Origin: Bowmanella denitrificans | GTDB lineage: Bacteria; Pseudomonadota; Gammaproteobacteria; Enterobacterales; Alteromonadaceae | Reading direction: 5' to 3' | DNA: 64,000 nucleotides | Assembly: GCF_002887595.1 (NCBI RefSeq) | Contig: NZ_PEBU01000004.1 | Coordinates: 186,001 to 250,000 of the forward strand | Shown here: positions 1 to 64,000 of the stretch, one piece after another | Position numbering within the stretch: position 1 is the stretch's first letter | Layout: the number at the start of each line of letters is the position of its first letter | The notes under the pieces: model-generated | Told to the model about the DNA's origin: nothing | Seen by the model: the letters and a program-made list of their open reading frames with translations, nothing else | Database searches by the model: none | Program-made: the position numbers and the translations under genes

Positions 1-2454
1 GCCGCGCACATCAAGGTGATGAATATCCTCAGTGGCCAGACCGATATCCTGACGGGCATACCGGCAAACGGGCGACCGGAGGAAATTGGTGGTGACAGGC
101 TGGCAGGGTTGTTTCTAAACACGCTGCCATATCGGTTCAAATTAAAAAAATGCAGTTGGCAGGCACTTTGTCAGCAGGTGTTTGCTCAGGAAAGAAAGTT
201 ACTCCCTTACCGGCGCTATCCTTTTGCCGCCATTCAACGTGATGCCGGCGGGCAAGGGCTGCTGGATGAAGTGCTGTTTAACTTTCTGGATTTCCATGTA
301 TACAACGAACTGGATCCGGAACTGGGGCTGACGGCCAGTAACCCGTTGGACAAAGAGCAGGTGAATGAAGGCACCAACTTTACCCTGAGTGTGCACTTTC
401 AGCATCTGACACTGACATCCAATCTGCAGCGCAAACAGCTGTCACTGGATATCGATTATGACGCCAATAAGCTCACCGAGCAGCAGGCCGATTTACTGGC
501 AGATACCTACAATGCGGTATTGTCTGCCATGGCACGTCAGCCGGGGGCCCTGCACCTGGATAGCGAACTTGTGCCCCGCCAGTGGCAGGCGCCCTGTATG
601 GAGCAGGATTATCCGGACGTTCCCGATATCCTGGCCTTATATCATGCGCAGCGACAACTATCGGCAGATACGCCGGTTATTCTGGAAGCCGACAAGCGTT
701 TAAGTTTGTCCGAACTGGAAACCCAATCCAATCGACTGGCCAATTTTTTGCTGGCCCAGGGCGTCGCCAAGGGCCAATACATTGGTTTGATGTTACCCAG
801 AGGCACGGCATTTATTGTCACCATGCTGGCCATCGTAAAAACCGGGGCCGCCTATCTTCCCCTTGACCCAGATGAACCCGATGCCAGGTTGCAAAGCATA
901 CTGACACAAAGTGCTGCGTCTTTTGTGTTGTCACATTCAAGTCATTGGCCAGCAGAAAGGTTGACGGTACTGGCTGGCAGCACCTTGTGCTGTGTGGACG
1001 AAAAAGTCTCTGTAATTAGCGCTTACAGCAAGGATGACCCTGGTATCCGGCGGACGGCAGAAGATCCGTTGTATCTGATGTTTACCTCTGGTTCCAGCGG
1101 TCATCCCAAAGGGGTGATCATTCCAGACCGAGGGGTGGTCAGGTTACTGCATGAAGCAGACTATGTACCACTGAATCATCAAAGCAGAATACTCCATCTG
1201 GCACCGGTGACCTTTGATGCTGCAACCTTTGAAATTTGGTCGGCATTACTCTGTGGTTGTCAGTTGGCCATTTATCCGCCTGCCGTACCTAGCATTGCAT
1301 TAATATCCCAATACATCCGCGAGTTTGGCATTACTACGGCGTTTTTTACCACGTCTTTATTTAATACCTTGGTGGATGAAGACGCTGAGGTCTTAGCCGG
1401 CATGCAACATGTGTTGATCGGTGGTGAGGCTTGCTCCACTGAGCATGTTTTGCGTTGCCAACAACGGTTGCCCGATGTGCAACTGCACAACGCCTACGGC
1501 CCCACCGAATGCACCACCTTTGCCCTGACCCATGCTATCGCGCCCTTGTCAGGTGATCAGACTAACGGTATTCCCATTGGTCTGCCAATCAATCGTACCT
1601 GGGCCAAGGTTTTGGATCCACTAGGCCAGGAGGTACCGGTGGGCACACCGGGTGAACTGTATCTGGGCGGTGATGGCCTGGCGCTGGGGTATCTGCATCA
1701 GGAGGCGTTAACCAACCAGCGATTTGTCAAACTGGCAGGTAGGCGCTGGTATCGCACTGGTGATCAGGTTTGCTGGCTGACCACCGGCGAATTGCAGTTT
1801 GTAGGACGTCTGGATGCGCAGGTTAAAATCCGCGGTTTCCGTATTGAACCGGGAGAAGTGGAAGCGGTACTGCAGAAAATAGAAGGCGTTGCTCAGGCGG
1901 TTGTGGATGTGCAGGGTAACGGATCCAACCGCCACCTTGTGGCTTACTGTGTCGGCAAATATGACCAGTCATTGGCGGAAGACTGGCTGCGTGGCAAGCT
2001 GGCTGAAAAGTTACCGCGTTATATGCTGCCGCAGCATTTTGTGGCTATGTCTAACCTGCCGCTGAATGTGAATGGCAAAGTTGACCGACGAAAATTGCCC
2101 GCACCTGTCATTCTGGAGCAACAGGATGACAATCTGCCTTTATCAAATCTGGCCGCCCAAGTGCTGCAAACCTGGCAATCCCTGCTGGGGCGTGAGGATA
2201 TCGGTTGCAAAGACAACTTCTTTGATGTGGGCGGACACTCCCTGCTGTTGATGCGACTACTGCAACAGCTACGACGACAAGGTCTGACACTGAGCATGCT
2301 GGACTTGCTTGAACACCCTAGTGTCGATGCGCTTTGTCAGTATTTACAAGGCAGTGAAGCCGAGTTTTGTGCTCAGACTGATGTACGACATGGCCGCAAC
2401 CGCCTCAAAAATCAAGCCTCGCAGCGCCGTTCTGGTGTTTTGTTAAAGGAATAA
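1..2454 (+). CDS. NRPS, final module: condensation (partial)-adenylation-PCP
   Basis: The frame is open from base 1, so the gene starts upstream and only its last 817 residues are here. Residues 1-190 are the end of a condensation domain (LTGIPANGRP, LFLNTLPYRF). Residues about 215-700 are an adenylation domain: A3 core LMFTSGSSGHPKGV near base 1075, A4 FDAATFEIW, NAYGPTE, and A10 NGKVDRRKLP. A PCP follows with DNFFDVGGHSLLL; the pantetheinylated Ser is codon 2239-2241. Read against the GrsA numbering, the specificity residues are D-A-F-F-L-G-A-T-F-K, closest to signatures for branched aliphatic residues (Val/Ile). No thioesterase is present, so the chain should pass to the PKS encoded 4 bases downstream. 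Family and domains are certain; substrate is an inference from a hand alignment. Confidence 0.95.
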   Translation, partial: AAHIKVMNILSGQTDILTGIPANGRPEEIGGDRLAGLFLNTLPYRFKLKKCSWQALCQQVFAQERKLLPYRRYPFAAIQRDAGGQGLLDEVLFNFLDFHVYNELDPELGLTASNPLDKEQVNEGTNFTLSVHFQHLTLTSNLQRKQLSLDIDYDANKLTEQQADLLADTYNAVLSAMARQPGALHLDSELVPRQWQAPCMEQDYPDVPDILALYHAQRQLSADTPVILEADKRLSLSELETQSNRLANFLLAQGVAKGQYIGLMLPRGTAFIVTMLAIVKTGAAYLPLDPDEPDARLQSILTQSAASFVLSHSSHWPAERLTVLAGSTLCCVDEKVSVISAYSKDDPGIRRTAEDPLYLMFTSGSSGHPKGVIIPDRGVVRLLHEADYVPLNHQSRILHLAPVTFDAATFEIWSALLCGCQLAIYPPAVPSIALISQYIREFGITTAFFTTSLFNTLVDEDAEVLAGMQHVLIGGEACSTEHVLRCQQRLPDVQLHNAYGPTECTTFALTHAIAPLSGDQTNGIPIGLPINRTWAKVLDPLGQEVPVGTPGELYLGGDGLALGYLHQEALTNQRFVKLAGRRWYRTGDQVCWLTTGELQFVGRLDAQVKIRGFRIEPGEVEAVLQKIEGVAQAVVDVQGNGSNRHLVAYCVGKYDQSLAEDWLRGKLAEKLPRYMLPQHFVAMSNLPLNVNGKVDRRKLPAPVILEQQDDNLPLSNLAAQVLQTWQSLLGREDIGCKDNFFDVGGHSLLLMRLLQQLRRQGLTLSMLDLLEHPSVDALCQYLQGSEAEFCAQTDVRHGRNRLKNQASQRRSGVLLKE

Positions 2455-2458
2455 AAAG

Positions 2459-5400
2459 ATGGATATGGATACTGAATTGGATATTGCCATTACCGGCCTG
2501 GCCTGCCGCTTCCCCGATGCCAGTGATGCGCAGACGTTTTGGCGTAATATTTTCGAAGGGCATGAATCCATCAGGACACTCAGCGATGAAGAGCTACAGG
2601 AAGCTGGCATAGATAAGGCTGTGCTGGCGGATCCTGACTATGTCAACAGCGGTTCCTTTCTGGATGATATCGATCAGTTCGACGCAGCGCTTTTTGGCTA
2701 CTCAGCAAAAGAAGCCGATTTGATGGATCCCCAGCATCGGTTGTTTTTGCAGACCGCCTGGGAAGCCTTGGAAAGCTGTGGCCATGCTCCGGACAATACC
2801 CCATTGCGTATTGGCGTGTATGCTGGCTGTTCAGGTAGCTCATACCTGAGCGATGCGCTCAGCGGACAGGGCCTGTCCGCTGAACAGATCCGGGACCTTT
2901 GTTATGAAAATAACTCGGATCTGATGGCCAGCCGGGTGGCGTACAAGCTCAATCTGAAGGGGCCTGCGGTGACATTGGGCACGGCCTGCTCAACCTCTCT
3001 GGTGGTAATACACCAGGCTTGCCAGGCGCTTATTGCCGGTGAGTGCGATATGGCGATTGCGGGTGCAGCGAGAGTGAGTGTGCCGCAAAAGAGTGGTTAT
3101 CATTATGCCCAGGGCGGCATATTGTCGCGTGACGGCAAGTGCCGAGCCTTTGATGCCGGTGCTTCTGGCACTATTTCTGGCAGCGGTGCCGGTGCCATTA
3201 TCCTTCGTCCACTGGATCAGGCGCTGATGGATGGCGACCCTATTTTTGCGGTGATCAAAGGCTCTGCTATCAACAATGACGGCGCGCGTAAACTGGGATT
3301 TACTGCGCCTTCCGTGGACGGACAGGCCGATGTGATCACCCAGGCCCTGAATGCGGCAAATGTGCAGCCGCAAAGTATTGGCTATGTTGAAGCCCATGGC
3401 ACGGCTACCGCGCTGGGCGACCCTATTGAAGTGAAGGCGCTGACCAAGGCTTACCGACAATACACCGCTGAAACCGGGTTTTGTGCCATAGGCTCGGTAA
3501 AAGCCAATATCGGACACCTGGATACTGCAGCTGGTATGGCGGGCATTATCAAGCTGTGTGGCGCATTTGCACGTAAACAGTTGCCGCCCAGTATCAATTA
3601 TTCCCGTGCTAACCCTGAAATCGATTTTGCTTCGTCGCCGTTTTTTGTGAATACCCAGCCTGGCGATTGGGAAAGGGTTCCCCGTCGGGCAGCGGCCAGT
3701 GCCTTTGGCATTGGCGGCACCAATGCGCACGTAATTCTGCAGGAACCCCCCGTGCAGGAAAGCTCTGCCTGGGCCAGACATGTGCAGCTGCTGTGTTTTT
3801 CTGCCAACAGTCAGTCCGCGCTGCAGGAAAATATGGCCCGCTTTGCCAGGCATCTGGCTGAGCACAAACCACTGTCATTGCCGGATGCGGCTTACACCTT
3901 ACATGTGGGGCGAACCCTGCTGCCTTATCGCGCCAGTCTAACCGCTGCAGATGTGAATCAGGCGTTGCAAAAACTCAATGAACCCGGCATGCGAGACATT
4001 CAACGCACCTTGTCTAAGCAAAGTCACAGCAAACTGGCAATGATGTTTTCCGGCCAGGGCGCCCAATATGTCTCGATGGGGGCAAATTTGTATGACACTG
4101 AACCTGAATTCAGGGCCATTCTTGATCAATGCGCGCGCCTCGCCGCCCCGCATTTGCAGGGCTACGATCTGCTCACCCTGATGTTTGATAAAACGTCGGA
4201 AAATGCACAACGACTGACCGATACAGCTTTTGCCCAGCCTTGCTTATTTGCGCTGGAGTACGCTCTGGCCATGTTTTTGCAAAGCCTTGGCGTTAAGGCG
4301 CAAACCTTTATCGGTCACAGTCTGGGTGAATATGTCGCGGCTTGTCTGTGCGGTGTATTTACGTTGTCGCAAGCCATTGAACTGGTTTGTTTACGAGGCC
4401 GCCTGATGGCAAAAATGGCACCTGGCCGTATGCTGGCGGTGCAAGCCGATGAGCACTTCTTACTACCCTTTTGTTGCGCAGATGTGGTGATTGCTGCCCG
4501 CAACAGCCCGGCTTCACTGGTGCTGGCCGGGCCGGCTCCTGCCCTGGAAGAGGTTGCTGAGCGTCTGCAACAACAGGACGTGGATTGTCGCTGGCTAAAA
4601 ACCTCCCATGCCTTTCATTCACCCATGATGGAGCCTTGTCTGGCCGAGTATGGCGCCGCTCTGGATAGTATGACGCTGTGCCCGCCAACCCGACCCTTTA
4701 TTTCCAATTTGAGCGGTCAGTGGGCGTCCCCGAGAGATGTCTGTCAATCTGCTTACTGGACGGCCCACCTGCGTCACAGTGTCAATTTCAGCCAGGGAGT
4801 GGCAACCTTGCTGGCGGAAGGTTATCAGTTGCTGGAGGTGGGACCGGGTAAAGCCTTGGCGACATTGGCTGCCATGCAACTGGAACCGGGTGCCGGTACG
4901 GTGCCATATTGTCTGCCTGGTGCCAAGGAACAAGTGTCGGATTTTGAACAAATCGCCAGTGCAGTCGGTGCGTTGTGGCGACACGGCGTTAATGTTGACT
5001 GGTCGCGCTTTTATCAGGGGCAGCAACGTCGCCGGGTAGCCCTGCCGACCTATGCTTTTGAACAAGGCCGATACTGGCTGCGGCGCAGTGCCTCAAATTC
5101 AGTGCGCAATGAGCATAGTCGTCAACCACTGCATAACTGGTTTTATCGCGCCACCTGGCAACGCAACGAGTTGCCGCCGGCGTCTGCCAGGCTGGATGGC
5201 GATATCCTTTGTCTGGTCGACACCCCCAGACGCTGGCAGGGGCTGCTGGACAATCTGGTGAGCCAGGGACTGCGCGTTACCTTGGTGTACAGTGGCAGGG
5301 CATTTAGCCAAAAAGGGCAATCTCTTTTCAGTATTAATCCAGGCCACTATGGGGATTTTGAGGCCTTATCTGCTGAACTGGCACGCCAGGGGCGTGTTCC

Positions 5401-6982
5401 TTCAATGATCCTGCACACCTGGGCCTTTGGTCGCCAGTCAGGGCAGGCGCAGTTACAGGATCATACCTTCCATAGTTTGTTGTATCTGGCCAAAGCACTC
5501 AGCAGTCATGCTGCAGAGCAGAAAATGGCCTTGTTGATTCTGACCCGTCAGCTTTTTGCGCCGGATGGCCACGAGCCCTGCGACGCTTCTCAGGCATTGG
5601 TGCTTGGCCCTTGTCGGGTCATTGCCAGGGAGTTTGATATGCTGTCCTGTCGGGTGCTGGATTTACCCGGTGAGCGGGCGATGGCAGAAAATACCAACCG
5701 ACAGGCCGTGGTGCGCGAGTTACTGCATTGGCAAACGCAAAACTGGGCACAGTATCCCCATGTCGCCATCCGTCAGGCAAAGCGCTATATGGAGGAATAT
5801 CAAGCGGTTAACTTGCAGCCGGTGGATAACCAAAGCCCCTATCGTCAGGGGGGCTGCTACCTTATCAGTGGCGGCTTCGGCGGCATTGGTGCCACATTGG
5901 CCAGACATTTATGTAAAGCCTATCAGGCCAAAGTGATCCTGCTAAGTCGACGCGCACTGCCGCCACAGAGCAAATGGCAAAGCTGGCTGGACAGTCATGA
6001 CGAACAGGAGTCTATTACCCGAAATATCCGCCTGATGCAGGAATTACGCGAGTCGGGGGGGCATCCGGTGGCAGTGGATGTGGATGTGTCCGACTTTAAA
6101 GCGCTCAAAAAGGCCATGGGTGTCGTAGTCCGGCAGACCGGGCCGGTGCATGGCATTTTTCACAGTGCCGGTATTGCTGATGGAGCATTGATCCAATCCC
6201 GTCAGGCGCTGGAATCACAGCAGGTGTTCAGCGCTAAAGTGATGGGTAGCCAGGCGCTACTGACCCTGTTTCGCAACAGCACACTGGATTTTTTTGTACT
6301 CTGTTCTTCACTGTCGGCTCAGATTGGTCCTGTCGGACAGGTTGCCTATTGTGCTGCAAACGCTTATCAGCAAGTGTTAGCGCAACAATACGCGGCACAG
6401 TTACCGATAAAGAGTATTGGCTGGGATTCCTGGCGTGAGGTCGGCATGGCGGTAGACAGTCTGCGTGCTCAGCGCGGTGATAAAGAAGATGCACTGGAAG
6501 CCATTCGCCACGGCATACTGCCCGAGGAAGGGATAGAGGTGGTTCAGCGTGTTCTGGCCTATGACTATCCGGATGTTGCCGTATCAACGCGGCCATTAGC
6601 ACAGGTATATGCCGGACAGGATAGTGCCGAGTCCCGTGCGGATGATAGCGACGTTTACAGCCAGTACCACGGACGTCCAGATTTGGCGTCTGAATTTCAG
6701 GCACCGGCGGGGGAGCTACAAGAGCGCCTTGCCCGTCTGTGGCAGGATAGATTCGGCATCGCGCCCATTGGTGTCAAAGATGATTTTTTTGAGCTGCATG
6801 GACATTCACTGATGGCCGTGCAAATCGTTACTGACATCAAGCGGCACTTTGCCGTGACGTTACCATCAGGCGTGCTGTACGAGCATCCTACTATCGCTTC
6901 GCTGGCCCTATTGTTGGCGCAGCGTCTGGCCGCCCAGGGTGACGGTGTAACGTCAGTGAACAAAACCACTATCAGGTTATAG
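2459..6982 (+). CDS. Type I PKS, one module: KS-AT-KR-ACP
   Basis: A 1507-residue modular polyketide synthase that adds one malonate unit to the upstream peptidyl chain and reduces the beta-keto group. The KS (1-430) has Cys177 in GTACSTS, His313 in EAHGTA and His353 in NIGHLD. The AT (about 530-830) has Ser621 in GHSLGEY and the HAFH motif typical of malonyl-CoA selection. The KR has the nucleotide loop GGFGGIG near residue 1137 and the catalytic Tyr in QVAYCAANAY. The ACP carries Ser1450 in GHSLM. There is no DH, ER, methyltransferase or TE, so a beta-hydroxy acyl-ACP is expected. AAGGA lies 7 bases before the ATG and the gap from the NRPS stop is 4 bases, indicating one operon. It corresponds in position to the PKS of fabclavine and zeamine clusters. 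Confidence 0.95.
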   Translation: MDMDTELDIAITGLACRFPDASDAQTFWRNIFEGHESIRTLSDEELQEAGIDKAVLADPDYVNSGSFLDDIDQFDAALFGYSAKEADLMDPQHRLFLQTAWEALESCGHAPDNTPLRIGVYAGCSGSSYLSDALSGQGLSAEQIRDLCYENNSDLMASRVAYKLNLKGPAVTLGTACSTSLVVIHQACQALIAGECDMAIAGAARVSVPQKSGYHYAQGGILSRDGKCRAFDAGASGTISGSGAGAIILRPLDQALMDGDPIFAVIKGSAINNDGARKLGFTAPSVDGQADVITQALNAANVQPQSIGYVEAHGTATALGDPIEVKALTKAYRQYTAETGFCAIGSVKANIGHLDTAAGMAGIIKLCGAFARKQLPPSINYSRANPEIDFASSPFFVNTQPGDWERVPRRAAASAFGIGGTNAHVILQEPPVQESSAWARHVQLLCFSANSQSALQENMARFARHLAEHKPLSLPDAAYTLHVGRTLLPYRASLTAADVNQALQKLNEPGMRDIQRTLSKQSHSKLAMMFSGQGAQYVSMGANLYDTEPEFRAILDQCARLAAPHLQGYDLLTLMFDKTSENAQRLTDTAFAQPCLFALEYALAMFLQSLGVKAQTFIGHSLGEYVAACLCGVFTLSQAIELVCLRGRLMAKMAPGRMLAVQADEHFLLPFCCADVVIAARNSPASLVLAGPAPALEEVAERLQQQDVDCRWLKTSHAFHSPMMEPCLAEYGAALDSMTLCPPTRPFISNLSGQWASPRDVCQSAYWTAHLRHSVNFSQGVATLLAEGYQLLEVGPGKALATLAAMQLEPGAGTVPYCLPGAKEQVSDFEQIASAVGALWRHGVNVDWSRFYQGQQRRRVALPTYAFEQGRYWLRRSASNSVRNEHSRQPLHNWFYRATWQRNELPPASARLDGDILCLVDTPRRWQGLLDNLVSQGLRVTLVYSGRAFSQKGQSLFSINPGHYGDFEALSAELARQGRVPSMILHTWAFGRQSGQAQLQDHTFHSLLYLAKALSSHAAEQKMALLILTRQLFAPDGHEPCDASQALVLGPCRVIAREFDMLSCRVLDLPGERAMAENTNRQAVVRELLHWQTQNWAQYPHVAIRQAKRYMEEYQAVNLQPVDNQSPYRQGGCYLISGGFGGIGATLARHLCKAYQAKVILLSRRALPPQSKWQSWLDSHDEQESITRNIRLMQELRESGGHPVAVDVDVSDFKALKKAMGVVVRQTGPVHGIFHSAGIADGALIQSRQALESQQVFSAKVMGSQALLTLFRNSTLDFFVLCSSLSAQIGPVGQVAYCAANAYQQVLAQQYAAQLPIKSIGWDSWREVGMAVDSLRAQRGDKEDALEAIRHGILPEEGIEVVQRVLAYDYPDVAVSTRPLAQVYAGQDSAESRADDSDVYSQYHGRPDLASEFQAPAGELQERLARLWQDRFGIAPIGVKDDFFELHGHSLMAVQIVTDIKRHFAVTLPSGVLYEHPTIASLALLLAQRLAAQGDGVTSVNKTTIRL

Positions 6983-6984
6983 GC

Positions 6985-8658
6985 ATGCATATGGTGGCAT
7001 TCAATGCGTTACTTGATGAGTTGTCGCAGCGGCAGATCCGTGTCTGGCTGGAAGGCGATGAATTGATGGTAGAGGGACCAGAGCAGGCACTGGACAACAG
7101 CATAAGGGACAGGCTCAGCCAGCATAAAACGCAACTGAAGCAATTTCTGCAGGATGAGCAACACCCATTGCTGCAACCGGCAGGCAGCTTTCCCTTAAGT
7201 CATGCTCAGTTATGTTTCTGGTTTGTCTATTTCATGATGGGAGAAACAGCCAACAACCTGTCACGGCTAATCATACATGGACCGCCTCAGCATGCCTTGC
7301 TGGAGCGTTGTATCAGCAACATTGTGGCTGCCAATGACAGCCTGCGAGTTCGCATCGGCAGCCTTATTCCTAGGCAAAAAGTTCAGACCTTACCCCCTTT
7401 TTGTTTACCTTTTAATGACTTACGCCATATGGAAGAGGCAGAGCAGGAGGCCTTTGTGCAGCAACTGGTCAGCGACTTTATGCGGCCTTTTGATCTGAGT
7501 AAACCGCCTTTGCTGCGAAGTCACCTTGTGCAACTGACAGATAATCAATCTCTGCTGCTGTGCAGTTTTGCCCACATCATTCTTGATGGCGCCGGGTTGT
7601 ACTTGTTTGAACAACAACTGATGTCAGCATACCGCCAGGCGCTGACTGGACAAGCCAGTGTGCAGAAACGTCCATTGCAGATTGCCACGGCGGTGGCCAG
7701 GGAGCGCCGCGCCGCACAGTGCAGTTTCGCCAGCCAATCGTCATTCTGGCAGGCTCGTCTGGATGGCTTTTCCCGCACTATCTGGCCGCTGACGCACTTG
7801 GCGGACAAAGGGCCGTCAGAGCATTTTGATCGTAACGTCAAACTAACTCAGGACATGATGCAATACCTGCATGAGTTGTCTGTCAGCAGTCGCTGTTCCA
7901 TACAGATGTTGCTGGTGGCTGTGGTCGCTCATGCGGTGGGGCAGGTCACGCAGCAACCAAGGGTATTGCTTAACTCTGTTCTTGAGAACCGCGTTGCTGA
8001 TGGCTCGCGCACTTTACTGGCGCCTTGCCTGTATCAGTTGCCTGTGCCGTTGCATCTGGGGGGAGAAATAGAAGCGTTACTGGAACAGGTTAAGAAACAC
8101 AATGTTGAAGCTATGGACAAGCTAGACATTCCTTTTAGCGTGCCCTTGGGGATGGTAGCCCGCCAACGCTGGCGCGGCAAATACAATGGCTGGCTTGCCG
8201 GGATGATCATGCGCCTGAGTCGTGCTCTTGCCAAATTGATGCCGGTCGCCAACCTGTATCCAAGTTATTGGGCCGATTATTTGTTCACGCTCAATCCGCC
8301 GTTTAACGATCCGACACTGCCGCGCGGTTACCGACGTAAGAAGGTGGCCGATCCCATCATCAACGTCAATATGCTGCAAAGTGTCTACCAGCCACAAAGT
8401 GGTGAGGAAAAGCAAATCATCGAAGTATTAACCGACAAACACCGTTTTTTGCCTGCTCAGGCCCTGGATGGCGAATGGGAGGACGAAACCATTAATTTCT
8501 ATATTGTTGCCGATGGCGTGGAGGGAACCATGTTTCGTATTACCTGTAGTTGCCTCAGCCCATTGGGGATAGATGCCCTGGAACGTCAGCTGAACCAGAG
8601 TCTGGCGCTTTTGCTGCGACCTCAATCTTCTTCTAATTCTTGTATAGGTGGTTTATGA
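6985..8658 (+). CDS. Free-standing condensation-domain protein with TubC-type docking segment
   Basis: 557 residues. Residues 1-52 (LLDELSQRQIRVWLEGDELM) look like a TubC N-terminal docking domain, which usually binds the C-terminus of the preceding megasynthase. Residues about 65-545 form a single condensation domain. The HHxxxDG motif reads AHIILDG: the first His is Ala, but the catalytic second His (His197) and the DG are kept. There is no A or PCP domain. In fabclavine biosynthesis a similar stand-alone condensation protein (FclL) joins the PKS-bound acyl chain to the free polyamine, and that role is inferred here. The start is 2 bases after the PKS stop; a second Met at 6991 is also possible. 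An alternative is a fatty-acyl starter condensation enzyme, less likely given its position after the last ACP. Confidence 0.85.
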   Translation: MHMVAFNALLDELSQRQIRVWLEGDELMVEGPEQALDNSIRDRLSQHKTQLKQFLQDEQHPLLQPAGSFPLSHAQLCFWFVYFMMGETANNLSRLIIHGPPQHALLERCISNIVAANDSLRVRIGSLIPRQKVQTLPPFCLPFNDLRHMEEAEQEAFVQQLVSDFMRPFDLSKPPLLRSHLVQLTDNQSLLLCSFAHIILDGAGLYLFEQQLMSAYRQALTGQASVQKRPLQIATAVARERRAAQCSFASQSSFWQARLDGFSRTIWPLTHLADKGPSEHFDRNVKLTQDMMQYLHELSVSSRCSIQMLLVAVVAHAVGQVTQQPRVLLNSVLENRVADGSRTLLAPCLYQLPVPLHLGGEIEALLEQVKKHNVEAMDKLDIPFSVPLGMVARQRWRGKYNGWLAGMIMRLSRALAKLMPVANLYPSYWADYLFTLNPPFNDPTLPRGYRRKKVADPIINVNMLQSVYQPQSGEEKQIIEVLTDKHRFLPAQALDGEWEDETINFYIVADGVEGTMFRITCSCLSPLGIDALERQLNQSLALLLRPQSSSNSCIGGL

Positions 8659-9632
8659 CGTTTTCCTGTGATGAAGTGCACATTGAAGCAATGATCAATG
8701 CGCTGGTCAGGATGGTGCTCGAATTTGTGGTGCTGTTCGTGGTGTATTTCTGGTTATTGGGCCAAAACACCAACCTGGATACCAGTTGGCTATTCTTTGC
8801 CACGTTTTATGCTTTGTCTGTGTTTGTGGTGCCGGTGCAGGTGCAATATGAACTGGCAGGAAAATATGCACAGCGCTGGTTAATAGCGGCCAATCCGGCA
8901 ACTCACACCCATCGCGGGGAGATCAACTTATGGCGGATATTGCTGCCGTACTCTCTGCCACTGGCCATGATTGGGGCAACGGGACTGGCCCTTTTTCAGG
9001 TGTGGTTTTTCACTCCGACCTGGCTGGTGATTGCCGTTCTGGCCGCTGCATCATTGCTGACTGTATTGCCGCTGGTGGTCTTGTTAAACCGCAAATACCT
9101 TAAGCCCTTGTATCAAAGTACCGTTTCCCCTTCAGCCAATAGCCCGGCGTTAAAAGATAACCGTGAGGAGTATTATTTTACCCACCACGTGTTTCCCTGG
9201 CTTCCGGTCACCCTGATAACCAGTATTTTGATTCTGTACAAAATGTCTGAAGAAAGCCTGTTCAGCGCTGGACGGCTGGATATCCTGCAGTCTGCCCTTT
9301 TTGTCGGAAGTACCTGCTATATCAGTTGTTTATGGATGTGCTATGAGTCAGTTAGTCAAACCAGGGTGGATTTGAAACTGGGCCGTTTTAAAGGTAATAG
9401 CGAGGACAGTATTAACAGTACGGAGCTGCTTTTTTTGATTCATTTGCTGGTGGTCGCTGCCGTCGGAATTACTTACATATTGGGGTACTGGCTGTGGCCA
9501 CAAGGTTTCTCTCAGCTGTACCTGATCATCATTGGTGCATTGTTGGTATGTCTGTGCGGCGCCGGTGCCAATATACTGGGTGTTACCTGGGCCTGCAGCA
9601 CCAGACAAGCTCAGTTAAATGAAGACGCCTGA
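8655..9632 (+). CDS. Polytopic membrane protein of unknown function in the cluster
   Basis: I do not recognise the family. The ATG at 8655 overlaps the TGA of the condensation gene (ATGA) and is preceded by AGGTGG, so I chose it over an upstream TTG at 8640; this gives 325 residues. Hydrophobic segments are visible at about residues 15-40, 45-65, 95-115, 120-145, 180-200, 215-235, 260-280 and 285-305. There is a charged cytoplasmic or periplasmic loop with EEYYFTHHVFPW before the fifth or sixth helix. No ATP-binding, peptidase or known transporter motif was found. Translational coupling to the condensation gene suggests a job in assembly, trafficking or self-protection for the product, but no function is assigned. 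Confidence 0.75.
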   Translation: MTFSCDEVHIEAMINALVRMVLEFVVLFVVYFWLLGQNTNLDTSWLFFATFYALSVFVVPVQVQYELAGKYAQRWLIAANPATHTHRGEINLWRILLPYSLPLAMIGATGLALFQVWFFTPTWLVIAVLAAASLLTVLPLVVLLNRKYLKPLYQSTVSPSANSPALKDNREEYYFTHHVFPWLPVTLITSILILYKMSEESLFSAGRLDILQSALFVGSTCYISCLWMCYESVSQTRVDLKLGRFKGNSEDSINSTELLFLIHLLVVAAVGITYILGYWLWPQGFSQLYLIIIGALLVCLCGAGANILGVTWACSTRQAQLNEDA

Positions 9633-10337
9633 AGTAGCCTTATGGCTACGCGATTGAATCAACAATGACAGGATATGTGTATTTTCATTCAGACTTTGCA
9701 CCCATAACGACTGTCCACGTTGATAGTCAGGGTGCAGGTTTTTATTCAGTACAAAACCCAGATACTCACCCTCAATACAGCGCAGGCTGACTGCTTCAAA
9801 GCCAAAGTACGCCTGTACATAGGGGTAGAGCGCTTTGAATATGGCTTCTTTGGCTGAAAATACCCGGGTGACAAAAAGGGCTGCATCCAGCTTCTGTCCG
9901 GACAATAAGGCCTGTTCTTCTCGGGTCAGTACCTGAGCGGCAATATCATCGGCTGTGTCAGGTGACAAATGTTGTTCAAGATCAATGCCCAGTGCCACGA
10001 TGCTGGGGGAGGCCGAACAAATACAAAGAGCGTTCTGATCGGTGTGGGTGATGGAACCTCGTATACCCTCTGGCCAGCAAGGACTGCGGTGTGAGCCAAT
10101 GGATATCCAGGTCTGTTGTGTGCCTAACTTTTCAAGACAAGCCCTGGCACATAGTCGCCCAGCCAGGAACTCGGCCTGGCGTTTGGCTACCGCCTGCTGA
10201 CCAGGTTGTGCTGACGGGGGCAGCATTTGCATCATTTGTGGTTGATAGTCTGCCAGGGAAAATTGGCAGCGAAATCCGATAACATCTGGTGTCGCCACAT
10301 GCAGTGGCTGTATATGGCGAATAAAGCAATCAACCAT
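9615..10337 (-). CDS. 4'-phosphopantetheinyl transferase, EntD/Sfp type
   Basis: Transfers phosphopantetheine from CoA to the Ser of carrier domains, and probably activates the PCP and ACPs encoded around it. The sequence shows the family signatures in order: GIRGSITHTD, LGIDLE (Mg binding) and FSAKEAIFKALYP. Length is 240 residues, usual for EntD-like enzymes. The ATG at 10337 overlaps the stop of the upstream hydrolase (ATGGTTGA); a TTG at 10367 would add ten residues but is less likely. Its 3' end overlaps the convergent membrane-protein gene by 18 bases. PUFA-type clusters usually carry such an enzyme (PfaE); this one reads as EntD-like. It shares a two-gene antisense operon with the lipoprotein hydrolase. 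Confidence 0.93.
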   Translation of the reverse strand: MVDCFIRHIQPLHVATPDVIGFRCQFSLADYQPQMMQMLPPSAQPGQQAVAKRQAEFLAGRLCARACLEKLGTQQTWISIGSHRSPCWPEGIRGSITHTDQNALCICSASPSIVALGIDLEQHLSPDTADDIAAQVLTREEQALLSGQKLDAALFVTRVFSAKEAIFKALYPYVQAYFGFEAVSLRCIEGEYLGFVLNKNLHPDYQRGQSLWVQSLNENTHILSLLIQSRSHKATSGVFI

Positions 10338-11361
10338 TTTTGCGGCATTCAGTGGCTGGAGAAGCAAAGCGCTGCGCAGCCCATTGGCTGATATCTGTCA
10401 GTACGCCATCCACGAAGAAATGTTGTCCCGTCAGTTGAATCAGTGCATAGGTGGCCAGCCCCGGACTTTGCTGATTTAACCAATTGGCTTTGGTCATTGA
10501 ATGGGTTGCTTGCGGGTAGACTTTGGCCTGATAACACTGAGCTGGCAGCGCCGAAAAAATATCCGCATAGGTGGTTTGACTGTTGTTGATGTCAACATTC
10601 AGATCGGCCTGGCCAAAAACCGCCAGGACCGGCAGGTGCAATGCTTTCAGATCCTGCGAGGCATCAGATTGCCAATTGACGCGGACAAAGTCATAGCGTG
10701 ATTTGTCCAGCAGTTTGTCATCCTTATCGGCATGCTGGCTGAACAGTTGTTGATATTGCGCATAATCGGCGTTTTGTTGCAGGGCCTCGGTCACCAGTGA
10801 CACGTCTGCCTGTTGGTTTTCCAGGCGTTTTTGCCGATGATACTGGCCTTGCTGCTCCCAGTTTATGGCGGTAGATACCAGTATCATAAACTGCAGCTTG
10901 TGCTGGTCAGGTGCCAATTTGGGTAGCACCCAACCGGCCTGGCTGAATCCAATCACGCCTACATGCTCTGCCTGCACTTTGTCCTGATGTTGCTTGAGGG
11001 CATCGATGGCGGCCAGCACTTCATTGGCCCGGTCCTGCATGCTCTGTGCTAACCAGTCTCCACTTGAGCCCCCGACACCGGGTTTATCCCAGGCAAAGGC
11101 GGCAATGCCCTGCTGTGCCAGCGCCTGCCAATAGGGGCGATAATAGCCTTGGGCATCGAATGGTAAGGCACCGTCCCCATGTACAAACAGGATAACCGGA
11201 AAGGGCCCCTGGCCCTGAGTGGGCAGAATTAGCGTGCCATACAACTCGTCCTGCTTTGAATGGAATCGGACGCGCTCCTGGGTGTAATCCGGCGCCAAAC
11301 CGCAGGCCGCCATCGCTAACAATAGCGCCAGGCCAAGACAAACACGGCAAATCCTTGTCAT
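10330..11361 (-). CDS. Lipoprotein alpha/beta hydrolase (dienelactone hydrolase-like)
   Basis: 343 residues with an N-terminal lipoprotein-type signal (MTRICRVCLGLALLLAMAAC). The start at 11361 is chosen because AAGGA lies 9 bases upstream; a start at 11430 would bury the signal. The body has an alpha/beta-hydrolase fold: oxyanion HGDG, nucleophile Ser in GFSQAGW, an acid in FGQADLNVD and the His in ATHSM. Such enzymes cleave esters, thioesters or amides. An envelope location beside a natural-product cluster would fit maturation or detoxification of the product, but the substrate cannot be read from sequence. The gene overlaps the phosphopantetheinyl transferase gene by 8 bases and is divergent from the acylase gene. 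Confidence 0.8.
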   Translation of the reverse strand: MTRICRVCLGLALLLAMAACGLAPDYTQERVRFHSKQDELYGTLILPTQGQGPFPVILFVHGDGALPFDAQGYYRPYWQALAQQGIAAFAWDKPGVGGSSGDWLAQSMQDRANEVLAAIDALKQHQDKVQAEHVGVIGFSQAGWVLPKLAPDQHKLQFMILVSTAINWEQQGQYHRQKRLENQQADVSLVTEALQQNADYAQYQQLFSQHADKDDKLLDKSRYDFVRVNWQSDASQDLKALHLPVLAVFGQADLNVDINNSQTTYADIFSALPAQCYQAKVYPQATHSMTKANWLNQQSPGLATYALIQLTGQHFFVDGVLTDISQWAAQRFASPATECRKNG

Positions 11362-11588
11362 GCGTATGCATCCTTGTTCTTGTTGCAGCGAATCTGCCAG
11401 CAGCTTATCCAGTTGTACCTGGGCTGACAAGCATATGCCTTAACTATTCCCGCTGTGTCAGCAGCATATGCCGCCAAGACCGCACCTCTGTGCTGCAATA
11501 GCGACAAACGCTGACATAGCCTTGCACATATAGACGGCAGCCCACGGGTAACATGGTGCATGACATTATGTTGATAAAGGAGATAAAC

Positions 11589-13994
11589 ATGACAAAGACA
11601 GTTGCAGGTTGTGCCTGGTTGCTCGCTTTGACGGTCTGGGGAGCGACGGCCCAGGAGACGACCCTCAATCTGGAAGGGTTAAAACAGCAAGCCGGGATCA
11701 GGATTGATAACTGGGGGATTGCCCATATTCAGGCACAAAGCCAGGAGGATGCGTTTTTTGTACAGGGTTTCAATGTGGCCCGCGACAGGCTCTGGCAACT
11801 GGACCTGTGGCGTCGAAAAGGACTGGGAAAGTTGTCCGCCGTGTTTGGTGCTGATTTTGTTGAAATGGACCGCGCCTCCCGATTGTTTTTGTTTCGCGGA
11901 GATATTCACCAGGAATGGCAGTACTATGGACAGGACAGTCAAATGATACTACAGCGTTTTGTGCAAGGGATTAACGCCTATATCAGTCTGATTCATAGCG
12001 AACAGCAACCCTTGCCCAAAGAGTTTCAATGGCTGGGATACATGCCAGAGCCATGGCAGGCAGAGGATATCCTTAAAATCCGCAGCCATGGACTGTCGCG
12101 CAACCTTAGCAGTGAGGTGACCCGGGCGCTGACCCTGAACCAACTCGGCAATGAGGCAGAATCGTTGCGGCAAAAATTGACCCCGGCGCATAGTCTGCAA
12201 ATACCTCAGGGCAGTGATTATCAGCATCTGAGCGCCGAGGTATTACGCGACTACCAATTGGCCACTGGTGCAGTCCGATTCAGTCGCGAGGACGCCACGG
12301 ACCTTGCTACATTTCGCCGTCAACTGCTAACGCAACTACGTGATGTACAAAGCTTGCCATTACAACGGCATCTGGGCAGCAATGCCTGGGCGCTTGCACC
12401 GCAAAAAAGCCATACTGGGCGGGCCATACTGGCCAGCGATCCGCACAGGGTGAATACCCTGCCATCCGGTCGTTATGCGGTGCACATTAAAGCCCCAGGT
12501 TTAGATGTGATTGGCGCTGGTGAGCCTTATGTCCCTGGTATTTCGGTGGGGCACAATGGCCAAATTGCGTTTGGTTTTACGATTTTTTCTGCGGATCAGG
12601 AAGATCTTTACCACTATGTCACTGACGAGGCCAAACGCTACCGCTACCGGGGGGGCTGGCGGTCACTTAAGGTGATCCGCGAACAGATAGAGATCAAAGA
12701 TGCGGATGCGATGGAGGTTGAGCTTGCCTATACCCGCCATGGCCCGGTTATTTATCACGACCAGGCCAACAACCAGCTCTATGCAGTGCGGGCTGCCTGG
12801 TTGCAAGCGGGAATGGTGCCCTATCTTGGCAGTTTGCATTATCAGCGGGCAGACAACATACAGCATTATCTGCAGGCCCTGCGACATTTTGCGAATCCGG
12901 CAGAGAACCATGTATATGCCGATGTACAGGGCAACATTGGCAGACGCAGCGCTGGTCGGGTGCCTTTACGGCTAAACTGGGATGGCTTGCTACCGGTGCC
13001 GGGGGAAGGGCGTTATGAATGGCTTGGACATATTCCTCATTTCCTGTTGCCCTGGCAGCATAACCCTAAAAAGGGCTGGGTCGCGTCTGCCAATGAGATG
13101 AACTTGCCCGCACATTATCCCTTACATCTGGGTTATGAGTGGCCAGGCCCGCACCGTTATGATCGATTGGCAGAAAAGCTCTCGGCACCTGGAAAGCTCA
13201 GTCTGCAGGACATGGCATCATTGCAAAATGATCAACTGTCATTGCCAGCCAGGCGCATATTGGCACTTTACGATAGTGATGACTTCATCAATGCCGTGGC
13301 CAGACAGCGCTGGCAACAGATGCGAGACTGGGATAAGCATTTGAACCCGGACAGTCATATTGCCGCATTTTTCGAACTGTGGTGGAACCGACATATGCGC
13401 CCGGCCATGATAGGGCAACTGGTTGGGCAGGAATCCTTTGAACTGCTGGCCGATTTGTCCTCGGTAGGCGATCAGGAACAGTTGCTTGATATGCTTGAAC
13501 TGGCCGCCAGTGGGCAAGGGCAGATTCCCCCGGCACTGGTCCTGGCGTGGTTGTCTCAGAGTCTGCAATCGGCTCATCAATACATGCTCAATAGCGGACT
13601 GGAAAATGTGACTTGGGGGCAACTGCATGGTGCCGATTTTACCCATCCCATCAGCCCTCTGTTGCCCCCTGAATTGCAGGATTGGGTGAATGTCGGTCCT
13701 GTCAGGGCGCTGGGAGGTTCGGGTGATACGGTCAGAGCGAATATGCACGCGGTCAATTATACCGGCAATTTTAATACCGTACTGGGGCCGTCCTGGAGCA
13801 TGGTGGTGGACGTGGGTCAGTGGGACAATAGCCTGATGATTAACAGTCCGGGCCAATCAGGCAATATCGACAGTCCATTCTACCGGGATCTGTTTGAACC
13901 TTGGGCGAGCGGGCAAAAGGTGCCGCTGCTCTATTCTGATGCCGCTGTGGCACAGCATACACAGCAGGTGCTCAGGCTGTTGCCGTCTGAATAA
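11589..13994 (+). CDS. Exported penicillin-acylase family Ntn hydrolase
   Basis: 801 residues. The start at 11589 is preceded by AAGGAG at the right spacing and gives a signal peptide ending near VWGATAQE; an upstream start at 11553 lacks this. The alpha-chain region opens with the family pattern IRIDNWGIAHIQAQSQEDAF and VARDRLWQLDLWRR. The autocatalytic site is LGSNAWAL with Ser264 as the new N-terminus of the beta chain, followed by ASDPHR. Members (penicillin acylase, PvdQ, AHL acylases) are periplasmic heterodimers that cleave amide bonds of acylated molecules. Within this cluster it could remove an acyl prodrug group, as PvdQ does for pyoverdine precursors, or degrade acyl-homoserine lactones. 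The exact substrate is unknown. A hairpin follows the stop codon. Confidence 0.88.
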   Translation: MTKTVAGCAWLLALTVWGATAQETTLNLEGLKQQAGIRIDNWGIAHIQAQSQEDAFFVQGFNVARDRLWQLDLWRRKGLGKLSAVFGADFVEMDRASRLFLFRGDIHQEWQYYGQDSQMILQRFVQGINAYISLIHSEQQPLPKEFQWLGYMPEPWQAEDILKIRSHGLSRNLSSEVTRALTLNQLGNEAESLRQKLTPAHSLQIPQGSDYQHLSAEVLRDYQLATGAVRFSREDATDLATFRRQLLTQLRDVQSLPLQRHLGSNAWALAPQKSHTGRAILASDPHRVNTLPSGRYAVHIKAPGLDVIGAGEPYVPGISVGHNGQIAFGFTIFSADQEDLYHYVTDEAKRYRYRGGWRSLKVIREQIEIKDADAMEVELAYTRHGPVIYHDQANNQLYAVRAAWLQAGMVPYLGSLHYQRADNIQHYLQALRHFANPAENHVYADVQGNIGRRSAGRVPLRLNWDGLLPVPGEGRYEWLGHIPHFLLPWQHNPKKGWVASANEMNLPAHYPLHLGYEWPGPHRYDRLAEKLSAPGKLSLQDMASLQNDQLSLPARRILALYDSDDFINAVARQRWQQMRDWDKHLNPDSHIAAFFELWWNRHMRPAMIGQLVGQESFELLADLSSVGDQEQLLDMLELAASGQGQIPPALVLAWLSQSLQSAHQYMLNSGLENVTWGQLHGADFTHPISPLLPPELQDWVNVGPVRALGGSGDTVRANMHAVNYTGNFNTVLGPSWSMVVDVGQWDNSLMINSPGQSGNIDSPFYRDLFEPWASGQKVPLLYSDAAVAQHTQQVLRLLPSE

Positions 13995-14006
13995 TTCAAT
14001 AACTAA

Positions 14007-14030
14007 AAGCCGCCAAGGATGGCGACTTTC
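14007..14030 (+). terminator. Hairpin after the acylase gene, possible terminator
   Basis: AAAGCCGCCA and TGGCGACTTT pair around the loop AGGA with one mismatch, 12 bases after the acylase stop. It is followed by CTTTCCCCC rather than a clean T run, so it may be a weak terminator or an mRNA 3'-end stabiliser. Confidence 0.4.
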
Positions 14031-14044
14031 CCCCGTTTTACCCC

Positions 14045-14057
14045 CCTTGTGACAAGG
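14045..14057. promoter_or_regulatory. Inverted repeat CCTTG-TGA-CAAGG
   Basis: Perfect 5-base arms with a 3-base spacer in the control region of the PUFA-like operon. It could be a repressor or activator half-site pair; no known regulator is assigned. Confidence 0.35.
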
Positions 14058-14130
14058 TCATGAAGTATTGTCAGCAATAGTCAGTTCACCAATTAATGCT
14101 AACGAATGTCAGTCGCATAGCGGCCGGTAA

Positions 14131-14154
14131 AGGAATTATCGACGTACAATTCCT
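14131..14154. promoter_or_regulatory. Inverted repeat AGGAATT...AATTCCT
   Basis: Perfect 7-base arms separated by 10 bases, a spacing suited to a dimeric DNA-binding protein. It is one of three inverted repeats in the same spacer. Confidence 0.4.
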
Positions 14155-14157
14155 GAC

Positions 14158-14172
14158 TTTTGTTCAACAAAA
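14158..14172. promoter_or_regulatory. Palindrome TTTTGTT-C-AACAAAA
   Basis: Perfect 7-base arms around a single central base, 3 bases after the previous inverted repeat. It could be an operator; the arms are A/T-rich, so a chance origin is possible. Confidence 0.4.
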
Positions 14173-14320
14173 ATCGGTTTTGTAAGGGATTGTGCGAATT
14201 TCAACCTGTGGGATTTTTTTGTTGCTAGGATGGCGTCGCTAGTTTCAAGGGCGGGAATCAAGGTTTGGGCGGAGTGATACAAACCGTCCCGTCGTACCAG
14301 ATAAAACAGCGAGGGACGCA

Positions 14321-17300
14321 ATGGACACTCAGCGGCAAAGTACACAACCTATCGCCATCGTTGGGATGGCAAGTCATTTCCCCGATGCCACGGATCTTTT
14401 TGAATTCTGGCGCAATATTTACTCAAGTAAAGATTCTGTCACTGAAAATCTCGATTTTGAAGGCTATTGGAAAAAAGAAGATTTCTATCGGCCTAATTCC
14501 ACTGACAAAGACATGACCTACGCCTACAAGGCAGGTTGGATCCCCCCCATTGATTTTGACCCAGTGGAATTCAAGCTTCCACCCAATATGCTGGAGTCTA
14601 TTTGTACCGCTCAGTTATTTGCCTTACATGTGGCAAAGCAGGCGCTACTGGATGCCCGTATTATTGGCGATGATCCCATTGAGGTGGACCGCAGCAAGGT
14701 CGGGGTGATTCTTGGTGGAGCGGGCAATGGTAATACGTCATTTATGTTGGCGGCCCGCCAGCAAACGCCATTTATCCGCGAAATTCTGGGCAATATGGGC
14801 CTGCCCGAAGAACTGGTTGAAGAAGTCGTTCAGCGATTGCTGGATCAATACCTGGAATGGAACGAAGACAGCTTCCCGGGTTTCCTCGGCAATGTGGCCT
14901 GCGGAAGAATCAGCAGTTTTTACGACTTTGGTGGCACATCCAATATGGTGGATGCGGCTTGCGCCAGCAGTTTGGCGGCCATGAAAGCCGCCATTGGTGA
15001 ACTACAATCTGGCAGCTGTGACGTGATGTTGACCGGTGGCGTGAATCTGGAAAACTCGATTTTCTCTTTCCTGTGTTTCAGTCGCACGCCAGCACTGTCA
15101 CCAACCAACTGTTGCAAACCCTTTGATGCTAAATCTGACGGCATGATGTTGGGGGATGGTGTGGGTTTGTTGGTGCTGAAACGCCTGGAAGACGCACAGC
15201 GTGATGGTGACAGGATCTATGCCGTGATTAAGTCTGTGGCGGGTTCCAGTGATGGCCGCGCTAAAAGCATATTTGCCCCGCGCATGGAAGGGCAGGTCCT
15301 GGCGGTTAAACGCGCTTATGAGGCGGCGGGCGTTAAACCTGGTGACATTGAGCTGGTGGAAGCACATGGTACCGGTACCTTGTCAGGTGACCAGACAGAA
15401 CTCAGCAGTTTGCTTTCGGTCTTTGCTGAGCATGATGTGTTACCTCAATCCGTGGCGGTAGGCAGCATAAAATCGCAAATTGGTCATACTCGCTGTGCAG
15501 CAGGCGCAGCATCGGCGATTAAAACCGCGCTGGGTCTGCATCACAAAATATTGCCTGCCACCATTAATGTTGATCAACCCAATAAACTGCTGACCGGGCC
15601 TGATTGTCCCATCTATGTTAATACCCTCAATCGCCCTTGGATCCGCCATCAAAAAGCAGGCCCAAGACGTGCAGCCATCAGTGCTTTTGGCTTTGGTGGT
15701 ACCAATTACCATATGGTGCTTGAAGAATACCAGCATGAGCAATCAGGGCCATATCGGCTGAATAACGTGCCTGACGTGGTGGTATTGCAAGGACGGGATG
15801 GTCAGGACGTGCAGGAGCAGGTGCAGAGCTGGCTAACCCGTCTAAACGGCGAAGACGTTGAGGTGGCTTATGATGAGTTGGTCAGACAGTCTCCACAGCT
15901 TAATGAGCAGCTTTGTGCCAGGCTGACTTTCGCCACGGAGAACTCTGCGCAGGCCATCAGTGCGTTGACCGCTGCCCAGCAGCAATTGAATGACATCTCA
16001 GATAATACCTGGGAGCACCCGCTGGGTGTTTATTTTCATCCCAGTGTTAACAATAAGACAGCTCAGGGCAAAGTGGTGGCGCTGTTTCCCGGACAAGGGT
16101 CGCAGTATGTCAATATGGCCCTGCATACTGCCAATGAATTTCCCCTGATGCGGGAAGTACTGGCAGAGGCGGATGACCATCGCCAGGCGCAGGCACTTGA
16201 ATCATTATCCCGACTTATCTATCCCGCTCCGGCCTTTACGGCTGAAGAGCGTTCAAATCAGGAACAGAGGCTGAAAAGCACAGACAATGCGCAACCCGCT
16301 ATTGGTGCTGTCAGTCTGGGCTATTACCGTATTTTGCAGGCACTGGGCTTTAAAGCTGACTTTGCCGCAGGGCACAGCTTTGGCGAACTGACCGCCTTAC
16401 ATGTGGCCGGAGTACTGAGTGATGAAGACTTTCACCGCCTGGCGATGGCCCGCGGCCGTTTGATGAAACACGTGCCTGATGGTGATGAAACGGCTGACCG
16501 TGGTGCCATGTTGGCTGCATCTCTGTCGCCTCAACAGGCAGAGCAATGCCAGCAGAAGTTTGATGGTCTGGTGATTGCCAATCTCAACTCTAATACCCAG
16601 GTGGTATTTGGCGGAAGCAGCCAGGTGATTAGTGATGCCCAGCACTTTTTGCAGCAACAGGACGTGCGTTGCTCAGTACTGCCGGTTTCCGCCGCTTTTC
16701 ATACCGATTTTGTTGCCCATGCCAGTGAACCCTTTGGCGACGTGCTGGCTGGCATGCAACTGAAAAAGCCGACGATGCCGGTTTTCTCTAATGTGTCTGC
16801 CACGGCCCACGACAAAAATACTGACAATATCAAGGCTGCACTTACCGAGCAGTTGACCAGCACCGTGCGTTTTAAACAGATGGTTGAAAATCTGTATGCC
16901 GCCGGTGGCCGCTATTTTGTTGAGATGGGGCCCAAGGGCGTATTGGGCAAATTGGTGGCCGATATTCTGGGTGACCGTGAACACCAGGTCATTTGCCTGG
17001 ACCCCAGTGAGAAAGCACACGACGGCCAGCAGTTGCGTAAAGCCATCGCCAGAATGGCTGCTCTGGGGTTGATACAGACGCACCAGGATCCGTATCAACT
17101 CAGGCCCGCAGCACCAGAAAACAAAGAGAAGCGCCTGACCTATCGTATGAACGGTGGCTATTTCTTCTTTGATGCGACAAAACAACGACGTGAAAAGGCT
17201 AAGCGGCCAGATTCCAGTCTGATCGACGCTTTTGTTGCCCAGCATCTGGCGCAGCAACTCCACAGCACAGACTACGAACCTATTGAAGAATCTGAGGCCT

Positions 17301-20300
17301 TTGCGGCCTACCAGGTACATTCCCCGGCGTCCCGCTATGCAGTGGAAGGGACAGGTCAAACCTATATATATGAAGGACGAGAGGTAATCATGGCGACTCC
17401 CACACAAGACAACGCTGACAACCTTGGCCCAATCAGCCAGCAAATCCGTGCTCAGCAGCTAACCAATGAAGTGCATCAGCAATTCCAACAGAATCAGCGC
17501 GACTACATTCAGTTTCTTGATTCGCTGGTACATCAGCAATTCAACTTATTTGACAAGCATCAGGGCAGTAATCATTTCCGCGAGATGATAGACAGCCTCA
17601 ATCAAAGCTTCAGCCTGCTGGAGCAAAATCAGCGCAGCTATCACGACAATCATCAGCGTTACTTCACCAATCAGGGACAATTGCTGGCAAATGGTGAGCA
17701 GCCCCAGTTTGTTCACAATGCCGAAGTCAGTGCTGTTGCATCTGCGCCGCTATCTAACGGTGAGTCGCGCTCTGTCAGCAATAGTCATAGCAATGGACAT
17801 AGCAATGGCCACGCGCAAGCCAACGGCCATACAAATGGCCAGGCCAATGGCGCTGGCAATGGATATGCACAACCGAAAGTTGCCGCCAATGGCAGTAATG
17901 GTCATAGCGTTGCAGTGAATGGAAGCAATGGGCATGCTCACGGCGCGGCGATGCATGAGCCTAAGGTGCAGCAGCAGACTGCCGCTGTTCAGGTGAAAGC
18001 CTCGCAGGCGGAAAATGGTCTTAATGAAACTGACCGTCTGGCTCTGGAGCAATTACGCAAAGTCAGCGCTGAGAGTCTGGCCGCTGAACTGGTTAAGATC
18101 ATCAGCGATAAAACCGGTTATCCAGAGGACATGATCGGGGGCGATATGGATCTGGAGGCTGACCTTGGCATCGACTCCATTAAACGTATCGAGATTATCG
18201 GTGCCATGTTCAAGTCTTTCGAAACCGACTTTAAGTTAATGGAAGACGCTGAAGATTACGCCGATATGGAAACTTTCGATGTTGAGCAATTCAGCTCCAT
18301 CAATAAGTTGGTGGCCTTCCTGCAAGAGCAGATTGGGGAAATGATCGCGCATCTTGAACAGGGCGGTAGCATTACCGAAGCGCTGGACAGCAAAGCCGAC
18401 ACCACTAAACCTGCCGAGGTGAAAAGCTATAGTCAGGCCGCGCTGAAGGGCGAAGAAACTGAGCGCTGCGAAGTGGCCGAAAATGCCCAACAGGTCAATC
18501 AGGAAGTGGCAGACGTCATGACGTCCATCGGCTTTGTTGCCTCATCCGCCGATCTGGATGGAGAAGTGCTGCACCCAAAGTCTGAACCCGCAAGCGCAGC
18601 GCCAGTCGCCAGTGCTGAGCCTGCGGGTGCCAGTGTTATTCGTCTCGCAGAGGAACAGGTGCATGAAACTGCACCTGTTCAGGGGCTGGGCCGTTATGAG
18701 GTCAAGTTGCAGCCATTGCCATTACCGGACCAGCAACACATACATTTGCCGGAAGGTTTTACCTGGTTGGTTGCTGATAGTGGGCGCACCGCCGCTGAAT
18801 CATTGATGGATAAGCTGATTGCATCAGGCCATAAAGCCGTGCTGCTGCAACTTGCCGACAAACCGGCGAAAACCAGCCATCCGGCCTATACATTGGCAGC
18901 GCGTGACGAAGATAGTCTGCTACAGACCCTGGCTAGCATTCGCGCTGAGCATGGTCAGATCGGCGGACTTATTTGCCTGCAGACTGCCGGTGTAGATGCC
19001 AAAGCCATTCGCAATTGCTTTGTGGCCAAAGAATATGCCGTGCAGCAGCAGCTTTTCATGCTGGTCAAAGCGTTGCAAAGCGATTTACTCGACAGTGCCG
19101 CTCAGGGCCATGCCAGTTTGCTGGTGGCAGGCCAACTGGATGGCATGCTTGGCTTAGGCGGTGTGCGGGGTTATCCGCTGGTATCTGCCGGTGTCAGTGG
19201 TCTGGTCAAGTCTCTGCACCACGAATGGCCGCAGGTACGCTGTCGTTATGTCGATCTTCAGCCCAAGATGGCCGACGAGCAGGCGCTGCATGCGCTATGG
19301 CAGGAATTACATGATGTTGACTGCCAGCCATTGGAAGTTGGGCGGGATGGTCAGGGCAGACGTACCACTTTGGTATTGTGTGATGCGCCTTTGGCAGAAT
19401 CCAAGCCGGCATTAGACGACAAAGATGTGGTGCTGGTGACCGGTGGCGCGCGCGGCATCACGGCCACCTGTGTGCTTGAACTGGCTAAACAAACCGGCGC
19501 GGCGTTTATGTTGTTGGGACGCACGGATATCAATGCCCAGCGGCCCGAATGGGCCAAAGACTGCCAGGATGTCGCGCAGTTACGGGCTGCCGCCATTCAG
19601 GCTGTTAAACAGCAGGGCGAACTGCCAACCCCGGTCAAAATAGACAAAATGCTGGGTTCAATTCTGCAGGCTGAGGAAGTGCAGCAAACTCTCAATCAGT
19701 TGCAGGAACTTGGCTGTCGTGCCAGCTATGTGGCGGTGGATATTCTCGATAAAGAGCGGCTCAAGCAGGCATTGACTGAGGCGCAACAGCAGTTAGGTAA
19801 GGTTACAGCTCTAGTGCATGGGGCGGGTAATCTGGCTGACAAAAAGCTGGACAAGAAAACCGCAGAAGACTTCGAGTCGGTATTTGGCACCAAAGTGCGG
19901 GGACTGGAAAACCTGGTTCGCGTCCTGACACCTGGTTCACTCAAGTTACTTTGCCTGTTCTCCTCAGTATCCGGCTTCTTTGGTAACGCCGGCCAGACCG
20001 ATTATGCCATGGCTAATGAGGTGCTGAGTAAGTTTGCCCATGACTGGCAATTTTATTATCCGCAATCCAGGGTTTGTGCCATCAATTGGGGGCCGTGGGA
20101 TAGCGGCATGGTCAGCGACACCCTCAAACGGGCCTATCAGGAACGCGGTATTTGTATCATTCCCAGTGACGACGGAGCACGCCGCTTTGTTGCAGAGCTG
20201 GCCGCCAATACCACTCAGGTGTTGATTGGTAATGACAAGTACCAACAGCCCAAAATCAGTGCACCAACCGCCACCAGTCATCAGTCCACCCGATTGGTGT

Positions 20301-21127
20301 GTCAGCAGCAGCATGGCTTTCTCAGTGACCATGTCATAGAGGGCAAACCCGTACTGCCGGCCACTTTTGCGATGAGCTGGCTGGCGCAAGCGGCACACAG
20401 GCTGTTGCCGGGGGCGACGCTGCTGGCGGTGGAAGACTTCCAGGTACTTAAGGGCGTGGTATTTGAGCAACCTGAAGAGTCGTTTGAGGTGCGTGTCACC
20501 CCGCAGCAAGCTGCACAGCCGGAAGGTGAATTTTTGCTCCTGGCGGAAATTGGCAGCCTGGCATCCGGGCAGTGGCAACCGCGATATAAAGGCCTGGTAC
20601 GTTTTGCCGGACAAGCGCTGAATGCCCCCATGCGAGCAGTTGCTGAATTATCCGCACAGCAGCTGGATTTGGGGGAACGTCCGCTATATGGCCGTGAAGG
20701 TCATACCGGCTGGTTGTTCCATGGTCCCAGCCTGCAGGGCTTGCAGAAGATTCTCAGTTGTGACGGCCAGGGGATCCGGGCACTGGTTTGCCTGCCTGCG
20801 CCAGAGGGCGTGGAGCAAGAGATCTTTGCTCAGGGTCCCATCAATCCTTACCTGGCAGATGTGTTCCTGCAAGGGCCTTACTTGTGGCTACTTAAGCAAA
20901 CGGACAGCGGTGGGTTACCTATGGCGGTGGGGCATTACAGCCAGTTTTCTGCCCCGGCGTTTGGCCAGACGCTGCTGGTGGAGGGGCGCTGCAAGGATAG
21001 CAGTGCCAGCCAGGTAAGCTGGGATGTGGATATCTGCGATGAACAGGGCCAATTGCTGGCCAGTTTCACTGAGCTGGTGTTCACCCGTTCAAAATCCCTG
21101 CGCAGTAAGCTGCTGCCCGACAACTAG
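14321..21127 (+). CDS. PfaA-like PUFA synthase: KS-AT-ACP-KR-DH (one ACP)
   Basis: 2268 residues. The KS (1-475) has Cys214 in DAACASS, EAHGTGT and SQIGHTRCAAG. The AT (about 590-920) has Ser686 in GHSFGEL and FHTDF. A glutamine-rich helical stretch (about 1040-1130) and an Asn-Gly-His-rich linker (about 1145-1205) follow. A single ACP has Ser1286 in LGIDSIKR, where true PUFA synthases have five or more in tandem. The KR has VTGGARGI near 1707 and the motif AGQTDYAMAN. The C-terminal dehydratase-like domain has DHVIEGKPVLP (HxxxGxxxxP) near residue 2003 and a DxxxQ motif (DVFLQ). It should act iteratively with the next proteins to build the amino-substituted chain, as in zeamine and fabclavine synthesis. 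GAGGGA precedes the start and the operon begins here. Confidence 0.93.
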   Translation: MDTQRQSTQPIAIVGMASHFPDATDLFEFWRNIYSSKDSVTENLDFEGYWKKEDFYRPNSTDKDMTYAYKAGWIPPIDFDPVEFKLPPNMLESICTAQLFALHVAKQALLDARIIGDDPIEVDRSKVGVILGGAGNGNTSFMLAARQQTPFIREILGNMGLPEELVEEVVQRLLDQYLEWNEDSFPGFLGNVACGRISSFYDFGGTSNMVDAACASSLAAMKAAIGELQSGSCDVMLTGGVNLENSIFSFLCFSRTPALSPTNCCKPFDAKSDGMMLGDGVGLLVLKRLEDAQRDGDRIYAVIKSVAGSSDGRAKSIFAPRMEGQVLAVKRAYEAAGVKPGDIELVEAHGTGTLSGDQTELSSLLSVFAEHDVLPQSVAVGSIKSQIGHTRCAAGAASAIKTALGLHHKILPATINVDQPNKLLTGPDCPIYVNTLNRPWIRHQKAGPRRAAISAFGFGGTNYHMVLEEYQHEQSGPYRLNNVPDVVVLQGRDGQDVQEQVQSWLTRLNGEDVEVAYDELVRQSPQLNEQLCARLTFATENSAQAISALTAAQQQLNDISDNTWEHPLGVYFHPSVNNKTAQGKVVALFPGQGSQYVNMALHTANEFPLMREVLAEADDHRQAQALESLSRLIYPAPAFTAEERSNQEQRLKSTDNAQPAIGAVSLGYYRILQALGFKADFAAGHSFGELTALHVAGVLSDEDFHRLAMARGRLMKHVPDGDETADRGAMLAASLSPQQAEQCQQKFDGLVIANLNSNTQVVFGGSSQVISDAQHFLQQQDVRCSVLPVSAAFHTDFVAHASEPFGDVLAGMQLKKPTMPVFSNVSATAHDKNTDNIKAALTEQLTSTVRFKQMVENLYAAGGRYFVEMGPKGVLGKLVADILGDREHQVICLDPSEKAHDGQQLRKAIARMAALGLIQTHQDPYQLRPAAPENKEKRLTYRMNGGYFFFDATKQRREKAKRPDSSLIDAFVAQHLAQQLHSTDYEPIEESEAFAAYQVHSPASRYAVEGTGQTYIYEGREVIMATPTQDNADNLGPISQQIRAQQLTNEVHQQFQQNQRDYIQFLDSLVHQQFNLFDKHQGSNHFREMIDSLNQSFSLLEQNQRSYHDNHQRYFTNQGQLLANGEQPQFVHNAEVSAVASAPLSNGESRSVSNSHSNGHSNGHAQANGHTNGQANGAGNGYAQPKVAANGSNGHSVAVNGSNGHAHGAAMHEPKVQQQTAAVQVKASQAENGLNETDRLALEQLRKVSAESLAAELVKIISDKTGYPEDMIGGDMDLEADLGIDSIKRIEIIGAMFKSFETDFKLMEDAEDYADMETFDVEQFSSINKLVAFLQEQIGEMIAHLEQGGSITEALDSKADTTKPAEVKSYSQAALKGEETERCEVAENAQQVNQEVADVMTSIGFVASSADLDGEVLHPKSEPASAAPVASAEPAGASVIRLAEEQVHETAPVQGLGRYEVKLQPLPLPDQQHIHLPEGFTWLVADSGRTAAESLMDKLIASGHKAVLLQLADKPAKTSHPAYTLAARDEDSLLQTLASIRAEHGQIGGLICLQTAGVDAKAIRNCFVAKEYAVQQQLFMLVKALQSDLLDSAAQGHASLLVAGQLDGMLGLGGVRGYPLVSAGVSGLVKSLHHEWPQVRCRYVDLQPKMADEQALHALWQELHDVDCQPLEVGRDGQGRRTTLVLCDAPLAESKPALDDKDVVLVTGGARGITATCVLELAKQTGAAFMLLGRTDINAQRPEWAKDCQDVAQLRAAAIQAVKQQGELPTPVKIDKMLGSILQAEEVQQTLNQLQELGCRASYVAVDILDKERLKQALTEAQQQLGKVTALVHGAGNLADKKLDKKTAEDFESVFGTKVRGLENLVRVLTPGSLKLLCLFSSVSGFFGNAGQTDYAMANEVLSKFAHDWQFYYPQSRVCAINWGPWDSGMVSDTLKRAYQERGICIIPSDDGARRFVAELAANTTQVLIGNDKYQQPKISAPTATSHQSTRLVCQQQHGFLSDHVIEGKPVLPATFAMSWLAQAAHRLLPGATLLAVEDFQVLKGVVFEQPEESFEVRVTPQQAAQPEGEFLLLAEIGSLASGQWQPRYKGLVRFAGQALNAPMRAVAELSAQQLDLGERPLYGREGHTGWLFHGPSLQGLQKILSCDGQGIRALVCLPAPEGVEQEIFAQGPINPYLADVFLQGPYLWLLKQTDSGGLPMAVGHYSQFSAPAFGQTLLVEGRCKDSSASQVSWDVDICDEQGQLLASFTELVFTRSKSLRSKLLPDN
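17390..17392 (+). promoter_or_regulatory. Possible internal in-frame start within the PfaA-like gene
   Basis: An in-frame ATG (codon 1024, reading MATPTQDNADN) follows AAGGACGAGAGGTAATC, which resembles a ribosome site though GAGGT sits only 4 bases away. Translation from it would give a separate ACP-KR-DH protein. It may equally be coincidental. Confidence 0.25.
17770..17945 (+). repeat. Low-complexity AATGGNCAT repeat coding an NGH-rich linker
   Basis: The DNA repeats variants of an AATGGCCAT-like unit and encodes a run rich in Asn, Gly, His and Ser between the AT and ACP domains. It is a flexible linker; the irregular unit spacing argues for slippage-driven growth. Confidence 0.8.
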
Positions 21128-21166
21128 TCGGGCAGTCTTCTGGAACTACGGATATAAGGATGATTT

Positions 21167-24100
21167 ATGCGCCCTATAGCAATTGTTGGAATGGGTTGTC
21201 TGTTTCCTGGTGCAGCCAGTCCACAGGAATACTGGCAGAATCTGCTGGCAGAACAGGATGCCACCAGTTTTCTCAGTGACGACCTTCTTGGCGTGCCTTT
21301 ACAGCACTATGTAGCAGATGAGCCGGGGACGCCGGACAAGATTAATTACCATAAGAATGGGCATATCCGTGGCTTTCGCTTTGATGCGCAGGGCTATCGT
21401 TTACCCGCAGATAAGCTGGAAGGGCTGGATAACCTGTTTAAATGGACCTTGTACGCAGCAAACCAGGCGTGGCGGGATGCGCAGCAGCCCGACAGCGCTT
21501 CAGGGCGTTGTGGCTTAGTACTGGGTAATATCGGCATGCCGACCCATGCAGGTAAACGTTACCTGAACGGCTTTTATAACAAGGTGCTTGAACCTTATAT
21601 CCGTGATTTGCTCGGTGATGAAAGGTTCCGTTTTGCTCAGTACTGGCCGGATGGGCAAAAGGATGCAGATAACCTCTCTACCACCAGTTACAACGCCACT
21701 ATTGCGGCGATGGCAATGGGTTTGCAAGGACCGGTCTACACTCTCGATGCGGCCTGTTCTTCGGCGTTATATGCCATTCAGATGGCTTGTTTCTATCTGA
21801 GCAGCCATAAAGCTGATGTGATGCTTTCCGGGGCGGTTTGCCATGCAGATCATATCTATATCGATCATGGTTTTAATATGCTGCATGCGTTTCCTTCGCC
21901 TGGGCAGCAATCCATCCCCTTTGACCGTCATTCCGAGGGGCTCAAAGCCGGTGAAGGTGCCGGGGTGGTGGCCCTTAAGCGACTGGAAGACGCTGAGCGT
22001 GACGGAGACCGTATCTACGGGGTGATTGAGTCTATCGGTTTGTCTAATGACGCCGGCGCCAAGCATATACTGGTACCTGATACTCAGGGACAAAAACTGG
22101 CGCTGTCCCGCGCTTACGCAAACGGCAACAGTCTGGTGGACTATCTGGAGTGCCATGCTACCGGCACGCCGGTGGGGGACCAGGTGGAGTTGAATTCCAT
22201 TGAGCAGTTTTTTGGTCAGGACCATCCGTTGCCACTGATAGGGGCCAATAAAGGCAATGTCGGGCATATGCTGACAGCGTCGGGTATGGCGAGTTTGATT
22301 AAGGTCTTGTTGTCCATGCGCCACGGCCAGATTCCGGCCACCATTGATCTTAAGGAAATGGTCAGCACCAAAGGCGGCAATCTGAATATTGATCGGGTGG
22401 TGCGCAAAGCTCAGGCCTGGCCAACCCCTGCCGGGCAGCGCCGCGCTGGTATCAATGCGTTTGGCTTTGGCGGTGTGAATGGACATATGGTGCTGCGGGA
22501 TGCAGTGAAATGCGAGTCTGCACAGGACAAACAAAGGCTGCAACTTGAAAAAATGGTGATTACCGGTATGTCGGTGGCCATGGCAGAAACGCATAGCGTC
22601 AATCAATTCAATACCAGTATCCGCGATGCCAAACAGCATTTTTCCCCCTTGCCGGGTAACCGTTGGTCTGGATTGGAGCAGCGTAAGGATCTGCTTGACG
22701 AGTATGGTCTGACAACGCCGCCACTCGGGGCCTACATTGAAAAATTTGAGTTTGACTGCAAGCGCTTCAAGATGCCGCCCAATATGGCTGGTATCCATTT
22801 ATTGTCGCATTTGTCGCTGATGCAACTGGCGGCCGGGGCCTTTGTGGATGCCGGTTATCAGGTCGATAGCAAAGTACGCAATATTGCGGTGATTGTGGCC
22901 GCTGACAGCGATTATCTGTGCTATCGCTATCAGGCCAGGAATGAAGCGGCCTGGCAGGTCAGAGACAGTCTGGCCAAATCTGGCGTGGAATTGTCGGCCG
23001 AGCAGGTAGCCACCCTGGAAGGGATCGTTAAAGACAGCCTGTTCCCCGAACCCTATGCTGAAGGAATAACCGGCGGCATAGGCAATGTCGTCGCCAGCCG
23101 TATATCGGCCAGCCTGCGTTTGAGTGGCCCGGCATTTACGGTTTGTGCCCAGGAAAATTCAGTATTCCGGGCCCTGGAACTGGCACGTTTTCTACTCAGC
23201 CTGGATGGCCTGGAAGCCGTCATTGTCGGTAGTGGCAGCTTTTGTGGCGGCCCGGAAAATGTATTGCTGAGCAATCCGCAGCAACCGGCCAATCAAGGGC
23301 GCATGACGCTCAGCTTCGACCATCAGGCGACCGGCTGGAACGTAGGTGAAGGCGGTGCGGTGGTGGTGCTTAAGTCTGAAACGGGCGCCGCTCAGAGCCA
23401 GGATAAGCAGTACGCCAGTATCGAATCTCTGGCCTTTGCAACCGCTGAAGTACAGCAGCAGGCTCTGGCTTACCCCAGTGCCGAGGGGATCGATCGCTGT
23501 GCCCGTCAGGCCCTGTCTGAAGCGGGGATAGAAGCCGCAGATGTCGGCTATCTGGAAGCCCATGCCAGTGGCATCGCAGCAGAAGATCAGGCCGAACTGG
23601 CCGCCATTTGTCGGGTCTATACGACGCCACAGAGTAGCAAAACCACGGTGCTGGGGTCAGCCAAAGCTAACTTCGGTCATCTTGGCTGTGCGGCTGGCAT
23701 GGTGAGCTTGGTTAAATCCGCTTTGTGCCTGAGCCAGGGCTATCTGCCTGCCACACCAAACTGGCAAGGTGCTGAATCCGCAGAGCAGTTGGACAACAGT
23801 GGTCTGAAAGTCATTGGCCAGAGTCAGGACTGGGCGGATGCTCTGCAAGGTCAGGGCTATGCTGCGATCAGCAGTATGGGACGCGACCTGACTTATGCCC
23901 ATGTGGTGTTAAAAGCCCCTCAACCTGAGGCCAGACGCAGTCAATTGAACGAACTGGATTCAGAGAGTCTGCGCAGCGGCTCCTTGTTAAAAGAAATCCA
24001 CGTTGGCAGGGAAAAAGCGATCGGTGAAATGATCCTGTGTGACGCCAGTCGGCAACGGCTTGGATTGGAACACAAGGGCGAAGCTGGCAGCGTTGCGGTA

Positions 24101-25528
24101 AGGGAAGTGGCGGATACAGCCTTGGCTGAGGCCGGGAGTGTGGCTTCTTTGCTGCAGTATATGCGCGGGCGAGAAGCCGCGCGAAATCTGTCCACGCATC
24201 TGGCTTACCTTCGCACCGAACAGCGTTTTTACCATCAGCTTACCTCACTGGCGCAGGGTAAAATGCTGGCAAGTGGGGGCAGTCGCTCGGCTCGACCTGT
24301 GCCTTCTGTCACTCGTCCTGCTGCTGACTTGAGTCTGGTGAATCGCAAGGTGCTGTTTAATCGCGCCGATTTGGAAGAAATGACCGATGGTCGTGTTGCT
24401 AAGGTGCTGGGCGAACAATACGCCGAAGCAGATCAGTATCCTATTCGCACCAGAATGCCGTCTCCTCCTTATCTGTTTGTGTCGAGGATCCTGACCCTGA
24501 CTGCCGAATTCGGCAAGTTGGAGCCTTGTGTTATCGAGTGGGAATACGATCTGGAGCCAACGGATTGGTTTGTCTATCACAATCTGGTCCCGGCCTTTGT
24601 TTCACTGGAATCCTCCCATGCCATGATTGTGGCGTTCACCTGCATTGGATGTGATCAACTCTTCAAAGGGGAGTTGAAATACCGGGCGATAGACAGTCAA
24701 ACCACTATATACAGCGATTTGCCCAAAGCGGGTGAAGTACTGCGTGGCAAAGTGCAGATCCACGGTTTCACCAAGGTAGGTAAAAATGTGCTGATCCGCT
24801 ATGAATACGATGGTTATGTAGGGGATCGGCACAGCTTCAAACTGACTGCCACATCGGGTTTCTTCCCGGTCAAAGAAATTGACCAGGCTAAGGCCTTTGA
24901 TACCTCAAAACTCTTTGCCAAAGCCACGCCACAGCCAAGCTTTGCGCCGTTACTACCTTGTGCAAAAACGCAATTTAGCGACCAGGATTTACAGGCCGTA
25001 CAGGCCGGCGATCTGGCTGGGTGTTTTGGTGCACATTTCGGTAGCACGCCGGCACCAGGTCTTTATGCCGCTAAAGCGCAAATGTTGGATCGTGTATTGT
25101 CCCTTGACCCCAATGGCGGGCCCTGGGGACTGGGGCAGGCGCTGGGTGAGCGGGATATTGATCCCAGTCACTGGGCATTTGCTGCCCACTTTAAAAACGA
25201 TCCGGTGTTGCCCGGCACCCTGATAGTAGAAGGTGCAGAACAACTGGTGCGTTTTTATCTTTATTACCTGGGCCTGCATAGCCTCGACTACCTCAAGCCA
25301 CAGCTTATCTGCGAGCACACATACAGCGCCAAATTCCGCGGCGAAGTGAAATGTGCAACAGACAAGTTGCAATACCGGTTGTCGGTAAAACACCTGGAAT
25401 GCAAGTCAGCGGCAGATGGCCGAATTGCTTCCCTGGAGATCCTATTCATTGCTGAAACCTTGTATCGCAACAAGGTGATCGGCGTGTGTGACAACCTGGG
25501 TGCCAGGTTTGTTGCTGATGCATCCTGA
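21167..25528 (+). CDS. PfaC-like PUFA synthase: KS-CLF-DH
   Basis: 1453 residues. The first KS has Cys197 in DAACSS, ECHATGTP and KGNVGHMLTASG. The second KS-like domain (about 450-940) reads VCAQENSVFRALE where the active-site Cys should be; Glu663 takes its place, so this is a chain-length-factor. The C-terminal part (about 1080-1450) is a FabA-like double hotdog with AAHFKNDPVLPGTL (His1341) in its second half. The first half, FVYHNLVPAFVSLE, lacks that motif. PfaC proteins usually have two such dehydratases; this one has one, which explains its shorter length. AAGGATG precedes the ATG and the gap from the PfaA-like gene is 39 bases. Together they should control chain length and provide KS and DH activity for the iterative cycles. 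Confidence 0.92.
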   Translation: MRPIAIVGMGCLFPGAASPQEYWQNLLAEQDATSFLSDDLLGVPLQHYVADEPGTPDKINYHKNGHIRGFRFDAQGYRLPADKLEGLDNLFKWTLYAANQAWRDAQQPDSASGRCGLVLGNIGMPTHAGKRYLNGFYNKVLEPYIRDLLGDERFRFAQYWPDGQKDADNLSTTSYNATIAAMAMGLQGPVYTLDAACSSALYAIQMACFYLSSHKADVMLSGAVCHADHIYIDHGFNMLHAFPSPGQQSIPFDRHSEGLKAGEGAGVVALKRLEDAERDGDRIYGVIESIGLSNDAGAKHILVPDTQGQKLALSRAYANGNSLVDYLECHATGTPVGDQVELNSIEQFFGQDHPLPLIGANKGNVGHMLTASGMASLIKVLLSMRHGQIPATIDLKEMVSTKGGNLNIDRVVRKAQAWPTPAGQRRAGINAFGFGGVNGHMVLRDAVKCESAQDKQRLQLEKMVITGMSVAMAETHSVNQFNTSIRDAKQHFSPLPGNRWSGLEQRKDLLDEYGLTTPPLGAYIEKFEFDCKRFKMPPNMAGIHLLSHLSLMQLAAGAFVDAGYQVDSKVRNIAVIVAADSDYLCYRYQARNEAAWQVRDSLAKSGVELSAEQVATLEGIVKDSLFPEPYAEGITGGIGNVVASRISASLRLSGPAFTVCAQENSVFRALELARFLLSLDGLEAVIVGSGSFCGGPENVLLSNPQQPANQGRMTLSFDHQATGWNVGEGGAVVVLKSETGAAQSQDKQYASIESLAFATAEVQQQALAYPSAEGIDRCARQALSEAGIEAADVGYLEAHASGIAAEDQAELAAICRVYTTPQSSKTTVLGSAKANFGHLGCAAGMVSLVKSALCLSQGYLPATPNWQGAESAEQLDNSGLKVIGQSQDWADALQGQGYAAISSMGRDLTYAHVVLKAPQPEARRSQLNELDSESLRSGSLLKEIHVGREKAIGEMILCDASRQRLGLEHKGEAGSVAVREVADTALAEAGSVASLLQYMRGREAARNLSTHLAYLRTEQRFYHQLTSLAQGKMLASGGSRSARPVPSVTRPAADLSLVNRKVLFNRADLEEMTDGRVAKVLGEQYAEADQYPIRTRMPSPPYLFVSRILTLTAEFGKLEPCVIEWEYDLEPTDWFVYHNLVPAFVSLESSHAMIVAFTCIGCDQLFKGELKYRAIDSQTTIYSDLPKAGEVLRGKVQIHGFTKVGKNVLIRYEYDGYVGDRHSFKLTATSGFFPVKEIDQAKAFDTSKLFAKATPQPSFAPLLPCAKTQFSDQDLQAVQAGDLAGCFGAHFGSTPAPGLYAAKAQMLDRVLSLDPNGGPWGLGQALGERDIDPSHWAFAAHFKNDPVLPGTLIVEGAEQLVRFYLYYLGLHSLDYLKPQLICEHTYSAKFRGEVKCATDKLQYRLSVKHLECKSAADGRIASLEILFIAETLYRNKVIGVCDNLGARFVADAS

Positions 25529-25547
25529 CCTATAAGGAGAGATTGTC

Positions 25548-28500
25548 ATGGACAAGACCCTGACATCGACTGGTAACTCGGCCGCCTTTGGCTGGCTGGG
25601 GCGCCCCCATTCATTGCCGCAATCTGCCAGCCGTAAGGCTGAGTTGCTGGGCAAATTGTCACAACCGCTATATGTGCTGGATATTGAAGGTCATCAGATT
25701 CTGGAAGAACAGGGCATGGCCGTTGCTGACGATCCTCAGGCGATTCACTGCCTGGGGATGATCAATCCCTGTCTGCCCGGCATGTTGGGTAGTCGTACTT
25801 TTTGTCGCGACTATGGGGTCAAGGCGGCTTATTACGCAGGGGCTATGGCCAACGGTATAAACTCGGTGGAGATGGTGGTCGCCATGGGACGCGCGGGGCT
25901 GTTAAGCGCCTTTGGTTCAGGTGGCTTATCGGCACAACGGGTGGCGGCGGCGATTGATGAGATTCAGACGGCGTTACCGGATGGCCCTTATGCCATCAAT
26001 CTTTTGCACAATCCGGGTAACCCGGATTGGGAAATGCAATGTATTCGCCACTGTCTGGAGAAAGGTGTCAGGGTGGTGGAAGCCTCGGCCTATATCAACT
26101 TAAGTGCTGCGATAGTGTATTACCGGGTGGCGGGATTAGAACGTGGAGAAAACGGTCAGATCCAGGTTAATAATCATGTGATTGCCAAAGTGTCACGCCC
26201 CGAAGTGGCTCGTCAGTTTCTGCAACCGGCGCCCAGGAAATTGCTGGACAAACTGCTGACAGCCAAGCTTATTTCCGCGCAACAGTATGAATGGGCGCAA
26301 AGCGTGCCGATGGCCGACGATATCACAGTGGAATCAGACTCCGGCGGCCATACCGATCACGGTGTGCTGAGTTGCATTTTCACCGAAATCCGTGCTGAAC
26401 GCGATGCGTTACAACGCCGCACCGACTATGCCAGAAAAACCCGAATTGGCGCTGCTGGTGGGTTGGGGACGCCATATGCCGTTTACGCAGCCTTTGCACT
26501 GGGTGCTGATTATGTGGTGACAGGTTCTGTCAACCAGGCTTGTGCCGAAGCGGGTACCTCAGATGCGGTGAAAAACTTACTGAAGAAGGCGGGGGTCAGC
26601 GATGTGGTGTCTGCACCTTGTGCCGATATGTTTGAGCTTGGTGCCAAAGTACAAGTGCTGAAGAGTAATTCCATGTACGGGGTGCGGGCACAGAAGCTTT
26701 ACCAATTATACAAGGCGCATGACGACATTAACGCCCTGTCAGACAAAGATCGCCAGATCCTGGAAAAGCAGTATTTTCAACGCCCCATTGAACAGGTGTG
26801 GCAGGAAACCTGCGAGTTTTTCCAAAGTCGTGGCATGGAAGAGCAGATCGCCAGTGCACAGAAGCAACCGAAACGCAAAATGGCGCTGATTTTTCAGTGG
26901 TATCTCGGCCAGTCTTCCAAATGGGCCATAGATGGTCAGGCCGACCGGCAAGTGGATTATCAAATCTGGTGCGGGCCGGCCATGGGTGCCTGCAACAACT
27001 GGTTGGCGGGTAGCGAACTGGCCGAGCGCCGTTCCTGTGTAGAGTTAGCCGCCAATTTGATGGTTGGCGCGGCCTACCTGGCCAGACTGAACCAGTTGCG
27101 TCAGTTTGGGGGCGAGCTCGGCAGCGAATTACAGCAAGTGATACCCCGTCCTCTGTCCGAACTTCAGGCTTTCTGGCTTAGTGCCAGCCAGCCTATTCAA
27201 TCCGCCGACAACGTGACGACCAATGTGGTAGCCAGGGAGCGGCAAAACATCAACCAAAGAGATCAAGTAACCATGAATAATCCCAATGCAGTGATGAACA
27301 AATCAGCAAAGATCAGTCTGGATTTGACCCGTTCGAAGGAATACTACAAAAAGACCTGGGATTTGTTGCCGGGCGGTGCACATTACAATTTTGCCGATCC
27401 TGAACGCGCGCTGGTCATTCCTTTTAACAAAGGCAGAGGTGCACGGGTATGGGACCTGGATGGTAATGAACATCTGGATATGTTCTGTAAGTTCGGTGCG
27501 TTGTTTGTCGGCCACCACAATCCCACTTATAACCAGGCCTTGATGAAGTATATGGAAAAGGTTACATCGGTGGATACCTGTGACCTGGAACTGGAAGTGT
27601 GCGAAACCCTGACTCACCACATCCCTTGCGCTGAGATGGTGCGCTTCAGCCTGAGTGGTACCGAGGCGGTACAAAATGCCTTGCGTCTGGCCAGGGCATA
27701 TACGGGTAAAAATCGTTTTGTGCGTTTCCATGGCCACTATCATGGCAATGCCGATAATGTGATGGGCGGACGTAAGAAGAAAGACCTGCAATGGCCCACC
27801 CCGGAACTGTTTCGCGGCGACATGCTGGACACCCAGGGACGCGCACGGGATATTCTTGAACAGCAGTCTTTTATGCTGCCCTGGAACGACATTGATGCAC
27901 TGGAAACCGTATTAAGCCAGCACCATGAAGACATTGCTGCTGTGCTGATGGAGCCTATCTGCATGAATGGCGGAGGCATTCTGCCATGCAAAGGCTATCT
28001 GGAAAAAAGTAAGGCACTGTGTGAGAAATATAATGTGGTGCTGATCTTTGACGAAATCATCACCGGTGTTCGCTTGGGTCTTGGCGGCGCACAGAAAATC
28101 CTCGGCGTGACGCCACACCTGTCAACCTTTGCCAAAGCCCTGGCGGGAGGCTCAATGCCTGTGTCGGCTATTGCCGGGCACAAAGACATCATGAATCTGT
28201 ATACCCGCGGCAAGGTGATTCATGCCGGTACCTTTAACGGTTATCCGCTGGGCTTGGCGGCGATTAAAGCCACTTATGAAATTGTTGAGCAGGATCCTGG
28301 TTGCTATGAGCGTATGGGCGGGATCATGGCCAAGATCAGTCAGAGTTTCATTCGCGCAGCCCGGGATGTGGGTATGCCAATGGTCGTCCAAGGTATGCCA
28401 ACCGCGCTGGTGTATCATTCGCAGGCGCATCTGGTGGACCGTTCAGAAGGCTATACCGACCGGGTCAAATTCTGCGACATCATTATCCGTGAAGTGGCCA

Positions 28501-28658
28501 AACGCCACGGTTTGCAATTCTCGCCACTGTCACGCCTGTATCCCAATCTGATGATCAATGACGATGATGTGACCTTCTTCGAGTCACGTATTCATGATGC
28601 CATGGCCAGTGCCAAGCAGCTCATTGATATCACCTTTGAGGAGGAGGCAAGCGCGTGA
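25548..28658 (+). CDS. Fusion: PfaD-type enoyl reductase plus class III aminotransferase
   Basis: 1036 residues. Residues 1-545 are a PfaD-like flavin enoyl reductase of the nitropropane-dioxygenase TIM-barrel group (GMINPCLPGMLGSRTFCRD, LLHNPGNPDWE, ESDSGGHTDH, AAGGLGTP). After a linker, residues about 590-1030 are a PLP-dependent class III aminotransferase like glutamate-1-semialdehyde aminotransferase: SLSGTEAVQNALRLAR, FHGHYHGNAD, IFDEIITGVR and the PLP lysine Lys863 in TFAKALAGG. This would turn beta-keto or aldehyde groups into amines while the reductase saturates double bonds. The same fusion is described for zeamine and fabclavine clusters. AAGGAGAG precedes the ATG. The gene overlaps the next by 4 bases (GTGA). 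Confidence 0.95.
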   Translation: MDKTLTSTGNSAAFGWLGRPHSLPQSASRKAELLGKLSQPLYVLDIEGHQILEEQGMAVADDPQAIHCLGMINPCLPGMLGSRTFCRDYGVKAAYYAGAMANGINSVEMVVAMGRAGLLSAFGSGGLSAQRVAAAIDEIQTALPDGPYAINLLHNPGNPDWEMQCIRHCLEKGVRVVEASAYINLSAAIVYYRVAGLERGENGQIQVNNHVIAKVSRPEVARQFLQPAPRKLLDKLLTAKLISAQQYEWAQSVPMADDITVESDSGGHTDHGVLSCIFTEIRAERDALQRRTDYARKTRIGAAGGLGTPYAVYAAFALGADYVVTGSVNQACAEAGTSDAVKNLLKKAGVSDVVSAPCADMFELGAKVQVLKSNSMYGVRAQKLYQLYKAHDDINALSDKDRQILEKQYFQRPIEQVWQETCEFFQSRGMEEQIASAQKQPKRKMALIFQWYLGQSSKWAIDGQADRQVDYQIWCGPAMGACNNWLAGSELAERRSCVELAANLMVGAAYLARLNQLRQFGGELGSELQQVIPRPLSELQAFWLSASQPIQSADNVTTNVVARERQNINQRDQVTMNNPNAVMNKSAKISLDLTRSKEYYKKTWDLLPGGAHYNFADPERALVIPFNKGRGARVWDLDGNEHLDMFCKFGALFVGHHNPTYNQALMKYMEKVTSVDTCDLELEVCETLTHHIPCAEMVRFSLSGTEAVQNALRLARAYTGKNRFVRFHGHYHGNADNVMGGRKKKDLQWPTPELFRGDMLDTQGRARDILEQQSFMLPWNDIDALETVLSQHHEDIAAVLMEPICMNGGGILPCKGYLEKSKALCEKYNVVLIFDEIITGVRLGLGGAQKILGVTPHLSTFAKALAGGSMPVSAIAGHKDIMNLYTRGKVIHAGTFNGYPLGLAAIKATYEIVEQDPGCYERMGGIMAKISQSFIRAARDVGMPMVVQGMPTALVYHSQAHLVDRSEGYTDRVKFCDIIIREVAKRHGLQFSPLSRLYPNLMINDDDVTFFESRIHDAMASAKQLIDITFEEEASA
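27271..27273 (+). promoter_or_regulatory. Possible internal start at the reductase-aminotransferase junction
   Basis: An in-frame ATG (MNNPNAVMNKS) begins the aminotransferase half exactly where a separate gene would start. A weak purine stretch, AAAGAGATCAAG, lies upstream. It may be a relic of gene fusion or allow some separate aminotransferase to be made. Confidence 0.3.
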
Positions 28659-29419
28659 GCTCGCCAATAGCCTTGGTTACAGGCGCTGCCGGTGGATTCG
28701 GCAGCGCCATCTGTCACAGCTTGCTGGATTGCGGCTTTGTGGTGGTGGCCACCGATGTGAATGGGCAAGCCCTGGAGCATCTGGCAGCGCATCTGCACAG
28801 CCCGAACTTAAGCTGTTATCTAATGGACGTTTGTGATGTGCCAAGGATTGAAGCTGTGGCACAGCAAGTCATGCAGCAGTTCGGCCGCCCGGTGGAAATT
28901 CTGGTCAACAATGCCGGCATTATTGGTAAGAACTTCTGTCTGCAGGAACAAGGGCCCGCCGAAGCTAAACGCATTATTGATATCAACCTGACCGGTTGTT
29001 TCAACTGTACTTCCGTGTTTTCCCGCAATATGGCCAGACAACGTGCCGGGCGTATTATCAATATCGCCTCAGTGGCTGGTATTTGGGGGGCTTCTGGAGG
29101 TTCGGCTTATGCCGCATCTAAAGCCGGTCTGATTAAAGCATCGGAATCATGGGCCAGGGAGCTTGGGCCGTTGAATATCATTGTCACAGCCATTGCGCCG
29201 GGGATCTGCAAAACCAAGATGTTCGGTCAGTTTGTGGAAGAAGAACAGATTCAAAGCAAGGAAGAAATCAAAATCGTCAAATCCATTGTGCCGGTGGGGC
29301 GACTGGGAGAGCCTGAAGATGTCGCCGAAGTGGTGCAATTCCTGGCGACCTGCAAAACCAACTACCTTAACGGCACCGTGATTGAAATGGACGGCGGCAT
29401 GCGTGTCGGCCAGTTATAA
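28655..29419 (+). CDS. SDR ketoreductase, FabG-like
   Basis: 254-residue classical short-chain dehydrogenase. The cofactor loop is VTGAAGGFGSAI, NNAG follows at about residue 88, and the catalytic Ser and YxxxK are in NIASVAGIWG and SAYAASKAG. It starts with GTG overlapping the previous stop and has a strong GAGGAGGAGG ribosome site. In the inferred pathway it would reduce beta-ketoacyl intermediates in cycles where the keto group is not aminated, adding to the KR of the PfaA-like protein. A free SDR at this position is also present in zeamine and fabclavine clusters. FabG of primary lipid synthesis is an alternative by sequence, but the operon context argues for the pathway. Confidence 0.9.
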   Translation: MSSPIALVTGAAGGFGSAICHSLLDCGFVVVATDVNGQALEHLAAHLHSPNLSCYLMDVCDVPRIEAVAQQVMQQFGRPVEILVNNAGIIGKNFCLQEQGPAEAKRIIDINLTGCFNCTSVFSRNMARQRAGRIINIASVAGIWGASGGSAYAASKAGLIKASESWARELGPLNIIVTAIAPGICKTKMFGQFVEEEQIQSKEEIKIVKSIVPVGRLGEPEDVAEVVQFLATCKTNYLNGTVIEMDGGMRVGQL

Positions 29420-29431
29420 CCGGGAGGACAT

Positions 29432-30667
29432 ATGGATTATCGCAACCAAAGCCAGATGCAAAATATCTTTGTAACCGGCGCCACCGGCGTGTTGGGCGCA
29501 CGTGTGTTGATGGAAATACTGTTGACGACCCACGCCTGTGTTTATTGTCTCAGCCGCGCTTCTGAGCCCAGCCAGGCGCAGGCGGACATTGAACGCATGT
29601 TGGCCGTGTATGACCCACAGGGCAGCCTGGCAGAACACCTTTGGCGGGTTATCCCAGTCATCGGCGATGTCAGCCAGGCAAACCTGGGGTTAAGCAGTGA
29701 TGTTTATCAGGAACTGGCGCACAGCATGGATTTAGTGATTCATAGTGCGGCAAATGTTAGCTTGATGGCCAGCTTTGAAAAGTTATCACCGGTTAATCTG
29801 GACGGAACGCAGCGGATAGTGGATTTCTGCCTGCAAGGCGGCGCATCCCTGCTGTTTGTGTCCAGCTTCAGTGTTATTGGTGATCACTTGTATCACCCGG
29901 TGACATTGCAGGAGTCACAGCTGGATATTGGCCAGGGATTTGAGGATCTTGGCTATGAACGCAGTAAGTTCAGTGCTGAGCAACTGGTCAGAAAAGCCAG
30001 CGAGCAGGGACTGCGCTGGAGCATTGTGCGGCCCGGCAATATCTGGGGAGACAGTGAAACAGGTTGCTACCCATTGTTTGAAACCAAGGTTCGCGGCATT
30101 TACTACGAAATGATCCGGGCACTGGTGGAAACTGGCTATAGCTACCCCAGCGAAGAAGATTTTGACATTTCGCCGGTGGATTATGTGGCCAGAGCCAGTC
30201 TGTATGTCGCCATGAATCCGTCCAGATGCTGCTACCAGACTTACCATCTGACCAACCCCAAGCCGGTGAATTTCAACCAACTGGTGGGATTGATCCGCGG
30301 GCATGGTTACCGGATTCGTGAGCTTAGCCAGGAAGACTATTTCGGTGCACTGTATGAGGAGCGAATGGTGCGTGACGGACGCCCTTATCATTCCGCCTTT
30401 ACTGATCTGTTGACCCTGTTCCTAGCTGATACTGACTTAGAAGAACAGGCGAAATGGGACACTTCGGCGATTGATGCGCTGCTGGCCGATACGGATATTC
30501 GCTGCGCGCGATCTGACCAGCGGCTGATGAGCCGTTATCTGGATTATGCGGCCCGGCGCAATTGGATTGCCAGCGTGGATAAACAGGGGCCACTGGCAAG
30601 CCTGACCGACGAAGTACACACCAAGGTGTTTATGGACGAGTTGTTTGAGCAGACCCTGGCAGGTTAA
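29432..30667 (+). CDS. Thioester reductase (extended SDR, NAD-binding-4 family)
   Basis: 411 residues. The Rossmann start is FVTGATGVLGARVL, HSAANVSL follows near residue 107, and YERSKFSAE holds the catalytic YxxxK. RPGNIWGD is typical of the male-sterility/thioester-reductase group. These enzymes release a carrier-bound thioester as an aldehyde using NADPH. In fabclavine biosynthesis FclG does this to the PUFA-like intermediate, and an aminotransferase then makes the terminal amine; the same role is inferred here. It is not fused to a carrier protein, so it must meet the ACP of the PfaA-like protein in trans. The gap from the SDR is 12 bases and GGGAGG precedes the ATG. Confidence 0.9.
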   Translation: MDYRNQSQMQNIFVTGATGVLGARVLMEILLTTHACVYCLSRASEPSQAQADIERMLAVYDPQGSLAEHLWRVIPVIGDVSQANLGLSSDVYQELAHSMDLVIHSAANVSLMASFEKLSPVNLDGTQRIVDFCLQGGASLLFVSSFSVIGDHLYHPVTLQESQLDIGQGFEDLGYERSKFSAEQLVRKASEQGLRWSIVRPGNIWGDSETGCYPLFETKVRGIYYEMIRALVETGYSYPSEEDFDISPVDYVARASLYVAMNPSRCCYQTYHLTNPKPVNFNQLVGLIRGHGYRIRELSQEDYFGALYEERMVRDGRPYHSAFTDLLTLFLADTDLEEQAKWDTSAIDALLADTDIRCARSDQRLMSRYLDYAARRNWIASVDKQGPLASLTDEVHTKVFMDELFEQTLAG

Positions 30668-30680
30668 TCGGAGAACCTCA

Positions 30681-31373
30681 ATGCGCGATCTAGTCTTGAT
30701 GGGAGCCCCTCCCGGTCCTGCTGGTGCCTGGAGCAAATGCCGTTATCAGCTGTTCAGCAATGATCAGATGATCGGTAGCTTGCTTAGCAGCCGGCGCTTG
30801 TGCGGCACTGAAAAAGGATTTGAGCTGGGCATTTCGGATGAAATGAAGGTGGACATTCATCGCTTATTCGGTGGTTATCACCTGCACAGTGAAGAAGAAT
30901 TGCAGCTTGATCAACATGGCTTGGCTGGTTACCGACTGACCGCCGAAGAGGATGGCAGGCAGTCGAAGGTGAGTCTGCTGCGTAACCAGCAGGACATCAG
31001 TTGGCAAGTACAGAGCAAGGCTGGAGGTGTCGTTGAGCAAATCAGTACGGCGCTGGACAGTTTTGACTGCACGTCAGAAACCGCCGCCTGGCTGTTTCTG
31101 TGCGAAGGGCAACAAGTACAGACACTGCGGGTATTGGACCTGGACGATCTGGAGATACGCCAGGTTCGCTACGTTTACGAAGGTAAACAACATGTGCAGT
31201 TGGCTGAAGGCTGGTTTGATTGTCATAAGGTGACGTTTGCCAGTGACAACAAAACCGGTTGTATGTATCTGGTGGAAGATAACACTGGCATCTGGCTGGG
31301 CAGTGAGTCTGGCCGGGACAATGATGGTGACTACAGGATTGAATTGGTGGAATATCAAAACCGTAAGGGGTAA
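30681..31373 (+). CDS. DUF3108/DUF6134-like protein of unknown function
   Basis: 230 residues, start at 30681 behind CGGAG, 13 bases after the thioester-reductase gene. I see no signal peptide, so it is probably cytoplasmic. The sequence alternates short beta strands and ends with a pattern (LRVLDLDDLEIRQVRY, then LVEDNTGIWLG) that resembles the DUF3108/DUF6134 beta-sheet proteins. The protein encoded at 42903-43769 shows the same order of motifs (DLVGSMSI, LRLLDSEEIYLRH, NLEIWLG) but carries a signal peptide. Position inside the operon links it to the pathway, perhaps binding a lipid-like chain, but there is no catalytic motif and no function is assigned. Confidence 0.7.
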   Translation: MRDLVLMGAPPGPAGAWSKCRYQLFSNDQMIGSLLSSRRLCGTEKGFELGISDEMKVDIHRLFGGYHLHSEEELQLDQHGLAGYRLTAEEDGRQSKVSLLRNQQDISWQVQSKAGGVVEQISTALDSFDCTSETAAWLFLCEGQQVQTLRVLDLDDLEIRQVRYVYEGKQHVQLAEGWFDCHKVTFASDNKTGCMYLVEDNTGIWLGSESGRDNDGDYRIELVEYQNRKG

Positions 31374-31378
31374 AGAAA

Positions 31379-32158
31379 ATGACAAAGGATTTGACACTGG
31401 CGCTGTGCCAGGCGGACCCGTTATGGCATGACAGCCGCGGCAATCTGCAGGCCTTTACAAAGCGTTTGGCTGGGTTGCAAGAGGTTGATTTGATTATTCT
31501 GCCAGAAATGTTTGCGTCTGGTTTTACCATGGATCCAGGTGCAGTTGCCCAGGCCATGGACGGAGAAGCGGTCACCTGGATGTTACAAACCGCCAGAGAT
31601 AAGAATGCCATGTTGGTGGGCAGTCTGGTGATTGAGGACGCAGGTGGGTACTACAATCGCATGCTTTGGGCGCATCCTGATGGCAGCCTGCAATTTTATG
31701 ACAAGAAGCACTTGTTCAGTTTTGCCGGTGAACACCAGCATTATCAGCCTGGCGATAAAAAACTGGTGGTGGAGTTTCGCGGTTGGCGATTAGCGGCGTT
31801 TGTTTGCTTTGATCTGCGTTTCCCGGTCTGGTGTCGTAATGACAAGGATAATCCCTATGATGTCGCGGTGTTTGTCGCAAGCTGGCCGCAGGTTCGAGCA
31901 GCGCATTGGAACGCCTTGCTCAAGGCTCGGGCCATCGAGAACCAGTGCTACGTTGCTGCCGTTAACCGGGTAGGAACGGATGGCAACCAGGTGGCCTACC
32001 AGGGCGATTCGCAGGTCATCGACCCGCTCGGGCAGGTGGAATGCAAGGCGGCTTTGCAGGACAGAGTGCTGGTCTGGCAACTGCGCCGTGAAACTGTATT
32101 ACGTACCCGGGAAACCTTCGCCTTTCTCAGGGAGGCCGACAATGTGGTGTTGTTGTAG
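31379..32158 (+). CDS. Nitrilase-superfamily amidase (omega-amidase/YafV-like)
   Basis: 259 residues with the Glu-Lys-Cys triad of the carbon-nitrogen hydrolases: Glu43 in LPEMF, Lys109 in YDKKHLF and Cys143 in FVCFDLRFP. NRVGTDGNQ and GDSQVIDPLG are typical of the omega-amidase (YafV/Nit2) branch. It would hydrolyse a terminal carboxamide or act on another amide. AAGGGG precedes the ATG and the gap is 5 bases, so it is translated with the cluster. A role could be hydrolysis of a side product of transamination (omega-amidase removes alpha-keto-glutaramate) or product tailoring; the sequence cannot decide. Confidence 0.88.
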   Translation: MTKDLTLALCQADPLWHDSRGNLQAFTKRLAGLQEVDLIILPEMFASGFTMDPGAVAQAMDGEAVTWMLQTARDKNAMLVGSLVIEDAGGYYNRMLWAHPDGSLQFYDKKHLFSFAGEHQHYQPGDKKLVVEFRGWRLAAFVCFDLRFPVWCRNDKDNPYDVAVFVASWPQVRAAHWNALLKARAIENQCYVAAVNRVGTDGNQVAYQGDSQVIDPLGQVECKAALQDRVLVWQLRRETVLRTRETFAFLREADNVVLL

Positions 32159-32191
32159 ACAGACCGCGCTGACCGCAAAGGACATGTTGCC

Positions 32192-33853
32192 ATGCTGACG
32201 TCTTTGTATTTTAAGTACAAATGGTATCTGATTTTTACCGTGCCGATGAGCCTATTGCTGGGGATGGCCAGCATGAGCGTGATCGCGATAATCAGTGACG
32301 CGCTGGGCAATGGCCTGGACAATATGCAATACGGTCCCGTGGTGTTTTTTTGTGCCATTGGACTGCTGTTCTTACTGGGACTAGGTAACGAACTGCTGCG
32401 TGCGCGGTTGTCTGCCCGGGTCAGTTACGACATACAGCAACGTATGATTGCCAGGGTGAGCGCGACCTCTCTTGAGCAGGTGGAGCGGGTTGGTTTACCA
32501 AAAGTGATTGCCACTATGACACAGGACCTGACGGTGGCCGTGCGTTACTTTCATGTGTTGCCGGAGCTGTGTGTCAACATTGCCATTGTGCTCTGTGGTG
32601 TGGCCTTTATGGCTTACTTGTCTCTGCCGGTGCTTGGGTTAGTGGCGGCTTGCCTGTTATTGACCGGTGTGGTGATTACCTTGCTGGTACTTGGAACACA
32701 CAAAGACAGGGTCAGCATTCGCGAGCAGTTGGACACCGTGATGGGGCACTATCAGAGCCTGGTTAAAGGTGCAAAGGAACTGACCTTAAATCGTCATCGA
32801 CAACGTTATTTCACCGGGCGGTTGACCGGCATTCTGGCAGATATTCGTGGCCGGACTCAGCGGGTTTTGTCCTTACTGGCGTGGATGGAAAGCTGGGGGC
32901 AACTGGCGATATTTGCCATTCTGGGAACAATTATTTTTCTGGCCAGCCATCTGGTGCCGGTCAGTGGCGAAATCATTGTTGGCTTTGTGATTACCTTATT
33001 GTTTCTGCTTGAACCCATAGAGGTGATCATCTCGCATCTCGATGAACTGGTGCAGGCTAAGGTCGCTTTCGACAAGATCGACAAGCTGAAATTGGCCGAA
33101 GCCATACCTCAGCGTCAGACAGATTTACCTTTATTAACCCACAGCCAGGGTAAAACCTTGTCGTTGCACGATGTTGTGTATCGGTATGAGCGGGAAGACG
33201 ATGGTCAGGTTAAAGCCTTTCAACTGGGCCCTTTGTCATTGCAACTGCAACCTGGTGAGGTCACGTTAATTATCGGTGGTAATGGCACCGGTAAGTCTAC
33301 CTTGTTGAAGGTTATTTGTGGTTTGTATCCGCCGCAATCCGGGCAATTGCAGATCGCAGGACAACCGGTCTGCGCGCAAAATATGGCGGCTTTCCGTGAT
33401 CATTTTTCGTTAATTATGCCGGATTTTTGCCTGTTCGAAGATGTATTGGATGCCAACGGACAGCCCTGTGAGGACGCTGAGGTTGCCGCCATGCTGACGC
33501 AGCTGAAACTGGATAAAGTGGTCAGTTGTAAAAATGCGGTGTTGGATAAACTGGAACTCAGCCAGGGACAACGCAAGCGCCTGGCGCTGCTGCTGATGTA
33601 TTTTGAGTCAAGACCGATAGTGTTGCTGGATGAATGGGCAGCGGATCAGGACCCCACTTTCAAGCGGATATTCTACAAGGAAATTTTGCCCAGTCTTAAA
33701 GCTCAGGGTAAAACAGTGGTGGTGGTGTCTCACGATGAACGTTACTTTGATTCGGCAGACAAGGTCTACAAACTGGACGAAGGGCGTTTGCAACCGATGC
33801 TGACAAAATCCATTATCAACGCTGACCAAAGCCTGAGTCAGCATACAGCCTGA
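32192..33853 (+). CDS. ABC exporter, cyclic-peptide type (SyrD/PvdE-like)
   Basis: 553-residue half-transporter. The N-terminal membrane domain (about 1-310) has six hydrophobic segments. The ATPase domain has Walker A GGNGTGKST, signature LSQGQRKRLAL, and Walker B IVLLDEWAADQDP followed by VVVVSHD. The DEWAADQDP sequence is characteristic of the SyrD/PvdE/YojI cyclic-peptide exporter group. It would move the peptide-polyketide-polyamine product, or its precursor, across the inner membrane as a homodimer. This would place the product in the periplasm, where the acylase and lipoprotein hydrolase act. The gap from the amidase gene is 33 bases. Confidence 0.93.
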   Translation: MLTSLYFKYKWYLIFTVPMSLLLGMASMSVIAIISDALGNGLDNMQYGPVVFFCAIGLLFLLGLGNELLRARLSARVSYDIQQRMIARVSATSLEQVERVGLPKVIATMTQDLTVAVRYFHVLPELCVNIAIVLCGVAFMAYLSLPVLGLVAACLLLTGVVITLLVLGTHKDRVSIREQLDTVMGHYQSLVKGAKELTLNRHRQRYFTGRLTGILADIRGRTQRVLSLLAWMESWGQLAIFAILGTIIFLASHLVPVSGEIIVGFVITLLFLLEPIEVIISHLDELVQAKVAFDKIDKLKLAEAIPQRQTDLPLLTHSQGKTLSLHDVVYRYEREDDGQVKAFQLGPLSLQLQPGEVTLIIGGNGTGKSTLLKVICGLYPPQSGQLQIAGQPVCAQNMAAFRDHFSLIMPDFCLFEDVLDANGQPCEDAEVAAMLTQLKLDKVVSCKNAVLDKLELSQGQRKRLALLLMYFESRPIVLLDEWAADQDPTFKRIFYKEILPSLKAQGKTVVVVSHDERYFDSADKVYKLDEGRLQPMLTKSIINADQSLSQHTA

Positions 33854-33945
33854 CAGACAAAGGCGTACCGACGCTGGCTTGTATTACCCACACCTGAAAT
33901 CAACAATTTTGCCGTTGGCAACTTTTCAATTTCAGGAGTGGGTGT

Positions 33946-34875
33946 ATGCAAGGTGAACATTTTGACGACGTATTGCACAGGGTGCTGACGAATGTGGAAC
34001 AGGACTTTATCAGTGAGCCTGTGATGGCCTTTGTCAGTGCTTTCTTCCTTTTCAACATAGCTATTATGCTGGCAGAGATGCTGCTGGATGCCGGGCAGTC
34101 AAAACCGCGTCGCTGGTGGGATACCGCCGGTAATCTGGCGATCCTGGCAGGCCAGACGTTGATTAACAGTACTATCCTGGGGGTGGCCGCGGTCATTTTT
34201 CTGGCCCCCTTTACTTTGCTGCAATGGTATGAAATTCCCAGAACGCTGTGGAGCTGGGTACTGGCCGTACTGGTGGCAGATTTTCTGTACTACTGGATGC
34301 ACAGGGTGGAACACAAGGTGAGGATCCTCTGGGCCTTTCATAGTGTTCATCATTCCTCACAGGACTATAACCTGTCGGTGCCTGGCAGATTAAGCTGGGT
34401 ACAGGATTTTCAGGAGTGGATCTTCCTGATCCCCATGGTGTTAATGGGCTTTGATCTATTTCAGACCCTGATCGCATTTGTGCTGGTCAGCCAATATCAG
34501 AACTGGATCCATACCAAGCGAATAGGTCGCCTGGGATGGTTGGAATACTTATTTAATACACCATCGGCGCACCGGGTACATCACGGCACTGCCAGGCATC
34601 ATCTGGACAAGAATTTCGGTGGCATTCTGATTATCTGGGATCGCATGTTTGGTACCTTCCAGAGCGAAGACCAGCCGGTAATTTACGGCCTGACAGACAA
34701 TATTCACAGTAACAATCCTGTGTGGATAAATCTGGTGGAGTACTGGCGTATGGCACAGGATTGTTGCTCTGCAAAAGGCTGGAAAAACAAACTGGCCGTG
34801 CTGTTTGCCCCGCCAGGGCGCCGACCTGAAGTGCTGACAATCGCTGACAGCAAACTTACAGATTCAAGCATCTAA
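33946..34875 (+). CDS. Sterol desaturase/fatty-acid hydroxylase family membrane protein
   Basis: 309 residues, start at 33946 behind CAGGAG. It has the di-iron histidine clusters of the family: MHRVEH, HSVHH and HRVHHGTARHH. Membrane segments lie at about 25-50, 65-90, 100-125 and 160-185. Members hydroxylate or desaturate lipids, sterols and alkyl chains using O2. It lies 92 bases after the ABC exporter and before the efflux genes. It may hydroxylate the long alkyl chain of the product or act on membrane lipids to protect the producer; the sequence does not decide. Confidence 0.88.
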   Translation: MQGEHFDDVLHRVLTNVEQDFISEPVMAFVSAFFLFNIAIMLAEMLLDAGQSKPRRWWDTAGNLAILAGQTLINSTILGVAAVIFLAPFTLLQWYEIPRTLWSWVLAVLVADFLYYWMHRVEHKVRILWAFHSVHHSSQDYNLSVPGRLSWVQDFQEWIFLIPMVLMGFDLFQTLIAFVLVSQYQNWIHTKRIGRLGWLEYLFNTPSAHRVHHGTARHHLDKNFGGILIIWDRMFGTFQSEDQPVIYGLTDNIHSNNPVWINLVEYWRMAQDCCSAKGWKNKLAVLFAPPGRRPEVLTIADSKLTDSSI

Positions 34876-34942
34876 CTGTTTTAATCTGCTTTTTAACTGC
34901 TCAGCCCGTGGTCAAGCGTATTGAACACCACGCAATACTATT

Positions 34943-36412
34943 ATGGAGTTAGCATTGTTTGTCAGCCAAGCAAAGGCCCCGTTAACAGCGGCCGCCAGAT
35001 GCCTTGTCATGGCCATATTGCTGTGCGGGATAAACGCCTGCGTATCGCATCCTGCACATGATGAGCAAAACCACTTGCCCGCTGGTTGGTTAGCGGATAG
35101 CTGGCAACATGCGCGGGATGTTACGCCTGTTGCCAGACAAGTGGAAACAACCATCTTCAGCCAGATTCAATCAGCTCAACTGCAGGACTTAATTGATCAG
35201 GCACTGAATAACAATTTTGCCCTGGAAGGAAACCGACTGGATGTGCTGGCCTTTGCACTGGCCAGTAAACAGGTGGATGGACAACGCTTGCCGGATATTC
35301 AATTGCAGGGACAAGCTGACCGGGAAAAGGCCCTGTATGAAGAGGAACCTTTATATACCAAAGGATATGCCCTTGGTCTGGTGCTGGAATGGGAGCTTGA
35401 CCTGTGGGGACGCTTGCATCAGCAAAGTCTGGCACAGCGGGCTGAGCTGGACGCCATGCGGGCCGATTATCAGGCCGCCAGACAGTCGCTGATTGCTCTG
35501 GTAACCCGTACCTACCTGGATATGTGGCAATTGTCGGCATTGCTGGAACTACAGCGCCAGCGGTTGGCTATCTATACCGAGTTGCAGCAGATTGCCGAAG
35601 AGCAATATAAAAGTGGTCTCAGCAATTTGCAGGACTGGTCACTGGCAGCCCTGCAAGTACAAGAAACACAGGTTCGTGTTACCGCATTAGAAGAGCAATT
35701 CCAGGCCAGCGAAATGCAACTGGCGGTGCTGCTTGGAAAAACGCCGGGTCCGTTGAACTTCTCTGCCACCTTGCCGGATATTCGTTCCCCGGTGTTATCT
35801 GTACCGGCCATGGTGCTTGTCCGTCGTCCCGATGTGCAGGCTGCATTTCAGCGCCTGATGGGCAAGGGATACGAAAAAACGGCGCAGTACAGAGCGCTGC
35901 TACCGACCATCAGTCTCAGTGCCAATACGGCCAGAAAGGCGGACCGCCTGGGCGGGCTTGGTGGCGCAGAAACGGTATGGGCACTGGTAGGCGGTATCAG
36001 CCAGTCCCTGCTGCTGGCTGATTTGGCGGATGCTGGCCCCTTGTCGTTGGCGAGAGCCACAAGCATTCAGGAACAGGCTGAGAAGCAGCGCTATCTGCAG
36101 GTGGTACTGGATGCCATGCTGGAAGTGGAAAATGCCCTGCTCAGGGAGCGTTCTCTGGTCACCCAGGGCCGACAATTGCAACAGGCCGTCAAACTGGCAG
36201 ATGAACTGTATCAGGATTATCGCGCGCGTTATCAAAGTGGTCTGGTTAACTTATTGGATCTGCTGACTATTCAGGAACAATCACTGGCAGCCAGAGAAGC
36301 CCTGTTGGAAAACCAGGCTCAGCATGTGCACAACCGAGTGTTGCTGGGATTGGCAATGGGTCTGGGTGAACCAGACTCCGTGGCAAAAGCAAAGGAGAAC
36401 ACGGCCTTATGA
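34943..36412 (+). CDS. TolC/NodT-like outer-membrane efflux lipoprotein
   Basis: 489 residues with a lipoprotein-type signal (ILLCGINAC) and two TolC-like repeats rich in helix (SQVEVEN-like and LLDLLTIQEQSLAAREALLEN). It forms the outer-membrane channel of a tripartite pump. The gene overlaps the next by 4 bases (ATGA). The ATG at 34943 has no good ribosome site; a TTG at 34955, in frame and 6 bases after GGAG, is an alternative. The lipoprotein signal survives in either case. Confidence 0.9.
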   Translation: MELALFVSQAKAPLTAAARCLVMAILLCGINACVSHPAHDEQNHLPAGWLADSWQHARDVTPVARQVETTIFSQIQSAQLQDLIDQALNNNFALEGNRLDVLAFALASKQVDGQRLPDIQLQGQADREKALYEEEPLYTKGYALGLVLEWELDLWGRLHQQSLAQRAELDAMRADYQAARQSLIALVTRTYLDMWQLSALLELQRQRLAIYTELQQIAEEQYKSGLSNLQDWSLAALQVQETQVRVTALEEQFQASEMQLAVLLGKTPGPLNFSATLPDIRSPVLSVPAMVLVRRPDVQAAFQRLMGKGYEKTAQYRALLPTISLSANTARKADRLGGLGGAETVWALVGGISQSLLLADLADAGPLSLARATSIQEQAEKQRYLQVVLDAMLEVENALLRERSLVTQGRQLQQAVKLADELYQDYRARYQSGLVNLLDLLTIQEQSLAAREALLENQAQHVHNRVLLGLAMGLGEPDSVAKAKENTAL

Positions 36413-37611
36413 AATTAACTGGCTGGTTGAAACAAAGGGCCTGGCCCATAGCTATTGTGACGCTGGTGCTGTGTGTCATGTTGGTGGTGCTGGATGAGGT
36501 GGAAAAACACCAACTGCAGGTCAGGCAGCAGGCCAAGCCGACAGGAGCTGTGTTGCCGGTAGTCAGTGTCACTCAGGTTAAACCGCGCCAGTTGACGCTG
36601 GATGTCAAAGTGCTGGCCAGGCTAAAACCACGCTATCAAAGTCTTATCAGCAGTCAGGTTGATGGCCATATTGTCGGTTTTAGCGAACGTTTGCAGGAAG
36701 GCGTTGTTGTTGAAGCCGGTGAGGCACTGCTGCAGCTTGATGACAGTGAATACCAGGCACAGCTTGACCAGGCCAAAATGGAGCATGCTCAGGCCCAGGT
36801 CGCGTTCTTAACCGAGCAACGTATGGCCAGGCAGGCGTCCAGAGACTGGCAACGAAGCAATCAAGGCCAACCTGACTCGCCACTGGTTCTCAGACAGCCG
36901 CAACTTGAAGCGGCGAAAATGACTGAGCAGGCAGCCCGTACTAACTTAAAGCGCGCTGAAACGCTGTTGTCCTATACCCGTATCGAATCGCCTTACCGTG
37001 CCGTGGTGTTAAAGCGACATGTTAACCCCGGCGAAATGGTTGGCAGTGGCCAGGCATTGGTGGAGATCATGTCTGTGGATGAATTTGAGTTGGTCGTGGC
37101 CTTGAATGACAAACAATGGCAGTTATTGGCTGACGACTGGCAACATAGACAGGCACGGCTGCGCGATCCCCTCAGCGGGCAGGTTTGGCAGGCAGGGATC
37201 CGCAATGCCGGTTACTTCTACGACAACGACACCCAGTTACGTAATTTATATCTGAGCATGGCCAATCAAGGTGCTGATGGCGGCTTGTTACCCGGGCGAT
37301 TACTGGAAGTCAGTTTGCCCGGGCAACAAGTGCAGGATGTGCTGCAGATCCCCGAATCGGCCTACACCAGAGACGCGCATATCTGGTTGTTGGGACAGGA
37401 TAACCGCTTGGAGAAAATGACACCGGAAATCCTGGCCGTGATGGACGATAGCCTGGTGGTAAGGCCACCAGGTCAATCGCCTGGGACTTTCCGAATTGCC
37501 CTGTTTCCCCAGTCTCAGTTTACCGTCGGTCTTAAGGTCAACCCAACCGAGCCGGATAGTTTGAACGGCAATGCGGCGCAGGTCGCAGCCCTGTCCGGGG
37601 CCATACAATGA
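36409..37611 (+). CDS. RND membrane-fusion (adaptor) protein
   Basis: 400 residues with one N-terminal membrane anchor (AWPIAIVTLVLCVMLVVL). The adaptor layout is clear: lipoyl-like half VDGHIVGFSERLQEGVVVEAGE, a helical hairpin at about 115-190, second lipoyl half YTRIESPYRAVVLKRHVNPGE, then beta-barrel domains. It links the inner-membrane RND pump to the outer-membrane channel. Overlaps of 4 bases at both ends show it is translated as one unit with its partners. AAAGGAG lies 11 bases before the ATG. Confidence 0.93.
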   Translation: MKLTGWLKQRAWPIAIVTLVLCVMLVVLDEVEKHQLQVRQQAKPTGAVLPVVSVTQVKPRQLTLDVKVLARLKPRYQSLISSQVDGHIVGFSERLQEGVVVEAGEALLQLDDSEYQAQLDQAKMEHAQAQVAFLTEQRMARQASRDWQRSNQGQPDSPLVLRQPQLEAAKMTEQAARTNLKRAETLLSYTRIESPYRAVVLKRHVNPGEMVGSGQALVEIMSVDEFELVVALNDKQWQLLADDWQHRQARLRDPLSGQVWQAGIRNAGYFYDNDTQLRNLYLSMANQGADGGLLPGRLLEVSLPGQQVQDVLQIPESAYTRDAHIWLLGQDNRLEKMTPEILAVMDDSLVVRPPGQSPGTFRIALFPQSQFTVGLKVNPTEPDSLNGNAAQVAALSGAIQ

Positions 37612-40600
37612 AAGGACTGGTACGCTGGTTTGTGGCCAATCCGGTGGCCGCCAATATGCTGATGCTGGTAATACTGGCATTTGGATTACTCAGCGCCTGG
37701 ACCATGCGCATAGAAGGTTTTCCGCGTATACCGCCCGATACCGTGGAAGTGAGTGTGGTGCAAATCGGTGCCAGTACCCAACAGGTCCATCAATCTATCA
37801 CTCAAAGTCTGGAACAGGCCCTGGAAGGTCTGCCAGGTGCCAAACAGATCTCCAGTTTGTCCGGTGACAGTCTGGCCACGGTTTATATACGTCAGCAGGA
37901 CGGCTATGACCTGGGGCGGTTGTTAGAAGATGTAAAACTGCGCATCGACAATATTACGACCTTGCCGCTGGCGGCTGAACGCCCCCAGGTCAGGCGCGCT
38001 GAATTCAGTTATCCGGCCATGATTGTGCAGGTTTATGGTGACGTGGCACAGGAGGAGCTGCAAAAAGCCGCCAGGATCATTAAGCAGCGCTTGTTACTGC
38101 GCCCGGAAATATCGCAGATAAATCAATGGGGGGAACGCCCCCATGAGATTTCTCTTGAGATCAGCCATCACAAGTTACAGGCTCATGGTTTGCGGTTCGA
38201 ACAGGTGGCACAGATGCTGAGCCAGGCTAGTCTTGAATACCGCACCGGGCAGTTGAAAACCGTCGGTGGGCGCATTCAAATTCGTGCTGACCATCTGGCT
38301 CGTGATGTGCGTGAGTTTATGCAGTTGCCGTTGTTTACCAGTGCCGAGGGCCATGTGGTGCGTTTGGCCGATGTGGCCGAGATTCGTGACCAACCCGAAG
38401 ACGATGATCTGCTGGTCACCTTTAACGGCCATCCGGCGATTGGTTTTGAAATCATGATGGGGCAGCAGGACAATCTGCTGGACATTAATCAGGCTGTTCA
38501 GCAGGTGGTGGCAGAATCCGAAGACATTCTGTCTCAGCGCATCAAAGCGGATATCTGGGCCAATCAAAGCGAATTTGCCACGCAGCGCCTGAGTTTGCTG
38601 CAAAGCAATGCGCTGCAGGGACTGATTCTGGTGTTTTTGATCCTGAGTCTGTTTCTGAATATTAAAGTCGCCTTTTGGGTGGCGGTGGGTATTCCTGTCA
38701 GTCTGGCCGGTACCATTGCCATAATGGATCTGTATTTTGGTTACTCGCTGAATGACATTACCACCTTTGGCATGATTATCGTGCTGGGGATCCTGGTGGA
38801 TGATGCGGTGGTGATAGGTGAGAGCGTGCATCACGGTCGACAGTCAGGTGGCGATCCGCACCAAGCCACGGTTGCCGGGGTGGAAAAAGTGGCGACCGCC
38901 ACGGTATTTGGCGCATTTACCACCCTGGCAGCGTTTTTTCCCATGACGGTGCTAGAGGACCCTTTTGGCAAAGTCTTTGGTAGCTTTGCGGTGGTGGTAA
39001 TGATTGCCCTGGTGTTTTCACTACTGGAAAGTAAGCTCATTTTGCCCAGTCACCTGGCTTCCGCCAATTTTGCCAGCAACGAACGGGAAAATATGTTTGC
39101 CAGGGGGCTGAAGTTTCTGCAATTAAAGGCTGAGTGGGGGTTGTCCTATGTCACCGAACACTGGTATCAACCCTTATTGCAACATTGCCTTCGCTATCGT
39201 GCCACCACACTGATCCTGTTCACATTGGTGTTGCTGTTTGCGTTTAGTTTGCTGTCAATTGGGGCTATTCGTACCACGTTCTTTCCCGATATTCCCGGCA
39301 ATATCATCAGCGTGAAACTGGAAACCGACAGTCGCCTCAATCAGCAAGTCACGTTACAAAATGCCCGGCAAATATTGCATCAGGCTGAAAAACTGAATCA
39401 GCAGTGGACCAATGAGTTTGGCCTGACAACGCCGCCTTTTGCCAAACTGATGCTGGCCGTTGTTGGACCCTCCAGTGCCGAAATCTATGCAGAACTTTCT
39501 GCCACAAGTGAACGCCCAATGGATACCATGAGCATGCTGGATAGTTGGCGGGATCATGCCGGGCAACTGGAAGGTGCGCAGAAAGTGGTGTTTACGGTGG
39601 CCGAAGAAACCACTGGTGGTTTTGAGCTTGAGGTGTTTGGCCCGGATCCTGAAGGTGTCAAGGCGGCAGTGCAACAAGTGGTTGACGGGCTGCACCAAGT
39701 GCCACACGTTTCGGATGTGGCCAGCGATTTACAGTCCGGTAATGCAGAATTACGTTTGCGACCAACCCAGGCCGGAATGAATCTGGGGGTGGACGTCGCT
39801 TTACTGGCGGCACAACTGGGTGATGCCTATGGTGGCCTGGAACTGCAGCGTTTCCAGCGCGGAATGGACGAGGTGAAGGTCTATCTGCGTTATCCGCAAG
39901 AGGACAGAGACAGTCTGTCTGACCTGCTGCATCAGCAAATTCAGTTACCTGGCGGACAATGGGTGCCTTTGCTCAGTGTCGCTGAACTGGATGCGGGCTA
40001 TGTGCCGCGTTGGATGTGGCGACGGGATTTTCAGGATGCAGCTACCGTAACCGCCAATATCGACAAGCGGCACAGCGCTTCACCTGAAGTGTATGGGCAG
40101 TTAATGCAAGGGCAACTGGCTGACTGGTTGTCAGCACATCCCTCAATCAAAGTGATGCCTGCCGGCGAGCTTAAGCGCGAAGAGGAAATGGCAGACAAAC
40201 TCTGGCGCGCCTTGATTCTGGCTTGTTTGCTCATCTATGTGCTACTGGCCATTCCGCTTAAATCCTATTGGCAGCCGTTGATCATCTTGTCAGTGGTACC
40301 CTTTGGTTTTGTGGGAGCGGCCATTGGGCATATGCTGATGGGCCTGCCTTTTAGTGTGCTGTCATTTTTCGGCATGCTGGCTCTGACCGGTGTGGTGGTT
40401 AACGACAGTCTGCTACTGGTGACCAGCTATAACCGCTATTGTGCCGAGGGCAAAGCGAATCCACTGGTGAGTTCTGCAACCGGCAGGGTCAGGGCGGTAT
40501 TTCTGACCACGGCCACCACCGTCATAGGTTTGGCCCCCATCCTGCTGGAAAGCTCAGAACAGGCTCAGTACCTTATTCCTGCGGCCGTGTCCCTGGCCTT

Positions 40601-40730
40601 TGGTGAACTTTTTGCCACCCTGGTGACCCTGATTTTAGTGCCGGTACTGGCCAGCTTTTACCGGGTTGCTCCTGTGAGCACCAAGGTTAACGAGGCTTTG
40701 CCATTGCCTGAGGCGTTTGAGAGAGCTTGA
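37608..40730 (+). CDS. RND-family efflux pump, inner-membrane subunit
   Basis: 1040 residues, the usual length. It has 12 membrane segments, two large periplasmic loops, and the proton-relay acids in GILVDDAVVIGESVHH. ILVPVLASFYRV ends the last helix. Such pumps expel amphipathic or cationic drugs from the periplasm. Following a PUFA-polyamine cluster, it is a good candidate for export and self-resistance; producers of zeamine are known to need an RND pump for tolerance. It forms an operon with the adaptor and channel genes, and a two-component system follows 122 bases later. Confidence 0.95.
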   Translation: MKGLVRWFVANPVAANMLMLVILAFGLLSAWTMRIEGFPRIPPDTVEVSVVQIGASTQQVHQSITQSLEQALEGLPGAKQISSLSGDSLATVYIRQQDGYDLGRLLEDVKLRIDNITTLPLAAERPQVRRAEFSYPAMIVQVYGDVAQEELQKAARIIKQRLLLRPEISQINQWGERPHEISLEISHHKLQAHGLRFEQVAQMLSQASLEYRTGQLKTVGGRIQIRADHLARDVREFMQLPLFTSAEGHVVRLADVAEIRDQPEDDDLLVTFNGHPAIGFEIMMGQQDNLLDINQAVQQVVAESEDILSQRIKADIWANQSEFATQRLSLLQSNALQGLILVFLILSLFLNIKVAFWVAVGIPVSLAGTIAIMDLYFGYSLNDITTFGMIIVLGILVDDAVVIGESVHHGRQSGGDPHQATVAGVEKVATATVFGAFTTLAAFFPMTVLEDPFGKVFGSFAVVVMIALVFSLLESKLILPSHLASANFASNERENMFARGLKFLQLKAEWGLSYVTEHWYQPLLQHCLRYRATTLILFTLVLLFAFSLLSIGAIRTTFFPDIPGNIISVKLETDSRLNQQVTLQNARQILHQAEKLNQQWTNEFGLTTPPFAKLMLAVVGPSSAEIYAELSATSERPMDTMSMLDSWRDHAGQLEGAQKVVFTVAEETTGGFELEVFGPDPEGVKAAVQQVVDGLHQVPHVSDVASDLQSGNAELRLRPTQAGMNLGVDVALLAAQLGDAYGGLELQRFQRGMDEVKVYLRYPQEDRDSLSDLLHQQIQLPGGQWVPLLSVAELDAGYVPRWMWRRDFQDAATVTANIDKRHSASPEVYGQLMQGQLADWLSAHPSIKVMPAGELKREEEMADKLWRALILACLLIYVLLAIPLKSYWQPLIILSVVPFGFVGAAIGHMLMGLPFSVLSFFGMLALTGVVVNDSLLLVTSYNRYCAEGKANPLVSSATGRVRAVFLTTATTVIGLAPILLESSEQAQYLIPAAVSLAFGELFATLVTLILVPVLASFYRVAPVSTKVNEALPLPEAFERA

Positions 40731-40792
40731 AGGTATGGGTAGCGCGCGGAAAAGATTGATTCTCATTTGGTCATATCTTACTGTGATGACAG

Positions 40793-40817
40793 CTTGTCTT
40801 GGCTATTTGAAGGCAAG
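40793..40817 (+). other. Stem-loop between pump and response-regulator genes
   Basis: CTTGTCTT and AAGGCAAG pair (one G-U) around a 9-base loop. There is no T run, so it may be an operator or mRNA structure rather than a terminator. Confidence 0.3.
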
Positions 40818-40852
40818 AGGCTGCATCGGATTGTCACCAATGGAAAAGAGAG

Positions 40853-41542
40853 ATGAAAGGGACCATTGTCTTAGTTGAAGACGACAAACGCTTGTCGTCG
40901 CTGATTTGTCAGTTTTTGCAAAGCGAAGGATTTGAAATATTCCCACTGCATACTGGATTGGGGGCCTGTGAGGAAATTCAGCGCCTCAGTCCGGATTTGG
41001 TTATTCTGGATTATATGTTGCCAGAAATGGACGGCATTGAGATCTGCAAGTGTCTGAGGCCAAGGTACAGCTCTCCAGTGTTGATGCTGACCGCCAAAGA
41101 TGATGATTTTACCGAAGTGACCGCCTTTAACTGTGGTGTAGATGATTATATTGCCAAGCCGCTTCGTCCTCATGTGCTGATGGCCAGAATTTATGCTTTA
41201 TTGCGCCGACGTAAAGAGCAAGCCAGCAATGAAAATGTGATTTTTGCCCAGGACCTGCGTATCAATGTCGTTGACAGGGTTATTTACAAAGGGGATTTGG
41301 AAATTGACGCCACTGATGCCGAGTTTGATCTGCTGGTGGAACTGGTGAAGTCGGCGGGCAATATTGTGAAACGTGACCAACTGTTCAATTCATTACGCGG
41401 TTTTGAATATAACGGCACGGACCGCTCTGTCGATCAGCGGGTCAGCACATTGCGTAAAAAGCTAGGTGATCAGGATCCGCCACACCAATATATTCGTACG
41501 GTTCGAGGACGGGGTTACTTGTTTCCGCGTAACAAATGGTAA
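40853..41542 (+). CDS. OmpR/PhoB-type response regulator
   Basis: 229 residues. The receiver domain has the acidic pair DD at 10-11, phospho-acceptor Asp53 in VILDYMLPEMDG, Thr80 and Lys102 in DDYIAKP. The C-terminal winged helix (about 130-226) ends with the typical RTVRGRGYLF. It works with the kinase in the next gene, which overlaps its end by 7 bases. Position after the RND pump suggests that it controls the pump or the biosynthetic operon in response to envelope stress or to the product. Confidence 0.93.
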   Translation: MKGTIVLVEDDKRLSSLICQFLQSEGFEIFPLHTGLGACEEIQRLSPDLVILDYMLPEMDGIEICKCLRPRYSSPVLMLTAKDDDFTEVTAFNCGVDDYIAKPLRPHVLMARIYALLRRRKEQASNENVIFAQDLRINVVDRVIYKGDLEIDATDAEFDLLVELVKSAGNIVKRDQLFNSLRGFEYNGTDRSVDQRVSTLRKKLGDQDPPHQYIRTVRGRGYLFPRNKW

Positions 41543-42867
41543 TCTTTTTCCTGCGTTTTTTCGTAGGGGTAAGCTCGACATTGTTGATTTGCCTGGTATT
41601 GATTGGTTTCTTTTTCGAGAATCAATATGAGGATGCCATTGGTCAGGAACATCTGCGCCTGACCAGGGCGCTGACGGGGCTGTTATCCACTCGTATGTGT
41701 CATGTACCTGAACAGCAGTGGCCGGTTGAGATTGAGCAGTTGGCCGGCGAATATGCCTATACCATTGCGTTGACTGATATGGATAGCCTGCCTGCGGCCA
41801 AGCAACTGGCGCTGGTCAGCGATGGAGTGGTGGTATCGGTAGAAAGCGGTTTTATCAAGGATGCCGTGCGGGTTTATTACCCTAATCCCTGTGGCCGGGG
41901 CGTGATACGTTACATCCCTAATGTGGATTTCAACTCCTTTTACAATGTACTGATTGGTGTCACCTTGGGTTTTGTCCTGATCAGTTTTGCCCTGGCGGTG
42001 TTAATGCTGGCCTGGCCGATTATCAAGCACATTAACAACATGGTCAGCGCCAGTCTGGCGATTGCTGATGGACGCTTTGATGCCAAGGCCGACGAAGATG
42101 CTCCGGCCCCCCTGGACGAGCTGGCCCGCGCCATTAACTTTGTGGCCAATCAGATAAGCCAGTTAATCCAGGAACAGGAAGTGATGATCAGTGCGGCATC
42201 CCATGAATTGAATACGCCTGTGATGCGGTTGAACTTTGCATTGGAACTGGCAGATCGCATTGATGATCCTGAGGCACTAAAGGCACATGTGCGTAGCATG
42301 AAACTGGACATCGAGCAGCTTGAGCAGTTGGTGGTGGAAATGCTGGCGTATTCAAAATTCAGTTTTTACTCAGCCAAAGTCTACCCAGAGCCCTTACATC
42401 TGTTGCCTGTTATTGAACAGGCGCAGGAGCAGGCCAGTCGTTACAGTGACAAATTTGTGATTGAAATGGCATGTGACGCCGGGGTGGTGGTGCTGGCAGA
42501 AGAAAAGAGCTTGCTTAAGATCCTGAGCAATTTGCTCACCAATGCCCATAAATATGCCAAAGGCTATGCCAGGATAACAGCCACAGCCTTGGCAGATTGT
42601 ACCTGTATCACTGTGGATGACGACGGTCCTGGCATTCCTGAATCTGAACGACAGGCGGTTTTGCAACCTTTCTATCGGATTGAAAACAGCCGCAGCCGGG
42701 ATACTGGCGGAGTGGGGCTGGGACTGGCCATAGTAAATAAGGTTATGGCCTTGCATGGCGGGCGTCTGGAAATCGGCAGTAATGAATTTGGTGGCGCCAG
42801 TATCCAGTTGTATTTTCCTCTTCAACCCGTTCAGGGGGCCGCCCGAATGGCAACCCTGGCGCAATAG
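41536..42867 (+). CDS. Sensor histidine kinase (RstB/CpxA-like layout)
   Basis: 443 residues. The first membrane helix is at about 4-27, a periplasmic sensor loop of about 105 residues follows, and the second helix is at about 137-160. After HAMP, the HisKA box SAASHELNTPVMRL holds His223, and the ATP-binding domain has NLLTNAHKYAK, DDDGPGIPE and GVGLGLAIVNK. It phosphorylates the regulator encoded just upstream. The sensor loop has a Cys at each end (CHVPEQQWPVE and NPCGRG), which may form a disulfide. A stimulus cannot be read from the sequence; the context suggests the cluster's product or membrane damage. Confidence 0.93.
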   Translation: MVIFFLRFFVGVSSTLLICLVLIGFFFENQYEDAIGQEHLRLTRALTGLLSTRMCHVPEQQWPVEIEQLAGEYAYTIALTDMDSLPAAKQLALVSDGVVVSVESGFIKDAVRVYYPNPCGRGVIRYIPNVDFNSFYNVLIGVTLGFVLISFALAVLMLAWPIIKHINNMVSASLAIADGRFDAKADEDAPAPLDELARAINFVANQISQLIQEQEVMISAASHELNTPVMRLNFALELADRIDDPEALKAHVRSMKLDIEQLEQLVVEMLAYSKFSFYSAKVYPEPLHLLPVIEQAQEQASRYSDKFVIEMACDAGVVVLAEEKSLLKILSNLLTNAHKYAKGYARITATALADCTCITVDDDGPGIPESERQAVLQPFYRIENSRSRDTGGVGLGLAIVNKVMALHGGRLEIGSNEFGGASIQLYFPLQPVQGAARMATLAQ

Positions 42868-42902
42868 CCGGCCGAACAGGCCACAGACAAGGAGACAGGT
42901 CT

Positions 42903-43769
42903 ATGATTGATAACAGGCAATTCATCCTTAGCGGCACTCAATGCAAGATGCGCGGTGTGATGGTGCTGGTGTTAGCGTTGTTTTCCACGCAGGGAATGGC
43001 CCAGTGCCCGGCCATGCAGGCCAGTTATGAGGTTCAGGTTGACGGTGATCTGGTGGGGAGTATGTCTATTGAGCGGCAACAGCAGGATCAGACATTGCTG
43101 CTGGTCAGTCGAACCTATTTACAGGTGCCCTCATGGGGGGGAGATTATGATGTTCGCTCGGTCACGGCCGAGGAACATCAGGCTTCACTTGTTAAAGCCG
43201 ATACCCGCACCATTGAAGATGGTAAGACGATATGGAAACGCGTGAGCAGGGAAACAGACGAGTATTGGTTAAGTGCATCGCGAGTTGCAACAGCCTCTGA
43301 AGCGGAAGAGCAGGCACTGGTTGATGCTACCAGTGGTGTGCTGACCGGTATGGTGCCAGGATTGGGCGATGCGTTGACGATACTCAGTTTGTTTTCCGAA
43401 CCCGCCAGGCCCAGCAGCAGCGGAATGCGTATTAGTGAAGGGGATATCGACAGCAGCTTGCTTTACCTGCCTTGCTACTGGCTAACAGTGAAACAACAAT
43501 TGCCTGATGAGCTGAGGCTGCTGGATAGTGAGGAAATTTACTTGCGGCATATGCAGTTACAGCAAAGTAATGAGCAGGATATGACGGTGCAAGGGCAACA
43601 ACTTGCCACCCGCTATTATCGTTACCAGAATAAACAAGGGGAAAATTTGGAGATTTGGCTGGGTCAAACGCCCCAGGGACCGGCCATTGTCCAACTTAAA
43701 GGCGAAGAGGACGATACGCCATACCTGATTAAGCTGAAAGAGTGGGGGACGTCCGCCCCGGCGCTTTGA
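42903..43769 (+). CDS. Exported DUF3108/DUF6134-like protein
   Basis: 288 residues, preceded by AAGGAGACAGGT. Hydrophobic residues 19-33 end in TQGMAQC, giving a signal peptide. After it, SYEVQVDGDLVGSMSIERQQ and the C-terminal order (LRLLDSEEIYLRH, ATRYYRYQN, NLEIWLGQTPQG) resemble the cytoplasmic protein at 30681 and the DUF3108/DUF6134 group. A Gly-rich insert (VLTGMVPGLGDALTILSLF) is hydrophobic and could touch the membrane. It follows the kinase gene by 35 bases, so it may be co-transcribed with the two-component system. Function unknown. Confidence 0.75.
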   Translation: MIDNRQFILSGTQCKMRGVMVLVLALFSTQGMAQCPAMQASYEVQVDGDLVGSMSIERQQQDQTLLLVSRTYLQVPSWGGDYDVRSVTAEEHQASLVKADTRTIEDGKTIWKRVSRETDEYWLSASRVATASEAEEQALVDATSGVLTGMVPGLGDALTILSLFSEPARPSSSGMRISEGDIDSSLLYLPCYWLTVKQQLPDELRLLDSEEIYLRHMQLQQSNEQDMTVQGQQLATRYYRYQNKQGENLEIWLGQTPQGPAIVQLKGEEDDTPYLIKLKEWGTSAPAL

Positions 43770-43879
43770 ACTATATGATGGCTTAGGCGGTTATGGGCGA
43801 TGGAATAAATGGAATCCCTTTACTGTTGTCTGACTGATATGCTGCCAGATATGCAACTGTTGGTAATCAAGGAGTCCTG

Positions 43880-45199
43880 ATGAGACATCGCCCCCTGCTT
43901 TTCACTCTGGCCTTATGTGGTGCCTTGCTGAATAAGCCTTTAGTGGCCGCCACACTGGCCGAATCCATTGATAACGATCTTCCCTCGTTAATGACGCTGT
44001 ATCGTCATCTGCATCAGTATCCGGAACTCAGTGGCCGTGAAGTTAAAACCGCTGCCATGCTTGCTGGCGAAGCGCGTAAACTGGGTTTTGAAGTGACCGA
44101 AGACGTTGGCGGGACCGGGGTGGTGGCGATGATGAACAACGGCCCCGGTCCGGTGGTAATGATTCGGGCCGATATGGATGCCTTACCTGTTATCGAACAA
44201 ACCGGCCTGACATTTGCTTCCAAAGTAACGGCGACGACCGAGGAGGGGATGGAAACGGGTGTGATGCATGCCTGTGGTCATGACACACATATGGCAGGTT
44301 GGCTGGGGACTGCCCGCCAGTTGGTCAAACGCAGGAGTGAATGGTCAGGCACCCTGATGATGATTTTGCAACCGGCCGAAGAGCGTGGCCGGGGGGCCAG
44401 GGATATGCTGAATGACGGCTTATTTACACGCTTTGCCAAGCCTGACTATGCTCTGGCATTTCACAATTCTTCTGCCGCACCGGCAGGTGAAATTGGTTAT
44501 ACACCAGGTTATACCCTGGCCAATGTAGACAGTGTGAATATTGTGGTTCATGGTGTTGGCGGCCATGGCGCCTACCCGCAAAGTACTAAAGATCCTATCG
44601 TACTGGGCAGCCGAATCGTCGGTGCGTTGCAAACGCTGGTGAGTCGTGAACTGGATCCCCAGGACCCAGCGGTTGTGACGGTCGGCAGTTTTCAGGCTGG
44701 CAGTAAACATAACATCATTTCCGATAAAGCCACTTTGTTGTTGACGGTGCGCAGTTATTCAGATCAAACCCGTCAGCAGTTGCTGGACGGTATTGCTCGT
44801 ATCGCCAAAGGTGAAGCCATTGCAGCAGGTTTGCCAGAAGCCTTGATGCCAGAGGTAACCTGGAAGCAGGAATATACGCCTTCCACCTGGAATGATCCTG
44901 AATTTACCCGGAGTACAGCGGCCTTATTGAGTCAGCATTTCGGCAGTGAGCGGGTAAAGGAAGGCAAACCTAGCATGGCAGGGGAGGACTTTGGACGTTA
45001 CTATCGGGCAGACAACAGTATCAAGAGTATGATTTTCTGGGTGGGGGGCGTGCCAAAAGAACGCTGGGATAAGGCTCAACAGACGGGCGAGAAACTACCT
45101 TCATTGCACAGCCCTTTCTGGGCTCCGCAAGCCGACAAGGTGGTGGCCACTGCGACCGAAGCGCTAACGGTGGCGACGTTGCATCTTTTGGCTAAATAA
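43880..45199 (+). CDS. Exported M20-family amidohydrolase
   Basis: 439 residues with a signal peptide ending near KPLVAA, preceded by AAGGAG. It is an M20D (hippurate hydrolase/IAA-amino-acid hydrolase-like) metallopeptidase: metal and active-site motifs MIRADMDALP, MHACGHDTHMAG, ILQPAEERGRGARDM, FHNS, and MAGEDFGRY near the end. These enzymes remove acyl groups from N-acyl amino acids. It is a periplasmic enzyme, and its closeness to the cluster would allow a role in product turnover, but peptide scavenging is the simpler reading. Confidence 0.92.
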   Translation: MRHRPLLFTLALCGALLNKPLVAATLAESIDNDLPSLMTLYRHLHQYPELSGREVKTAAMLAGEARKLGFEVTEDVGGTGVVAMMNNGPGPVVMIRADMDALPVIEQTGLTFASKVTATTEEGMETGVMHACGHDTHMAGWLGTARQLVKRRSEWSGTLMMILQPAEERGRGARDMLNDGLFTRFAKPDYALAFHNSSAAPAGEIGYTPGYTLANVDSVNIVVHGVGGHGAYPQSTKDPIVLGSRIVGALQTLVSRELDPQDPAVVTVGSFQAGSKHNIISDKATLLLTVRSYSDQTRQQLLDGIARIAKGEAIAAGLPEALMPEVTWKQEYTPSTWNDPEFTRSTAALLSQHFGSERVKEGKPSMAGEDFGRYYRADNSIKSMIFWVGGVPKERWDKAQQTGEKLPSLHSPFWAPQADKVVATATEALTVATLHLLAK

Positions 45200-45216
45200 A
45201 TGCCAGACCAGGTAAA

Positions 45217-45238
45217 GGCCAATTCATGTGGATTGGCC
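45217..45238. other. Hairpin GGCCAAT-8-ATTGGCC
   Basis: Perfect 7-base arms with an 8-base loop, 17 bases after the amidohydrolase stop. It has no T tail. It could stabilise the upstream mRNA or be an operator, since it sits next to the putative promoter. Confidence 0.4.
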
Positions 45239-45255
45239 CAACAGACTGGTATAAT
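45227..45255 (+). promoter_or_regulatory. Extended -10 promoter before the solute-binding-protein gene
   Basis: TGGTATAAT is a perfect extended -10 element with TATAAT at 45250-45255. The -35 region is poor, which is usual for extended -10 promoters. It would drive the binding protein and histidine kinase genes. Confidence 0.5.
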
Positions 45256-45317
45256 TGTCCGCATACGGATAAAAACTCAGGCATAATGCCAATGTCCTGA
45301 GCATTTGGGTTACGGAT

Positions 45318-46157
45318 TTGTCCCGTCTTGTTATTCTTTTTGTCATCGTTTTCCTGTGGCTGATGCCTAAGGTCGCAGTCGGCGGCCAGACCGAGGTTTC
45401 AGCCCCTGCATGCGATAAGAGCTTGCGGGTGCATCTGGATTTGCACGCGCCGTCCGCTTATTTAAACAGCCAGGCTCAGGTGGAAGGAATGGATGCGGAT
45501 ATGGCGTATCAAATCCTGACCAGAGCCGGATGCAAGGTGAGCTGGCATTTACAACCTATGACCGGGGCAAGAATCATCCGCAGCCTGCAAGATGGCCACT
45601 TTGATGTGATGATTCGTGCATCCAACACCCCCGAACGTCAACAGTATGCTTATTTCAGCACCCCCTATCGCCAGGAGGTGGTAGGCGTATTCAGTCTGAA
45701 AGAATCTGGTCTTGAGCCATTTTTGACACTGGATTCGGCCTTGGCGCAGAAACTGCGTCTGATTGGGCCGGCCAGCGGCTGGTATGGCGAATATTTCGAA
45801 CAACTACGCAAACGCTGGCGTGAATCAGGCTTGTATACATCTTATCCAGACGCCGCTAAGGCAACGGAATTGCTGTTTGCCACCCCTTCACGTGGTGAGC
45901 TGGTGTTGGTAGATGCGGATATTTTCTTCCACCATCTTGGTCGTGAAAGACATCATCTGGTGCAGTTGATGAAAGACAGATTAATGGTGACTCCGGCACA
46001 TTTGATGCTAAGAAAAAATGCGGTTGAAGCTGAGGATTTGCTCGCAATTAATCAAGCCATTCAAGATTTGCGTGAGGAAGGTGTGCTAGCCGGGTTGGAA
46101 AACCGTTACCGACCTGTACCTTTGCAACAAATGCTGCAAACCCGCAAAGATGACTAA
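45318..46157 (+). CDS. Periplasmic solute-binding protein, SBP_bac_3-like
   Basis: 279 residues. The TTG at 45318 is chosen because it preserves a full signal peptide (LVILFVIVFLWLMPKVAVGG); the next Met at codon 16 would break it. The mature part follows family 3 binding proteins: MDADMAYQILTRAGCKV, MIRASNTPERQQYAYFSTPY, and a hinge near LIGPASGWYGEYF. Such proteins bind amino acids or similar ligands. There is no permease gene beside it; the next gene is a GAF histidine kinase. It may therefore be part of a sensory unit rather than of a transporter, but this is inference. Confidence 0.82.
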   Translation: MSRLVILFVIVFLWLMPKVAVGGQTEVSAPACDKSLRVHLDLHAPSAYLNSQAQVEGMDADMAYQILTRAGCKVSWHLQPMTGARIIRSLQDGHFDVMIRASNTPERQQYAYFSTPYRQEVVGVFSLKESGLEPFLTLDSALAQKLRLIGPASGWYGEYFEQLRKRWRESGLYTSYPDAAKATELLFATPSRGELVLVDADIFFHHLGRERHHLVQLMKDRLMVTPAHLMLRKNAVEAEDLLAINQAIQDLREEGVLAGLENRYRPVPLQQMLQTRKDD

Positions 46158-46239
46158 GCTTGTCTCACGCACTCATCATTAAACCTCGAAGTTCCATGAC
46201 AAGTTGACTTAGAAGGCTAACAGGCGCATTTTTGCAGGT

Positions 46240-47604
46240 GTGTCGGAAATCACTGAGAGTGATGCTGTGGAAAGAATTATCAAGGACATTATTCGTGGGG
46301 TCTCCAATACCTACGGGCAAGCATTTTTCGAACAGATCTGCCTGGCGTTAAGCGGGGCTATTCAAGCGGATTATACCTTTATCGCCAAGTTGGATAAGCA
46401 TCGTAATGAAGCGCAGACCCTGGCGTTAGTGGCCGACAACCAAATAGTAGACAACATTACCTATTCCCTAAAAGGCACCCCTTGTGCTGGCGTGCTGGAT
46501 ACCACGACCTGCTGTTACCCAACCAAAGTTTGCAGTGCTTTTCCTGAGGATCAACTGTTGGTCGATATGCAGATTACGGGTTATCTGGGGACCGCAATTC
46601 ATGCCTCCGACGGTCAGGTGATGGGTATTGTCGTGGCACTGTATAAGCATCCTATTGCAGCGCCAGATACCACTCAAACCCTGTTTGAGCTGTTTTCCGG
46701 ACGTATTTCCGGTGAAATGGAACGGCTTGAATTTCAGCAAAAGTTGCAAGGTTTGAATGCCACACTGGAGCGACGGGTGGATGAGCGAACCAATGCCTTG
46801 CAAGAGGCGATCAATAATTTGCAGCAAACTCAGGAGCGCCTGATTGAATCGGAAAAAATGGCCGCACTGGGCAGCCTGGTGGCCGGGTTGGCACACGAGG
46901 TTAATACGCCACTTGGCGTGTCTATTACGTCCGCCAGCGTGGTTAATGACAGTCTCAAATCTTTTTGGCCTGCGTTACGAAGTGGAAAATTAAAGCGTTC
47001 CGATGTAGATCAGGTTGAACAGCGCTGCACTGAAGCGCTGGGACTGCTGGGGAATAATCTGACCCGTGCCAGAGATTTGGTGGCCAGCTTTAAGCAAACC
47101 GCTGCCAGCAAGCAAGAACTCAAAATGGAAGAGGTGGATCTGGTTCAGTATTACCGCAATATTCTGCACTTGCTTTCGCCCAGGATTCAGCAAAAAAACA
47201 TTGATGTTGAATTCAACTGTCAGGTTGAGCGACCTGTGCTCACCTTTCCCGCCGCCCATGCACAAATATTGACGCACCTAATCAATAACAGTATGACCCA
47301 TGCCTTTTCGCACAAGCATGGCAGCGCCAAAATCATCATTCAACTGCGCGAAGAACAGGGAATGTTACTGCTGGATTATTGTGATAACGGCAGGGGATTA
47401 TCAAGCCGAGAACGGCAACATCTGTTTGAGCCGTTCTTTACAACAGACAGAAAGGCGGGTAGCACCGGATTGGGGATGTCTATTCTGTTTAATCTGGTTA
47501 CCCAGAAATTAGCGGGCCAAGTCCGGTTGAAAGACACAGACACAGGTTTCGCCATGGAAATTCAACTGCCGCTGGACTTGGCAACTATTGCAAACGCTTC
47601 TTAG
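46240..47604 (+). CDS. GAF-domain histidine kinase
   Basis: 454 residues, GTG start, no membrane segment. A GAF domain covers about 15-165, a coiled coil (LNATLERRVDERTNALQEAI) about 175-205, and a HisKA box follows with LAGLAHEVNTPLGV. The HATPase has NNSMTHAF, DNGRGLS and STGLGMSIL. It lacks a receiver domain and no regulator gene is adjacent, so its partner must lie elsewhere. It follows the solute-binding protein gene by 82 bases and may be co-transcribed. The ribosome site is weak. Confidence 0.88.
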   Translation: MSEITESDAVERIIKDIIRGVSNTYGQAFFEQICLALSGAIQADYTFIAKLDKHRNEAQTLALVADNQIVDNITYSLKGTPCAGVLDTTTCCYPTKVCSAFPEDQLLVDMQITGYLGTAIHASDGQVMGIVVALYKHPIAAPDTTQTLFELFSGRISGEMERLEFQQKLQGLNATLERRVDERTNALQEAINNLQQTQERLIESEKMAALGSLVAGLAHEVNTPLGVSITSASVVNDSLKSFWPALRSGKLKRSDVDQVEQRCTEALGLLGNNLTRARDLVASFKQTAASKQELKMEEVDLVQYYRNILHLLSPRIQQKNIDVEFNCQVERPVLTFPAAHAQILTHLINNSMTHAFSHKHGSAKIIIQLREEQGMLLLDYCDNGRGLSSRERQHLFEPFFTTDRKAGSTGLGMSILFNLVTQKLAGQVRLKDTDTGFAMEIQLPLDLATIANAS

Positions 47605-47619
47605 AGATTGATAAAGAGG

Positions 47620-48249
47620 CTATAGCTGCAGCTCCGCCAGCCTGCTGTCAATTTCATCCTGCGTTGACTGTGCCTGATATTGCAGGCTGCGCAGTTCGGC
47701 AGCTAAGCGCCGCAGCTCACGGCGCAGGCGGTCATTGTCGCGCAGCAATTCTTCACGTTCGGCCTTGCTGCTGGTGTCATCCACAATCCTGTCTTTGTTG
47801 TCAGCCAACTCTTTTTCTAATGACTGCTGCTTGTCCTCAACCTGCTGTTGGTCGCGTTTTAGGTTTGCCAGCCGATCTTCTGCCTGGTTGAGTTGCTGAC
47901 CTAAAAAATAGCCTTGCTGGAAATCGGCGAAACCGGCATCTTCACATAGCGGATTAAAACTATTGCCGCTACGTCCTAATGTCACGCCGTTCGGATACAC
48001 ACAATACTGCACCACTCCTTTTTTATGGCCTGCCTGATACTGGCCAAAATCACTGGAAAGCTGATGCCTGGCGCAATCGGCCTGATAGTCGCGAAATTCA
48101 GACAAGGCTTTGCCGCGACTGCCATCTGTCAGGCCCATGGCATACCAATCGGCCACCATACATTCTTCTTTGCTGATACTGGCGCAGCCAGATAGCAACG
48201 AGATGGCAAGCAAAGGCGCTAATAGTTTGGTGGGGGAAGCTGTGTGCAC
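47620..48249 (-). CDS. DUF2799 lipoprotein with coiled-coil tail
   Basis: 209 residues. The GTG at 48249 is chosen because AAGGA lies 7 bases upstream and a lipoprotein signal follows (LLAPLLAISLLSGC). A TTG at 48276 is an alternative. The body has the DUF2799 pattern: DWYAMGLTDGSRG, ADCARH, YQAGHKKGVVQYC and FQQGYFLGQQL. The last 85 residues are a long charged coiled coil that is longer than the core domain needs. Function is unknown; an outer-membrane-linked envelope role is likely. Confidence 0.85.
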   Translation of the reverse strand: MHTASPTKLLAPLLAISLLSGCASISKEECMVADWYAMGLTDGSRGKALSEFRDYQADCARHQLSSDFGQYQAGHKKGVVQYCVYPNGVTLGRSGNSFNPLCEDAGFADFQQGYFLGQQLNQAEDRLANLKRDQQQVEDKQQSLEKELADNKDRIVDDTSSKAEREELLRDNDRLRRELRRLAAELRSLQYQAQSTQDEIDSRLAELQL

Positions 48250-48393
48250 TATGGTGTCCTTTATATTTCTTATCAAACAGAGCGATGTATTATGCCAGAG
48301 TAGCGACTGACACTGAATGGAATCTTAATCCTGGATGAGTCCCCGCCAACTATGCTGTTTTACGCTTGTTAATGTCTGATTAAGGATAATCCT

Positions 48394-48891
48394 ATGAAAC
48401 GTACAATGATTTTACTGACTGCCTGTTTGTCTTTACCGGTGTTTGCCCAGTCGGTTCCCTCAGATGCCTCTGTCCTGGAATTACTGGAACTGACTGGTTC
48501 AAGAAATATGCTGGAACAGGCTCAGGATCAGGTTGAAGCAACCATGCTGTCCAGTTGGCAACAAATGTCCAGCTCGGTTGAATACACACCCGCTCAGCAG
48601 CAGCAAGTGGAAACCATGCTGAAGAAAACCGCTGAACTGATTAACCAGAAAATGAGTTGGCAGGAGATGCAGCCGATGATGCTGGAGATTTACCAGCAAA
48701 GTTTTAATCAGGTGGAAATCGACGGCATGATTACTTTTTACCAGTCCGATGTTGGTAAAGCCGTGATTGCTAAAATGCCTCAGGTCATGCAAGCCAGTAT
48801 GCAGGCCATGCAGCGCCAGATGATGGATATCATGCCGCAAATTCAGCAATTGCAGCAGGCAACCATGAGCCAGGTTAAAGCCGGACAATAA
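48394..48891 (+). CDS. DUF2059 exported protein
   Basis: 165 residues with a signal peptide ending in LPVFAQS and a good ribosome site (AAGGAT). The helical body with MITFYQSDVGKAVIAKMP is the DUF2059 signature. The C-terminus is rich in Met and Gln (MQAMQRQMMDIMPQIQQ). Function in the envelope is unknown. A strong hairpin terminator follows immediately. Confidence 0.88.
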   Translation: MKRTMILLTACLSLPVFAQSVPSDASVLELLELTGSRNMLEQAQDQVEATMLSSWQQMSSSVEYTPAQQQQVETMLKKTAELINQKMSWQEMQPMMLEIYQQSFNQVEIDGMITFYQSDVGKAVIAKMPQVMQASMQAMQRQMMDIMPQIQQLQQATMSQVKAGQ

Positions 48892-48919
48892 AAAAACGCC
48901 TCATTTGAGGCGTTTTTTA
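48891..48919. terminator. Bidirectional intrinsic terminator
   Basis: AAAAAACGCCTCA and TGAGGCGTTTTTT form a perfect stem with a short TT loop. The A run and T run allow termination from both the DUF2059 gene and the convergent nucleotidase gene. Confidence 0.92.
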
Positions 48920-48927
48920 ATCTTGGC

Positions 48928-50991
48928 TTACTTACTCAGATCCAGTTGATATAAGGCAAAGCCATTTTCATCGGTTTGCACTGGGCTGGTGGGAGTCACG
49001 GCCGGTAGATCTCCTGCCAGGGCCTTTACGGCCTCGGTAGGGGAAGTGCGGAACACCACATTCAGGGTTTCACCGCCTTCAATGGCTTTAAACTTCCAGT
49101 TACCATCGGCCGATGGGTCGAAGCCGTTGGGGTTTTGCTGGGATTGGCCAATCAGGTAATTGCGCAGCACGCCACGGTTCTCATCCGGACCTTCAAATAC
49201 TTCACTATCTGTGGGGTTAACTTTAGGGAAGTTGCCGCCACCTGATGCGCGGTAGTTATTGGACACCACCAGAAAATCACCCTGCATATCCACGGGTTCA
49301 CCGTTATAACGCAGGTTGACGATACGATGAGCGTTGGCATCGGCCAGTTTACCATCCAGGTCATAGCGATTCGGTTGGGTGACATCGATCTCGTAGGTGA
49401 CACCGTCAATAACATCATAGTTGTAGGTTGGGAAGGCTGTGTTCAACAGATTCTGCTGTGCGCCGCTGGTAGGATCAATCTGGTTAAACTGGCCTGCCGA
49501 GCGTTCCAGCCATTCTTTGACGTCTGCCCCTTTTAACTTAACCAAGCGAATGGTGTTAGGGAAAACATACAGGCTGACGGTATCGAGCAGAGCAATCTCG
49601 CCTGCCGCCACATTGGTGTAGTCCTCAATACCATTTCGTCCGGCCCGAAACGGTGCCGCCGCTGACAGTACAGGTAAGCCATCCAAAGAGGTGCCTTGAA
49701 TAAAGCGTTTACCCCAGTCGATTTGCGCATCGGCCACGACCTGAATGGATGGGTCGTCCTGCACCAGGGCAAAGAAGCTGTATATAGGGGCAGAAATTTT
49801 CGCAAAGGGTTGGCTAATCCAATCAATGGTGGCTTGGTGTTCTACTTCAATGGCACTTAACACTTCATCATCTGCTTCAGCCAGGTCAACAAAGTCTCCT
49901 TTGGCTGCACTGCCGGAGCTGATTGGACGGGCTTCTACCTTGGACTGTGCTACTTCCCAGCCACCATCTGAGGTGGGTTTTAATACCAAATCAATAATAC
50001 CCAGATGATTACCGAAGAAGCCTGGCATCACAGCTGGCACACCATTAATGGTGCCAGCCTCATTATCGACGCCTGGTAAGTTGCTATAGGCGGCGTCACC
50101 AGGGAAAAGTCGGTGATCATGGCCAAACAGTATGGCATCGATACCGGGCACGCTGGCCAGGTACAAAGAGGTGTTTTCCGCCATCTCTTTGTGTGGTGCG
50201 CCGGAAAGACCCGAGTGAGGAATAGCAATAATGATATCCGCACCTTCTTCTTTCATCTTAGGCACAAACTTTTTGGCCGTTTCGACGATATCATGGGCGA
50301 CGACTTTGCCGTCCAGGTTAGCTTTATCCCATTGCATGATTTGTGGCGGGGTCAGACCCAGGTAACCGATTTTGATGGTCTGCGTATTACCATTGGCATC
50401 CACTACCTGCTTTTCCTGAATATGATAAGGGGTAAAGCGATTCTCATCATTGCTGGCATCGTTATCCCCGTCCGCCTTATAAACGTTGGCATTGATGTAA
50501 GGGAAGTCCGCGCCCTGAATCGTGGCATCAAGAAAATCCAGGCCGAAATTAAATTCATGGTTACCCAGGTTACCCACATCATAGTCAAGCAGGTTCAGGG
50601 CTTTGTAAACCACGTGAGTGCTGCCGGCCAGAATGTCGTCACGGCGCACCAGGGCTTCATAATCGCCTAAAGGACTGTTCTGGATAAGATCGCCGTTGTC
50701 CACCAGCACGCTGTTGTCGACCTCAGCCCGGGCTTGTTTAATTAAGGTGGCGGTATTGGCAAAACCTATGGTTTCAGAGGCGCTCTGGGCAAAGTAATCG
50801 TAGTTGGCCAGATACATATGAATATCGGTGGTTTCCATGACTCTTAATGTCACCTGTGCCGGAGCCGGTTTTACCACTGGAGGCGGGGTGGGCTGCGGTG
50901 TATCGTAATCATTGTCTGAACAGCCAGCCAGTACGCTGGTGACCATCGCCGCGACCATGCCCACTCTCATTTTTCTTCCTATACCTTTCAT
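48928..50991 (-). CDS. cpdB: 2',3'-cyclic-nucleotide phosphodiesterase/3'-nucleotidase, lipoprotein form
   Basis: 687 residues. Signal MVAAMVTSVLAGC marks a lipoprotein, unlike the soluble periplasmic CpdB of E. coli. The metallophosphoesterase motifs are METTDIHMY, VDNGDLIQ, GNLGNHEFNFG and FGHDHRLFPG; the C-terminal nucleotide-binding domain has NNYRASGGGNFP. A Pro-rich spacer follows the lipid Cys. It frees phosphate and nucleosides from nucleotides outside the inner membrane. It is divergent from the secreted OB-repeat gene, whose promoter carries a Pho box. An ATG seven codons in (AGGAAG before it) is an alternative start. Confidence 0.92.
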   Translation of the reverse strand: MKGIGRKMRVGMVAAMVTSVLAGCSDNDYDTPQPTPPPVVKPAPAQVTLRVMETTDIHMYLANYDYFAQSASETIGFANTATLIKQARAEVDNSVLVDNGDLIQNSPLGDYEALVRRDDILAGSTHVVYKALNLLDYDVGNLGNHEFNFGLDFLDATIQGADFPYINANVYKADGDNDASNDENRFTPYHIQEKQVVDANGNTQTIKIGYLGLTPPQIMQWDKANLDGKVVAHDIVETAKKFVPKMKEEGADIIIAIPHSGLSGAPHKEMAENTSLYLASVPGIDAILFGHDHRLFPGDAAYSNLPGVDNEAGTINGVPAVMPGFFGNHLGIIDLVLKPTSDGGWEVAQSKVEARPISSGSAAKGDFVDLAEADDEVLSAIEVEHQATIDWISQPFAKISAPIYSFFALVQDDPSIQVVADAQIDWGKRFIQGTSLDGLPVLSAAAPFRAGRNGIEDYTNVAAGEIALLDTVSLYVFPNTIRLVKLKGADVKEWLERSAGQFNQIDPTSGAQQNLLNTAFPTYNYDVIDGVTYEIDVTQPNRYDLDGKLADANAHRIVNLRYNGEPVDMQGDFLVVSNNYRASGGGNFPKVNPTDSEVFEGPDENRGVLRNYLIGQSQQNPNGFDPSADGNWKFKAIEGGETLNVVFRTSPTEAVKALAGDLPAVTPTSPVQTDENGFALYQLDLSK

Positions 50992-51056
50992 GTCTTCCTC
51001 AAGTTGAGTTGCGATATCGTTGCACGATTGTAGGGGCGTAATAGCTAAGCAAAATT

Positions 51057-51072
51057 AACTTCGTGTGAAGTT
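51057..51072. promoter_or_regulatory. Inverted repeat AACTTC-GTGT-GAAGTT
   Basis: Perfect 6-base arms with a 4-base spacer in the spacer between the divergent nucleotidase and OB-repeat genes. It may be an operator shared by both; the protein is unknown. Confidence 0.45.
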
Positions 51073-51088
51073 TTTATTAAGAGTTGAG

Positions 51089-51106
51089 GTGTCGTAAAAC
51101 TGGCAC
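51089..51106 (+). promoter_or_regulatory. Pho box (PhoB site)
   Basis: GTGTCGTAAAACTGGCAC matches the consensus CTGTCATAAAACTGTCAC at 15 of 18 positions, with both direct-repeat halves and the A/T spacer. It lies about 120 bases before the OB-repeat gene start, and next to the divergent cpdB-like gene, so both may be induced by phosphate starvation. Confidence 0.65.
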
Positions 51107-51227
51107 AATTTTGTGATGAATTCTTAATCACTCCGCAATCTTAGGCAACTAATCTGGTCCGGTGGTATGCAACTTATCTATCGATCCAACCGGGTCAGCC
51201 GACCCTATGAAAAGGAGTGTTCAAGCT

Positions 51228-53426
51228 ATGCTTTACGCTAGATTCCAATTGAGAGTGTCGCTGTTGCGACTGCTCATGTTACTCGGGGTGATGCTCAGCT
51301 CCGCCGCTTTTGCTGGCGAGTATGAGTGGAACCAATCTGCACCTGTTAAAACGCCACTTCCTGGCAATGCCAACGGTAAAACCGTGTTATTTGATGTGTC
51401 TCATGGGGGCACGGAAGGAAATGCTGACTGGGTTATTGATGGTGCCTTTTCAGACTTCGCCGACGCGCTGGTTGCGCAAGGCTATCTGGTAAAAGAATAC
51501 CGGGGCGTGGATTTAAATGGTGACGGCCGCATTCAGTTTGTGGATGATTACAATGACGCCAGTAAGGTCGGCTTGAATGAAGCCGTAATCACCTATGACG
51601 CTATCAGCGATGCCGATGTATTGGTACTGGCTGAAACCAACCGTCCATTCAGCGTCGAAGAGTACGCAGCACTAAAGCAACTCGTGGATGCGGGTAAAGG
51701 CATTTTCTTTATTGCCGATCATTACGATGCAGACCGTAATCTCAATACCTGGGATGCCACCGAGGTGTATAACGGTTACAACCGTTCTGACCTGAGCAAA
51801 TACAATTTGCACAATCACTATGGCGATTTACGTAACCCTAAATCGGCCAGCGCAGGTTGGTTGGCAGAAAACTTTGGTTTGCGTTTCCGCTTTAATGCGG
51901 TGGATTACAAGAGCGGCGTCAGTGGTATTGTGGCTCCTTCGCAAGTGGAAGGGCTGACCCAGGGGGTTGCCCCGATCCTGATGGCAGCCGGTGCCACCCT
52001 GGCCATTACTGACCATACGCGAGCCAAGGGCCTGGTGTATTTCTCTGCCCAGGACAATCCGGTGAAATGGAACCATGCTAAAGATGCAGGCTTGTATTTT
52101 GGCGGAGAAGCGGAAGGACCCTATGTTGCCATCTCCAAACCCAGTATAGGTAAAGCGGCTTTTATCGGTGACTCTTCGCCCATTGAAGATGCGACGCCCA
52201 AGTATCGCCGTCAGGACAGCGGTGCCACCAAGAAGACCTACCCCGGTTGGACGGATCCGGGCCATGCCTCAGTGTTGGCGGTGAATATTGTTAACTGGCT
52301 GGCCAATCAGGAAAACTACATTGGTTTTGGCAGCGCCGCGCACCCAGCCGGTGTATTAACCCCCACGCCGCTGGCTGACACTGAGAAAACGGATCCCAAC
52401 AATGGCCAGCCCTGGAGCCAACCCGGCAGTGGTTATAACCCCTGGGACGAAGCAACCTTTGATAACGGCGCTTACGCTGCACCTTGTCCGGTTGGCGGCT
52501 GTGATTCTAATGGTAACCCGGATCCTGGTTCCGTATTGTCTGTTGCTCAGGCCCTTACTGCCGCAGATGGCACAGCATTAACTGTGCGCGGTGTGGTCAG
52601 CCAGGCGATTAACGGTATCTATGGCCTGGAACTGGTGGACAGCAACAACAGCGCCACTGGTATTTATGTCAAGCTGGAAGCGGCGCAGCGCAATGATTTT
52701 AACCCGCAACTGAACCCGTCTGTTTTAGGGCAGACGCTGCTGGTAACAGGTACGCGTGGTGCCTATATGAGTCAGCCCGGCATTCGTAATGTGACCGACA
52801 TTCAAATTGCTTCCGCTGCACTGTCCGTCACTCAGGCGCTGGCGCAGCCGCAAGGCACTGAAGTGACAGTGGAAGGTGTGGTGGTGTCTGAACTAAATGG
52901 TATCTATGCGCTGCTGCTGGGTGACAGTGCCAACCCCAGCCAGACCATTAACGTCAAATTGGAAGCCAGCCAACGTAATGATTTCAGCCCACAGTTAAAT
53001 CCTGCCATTGTTGGCAAGACCTTGCGTATCACCGGAAAGCGTGACACTTATATGTCGGGTCCCAGCATTGAGTATGTCACAGACATCCAAATCGTTGGCG
53101 ACAGCGGCGGCAACAACGGTGGCGGAGATACCGGCGGTGCTTTAACCGTCAGCCAGGCCCTGGCGCAGCCCAATGGTACCGATGTGGTGGTCGCCGGTGT
53201 GGTCAAAGCTGAATTGAACGGCATTTATGCTTTGCTGCTGGCTGACAGCAGCAACCAAAGCATCACTATCAATGTGAAGCTGGAGTCCAGCCAGCGCAGT
53301 CAGTTCAGCCCCAATCTAAATCCGGCAATCTTGGGTAAGACGCTGCGTATCACCGGCAGACGTGATACTTATATGTCGGGCCCCAGTATTGAATATGTGA
53401 CCCTGATTGAGCAGATTGGTAACTAA
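51228..53426 (+). CDS. Secreted protein with N-terminal GATase-like domain and three OB-fold repeats
   Basis: 732 residues. The ATG at 51228 follows AAAGGAG and gives a signal peptide ending in SSAAFAGE; 51162 and 51207 are weaker starts. Residues about 25-380 contain VLFDVSHGGTEG, VLAETNRPF and GIFFIADHYDADRN, reminiscent of the DUF4350/GATase-like fold. A Pro/Gly-rich spacer follows (DPNNGQPWSQPGSGYNPW), then three repeats of about 92 residues that resemble the YhcR-type OB folds of secreted nucleases. No nuclease catalytic motif was found. The Pho box and neighbouring nucleotidase suggest a role in phosphate or nucleic-acid scavenging; the activity is unknown. Confidence 0.8.
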   Translation: MLYARFQLRVSLLRLLMLLGVMLSSAAFAGEYEWNQSAPVKTPLPGNANGKTVLFDVSHGGTEGNADWVIDGAFSDFADALVAQGYLVKEYRGVDLNGDGRIQFVDDYNDASKVGLNEAVITYDAISDADVLVLAETNRPFSVEEYAALKQLVDAGKGIFFIADHYDADRNLNTWDATEVYNGYNRSDLSKYNLHNHYGDLRNPKSASAGWLAENFGLRFRFNAVDYKSGVSGIVAPSQVEGLTQGVAPILMAAGATLAITDHTRAKGLVYFSAQDNPVKWNHAKDAGLYFGGEAEGPYVAISKPSIGKAAFIGDSSPIEDATPKYRRQDSGATKKTYPGWTDPGHASVLAVNIVNWLANQENYIGFGSAAHPAGVLTPTPLADTEKTDPNNGQPWSQPGSGYNPWDEATFDNGAYAAPCPVGGCDSNGNPDPGSVLSVAQALTAADGTALTVRGVVSQAINGIYGLELVDSNNSATGIYVKLEAAQRNDFNPQLNPSVLGQTLLVTGTRGAYMSQPGIRNVTDIQIASAALSVTQALAQPQGTEVTVEGVVVSELNGIYALLLGDSANPSQTINVKLEASQRNDFSPQLNPAIVGKTLRITGKRDTYMSGPSIEYVTDIQIVGDSGGNNGGGDTGGALTVSQALAQPNGTDVVVAGVVKAELNGIYALLLADSSNQSITINVKLESSQRSQFSPNLNPAILGKTLRITGRRDTYMSGPSIEYVTLIEQIGN
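52531..53415 (+). repeat. Three tandem OB-fold coding repeats
   Basis: Three units begin near 52531, 52825 and 53143. Each runs SVAQAL/SVTQAL/TVSQAL, NGIYGLEL/NGIYALLL, KLEA-QR, NPSVLG/NPAIVG/NPAILG. Units 2 and 3 are closest (both end DTYMSGPSIEYVT), suggesting a recent duplication. Confidence 0.9.
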
Positions 53427-53433
53427 TCGACAC

Positions 53434-53464
53434 AAAAACGGCAGGCTTGGCCCGCCGTTTTTTA
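53434..53464 (+). terminator. Intrinsic terminator after the OB-repeat gene
   Basis: AAAACGGC and GCCGTTTT pair around GGCTTGGCC and are followed by a T run. The A run on the other side may serve the convergent sugar dehydrogenase gene. Confidence 0.88.
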
Positions 53465-53513
53465 TCTTTATCCTGCTATAAACCGGTAGAAGAGCGCTGA
53501 TGGTTTCAGCGGA

Positions 53514-54632
53514 TTATTTCGCCGGGCTGAGGCGCAACAGTTCACCATTGGGCTGGTCGGTGAGCAAATAAATTGCCCCATCCGGCCCTTGTTCCACATC
53601 CCGCACGCGCTGGCCTATGTCCAGTCTTTCTTCATGGCTGACTTTCTCGCCTTCCAGTTCCAGACGGACTAGCTGACTAAATTTTAATGAGCCTACTAAC
53701 AGATTTCCTTGCCAGTGGCTGAATGAGTTACCGGTATAAAAGGTCATGCCGCTAGGTGCGATGGAGGGGACCCAATAATACAGCGGCTGCTCCAGCCCGT
53801 CTTTAACGGTGGAGCCAATTTTACCGCCGCCATATTCCTCACCATAGGTGATCACCGGCCAGCCGTAATTTTTCCCCGCCCTGGCAATGTTGATTTCATC
53901 ACCGCCCTGCGGGCCATGTTCATGGGTCCAAAGCTCACCGGTAACTGGGTTAAGGGCCGCTCCCTGAAGATTACGGTGGCCAAAAGACCAAACCTCTGGC
54001 ATCGCATAACCCTTATCTATATAAGGGTTATCCGCCGGTACGCTTCCGTCGGTCTGAATTCGCACCACCTTACCTAAATGCGTGTCGAGTGTTTGCGCAT
54101 CATCGCGTCTGGAGCCGCGGTCCCCCAAAGTGACAAACAAATTGCCCTGGCGGTCGAATATCAAACGGCTACCAAAATGGTATGCACTGTCAATTTTGGG
54201 ATTGGCGCTGAAAATAACCTTAACATTGGTGAGTTTATCTCCATCCAGGGTCGCGCTGGCTACAGCCGTACTGCTGTCCTTACCATTCTCAGACGGCTCG
54301 CTGAAACTGAGATAAATGGTTTGATTACGGCGAAACTCAGGATCTATCTGTACATCCAGCAAACCACCCTGACCGTAAGCGCGTACCTTAGGCACCCCCT
54401 GAATGGGTTGGCTGACCTTGCCATCCAGTCCAACGTAGCGCAAATTACCACTGCGTTCGGTAACCAGCAGCCTGCCATCTGGCAGGAATGTCATGCCCCA
54501 GGGGTGGGCCAGACCATCAGTGACTTTTTCCACCTTGATAGCGTGCTTTTCACTATTGATTTGTGTCGCCGCCATACCGACCTGGCTAAGCAACAGGGCA
54601 GCCACACAGGCCGCCAAAAGGCTTTTTTTCAT
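53514..54632 (-). CDS. PQQ-dependent sugar dehydrogenase family (YliI/Asd-like)
   Basis: 372 residues with a signal peptide ending QVGMAATQ and AAGGA before the ATG. The beta-propeller shows family motifs: VTDGLAHPWGMTFLPDGRLL, GGLLDVQIDPEF, RNLQGAALNPVTGELWTHEHG and ARAGKNYGWPVITYGEEY. It is a periplasmic soluble aldose sugar dehydrogenase that oxidises aldoses with PQQ as cofactor. No PQQ synthesis genes are in the window, so cofactor must come from elsewhere in the genome or from outside. Confidence 0.93.
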   Translation of the reverse strand: MKKSLLAACVAALLLSQVGMAATQINSEKHAIKVEKVTDGLAHPWGMTFLPDGRLLVTERSGNLRYVGLDGKVSQPIQGVPKVRAYGQGGLLDVQIDPEFRRNQTIYLSFSEPSENGKDSSTAVASATLDGDKLTNVKVIFSANPKIDSAYHFGSRLIFDRQGNLFVTLGDRGSRRDDAQTLDTHLGKVVRIQTDGSVPADNPYIDKGYAMPEVWSFGHRNLQGAALNPVTGELWTHEHGPQGGDEINIARAGKNYGWPVITYGEEYGGGKIGSTVKDGLEQPLYYWVPSIAPSGMTFYTGNSFSHWQGNLLVGSLKFSQLVRLELEGEKVSHEERLDIGQRVRDVEQGPDGAIYLLTDQPNGELLRLSPAK

Positions 54633-54741
54633 GAGATTCCTTAAAGGCGATTATCGCGTCATCAGATACTAGCCAGATTTTTAACCTGGTACACAGCCCG
54701 CAGGTTAAAAGTGAAAAAATGCAGGCTGAGTTACCAGGTCC

Positions 54742-56673
54742 CTAGCATTGGCTTTTGTATGCCCGTATATGCGTGATACAAAATTGGCATAGGCTGTTCA
54801 GCATTTCAAATGTGTCTGCAGCTATGCTATCAGTGTGCTCACTAAGCAGATTGGATAACTCCCGCCAATATGCCAGATTAGCCTTGATTATCTGTTGCTC
54901 TATTTGTCTGACCTCTGTTGCCAACATGGCTGGGTCGTTAAAACGGCCGTCTATGTCGACCACTTTTAACGACGCTGCAATACTGCGCTTGAGCGTATCT
55001 GTGCGGCTGGCGTCGGGGATCACCAGCTTGCTTAAATATAAGTGCTGGTCTGTGCGTTTGACCACTCCAGGCAGAAACTCAGCCAGATCGGCGAGCTGTG
55101 CGGGTAATTTCGCAGCATCCGCCACCTGCAACTCATTGGCCAGGCTGATGCTAAGACCACTTTGGCTGGTGAAGTGCAAGGGTATGCTGTAAAGCCAGTT
55201 TGCTGAGGTATCGACAAAGCCGTACAGCAAGACACTCAATACAGGATCATCCAGATTGTATTGGGCAAAGACTTCCCTGCCTGCCGGACCGGCTGGGTAG
55301 TGACTGGAGAAAAGCCGTTTGTGGCTGTTGAACTGGAATCGTGGGGCACCGGTTTGATGATTGGTCAGTTCTGCAATAGGAATAAATACACGCTGCTCGG
55401 TATCACAAGGATTGCCGGTCCACTGTGATATTTGCTGTGCTGCGACGCCTAGCACTCTGGATGCAAAGAAGCTCTCCAGCAGAACTTTATTATCCAGCTC
55501 TGCCTGTGTGTCAGCATAATAATGTTGGAATTTGTCCTGGTCGCTTCGGGCACTGACCAGCTTATGGAATACTGCCTTATGGCCTGCCAAAGCAAATAGC
55601 GGGTAGCTATCACGCCAGTCCTTAAGCTTATGACAGGTGTTGTATAGTGCCACCAATAGCTGCATTACCCTGACTGCGGAAGGGTTCAGCATCTTGGTCC
55701 TGGGCTGCATTTGTAGGTTTAGATGCTTGTCTACCGAAAATTGGTAATCCGAAGCAATAGGCATGGCGGTAAAGGGGATGGCCATACATTGCCCAGCCAA
55801 TTCGCTGGCATTCTTGAGCCTGACAGACAAGTTGCCGCCGTCTACTATCAATTGCAAGTCAGGGTGTAACTCTGCCCCGCGGTGTTGTAATTCCGCGACC
55901 AGCTCTGTGAGTATGCTTTGTGCCGCCGGGTTGTTGCCAAGAACCTCAACCTGGTGAGCGGTATTGGGCACTGAGCTGGCCAGCTTATCTGCATTCACAT
56001 TTAGCGGATTGAGTGTCGCCGTTGCAGGGTTTGCATCAGACGGGGTTAGTGCCTGTTGCAGGGCTTTAGCCTGACTTTCTGGTAACAACTGCTGGCAAAC
56101 GTTTATCACCTGCTGTATTTCAACTGCGCTGGCTTTGAATCTGGTTCCGGCAACAATATCCCTGGTTAATTGCTGCAAATAGCCCAGCGCCTGCTGCCCA
56201 TCACCACTGTGACTGGCTGCCTGGGCCAGCAGCAGGGTAGCTGTCAGATGATATTGGCTAAGTCCGAGTAAAGGAGGGGCAAATTCCTGCACCGTTGCGG
56301 TGTCGTTCTGCGCCATGGCAAGCTGCAACAGCGCAAATCGCTGACCGGCAGATTCTGGCGAGCCATCCAGTTGTAGCGACCGCTTCAGGCAATCCAATGC
56401 ATCCTCCGGCTTGCCCATTAGTTTGGCATTGGCTGCCATTTGCTCCAGGCAGTATTTTTGCTCAAGGGCAGCCTTTGTAAGCTGCAGGGCCTGCTGAAAC
56501 TTTAAATAGCCGAGCTGGAAACTGGCTTGATGGGTCAGGCATTGAGCTTCCAATACCAGGCTTTGATAACAGGGATGTGGGTTTTTCTGCTGGTACTTTT
56601 TCAGTAGTTGCAGGGCTTTTTTATATTTTCCCTGACGAACCAAGGATCTGGCACTGTCCAGTTTATCTTGCAT
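54742..56673 (-). CDS. TPR protein with C-terminal SET-like domain
   Basis: 643 residues. The ATG at 56673 is chosen because GGGGT precedes it; the longer frame to 56805 would cross a terminator. Residues 1-200 are TPR-like helical repeats (RQGKYKKALQLLKKYQQ, PEDALDCLKRSLQL). Residues about 280-520 resemble SET-domain protein-lysine methyltransferases of the Rubisco LSMT type: LESFFASRVLG, FIPIAELTNHQTGAP (the xNH motif) and GREVFAQYN...LLYGFVD. This is a hand recognition. SET proteins of this type are rare in gammaproteobacteria. A partly degenerate fold without activity is possible. Confidence 0.65.
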   Translation of the reverse strand: MQDKLDSARSLVRQGKYKKALQLLKKYQQKNPHPCYQSLVLEAQCLTHQASFQLGYLKFQQALQLTKAALEQKYCLEQMAANAKLMGKPEDALDCLKRSLQLDGSPESAGQRFALLQLAMAQNDTATVQEFAPPLLGLSQYHLTATLLLAQAASHSGDGQQALGYLQQLTRDIVAGTRFKASAVEIQQVINVCQQLLPESQAKALQQALTPSDANPATATLNPLNVNADKLASSVPNTAHQVEVLGNNPAAQSILTELVAELQHRGAELHPDLQLIVDGGNLSVRLKNASELAGQCMAIPFTAMPIASDYQFSVDKHLNLQMQPRTKMLNPSAVRVMQLLVALYNTCHKLKDWRDSYPLFALAGHKAVFHKLVSARSDQDKFQHYYADTQAELDNKVLLESFFASRVLGVAAQQISQWTGNPCDTEQRVFIPIAELTNHQTGAPRFQFNSHKRLFSSHYPAGPAGREVFAQYNLDDPVLSVLLYGFVDTSANWLYSIPLHFTSQSGLSISLANELQVADAAKLPAQLADLAEFLPGVVKRTDQHLYLSKLVIPDASRTDTLKRSIAASLKVVDIDGRFNDPAMLATEVRQIEQQIIKANLAYWRELSNLLSEHTDSIAADTFEMLNSLCQFCITHIRAYKSQC

Positions 56674-56806
56674 ATTGGTTACCCCAGAACAATGCTTTGT
56701 TGCCTGATAATAATGCGTAAACCCAATATGTTGACCCAGACGCAGTGGCGTTGGCAAGTTTGCTGTCGGGCTAAACAGGCCGTCAAATGCCAGGGCCGAT
56801 AACAAA

Positions 56807-56827
56807 AACGCCTCATATGAGGCGTTT
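56807..56827. terminator. Hairpin terminator after rimO
   Basis: AAACGCC-TCATATGA-GGCGTTT is a fully self-complementary stem. Read on the - strand it is followed by TTTG, downstream of rimO. Its stem is almost the same as that of the terminator at 48891. Confidence 0.8.
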
Positions 56828-56847
56828 CAATTAACCAAAGGTCAGAA

Positions 56848-58263
56848 TCAGGCGATTCTGCTACCCCATAGATCGTATTCGTCTGAGTGTTCGATTATCA
56901 CCCGCACCAGATCGCCGGCTTTGAGTTCGGTATCGCCATTCAAATACACTACACCGTCAATTTCCGGGGCATCGGCGTAGGTACGGCCGATGGCACCTTC
57001 TTCGTCCACCTCATCAATCAGCACATCCATTTCGGTGCCAATGCGTTTGGCCAGCTTGGCAGTACTGATGGCCTGCTGTTTTTGCATAAAGCGCTCATAG
57101 CGCTCCTGCTTCAGTTGTTCTGAGACCGGGTCAGGCAGATCATTGGCGGTTGCACCCTCGACGTCGGAATACTTAAAGCAGCCAACCCGATCAAGTTGTG
57201 CCTCATCCAGGAAATCCAGCAGCATTTGAAAGTCTTCTTCGGTTTCACCTGGGAAGCCAACAATAAAGGTGGAACGTATTACCAGCTCGGGACAGATTTC
57301 GCGCCAGGCCTTGATGCGCTCTTTGGTGCGCTCCGCCGCAGCCGGGCGTTTCATCAGCTTGAGAATACGCGGGCTGGCGTGTTGCAAGGGAATATCCAGA
57401 TAAGGCAGAATTTTCCCAGCGGCCATCAGTGGGATCACTTTGTCTACCGAAGGGTAAGGGTAAACATAATGCAGCCGCACCCAAATACCCATTTCGGCCA
57501 GTTTTTCGCACAGCTCGGTCATACCGGTTTTAACCGGCATACCGTTCCAGAAACCGGTACGGTTTTTCACATCCACACCATAAGCACTGGTGTCCTGGGA
57601 AATCACCAACAACTCTTTCACGCCAGCCGCCTGTAAACGCTTGGCTTCATCCAGCACTTCGCCCACCGGACGGCTGACTAAATCGCCACGCATGGATGGG
57701 ATAATGCAGAAGGTACAGCGGTGATTACAGCCTTCGGAAATTTTCAGGTAGGCAAAGTGACGGGGGGTCAGCTTGACACCGTGATCCGGTACCAGATTAA
57801 CAAAAGGATTGTGCTCGGGTTTGGGCAGGTAGTCATGTACCTGTTCGACCACGGTTTCATAAGCATGCGGGCCGGTAATGGCCAGCACATTGGGATGCAC
57901 TTCGCGGATCTCATCTTCTTTGACACCCAGACAGCCGGTCACAATGACCTTGCCGTTTTCGGCCAGCGCTTCACCTATGGTATCCAGAGATTCCTGTACC
58001 GCAGAGTCGATAAAGCCACAGGTATTAACAATGACCAGGTCGGCATCGTTGTAGGTATTCACCACATCATAGCCTTCGGTGCGCAGTTGGGTCAGGATTC
58101 GCTCGGAGTCCACCAGGTTCTTAGGGCAACCCAGGGAAATAAAACCGATCCGGTTACCGCCGCTGATCTCGACTTCCTGTCCCTGTTTGGCTTGTTCGGC
58201 CAAGACTTTTTTTGGGGTATCCAGTGTCGTGGTCTGGTTCGGGGTATAGGTCTCTACGGTCAT
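56848..58263 (-). CDS. rimO: Ribosomal protein S12 methylthiotransferase RimO
   Basis: 471 residues. Radical-SAM methylthiotransferase that modifies an Asp of ribosomal protein S12. The N-terminal UPF0004 domain has [12 protein letters not shown] and [14 protein letters not shown]; the radical-SAM cluster is [15 protein letters not shown]; a TRAM domain closes the protein ([26 protein letters not shown]). The first 36 residues before the conserved GFISLGCPK are longer than usual for the family. They may be a real extension or reflect an upstream start choice. This is a core bacterial gene and marks the end of the accessory region. Confidence 0.97.
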
Positions 58264-58293
58264 ATTGTCTCGCTGGCTAGAAGGCTAGGGTAA

Positions 58294-58312
58294 CGGCCCG
58301 CTGAGTGGGCCG
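58294..58312. other. Hairpin CGGCCC-7-GGGCCG between rimO and the CocE-like gene
   Basis: Perfect 6-base GC stem in the 141-base spacer. The T run is on the 5' side when read with the genes, so it does not look like a normal terminator. Confidence 0.3.
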
Positions 58313-58404
58313 CAAAAAGTCGGCGGATTATACACAAAGCCTTGGGCAATGGCAGTAGGGTAGCTTAAAAAATGCACAGTTTCTGTGTTGTTTTACCTGA
58401 AATC

Positions 58405-60660
58405 TTATGGTGCCCCGGCGGGCGCCAGCGTCTGAAGTGGCACATCAATATAGCTTTGACTATGCCATTGCAATTGCAGCGGCTGTTTGCCATCTTCCAC
58501 GGTTTCCTGGCTGACATCCTGACCCGTGCCCATATTGACCTGGGCAGAGGCATTCTTGTTCACATTCAATACCACCAATAAACGGCTGCCTTTCGCCAGT
58601 TTTCGGCCGGTCATACGGGTCTGTGAGAAAGGAATATGGGCTGGCTTGCCTGGGGTCAGCAATTGCCTGTGTTGTCTGTCCTTGGCATAGCTGGCCCGGC
58701 CGATACTGTAGCTTAAGTGAAATAAACGACCATCCGGCATTTGCTGATAGAAGGTCAGGCCATAGTCAACATCATGCTTGTTGATGGTTACTACCAGTTC
58801 CCCGGAAAAACTACCGGCTATTTGCATGTCCTGAGTAAAAGGTGGGCTGACAAACAGCAAGCCGGTTTGGTCATCCAACTGGTCGCGAATAATCGGCCAG
58901 GGGTAAGCGTCGGTGTTATTGCTGCTGGTACGGTCGGCCAGATCCACTTGTTGTTGTAAGGTCTGCTGCGTTGCTTGTTGTTCACTGAGCAGGAAACCTT
59001 TATCTGTTTGCTGGTTAGACAGGTAATAGCGCGTTGAGGATGCGTGCAAGGCCGCCATTGAAGAGGCATAACGCCAGCTGTTATCCCCCATTAATTGGTA
59101 GGTAATCTTATCTTTCAACAGGGCGGGGCGTGGAGCGGCTTTCATCACATAATCAAACCAGCCAAAGGTTAGTTTGTTCCTGTCAATATGGGCAACCTTA
59201 TCCAGGGAGTAGCCTCGCAGCGGGTCGCTGAGTGAGAAGGTATGATCGTAAGGGCCAATCAGCCAATAATGTTCGGCATCCGGGCGATATTTAAGATGTT
59301 CATGGTAGTAATACAGCGCCGAAAAATTGCCATCATCGTAATAGCCATTTAAGGACAGGACCGGAATGTTGATATTGGCAAAATCCTCGCCGTGAGGCTG
59401 CATGGCCTGCCAATATTCGTCATAGCCCGGGTGAGCAAGCCATTTATGTAACCAGGGGTTAGCCTGACCGGCCAGTTTGTCCAGCTCGGCAAATGCCTTA
59501 CCGCTTGAGTACCACTGGTTCATCAAGCTCCGCCATTTGCCCGGATCTGCATATTGGCTGTTATCCAGCCTTTTGTTGTTGGTGACATAAAAGGGCCATT
59601 GGTAGTTGGCGGTGATATACACGTTATTTTCATAGGGCAGTCCCTGGGCCGGGTTATTCGGTACAAAGGGCACGATAGTTTTTAACCCGCTGGGCATGTA
59701 TTTGGCGGCGGCCCACTGGGTAAAACCCAGATAACTGCCACCGTACATGCCCACCTGCTGGTCACTCCATGGCTGCTGGGTAACCCAGTTAATCACGGCT
59801 GCTGCGTCCTGTCCGTCAAACTGGTAAGGCACAATGCTGTTCGGGCTTAAGCCTTTACCACGGCTATCCACAATCAGGCCCACATAGCCATAAGTCAAGG
59901 CGGTGGCGGCCTCGCGCAGATTAGCCATTTCGTCACTGTAGATGCTCATTTGCATGGCCGTGGGCATCGCTTTCTTCCACTGTTTGCTACGCACCAGTAT
60001 CGCTGAAACCATGGCATTACCTGTGTCTATCAGCAAATTGTCCTGCACCCAAAATCGGCGCTTGTATTCGTCTTTCAGCCAGGTTTTAGCTTGGGGTAGC
60101 AGAGCTTGATAAACATAAAAGTCCTGTAGCTCGGTGGCCAGGGCCCTGGCTGTGCGAGAATGCGGCGATACCGTTTCAGTCTGCATGTTTTGCAGTAAAT
60201 ACAGCAGTCGGCTCAGCCCCGTATCCTGGTCATAACCGCTTAGTCTGCTGATATGGATAAACTCGTTATCTGATAATGCTGCGACATGCTGTTTAAATAC
60301 GTTGTGCCAATGGTCGCGCTCTTTTGGATGTTGCCTGGCAGCCAGATAGACTTGGTAGGCAAAGGCAGACCAGGCAGGCTGACCGGTGGCCAGTGCATCA
60401 ATATCCGCGCTTAAACGCTGGCCACTTAACAACCTGAGCTTTTGTTGTTCATCAGTGCTCAGCGAACCTTTCTGCCCGCTAAGTAACTCTGTGGCAAGTT
60501 GCTGCTGCCACTGGATAAAGGCTGGGCTGTTAAGCACCTGTGCCAACTGTTGTTTGTTCTTTACCTCCAAGTGTTGTTGGGGAGCGGCGTTTAATATCGG
60601 GCAGATGTGCAGTAGCACCATTAACAGCCAGTATGGCAAATAAATGTAATGACGTTGCAT
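58405..60660 (-). CDS. CocE/NonD-family (X-Pro dipeptidyl-peptidase-like) secreted hydrolase
   Basis: 751 residues with a signal peptide (LLMVLLHICPILNAAPQ); AAGGAACC precedes the ATG. The alpha/beta-hydrolase core has DSRGKGLSPN, nucleophile Ser309 in YGGSYLGF, DDGNFSALYYYHEH and IGPYDH. A jelly-roll C-terminal domain (about 580-750) is typical of the X-Pro/CocE/NonD group. About 190 residues precede the core, more than usual for CocE. Substrates may be acyl esters or peptides. It is divergent from the CadC-like regulator, which may control it. Low similarity between members prevents a substrate call. Confidence 0.88.
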   Translation of the reverse strand: MQRHYIYLPYWLLMVLLHICPILNAAPQQHLEVKNKQQLAQVLNSPAFIQWQQQLATELLSGQKGSLSTDEQQKLRLLSGQRLSADIDALATGQPAWSAFAYQVYLAARQHPKERDHWHNVFKQHVAALSDNEFIHISRLSGYDQDTGLSRLLYLLQNMQTETVSPHSRTARALATELQDFYVYQALLPQAKTWLKDEYKRRFWVQDNLLIDTGNAMVSAILVRSKQWKKAMPTAMQMSIYSDEMANLREAATALTYGYVGLIVDSRGKGLSPNSIVPYQFDGQDAAAVINWVTQQPWSDQQVGMYGGSYLGFTQWAAAKYMPSGLKTIVPFVPNNPAQGLPYENNVYITANYQWPFYVTNNKRLDNSQYADPGKWRSLMNQWYSSGKAFAELDKLAGQANPWLHKWLAHPGYDEYWQAMQPHGEDFANINIPVLSLNGYYDDGNFSALYYYHEHLKYRPDAEHYWLIGPYDHTFSLSDPLRGYSLDKVAHIDRNKLTFGWFDYVMKAAPRPALLKDKITYQLMGDNSWRYASSMAALHASSTRYYLSNQQTDKGFLLSEQQATQQTLQQQVDLADRTSSNNTDAYPWPIIRDQLDDQTGLLFVSPPFTQDMQIAGSFSGELVVTINKHDVDYGLTFYQQMPDGRLFHLSYSIGRASYAKDRQHRQLLTPGKPAHIPFSQTRMTGRKLAKGSRLLVVLNVNKNASAQVNMGTGQDVSQETVEDGKQPLQLQWHSQSYIDVPLQTLAPAGAP

Positions 60661-60815
60661 GTGGTTCCTTATTGATGGGATGACTACAGCATGCCGAGCA
60701 GCCGTTCAGACTGCATGATAAAAAGGTGATTTAAGGTGACTAAAAGTGACTTGGCGCCAGTGCGGTGATACCTTTCCTCGCCAATAACAAGGATACACTC
60801 GCCCTGTGACAGACA

Positions 60816-62849
60816 ATGCGTTGGAAGATTGGACAATTTGAATTTTGTGACAGCAAGCAACAACTGATTGACGACGGCCAGGTTGTGCAGCTCGAGCCAA
60901 TGCTGGCAGAAGTACTGGGGTATTTTTGCCGCCATCCCGGCGAAATTATTTCCCGTGATAGTTTGATTGAACAGGTATGGCGCGGGCGCATTGTGACCGA
61001 TAATGCTGTCAATCGGGTCATTGCTAAATTACGCAAGGTGTTGGGGGACTCATCAACCCAGCCTAAGTTTATCCTGACCCTACCCAAAAAAGGTTATCGG
61101 CTGATTATTGAGCCAGTGGCAATGGACAATAGTCCCTTGCCGGTTGTTGAGCAGCCCGCCACAGAACCGCCTTCATCCCGTCAGCGCTCGTATCTATGGC
61201 TGTTTTTACCGTTGTTTCTGCTTGTTCTGTTGGGGGGGATTTATATCGACCTGACACCTGATGCTCAGGTCGTGCAGGTGGAAGCGATCACCCATGAAGG
61301 TGGGCAGGAATACTTTCCGGCGGTGTCAGCCGATGGGCGGTATCTGGCTTTTTCTGAACGTCGACCAACTGCCATGACCTTGCAGCTTAGTGATCTTCAG
61401 CAGCAAAAAACCGTCAGACTCAGCATTGAGAGCGGCTGGAGCGGACCGGCCGATTGGTCACATGATGGTTCGCAACTGGTGTATCTGCATACCGACAACA
61501 CTGATTGTCAATATATTCTGGTCACACTAGATGGCCTGCAAATCAAGGACCAGAATGTCATCTACCGCTGCCCCGCTGGCAGCTTTGGCAAAATGTTGTT
61601 TAGCCATCAGCCAGGCAAAATGTTGCTGGCTGAGCGGGCAAACAGTGATGCTCCCTATCTTTTATACAGCCTGAACAGCCTAACAGGTGACAAGCAGTTA
61701 TTGCCCCAGCCAACCCCTGTTCTGGCTGGAAACAGTCAGTTTGATTTGCATCCCAAACAGGATTGGCTGCTTATTTCCAGCCCGGATGGCGAGTTGCAGG
61801 AAAGTTTTTACAAACTGGATCTGAATACCGGTGGACTCAGTTTGCTATTTAGTCTGGATGCCTATGTATGCTGCGCTGTCTGGGATCATAATGGACAAAG
61901 CATTGTGATGATGAGTGCTCCGCCGTCCAATCAACTTCTACGATTTAGTCTGGATGGTGCTAAACAGCAGGTTGTTTATAGCGCCACCCATAGTATTGCC
62001 ACGCCGGTGCGACATCCCAATGGCGCGGATTACTTGTATTCGGGCGGGCAAATCAACCGGGATATTTTTATTCGTGGATTGGCTAACGACAGTCCCCTGA
62101 CAACCTTAGCTGACAGCAGTCTGGATGACAGTCTGCCACGTTTGTCACAAGACGGTCGGTATCTAGCCTATGTCACCTTAACGGGCGGTAAGCAACAAGT
62201 GTGGCTTGTAGAGCTTGCCTCCGGTCAGCGTCGCAGATTAAGCCATTTCGACAAGCCTGAGTTCTTAACGCAAATGGCCTGGTCCGCAGATGGCAGGCGG
62301 TTGGCGCTGGCAACACTGAACAGCCTGTTTGTTATCGAGGTGGCAAGCGCCAAAATGCATAAGCTTGCACTTCCTGCGGCGCGCATCAGTGCCATATCCT
62401 TTGTTGATAACAGTATCCTGGCCTTTAGTCAGCAACAACAGGGGCACTGGCAACGCTTCTACTACTTGTTTGCCAACCAGGTTGTTGAACCACAAGACAG
62501 CCAGACCTGGGCTAAGGCTTACCATGCCAGGGATTCCGCAGATAACTTGTGGCAGGATCAACAGCAGCGCTGGTTCCAAGGGGACGAAGCGTCAATTCAA
62601 CCTTTACCTGTCAGTAATATTGGCCAGTACCGGATAAAGAAAGTAGGGAACAGCCTGTTCTATCTGACGCGAACGGCTGATGAATACCAGGTGATTCAGT
62701 ACCAACTCAAAAGTGACCAGCAACAAGTGCTGATCAGCAGTCCTGACTCGGCCGGGATACCCGACTTTGATGTGGTTGGTCAGCATTTGGTGCTGTCTTT
62801 GCCACAAGGGCACAATGTTGATATCTATCGGGTAAAGACCCGTCCTTGA
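60816..62849 (+). CDS. CadC-like membrane transcription regulator with beta-propeller
   Basis: 677 residues. An OmpR-type winged helix sits at the N-terminus (about 5-100; IISRDSLIEQVWRGRIVTDN, LPKKGYRLI), with no receiver domain. One membrane helix (about 128-147; YLWLFLPLFLLVLLGGIYI) follows. The periplasmic part has TolB/PD40 beta-propeller blades (FPAVSADGRYLAFSERR, PRLSQDGRYLAYVT, MAWSADGRRLALAT). This ToxR/CadC-type regulator class senses outside signals and binds DNA from the membrane. It probably controls the divergent CocE-like hydrolase; this is inference from layout. The ribosome site is weak. Confidence 0.9.
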   Translation: MRWKIGQFEFCDSKQQLIDDGQVVQLEPMLAEVLGYFCRHPGEIISRDSLIEQVWRGRIVTDNAVNRVIAKLRKVLGDSSTQPKFILTLPKKGYRLIIEPVAMDNSPLPVVEQPATEPPSSRQRSYLWLFLPLFLLVLLGGIYIDLTPDAQVVQVEAITHEGGQEYFPAVSADGRYLAFSERRPTAMTLQLSDLQQQKTVRLSIESGWSGPADWSHDGSQLVYLHTDNTDCQYILVTLDGLQIKDQNVIYRCPAGSFGKMLFSHQPGKMLLAERANSDAPYLLYSLNSLTGDKQLLPQPTPVLAGNSQFDLHPKQDWLLISSPDGELQESFYKLDLNTGGLSLLFSLDAYVCCAVWDHNGQSIVMMSAPPSNQLLRFSLDGAKQQVVYSATHSIATPVRHPNGADYLYSGGQINRDIFIRGLANDSPLTTLADSSLDDSLPRLSQDGRYLAYVTLTGGKQQVWLVELASGQRRRLSHFDKPEFLTQMAWSADGRRLALATLNSLFVIEVASAKMHKLALPAARISAISFVDNSILAFSQQQQGHWQRFYYLFANQVVEPQDSQTWAKAYHARDSADNLWQDQQQRWFQGDEASIQPLPVSNIGQYRIKKVGNSLFYLTRTADEYQVIQYQLKSDQQQVLISSPDSAGIPDFDVVGQHLVLSLPQGHNVDIYRVKTRP

Positions 62850-62943
62850 TGTGGTTGACTACCGACGCGGTCGTGATTGTTGGGCGTCAATGCCAGTAAA
62901 ATTGATTACACTGGCCAAAATGTAGATAGATGGATATGACAGG

Positions 62944-64000
62944 ATGCTGCGCGTTGCCCTGATTTTAATGTTGATTGCGACGATATCACCCGTTGTTGCA
63001 GAACCTTTGTCACCTTGTGATAAGGTTGAAGGGCGGCCCTGTATCGCACTGGTGCTGGGTGGTGGTGGTGCACGCGGTGGTGCACACCTTGGTGTGATTC
63101 GCGAGCTGGAAGCCCGGCAGATCCCCATTGATCTGGTAGTGGGCACCAGTATTGGTGCTTTTGTCGGTGGCTTGTATGCGTCGGGTAAAAGTCCGGATGA
63201 GATTGAAGCCATATTGCGTGGCCTGAACTGGGGCGAAGGTTTTCGTGACCGGGTGTACCGGGACGAAATGCCGATGCGCCGCAAGCAGCAACGTGATGAC
63301 TTTCCTATCCATCTTGAATTAGGGGTTGGGCCGGATGGTGTCAAACTGCCCAGAGGCGTATTAGCCGGGCAGGCCATGGCAGACCTGGTAGAGCAGGCCT
63401 TTGGCGTACAGTCTGATTTGATTCATTTTGATCGTATGCCCATACCGTTTCGGGCTGTAGCCACTGATTTAACCAATCGCGATGAAGTCGTGTTGGAAAA
63501 AGGCAGTTTGCTGGCGGCCGTACAGGCATCCATGTCGCTGCCCGGCGTATTAAGGCCGATGAAACTGGATGGCAAACTGCTGGTGGACGGCGGTGTGGCC
63601 AATAACTTACCGGTTAGTGTCGCCAAAGCACTGGGAGCGAATAGGGTTATTGCGGTGGATATTGACGGGCCACTGAAAAATGCCGAGCAACTGGATTCAG
63701 CCTTCGCCATTACCGAGCAACTGACCAGTTTTCTGGTACGTCAGGGGGTGCTCAGGCAACTCAGTCTGCTAAGCGAACAGGATGTGCATTTGCGCCCGGA
63801 CGTCGAGGATATCAGTACCTTGGATTTCGCCAGCCTCGGCCAGGCTATCGCAGCGGGTATGCGTGTTGCCCAGTTGCATGGGCAAGAGTTACAAGATTTC
63901 GGTCAGGAAGCACACAGCTATCAGCAATGGCTGGCCGCGCACAGGCTGACCCAGGTACCGGATCTGCATATCAACCGCCTGATCCTCGATAATCAGAGCC
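62944..64000 (+). CDS. Patatin-like phospholipase, PlpD type (partial, 3' end beyond window)
   Basis: 352 residues are visible and the frame stays open to the edge. A signal peptide (MLRVALILMLIATISPVVAE) precedes a patatin domain: oxyanion loop LGGGGARGGAHLG, nucleophile Ser69 in GTSIG and Asp215 in LLVDGG, forming the Ser-Asp dyad. The domain ends near residue 325; the last visible residues (VPDLHINRLILDN) look like the start of a POTRA domain. This is the layout of type Vd autotransporters (PlpD), with patatin, POTRA and a 16-strand barrel. The barrel is outside the window, so the type is inferred. RssA-like cytoplasmic patatins lack such a signal peptide. Confidence 0.88.
   Translation, partial: MLRVALILMLIATISPVVAEPLSPCDKVEGRPCIALVLGGGGARGGAHLGVIRELEARQIPIDLVVGTSIGAFVGGLYASGKSPDEIEAILRGLNWGEGFRDRVYRDEMPMRRKQQRDDFPIHLELGVGPDGVKLPRGVLAGQAMADLVEQAFGVQSDLIHFDRMPIPFRAVATDLTNRDEVVLEKGSLLAAVQASMSLPGVLRPMKLDGKLLVDGGVANNLPVSVAKALGANRVIAVDIDGPLKNAEQLDSAFAITEQLTSFLVRQGVLRQLSLLSEQDVHLRPDVEDISTLDFASLGQAIAAGMRVAQLHGQELQDFGQEAHSYQQWLAAHRLTQVPDLHINRLILDNQS

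What the first reader, a model, noticed from the sequence alone, without database searches (positions are those of the whole stretch)
1..42867. A zeamine/fabclavine-like PUFA-polyamine/NRPS/PKS hybrid cluster in a probable Alteromonadales-like genome
The sequence directly shows PfaA-, PfaC- and PfaD-like proteins, an aminotransferase fused to the reductase, an SDR, a thioester reductase, an NRPS module, a KR-only PKS module and a stand-alone condensation protein, with exporters. This is the gene set known for zeamines (Serratia, Dickeya) and fabclavines (Xenorhabdus). The extra genes (fatty-acid hydroxylase, exported penicillin acylase, unknown membrane protein, DUF3108-like protein) suggest a new member of this broad-spectrum antibiotic group in another lineage.
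Basis: partly seen in the sequence, partly recalled or inferred. Interest (0 to 1): 0.88.

Follow-up and report, generated by a model that had tools for sequence, protein, structure and literature searches.

The report
Zeamine-type antibiotic cluster in Bowmanella
A marine bacterium carries a full set of genes of the kind that makes the zeamine antibiotics; published genome mining has already reported such a cluster in this strain, but its product has not been shown.

Summary
The genome (5,479,914 bp, 39 contigs) matches the Bowmanella denitrificans JL63 draft in both numbers. The cluster runs 19.3 kb upstream of the window: a FemAB/GNAT-like gene, a sulfotransferase, and two NRPSs with six A domains in all. 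Its biosynthetic genes match the published Serratia zmn set in class and size. Four of six A-domain codes equal the published zmn codes, one differs at one position, the last at three. A motif read as the module-3 epimerase and the odd CHxxxDG condensation motif are also shared. The ER part groups with aminotransferase-linked ERs (94/93). The genome has one PfaD only. The cluster is a 63.2-kb insertion between two genes that are neighbours in three of four congeners. A June 2026 paper already lists a zeamine-like cluster in JL63, so the core finding is known. Details I add, found in no paper passage I read: the ends of the insertion; accessory genes not named in the Serratia table; and a collinear Pseudoalteromonas cluster with near-identical A codes. 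The product is unproven.

The parts
1..2454 (+). 3' part (817 aa) of NRPS2 (Zmn17-like, 2165 aa; the gene begins 4044 bp upstream of the window): rest of the second C domain, then A and T; A6 code DAFFLGATFK. The C motif CHPVFDG of this module (residue 1231) lies just upstream of the window
2459..6982 (+). PKS module KS-AT-KR-ACP (Zmn18-like, 1507 aa), AT motif HAFH read as malonyl type (recalled rule)
6985..8658 (+). stand-alone condensation protein (Zmn19-like) with TubC-type N-terminal docking domain; motif AHIILDG
8640..9632 (+). membrane protein of an unnamed family (330 aa; possibly the Zmn9 counterpart, untested); a relative lies beside an alpha/beta hydrolase in Pseudoalteromonas caenipelagi
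9615..10367 (-). EntD-type 4'-phosphopantetheinyl transferase (Zmn5 class)
10330..11430 (-). alpha/beta hydrolase with a hydrophobic N-terminus and lipobox-like sequence (lipobox rule recalled); candidate prodrug hydrolase (Zmn22 class; orthology not tested)
11553..13994 (+). penicillin-acylase family hydrolase with signal-like N-terminus, nearest solved relative D-succinylase; catalytic Ser motif GSN present
14321..21127 (+). PfaA-like KS-AT-ACP-KR-DH (Zmn10-like, 2268 aa), one ACP
21167..25528 (+). PfaC-like KS-CLF-FabA dehydratase (Zmn11-like, 1453 aa); CLF Cys replaced by Glu, as in Zmn11 (read by eye)
25548..28658 (+). PfaD-like enoyl reductase fused to class-III aminotransferase (Zmn12-like, 1036 aa)
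28655..29419 (+). SDR ketoreductase (Zmn13-like)
29432..30667 (+). thioester reductase (Zmn14-like)
30645..31373 (+). DUF3108-like protein just under Pfam's cut-off (25.9 against 26); a relative (27%) lies between TR and CN-hydrolase in 4 of 4 Chromobacterium loci; none named in the published zmn table
31379..32158 (+). carbon-nitrogen hydrolase (Zmn15-like)
32192..33853 (+). fused permease-ATPase exporter of the cyclic-peptide type; same slot in 4 of 4 Pseudoalteromonas loci
33946..34875 (+). fatty-acid-hydroxylase superfamily membrane protein
34943..36412 (+). outer-membrane efflux protein of an RND pump
36409..37611 (+). RND periplasmic adaptor
37608..40730 (+). RND inner-membrane pump; DesAB-like role inferred from position
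40853..41542 (+). OmpR-type response regulator
41536..42867 (+). sensor histidine kinase
42903..43769 (+). DUF6134-like protein with a signal-like N-terminus, last gene of the insertion
43880..45199 (+). M20 peptidase gene, first gene of the right flank (marks the end of the insertion)

Best explanation
This is a zeamine-type biosynthetic island in Bowmanella denitrificans JL63. PfaA, PfaC and ER-AMT with the SDR build a long chain from malonyl units; at set cycles the beta-ketone is transaminated instead of reduced, and the thioester reductase releases the chain as an aldehyde that is aminated (polyamino alcohol). In parallel the four-module and two-module NRPSs and the PKS module make a hexapeptide-polyketide of predicted order X-Phe-(D)Asn-Asn-Thr-Val/Ile plus malonate units. 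The free condensation protein joins the two by an amide bond. The product leaves by the ABC and RND exporters, and a periplasmic hydrolase trims the peptide so that the active antibiotic forms outside the cytoplasm. Shown: genes, domains, active-site motifs, A codes, relatives, insertion boundaries. Inferred from the zeamine literature: the order of chemical steps, product, export and trimming.
For: Biosynthetic gene classes and sizes match zmn (aa here/zmn): 4200/4169, 2165/2180, 1507/1531, 2268/2259, 1453/1439, 1036/1010, 254/255, 411/412, 259/259; the free C protein is longer, 557/439. A codes: 4 of 6 identical to the published Zmn16/17 codes, A5 one difference, A6 three. A motif placed as an E domain after module 3 and CHxxxDG in the last NRPS2 C domain, as published. 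Active-site motifs inspected are intact; CLF Cys replaced by Glu as in Zmn11. The ER groups with AMT-linked ERs (94/93), and 22 PfaD rows without AMT form another side (99/97). Only one PfaD in the genome. Published analysis places JL63 in the zeamine/fabclavine clade and hypothesises zeamine-like products.
Against: No product is known. The zmn ABC genes (separate ATPase and permease) have no counterpart among the island proteins scanned; the one ABC gene here is a fused exporter. In the CLF the first active-site His is kept, whereas in Zmn11 it is Tyr. A6 differs from Zmn A6 at three positions. Orthology of the hydrolase to Zmn22 and of the membrane protein to Zmn9 could not be tested: no Serratia sequence was reached. 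Several accessory genes are not named in the zmn table. The tree support at the key branch is just under the program's star level, and the window row has a long branch.
Confidence: 0.92

Rival explanations
1. A fabclavine-type cluster: the hexapeptide stays attached to the polyamine and is not trimmed.
For: The same core genes serve both; full-length fabclavines keep a hexapeptide.
Against: [quoted passage not shown] the A codes match zmn; the published hypothesis is zeamine-like.
Confidence: 0.08
2. A membrane-lipid PUFA (EPA/DHA) synthase beside an unrelated NRPS/PKS cluster.
For: PfaA- and PfaD-type models hit above their cut-offs.
Against: One ACP only, no PfaB-like gene among the proteins scanned, AMT fused to the ER; the ER groups with AMT-linked ERs; the whole set sits in one insertion.
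Confidence: 0.01
3. A zeamine relative whose end product is further tailored by the island's extra genes (sulfotransferase, FemAB/GNAT-like, fatty-acid hydroxylase, D-succinylase-like acylase), so that it is chemically distinct from known zeamines. This adds to the best explanation rather than excluding it.
For: All four genes lie inside the insertion. The sulfotransferase has an RSGTT-type motif (read; the motif is recalled) and the acylase its GSN site. None of the four is named in the published zmn table. The acylase is not a close copy of the acylases found in 4 of 4 congeners, which are 26-33% alike.
Against: Being in the island does not show a role; they could be cargo. FemAB, sulfotransferase and hydroxylase gave no hit in the crude ORF sets of 5 of 5 relatives' regions nor by tblastn in the 15 loci, so they are not core.
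Confidence: 0.2

Closest known systems
Zeamine cluster zmn of Serratia plymuthica RVH1 (PMC3547906: abstract and sections 7, 8, 9, 11 read)
   Same: Pfa-like trio with AMT-fused ER, SDR, TR, CN-hydrolase, 4+2-module NRPS with an E domain in module 3, PKS module, free C protein, EntD-type PPTase, a hydrolase; 4 of 6 A codes identical
   Different: Here the NRPS/PKS genes precede the Pfa-like genes; fused ABC exporter instead of separate ATPase and permease; RND pump and two-component pair in the island; sulfotransferase, FemAB-like, penicillin-acylase-family, hydroxylase and DUF3108-like genes not named in zmn; A6 code differs
Bowmanella denitrificans JL63 zeamine-like cluster, El Arnouki Belhaji et al. 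2026 (PMC13291983: outline, abstract, section 7 and two passages seen; supplement not seen)
   Different: The section read gives no boundaries of the JL63 cluster, no accessory genes and no product for it
Fabclavine cluster fcl of Xenorhabdus (PMC7214866: passages; PMC9113149: abstract, introduction and section 6)
   Same: Same polyamine and NRPS-PKS logic
   Different: An acylpeptide hydrolase could not be detected in fcl
Pseudoalteromonas clusters (CIP111854; P. caenipelagi, read from within NRPS1 onward)
   Same: NRPS, PKS, C, hydrolase, then PfaA-PfaC-ER_AMT-SDR-TR-CNhyd-ABC-RR-HK in the same order; CIP111854's five A codes equal A1-A5 here or differ at one position
   Different: Second NRPS has one A domain only; PKS module with no AT or KR hit in P. 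caenipelagi; two hydrolases, each followed by a membrane protein of the unnamed family in P. caenipelagi (in CIP111854 the ORFs in that slot were not compared); an acyltransferase-family gene in P. caenipelagi

Membership tests
zeamine-type cluster | PfaA, PfaC and PfaD-like proteins with a class-III aminotransferase fused to the ER | tested here: met
zeamine-type cluster | SDR, thioester reductase and CN-hydrolase directly after the Pfa-like genes | tested here: met
   one DUF3108-like gene lies between TR and CN-hydrolase
zeamine-type cluster | four-module and two-module NRPS with E domain in module 3 and matching A codes | tested here: met
   against the table: 4 of 6 codes identical, A5 one difference, A6 three. 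The E domain is read from its HHxxxD motif and place; no E-specific model was run
zeamine-type cluster | PKS module plus free-standing condensation protein | tested here: met
zeamine-type cluster | hydrolase that trims the prodrug (Zmn22) | tested here: inconclusive
   an alpha/beta hydrolase of that class is present; no Zmn22 sequence was available for comparison
zeamine-type cluster | makes a long polyamino-alcohol antibiotic | not testable with these tools
   needs culture and LC-MS; JL63 inhibits Vibrio parahaemolyticus, agent not identified in the genome paper
fabclavine-type cluster | same core without an acylpeptide hydrolase | tested here: inconclusive
   a hydrolase of that fold is present; its activity is unknown
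EPA/DHA synthase | PfaA with several ACPs, PfaB present, ER without aminotransferase | tested here: not met
   the several-ACP rule is stated in PMC3547906

The most novel reading that the evidence does not exclude
The island makes a sulfated and/or extra-hydroxylated zeamine held as a doubly protected prodrug: the FemAB/GNAT-like and sulfotransferase enzymes mask charge inside the cell, and two exported hydrolases (the alpha/beta hydrolase and the D-succinylase-like acylase, which might recognise the D-Asn) unmask it outside, while the two-component pair induces the RND pump on sensing the product.
Probability: 0.1. Interest if true: 0.55.

Novelty: already known. Interest (0 to 1): 0.3.

Why it matters
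Zeamines act broadly, and a shrimp-associated producer that inhibits Vibrio parahaemolyticus offers a direct test of what that inhibitor is. The insertion site and gene list give a clean set of deletions. The near-identical A codes in Bowmanella, Pseudoalteromonas CIP111854 and the published Serratia table suggest that the peptide leader is kept by selection although it is thought to be cut off.

Tried and rejected
Rejected: a true PUFA synthase. Penicillin acylase as a core part of the marine clusters: relatives 51-52% alike exist in 4 of 4 Pseudoalteromonas genomes searched, but none of these fell in the cluster regions read for CIP111854 and P. caenipelagi. Chromobacterium does carry a distant one (24-27%) after its polyamine genes in 4 of 4 loci.

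Led nowhere: an AlphaFold model of the membrane protein alone was poor (mean pLDDT 51.8), so no fold search was made. A search of 369 genomes drawn from the class, at a limit of E 1e-165, found only the window's own genome (1 of 369). In plasmids 0 of 9 matching records covered at least 80% of the protein. The scan of named genomes lists no Serratia, Dickeya or Xenorhabdus, although these are known producers: it works from two short peptide patterns and keeps 80 loci, so its list of carriers is incomplete and it failed as a positive control. Comparisons with those genera rest on published tables. PADLOC gave 0 families for 4 of 4 proteins. No inverted repeats within either end and no direct repeat of 8 or more bases between the two ends were found.

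Rows chosen for the tree: 36. L006 was dropped as the same genome as L034. Of the 69 named loci without AMT (L040-L108) I used 10. Two divergent PfaD-family rows (L019, L020) lie outside both sides. The fused rows alone are not one clade (2 changes; 4% of 200 bootstrap trees have them as one), because the two Rhizobiaceae rows lie among them. The program warned of long branches, the window row among them. The ORF calls are crude and missed known genes in Chromobacterium (SDR, TR) that one search shows. My T-domain motif matched only part of the T domains that Pfam reports.
Full report
What is there. The window is bases 186001-250000 of contig C4 of a 5,479,914-base, 39-contig genome. Those two numbers are exactly the published ones for Bowmanella denitrificans JL63, isolated from whiteleg shrimp and inhibiting Vibrio parahaemolyticus (PMC5887035, whole text). 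I take the strain as identified, by inference from these numbers. The gene products were checked with Pfam and NCBIfam.

The cluster is larger than the window. Upstream lie a 4200-aa NRPS with four A domains and a 2165-aa NRPS with two, preceded by a sulfotransferase and a FemAB/GNAT-like gene. The segment from after the CBS-domain gene to before the M20 peptidase gene is 63,220 bases. In three congeners (G001, G002, G004) the matching parts of those two genes lie only about 180-240 bases apart, while in JL63 they lie 63.3 kb apart; the fourth, G003, gave no informative match on the right side. So the cluster is one insertion. Of the 5 genus members searched only JL63 has a full-length ER-AMT; the best match in the four others is E 1.6e-56, to the aminotransferase half alone. 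Among the 98 genomes of that search 2 had a full-length match, JL63 and G021. No direct repeat of 8 or more bases between the ends was found. GC is 0.528 against 0.496 and 0.511 in the flanks.

Comparison with zeamine. The published zmn table and this cluster agree in biosynthetic gene classes and sizes. A-domain codes read at the standard GrsA positions (positions recalled; alignment, extraction; the final K is assumed) are DPRHLALLAK, DTWTIASVSK, DATKVGEVGK, DATKVGEVGK, DFWNVGMVHK and DAFFLGATFK. The published Zmn codes are DPRHLALLAK, DTWTIASVSK, DATKVGEVGK, DATKVGEVGK, DFWNIGMVHK and DALFIGGTFK. Four are identical, A5 differs at one position and A6 at three (read as Val/Ile type, a recalled rule). 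An HHxxxD motif that I read as an E domain follows module 3, and the last C domain of NRPS2 has CHxxxDG, both as reported for Zmn16/17. Active-site motifs inspected in the KS, AT, ACP, KR, DH, FabA-like, ER and AMT parts are intact; the CLF has Glu for Cys as in Zmn11, but keeps the His that is Tyr in Zmn11. The free condensation protein has AHxxxDG where Zmn19 has PHxxxDG.

Family tree. A tree of 36 ER domains puts the window with the nine other AMT-fused ERs (4 Chromobacterium, 1 Photorhabdus, 4 Pseudoalteromonas) and the two Rhizobiaceae ERs that lie beside a separate AMT, at 94/93, just short of the program's star. Another side, at 99/97 (starred), holds 22 PfaD proteins without AMT; two further divergent PfaD-family rows lie outside both. 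Long branches were flagged, so the exact sister of the window is unsure. The genome has a single PfaD-family hit, so no separate EPA/DHA synthase was found.

Relatives. A scan of named genomes kept 80 of 472 related stretches; 9 matched ER and AMT in one frame and 2 (Rhizobium rhizogenes, Agrobacterium salinitolerans) in adjacent frames. The scan lists none of the known producers Serratia, Dickeya or Xenorhabdus, so it is incomplete. CIP111854 has A codes DPRHMALLAK, DTWTIASVSK, DATKIGEVGK, DATKVGEVGK and DFWNIGMVHK. An earlier paper lists 'zeamine (17%)' for P. citrea S3895 in a table (PMC6581688, one passage). In Chromobacterium haemolyticum (80 kb read), R. rhizogenes and A. salinitolerans (60 kb each) no NRPS hit was found near the polyamine genes.

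Self-protection. In Dickeya an RND pump, DesABC, gives zeamine resistance (its desAB genes lie next to the zms cluster), and a response regulator, DzrR, induces it (PMC6538784 and PMC10052836, passages). Here an RND trio and an OmpR-type two-component pair are in the island, and CIP111854 has a 38% identical RND pump upstream of its NRPS. In the Dickeya study the ABC transporters of the zms cluster were ruled out as resistance genes, so the ABC gene here may serve export only. A DesABC-like role for the RND trio is inferred from position.

Extra genes. The penicillin-acylase-family protein is nearest, among solved structures, to D-succinylase (E 5.9e-186), has a signal-like N-terminus and a GSN site, and is 26-33% alike to acylases found in 4 of 4 congeners. 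The 330-aa membrane protein has no Pfam or NCBIfam family, but matches a protein beside an alpha/beta hydrolase in P. caenipelagi (E 2e-9), which in turn matches a second such protein beside a second hydrolase there (E 7e-20); the direct comparison with that second one gave nothing (E 0.40). I read it as a partner of the trimming hydrolase (inference).

Novelty. PMC13291983 (section 7) lists JL63 among clade I clusters and hypothesises zeamine-like products. A search for papers holding both 'bowmanella' and 'zeamine' found 1, that paper; 'zeamine' with 'sulfotransferase' found 0. Its supplement was not read, so the accessory genes may be drawn there. The finding is therefore real and correctly interpreted, but already in print; what remains open is the product, and the role of the genes that the zmn table does not name.

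Noticed in passing
L135-L138 (Pseudoalteromonas sp. CIP111854) and L025-L027 (P. caenipelagi): Zeamine-like clusters whose second NRPS has only one A domain; P. caenipelagi also has an extra NRPS with two A domains, codes DVEEIGGVTK and DVEEIGSVTK, and two hydrolase-membrane protein pairs.
   Followed up: partly
L131-L134 (Chromobacterium haemolyticum), L139-L141 (Rhizobium rhizogenes), L142-L144 (Agrobacterium salinitolerans): Polyamine-type Pfa operons with no NRPS hit nearby; in the two Rhizobiaceae the ER and the aminotransferase are separate frames, and the aminotransferase is about 71% identical to the window's.
   Followed up: partly
L029, L030, L031, L037: Chromobacterium operons carry a DUF3108-like gene between TR and CN-hydrolase and a distant penicillin-acylase-family gene downstream.
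   Followed up: no
window 51162-53426: 754-aa protein with three DUF6359 stretches and a weak OB-fold (BOF) match, outside the island.
   Followed up: no
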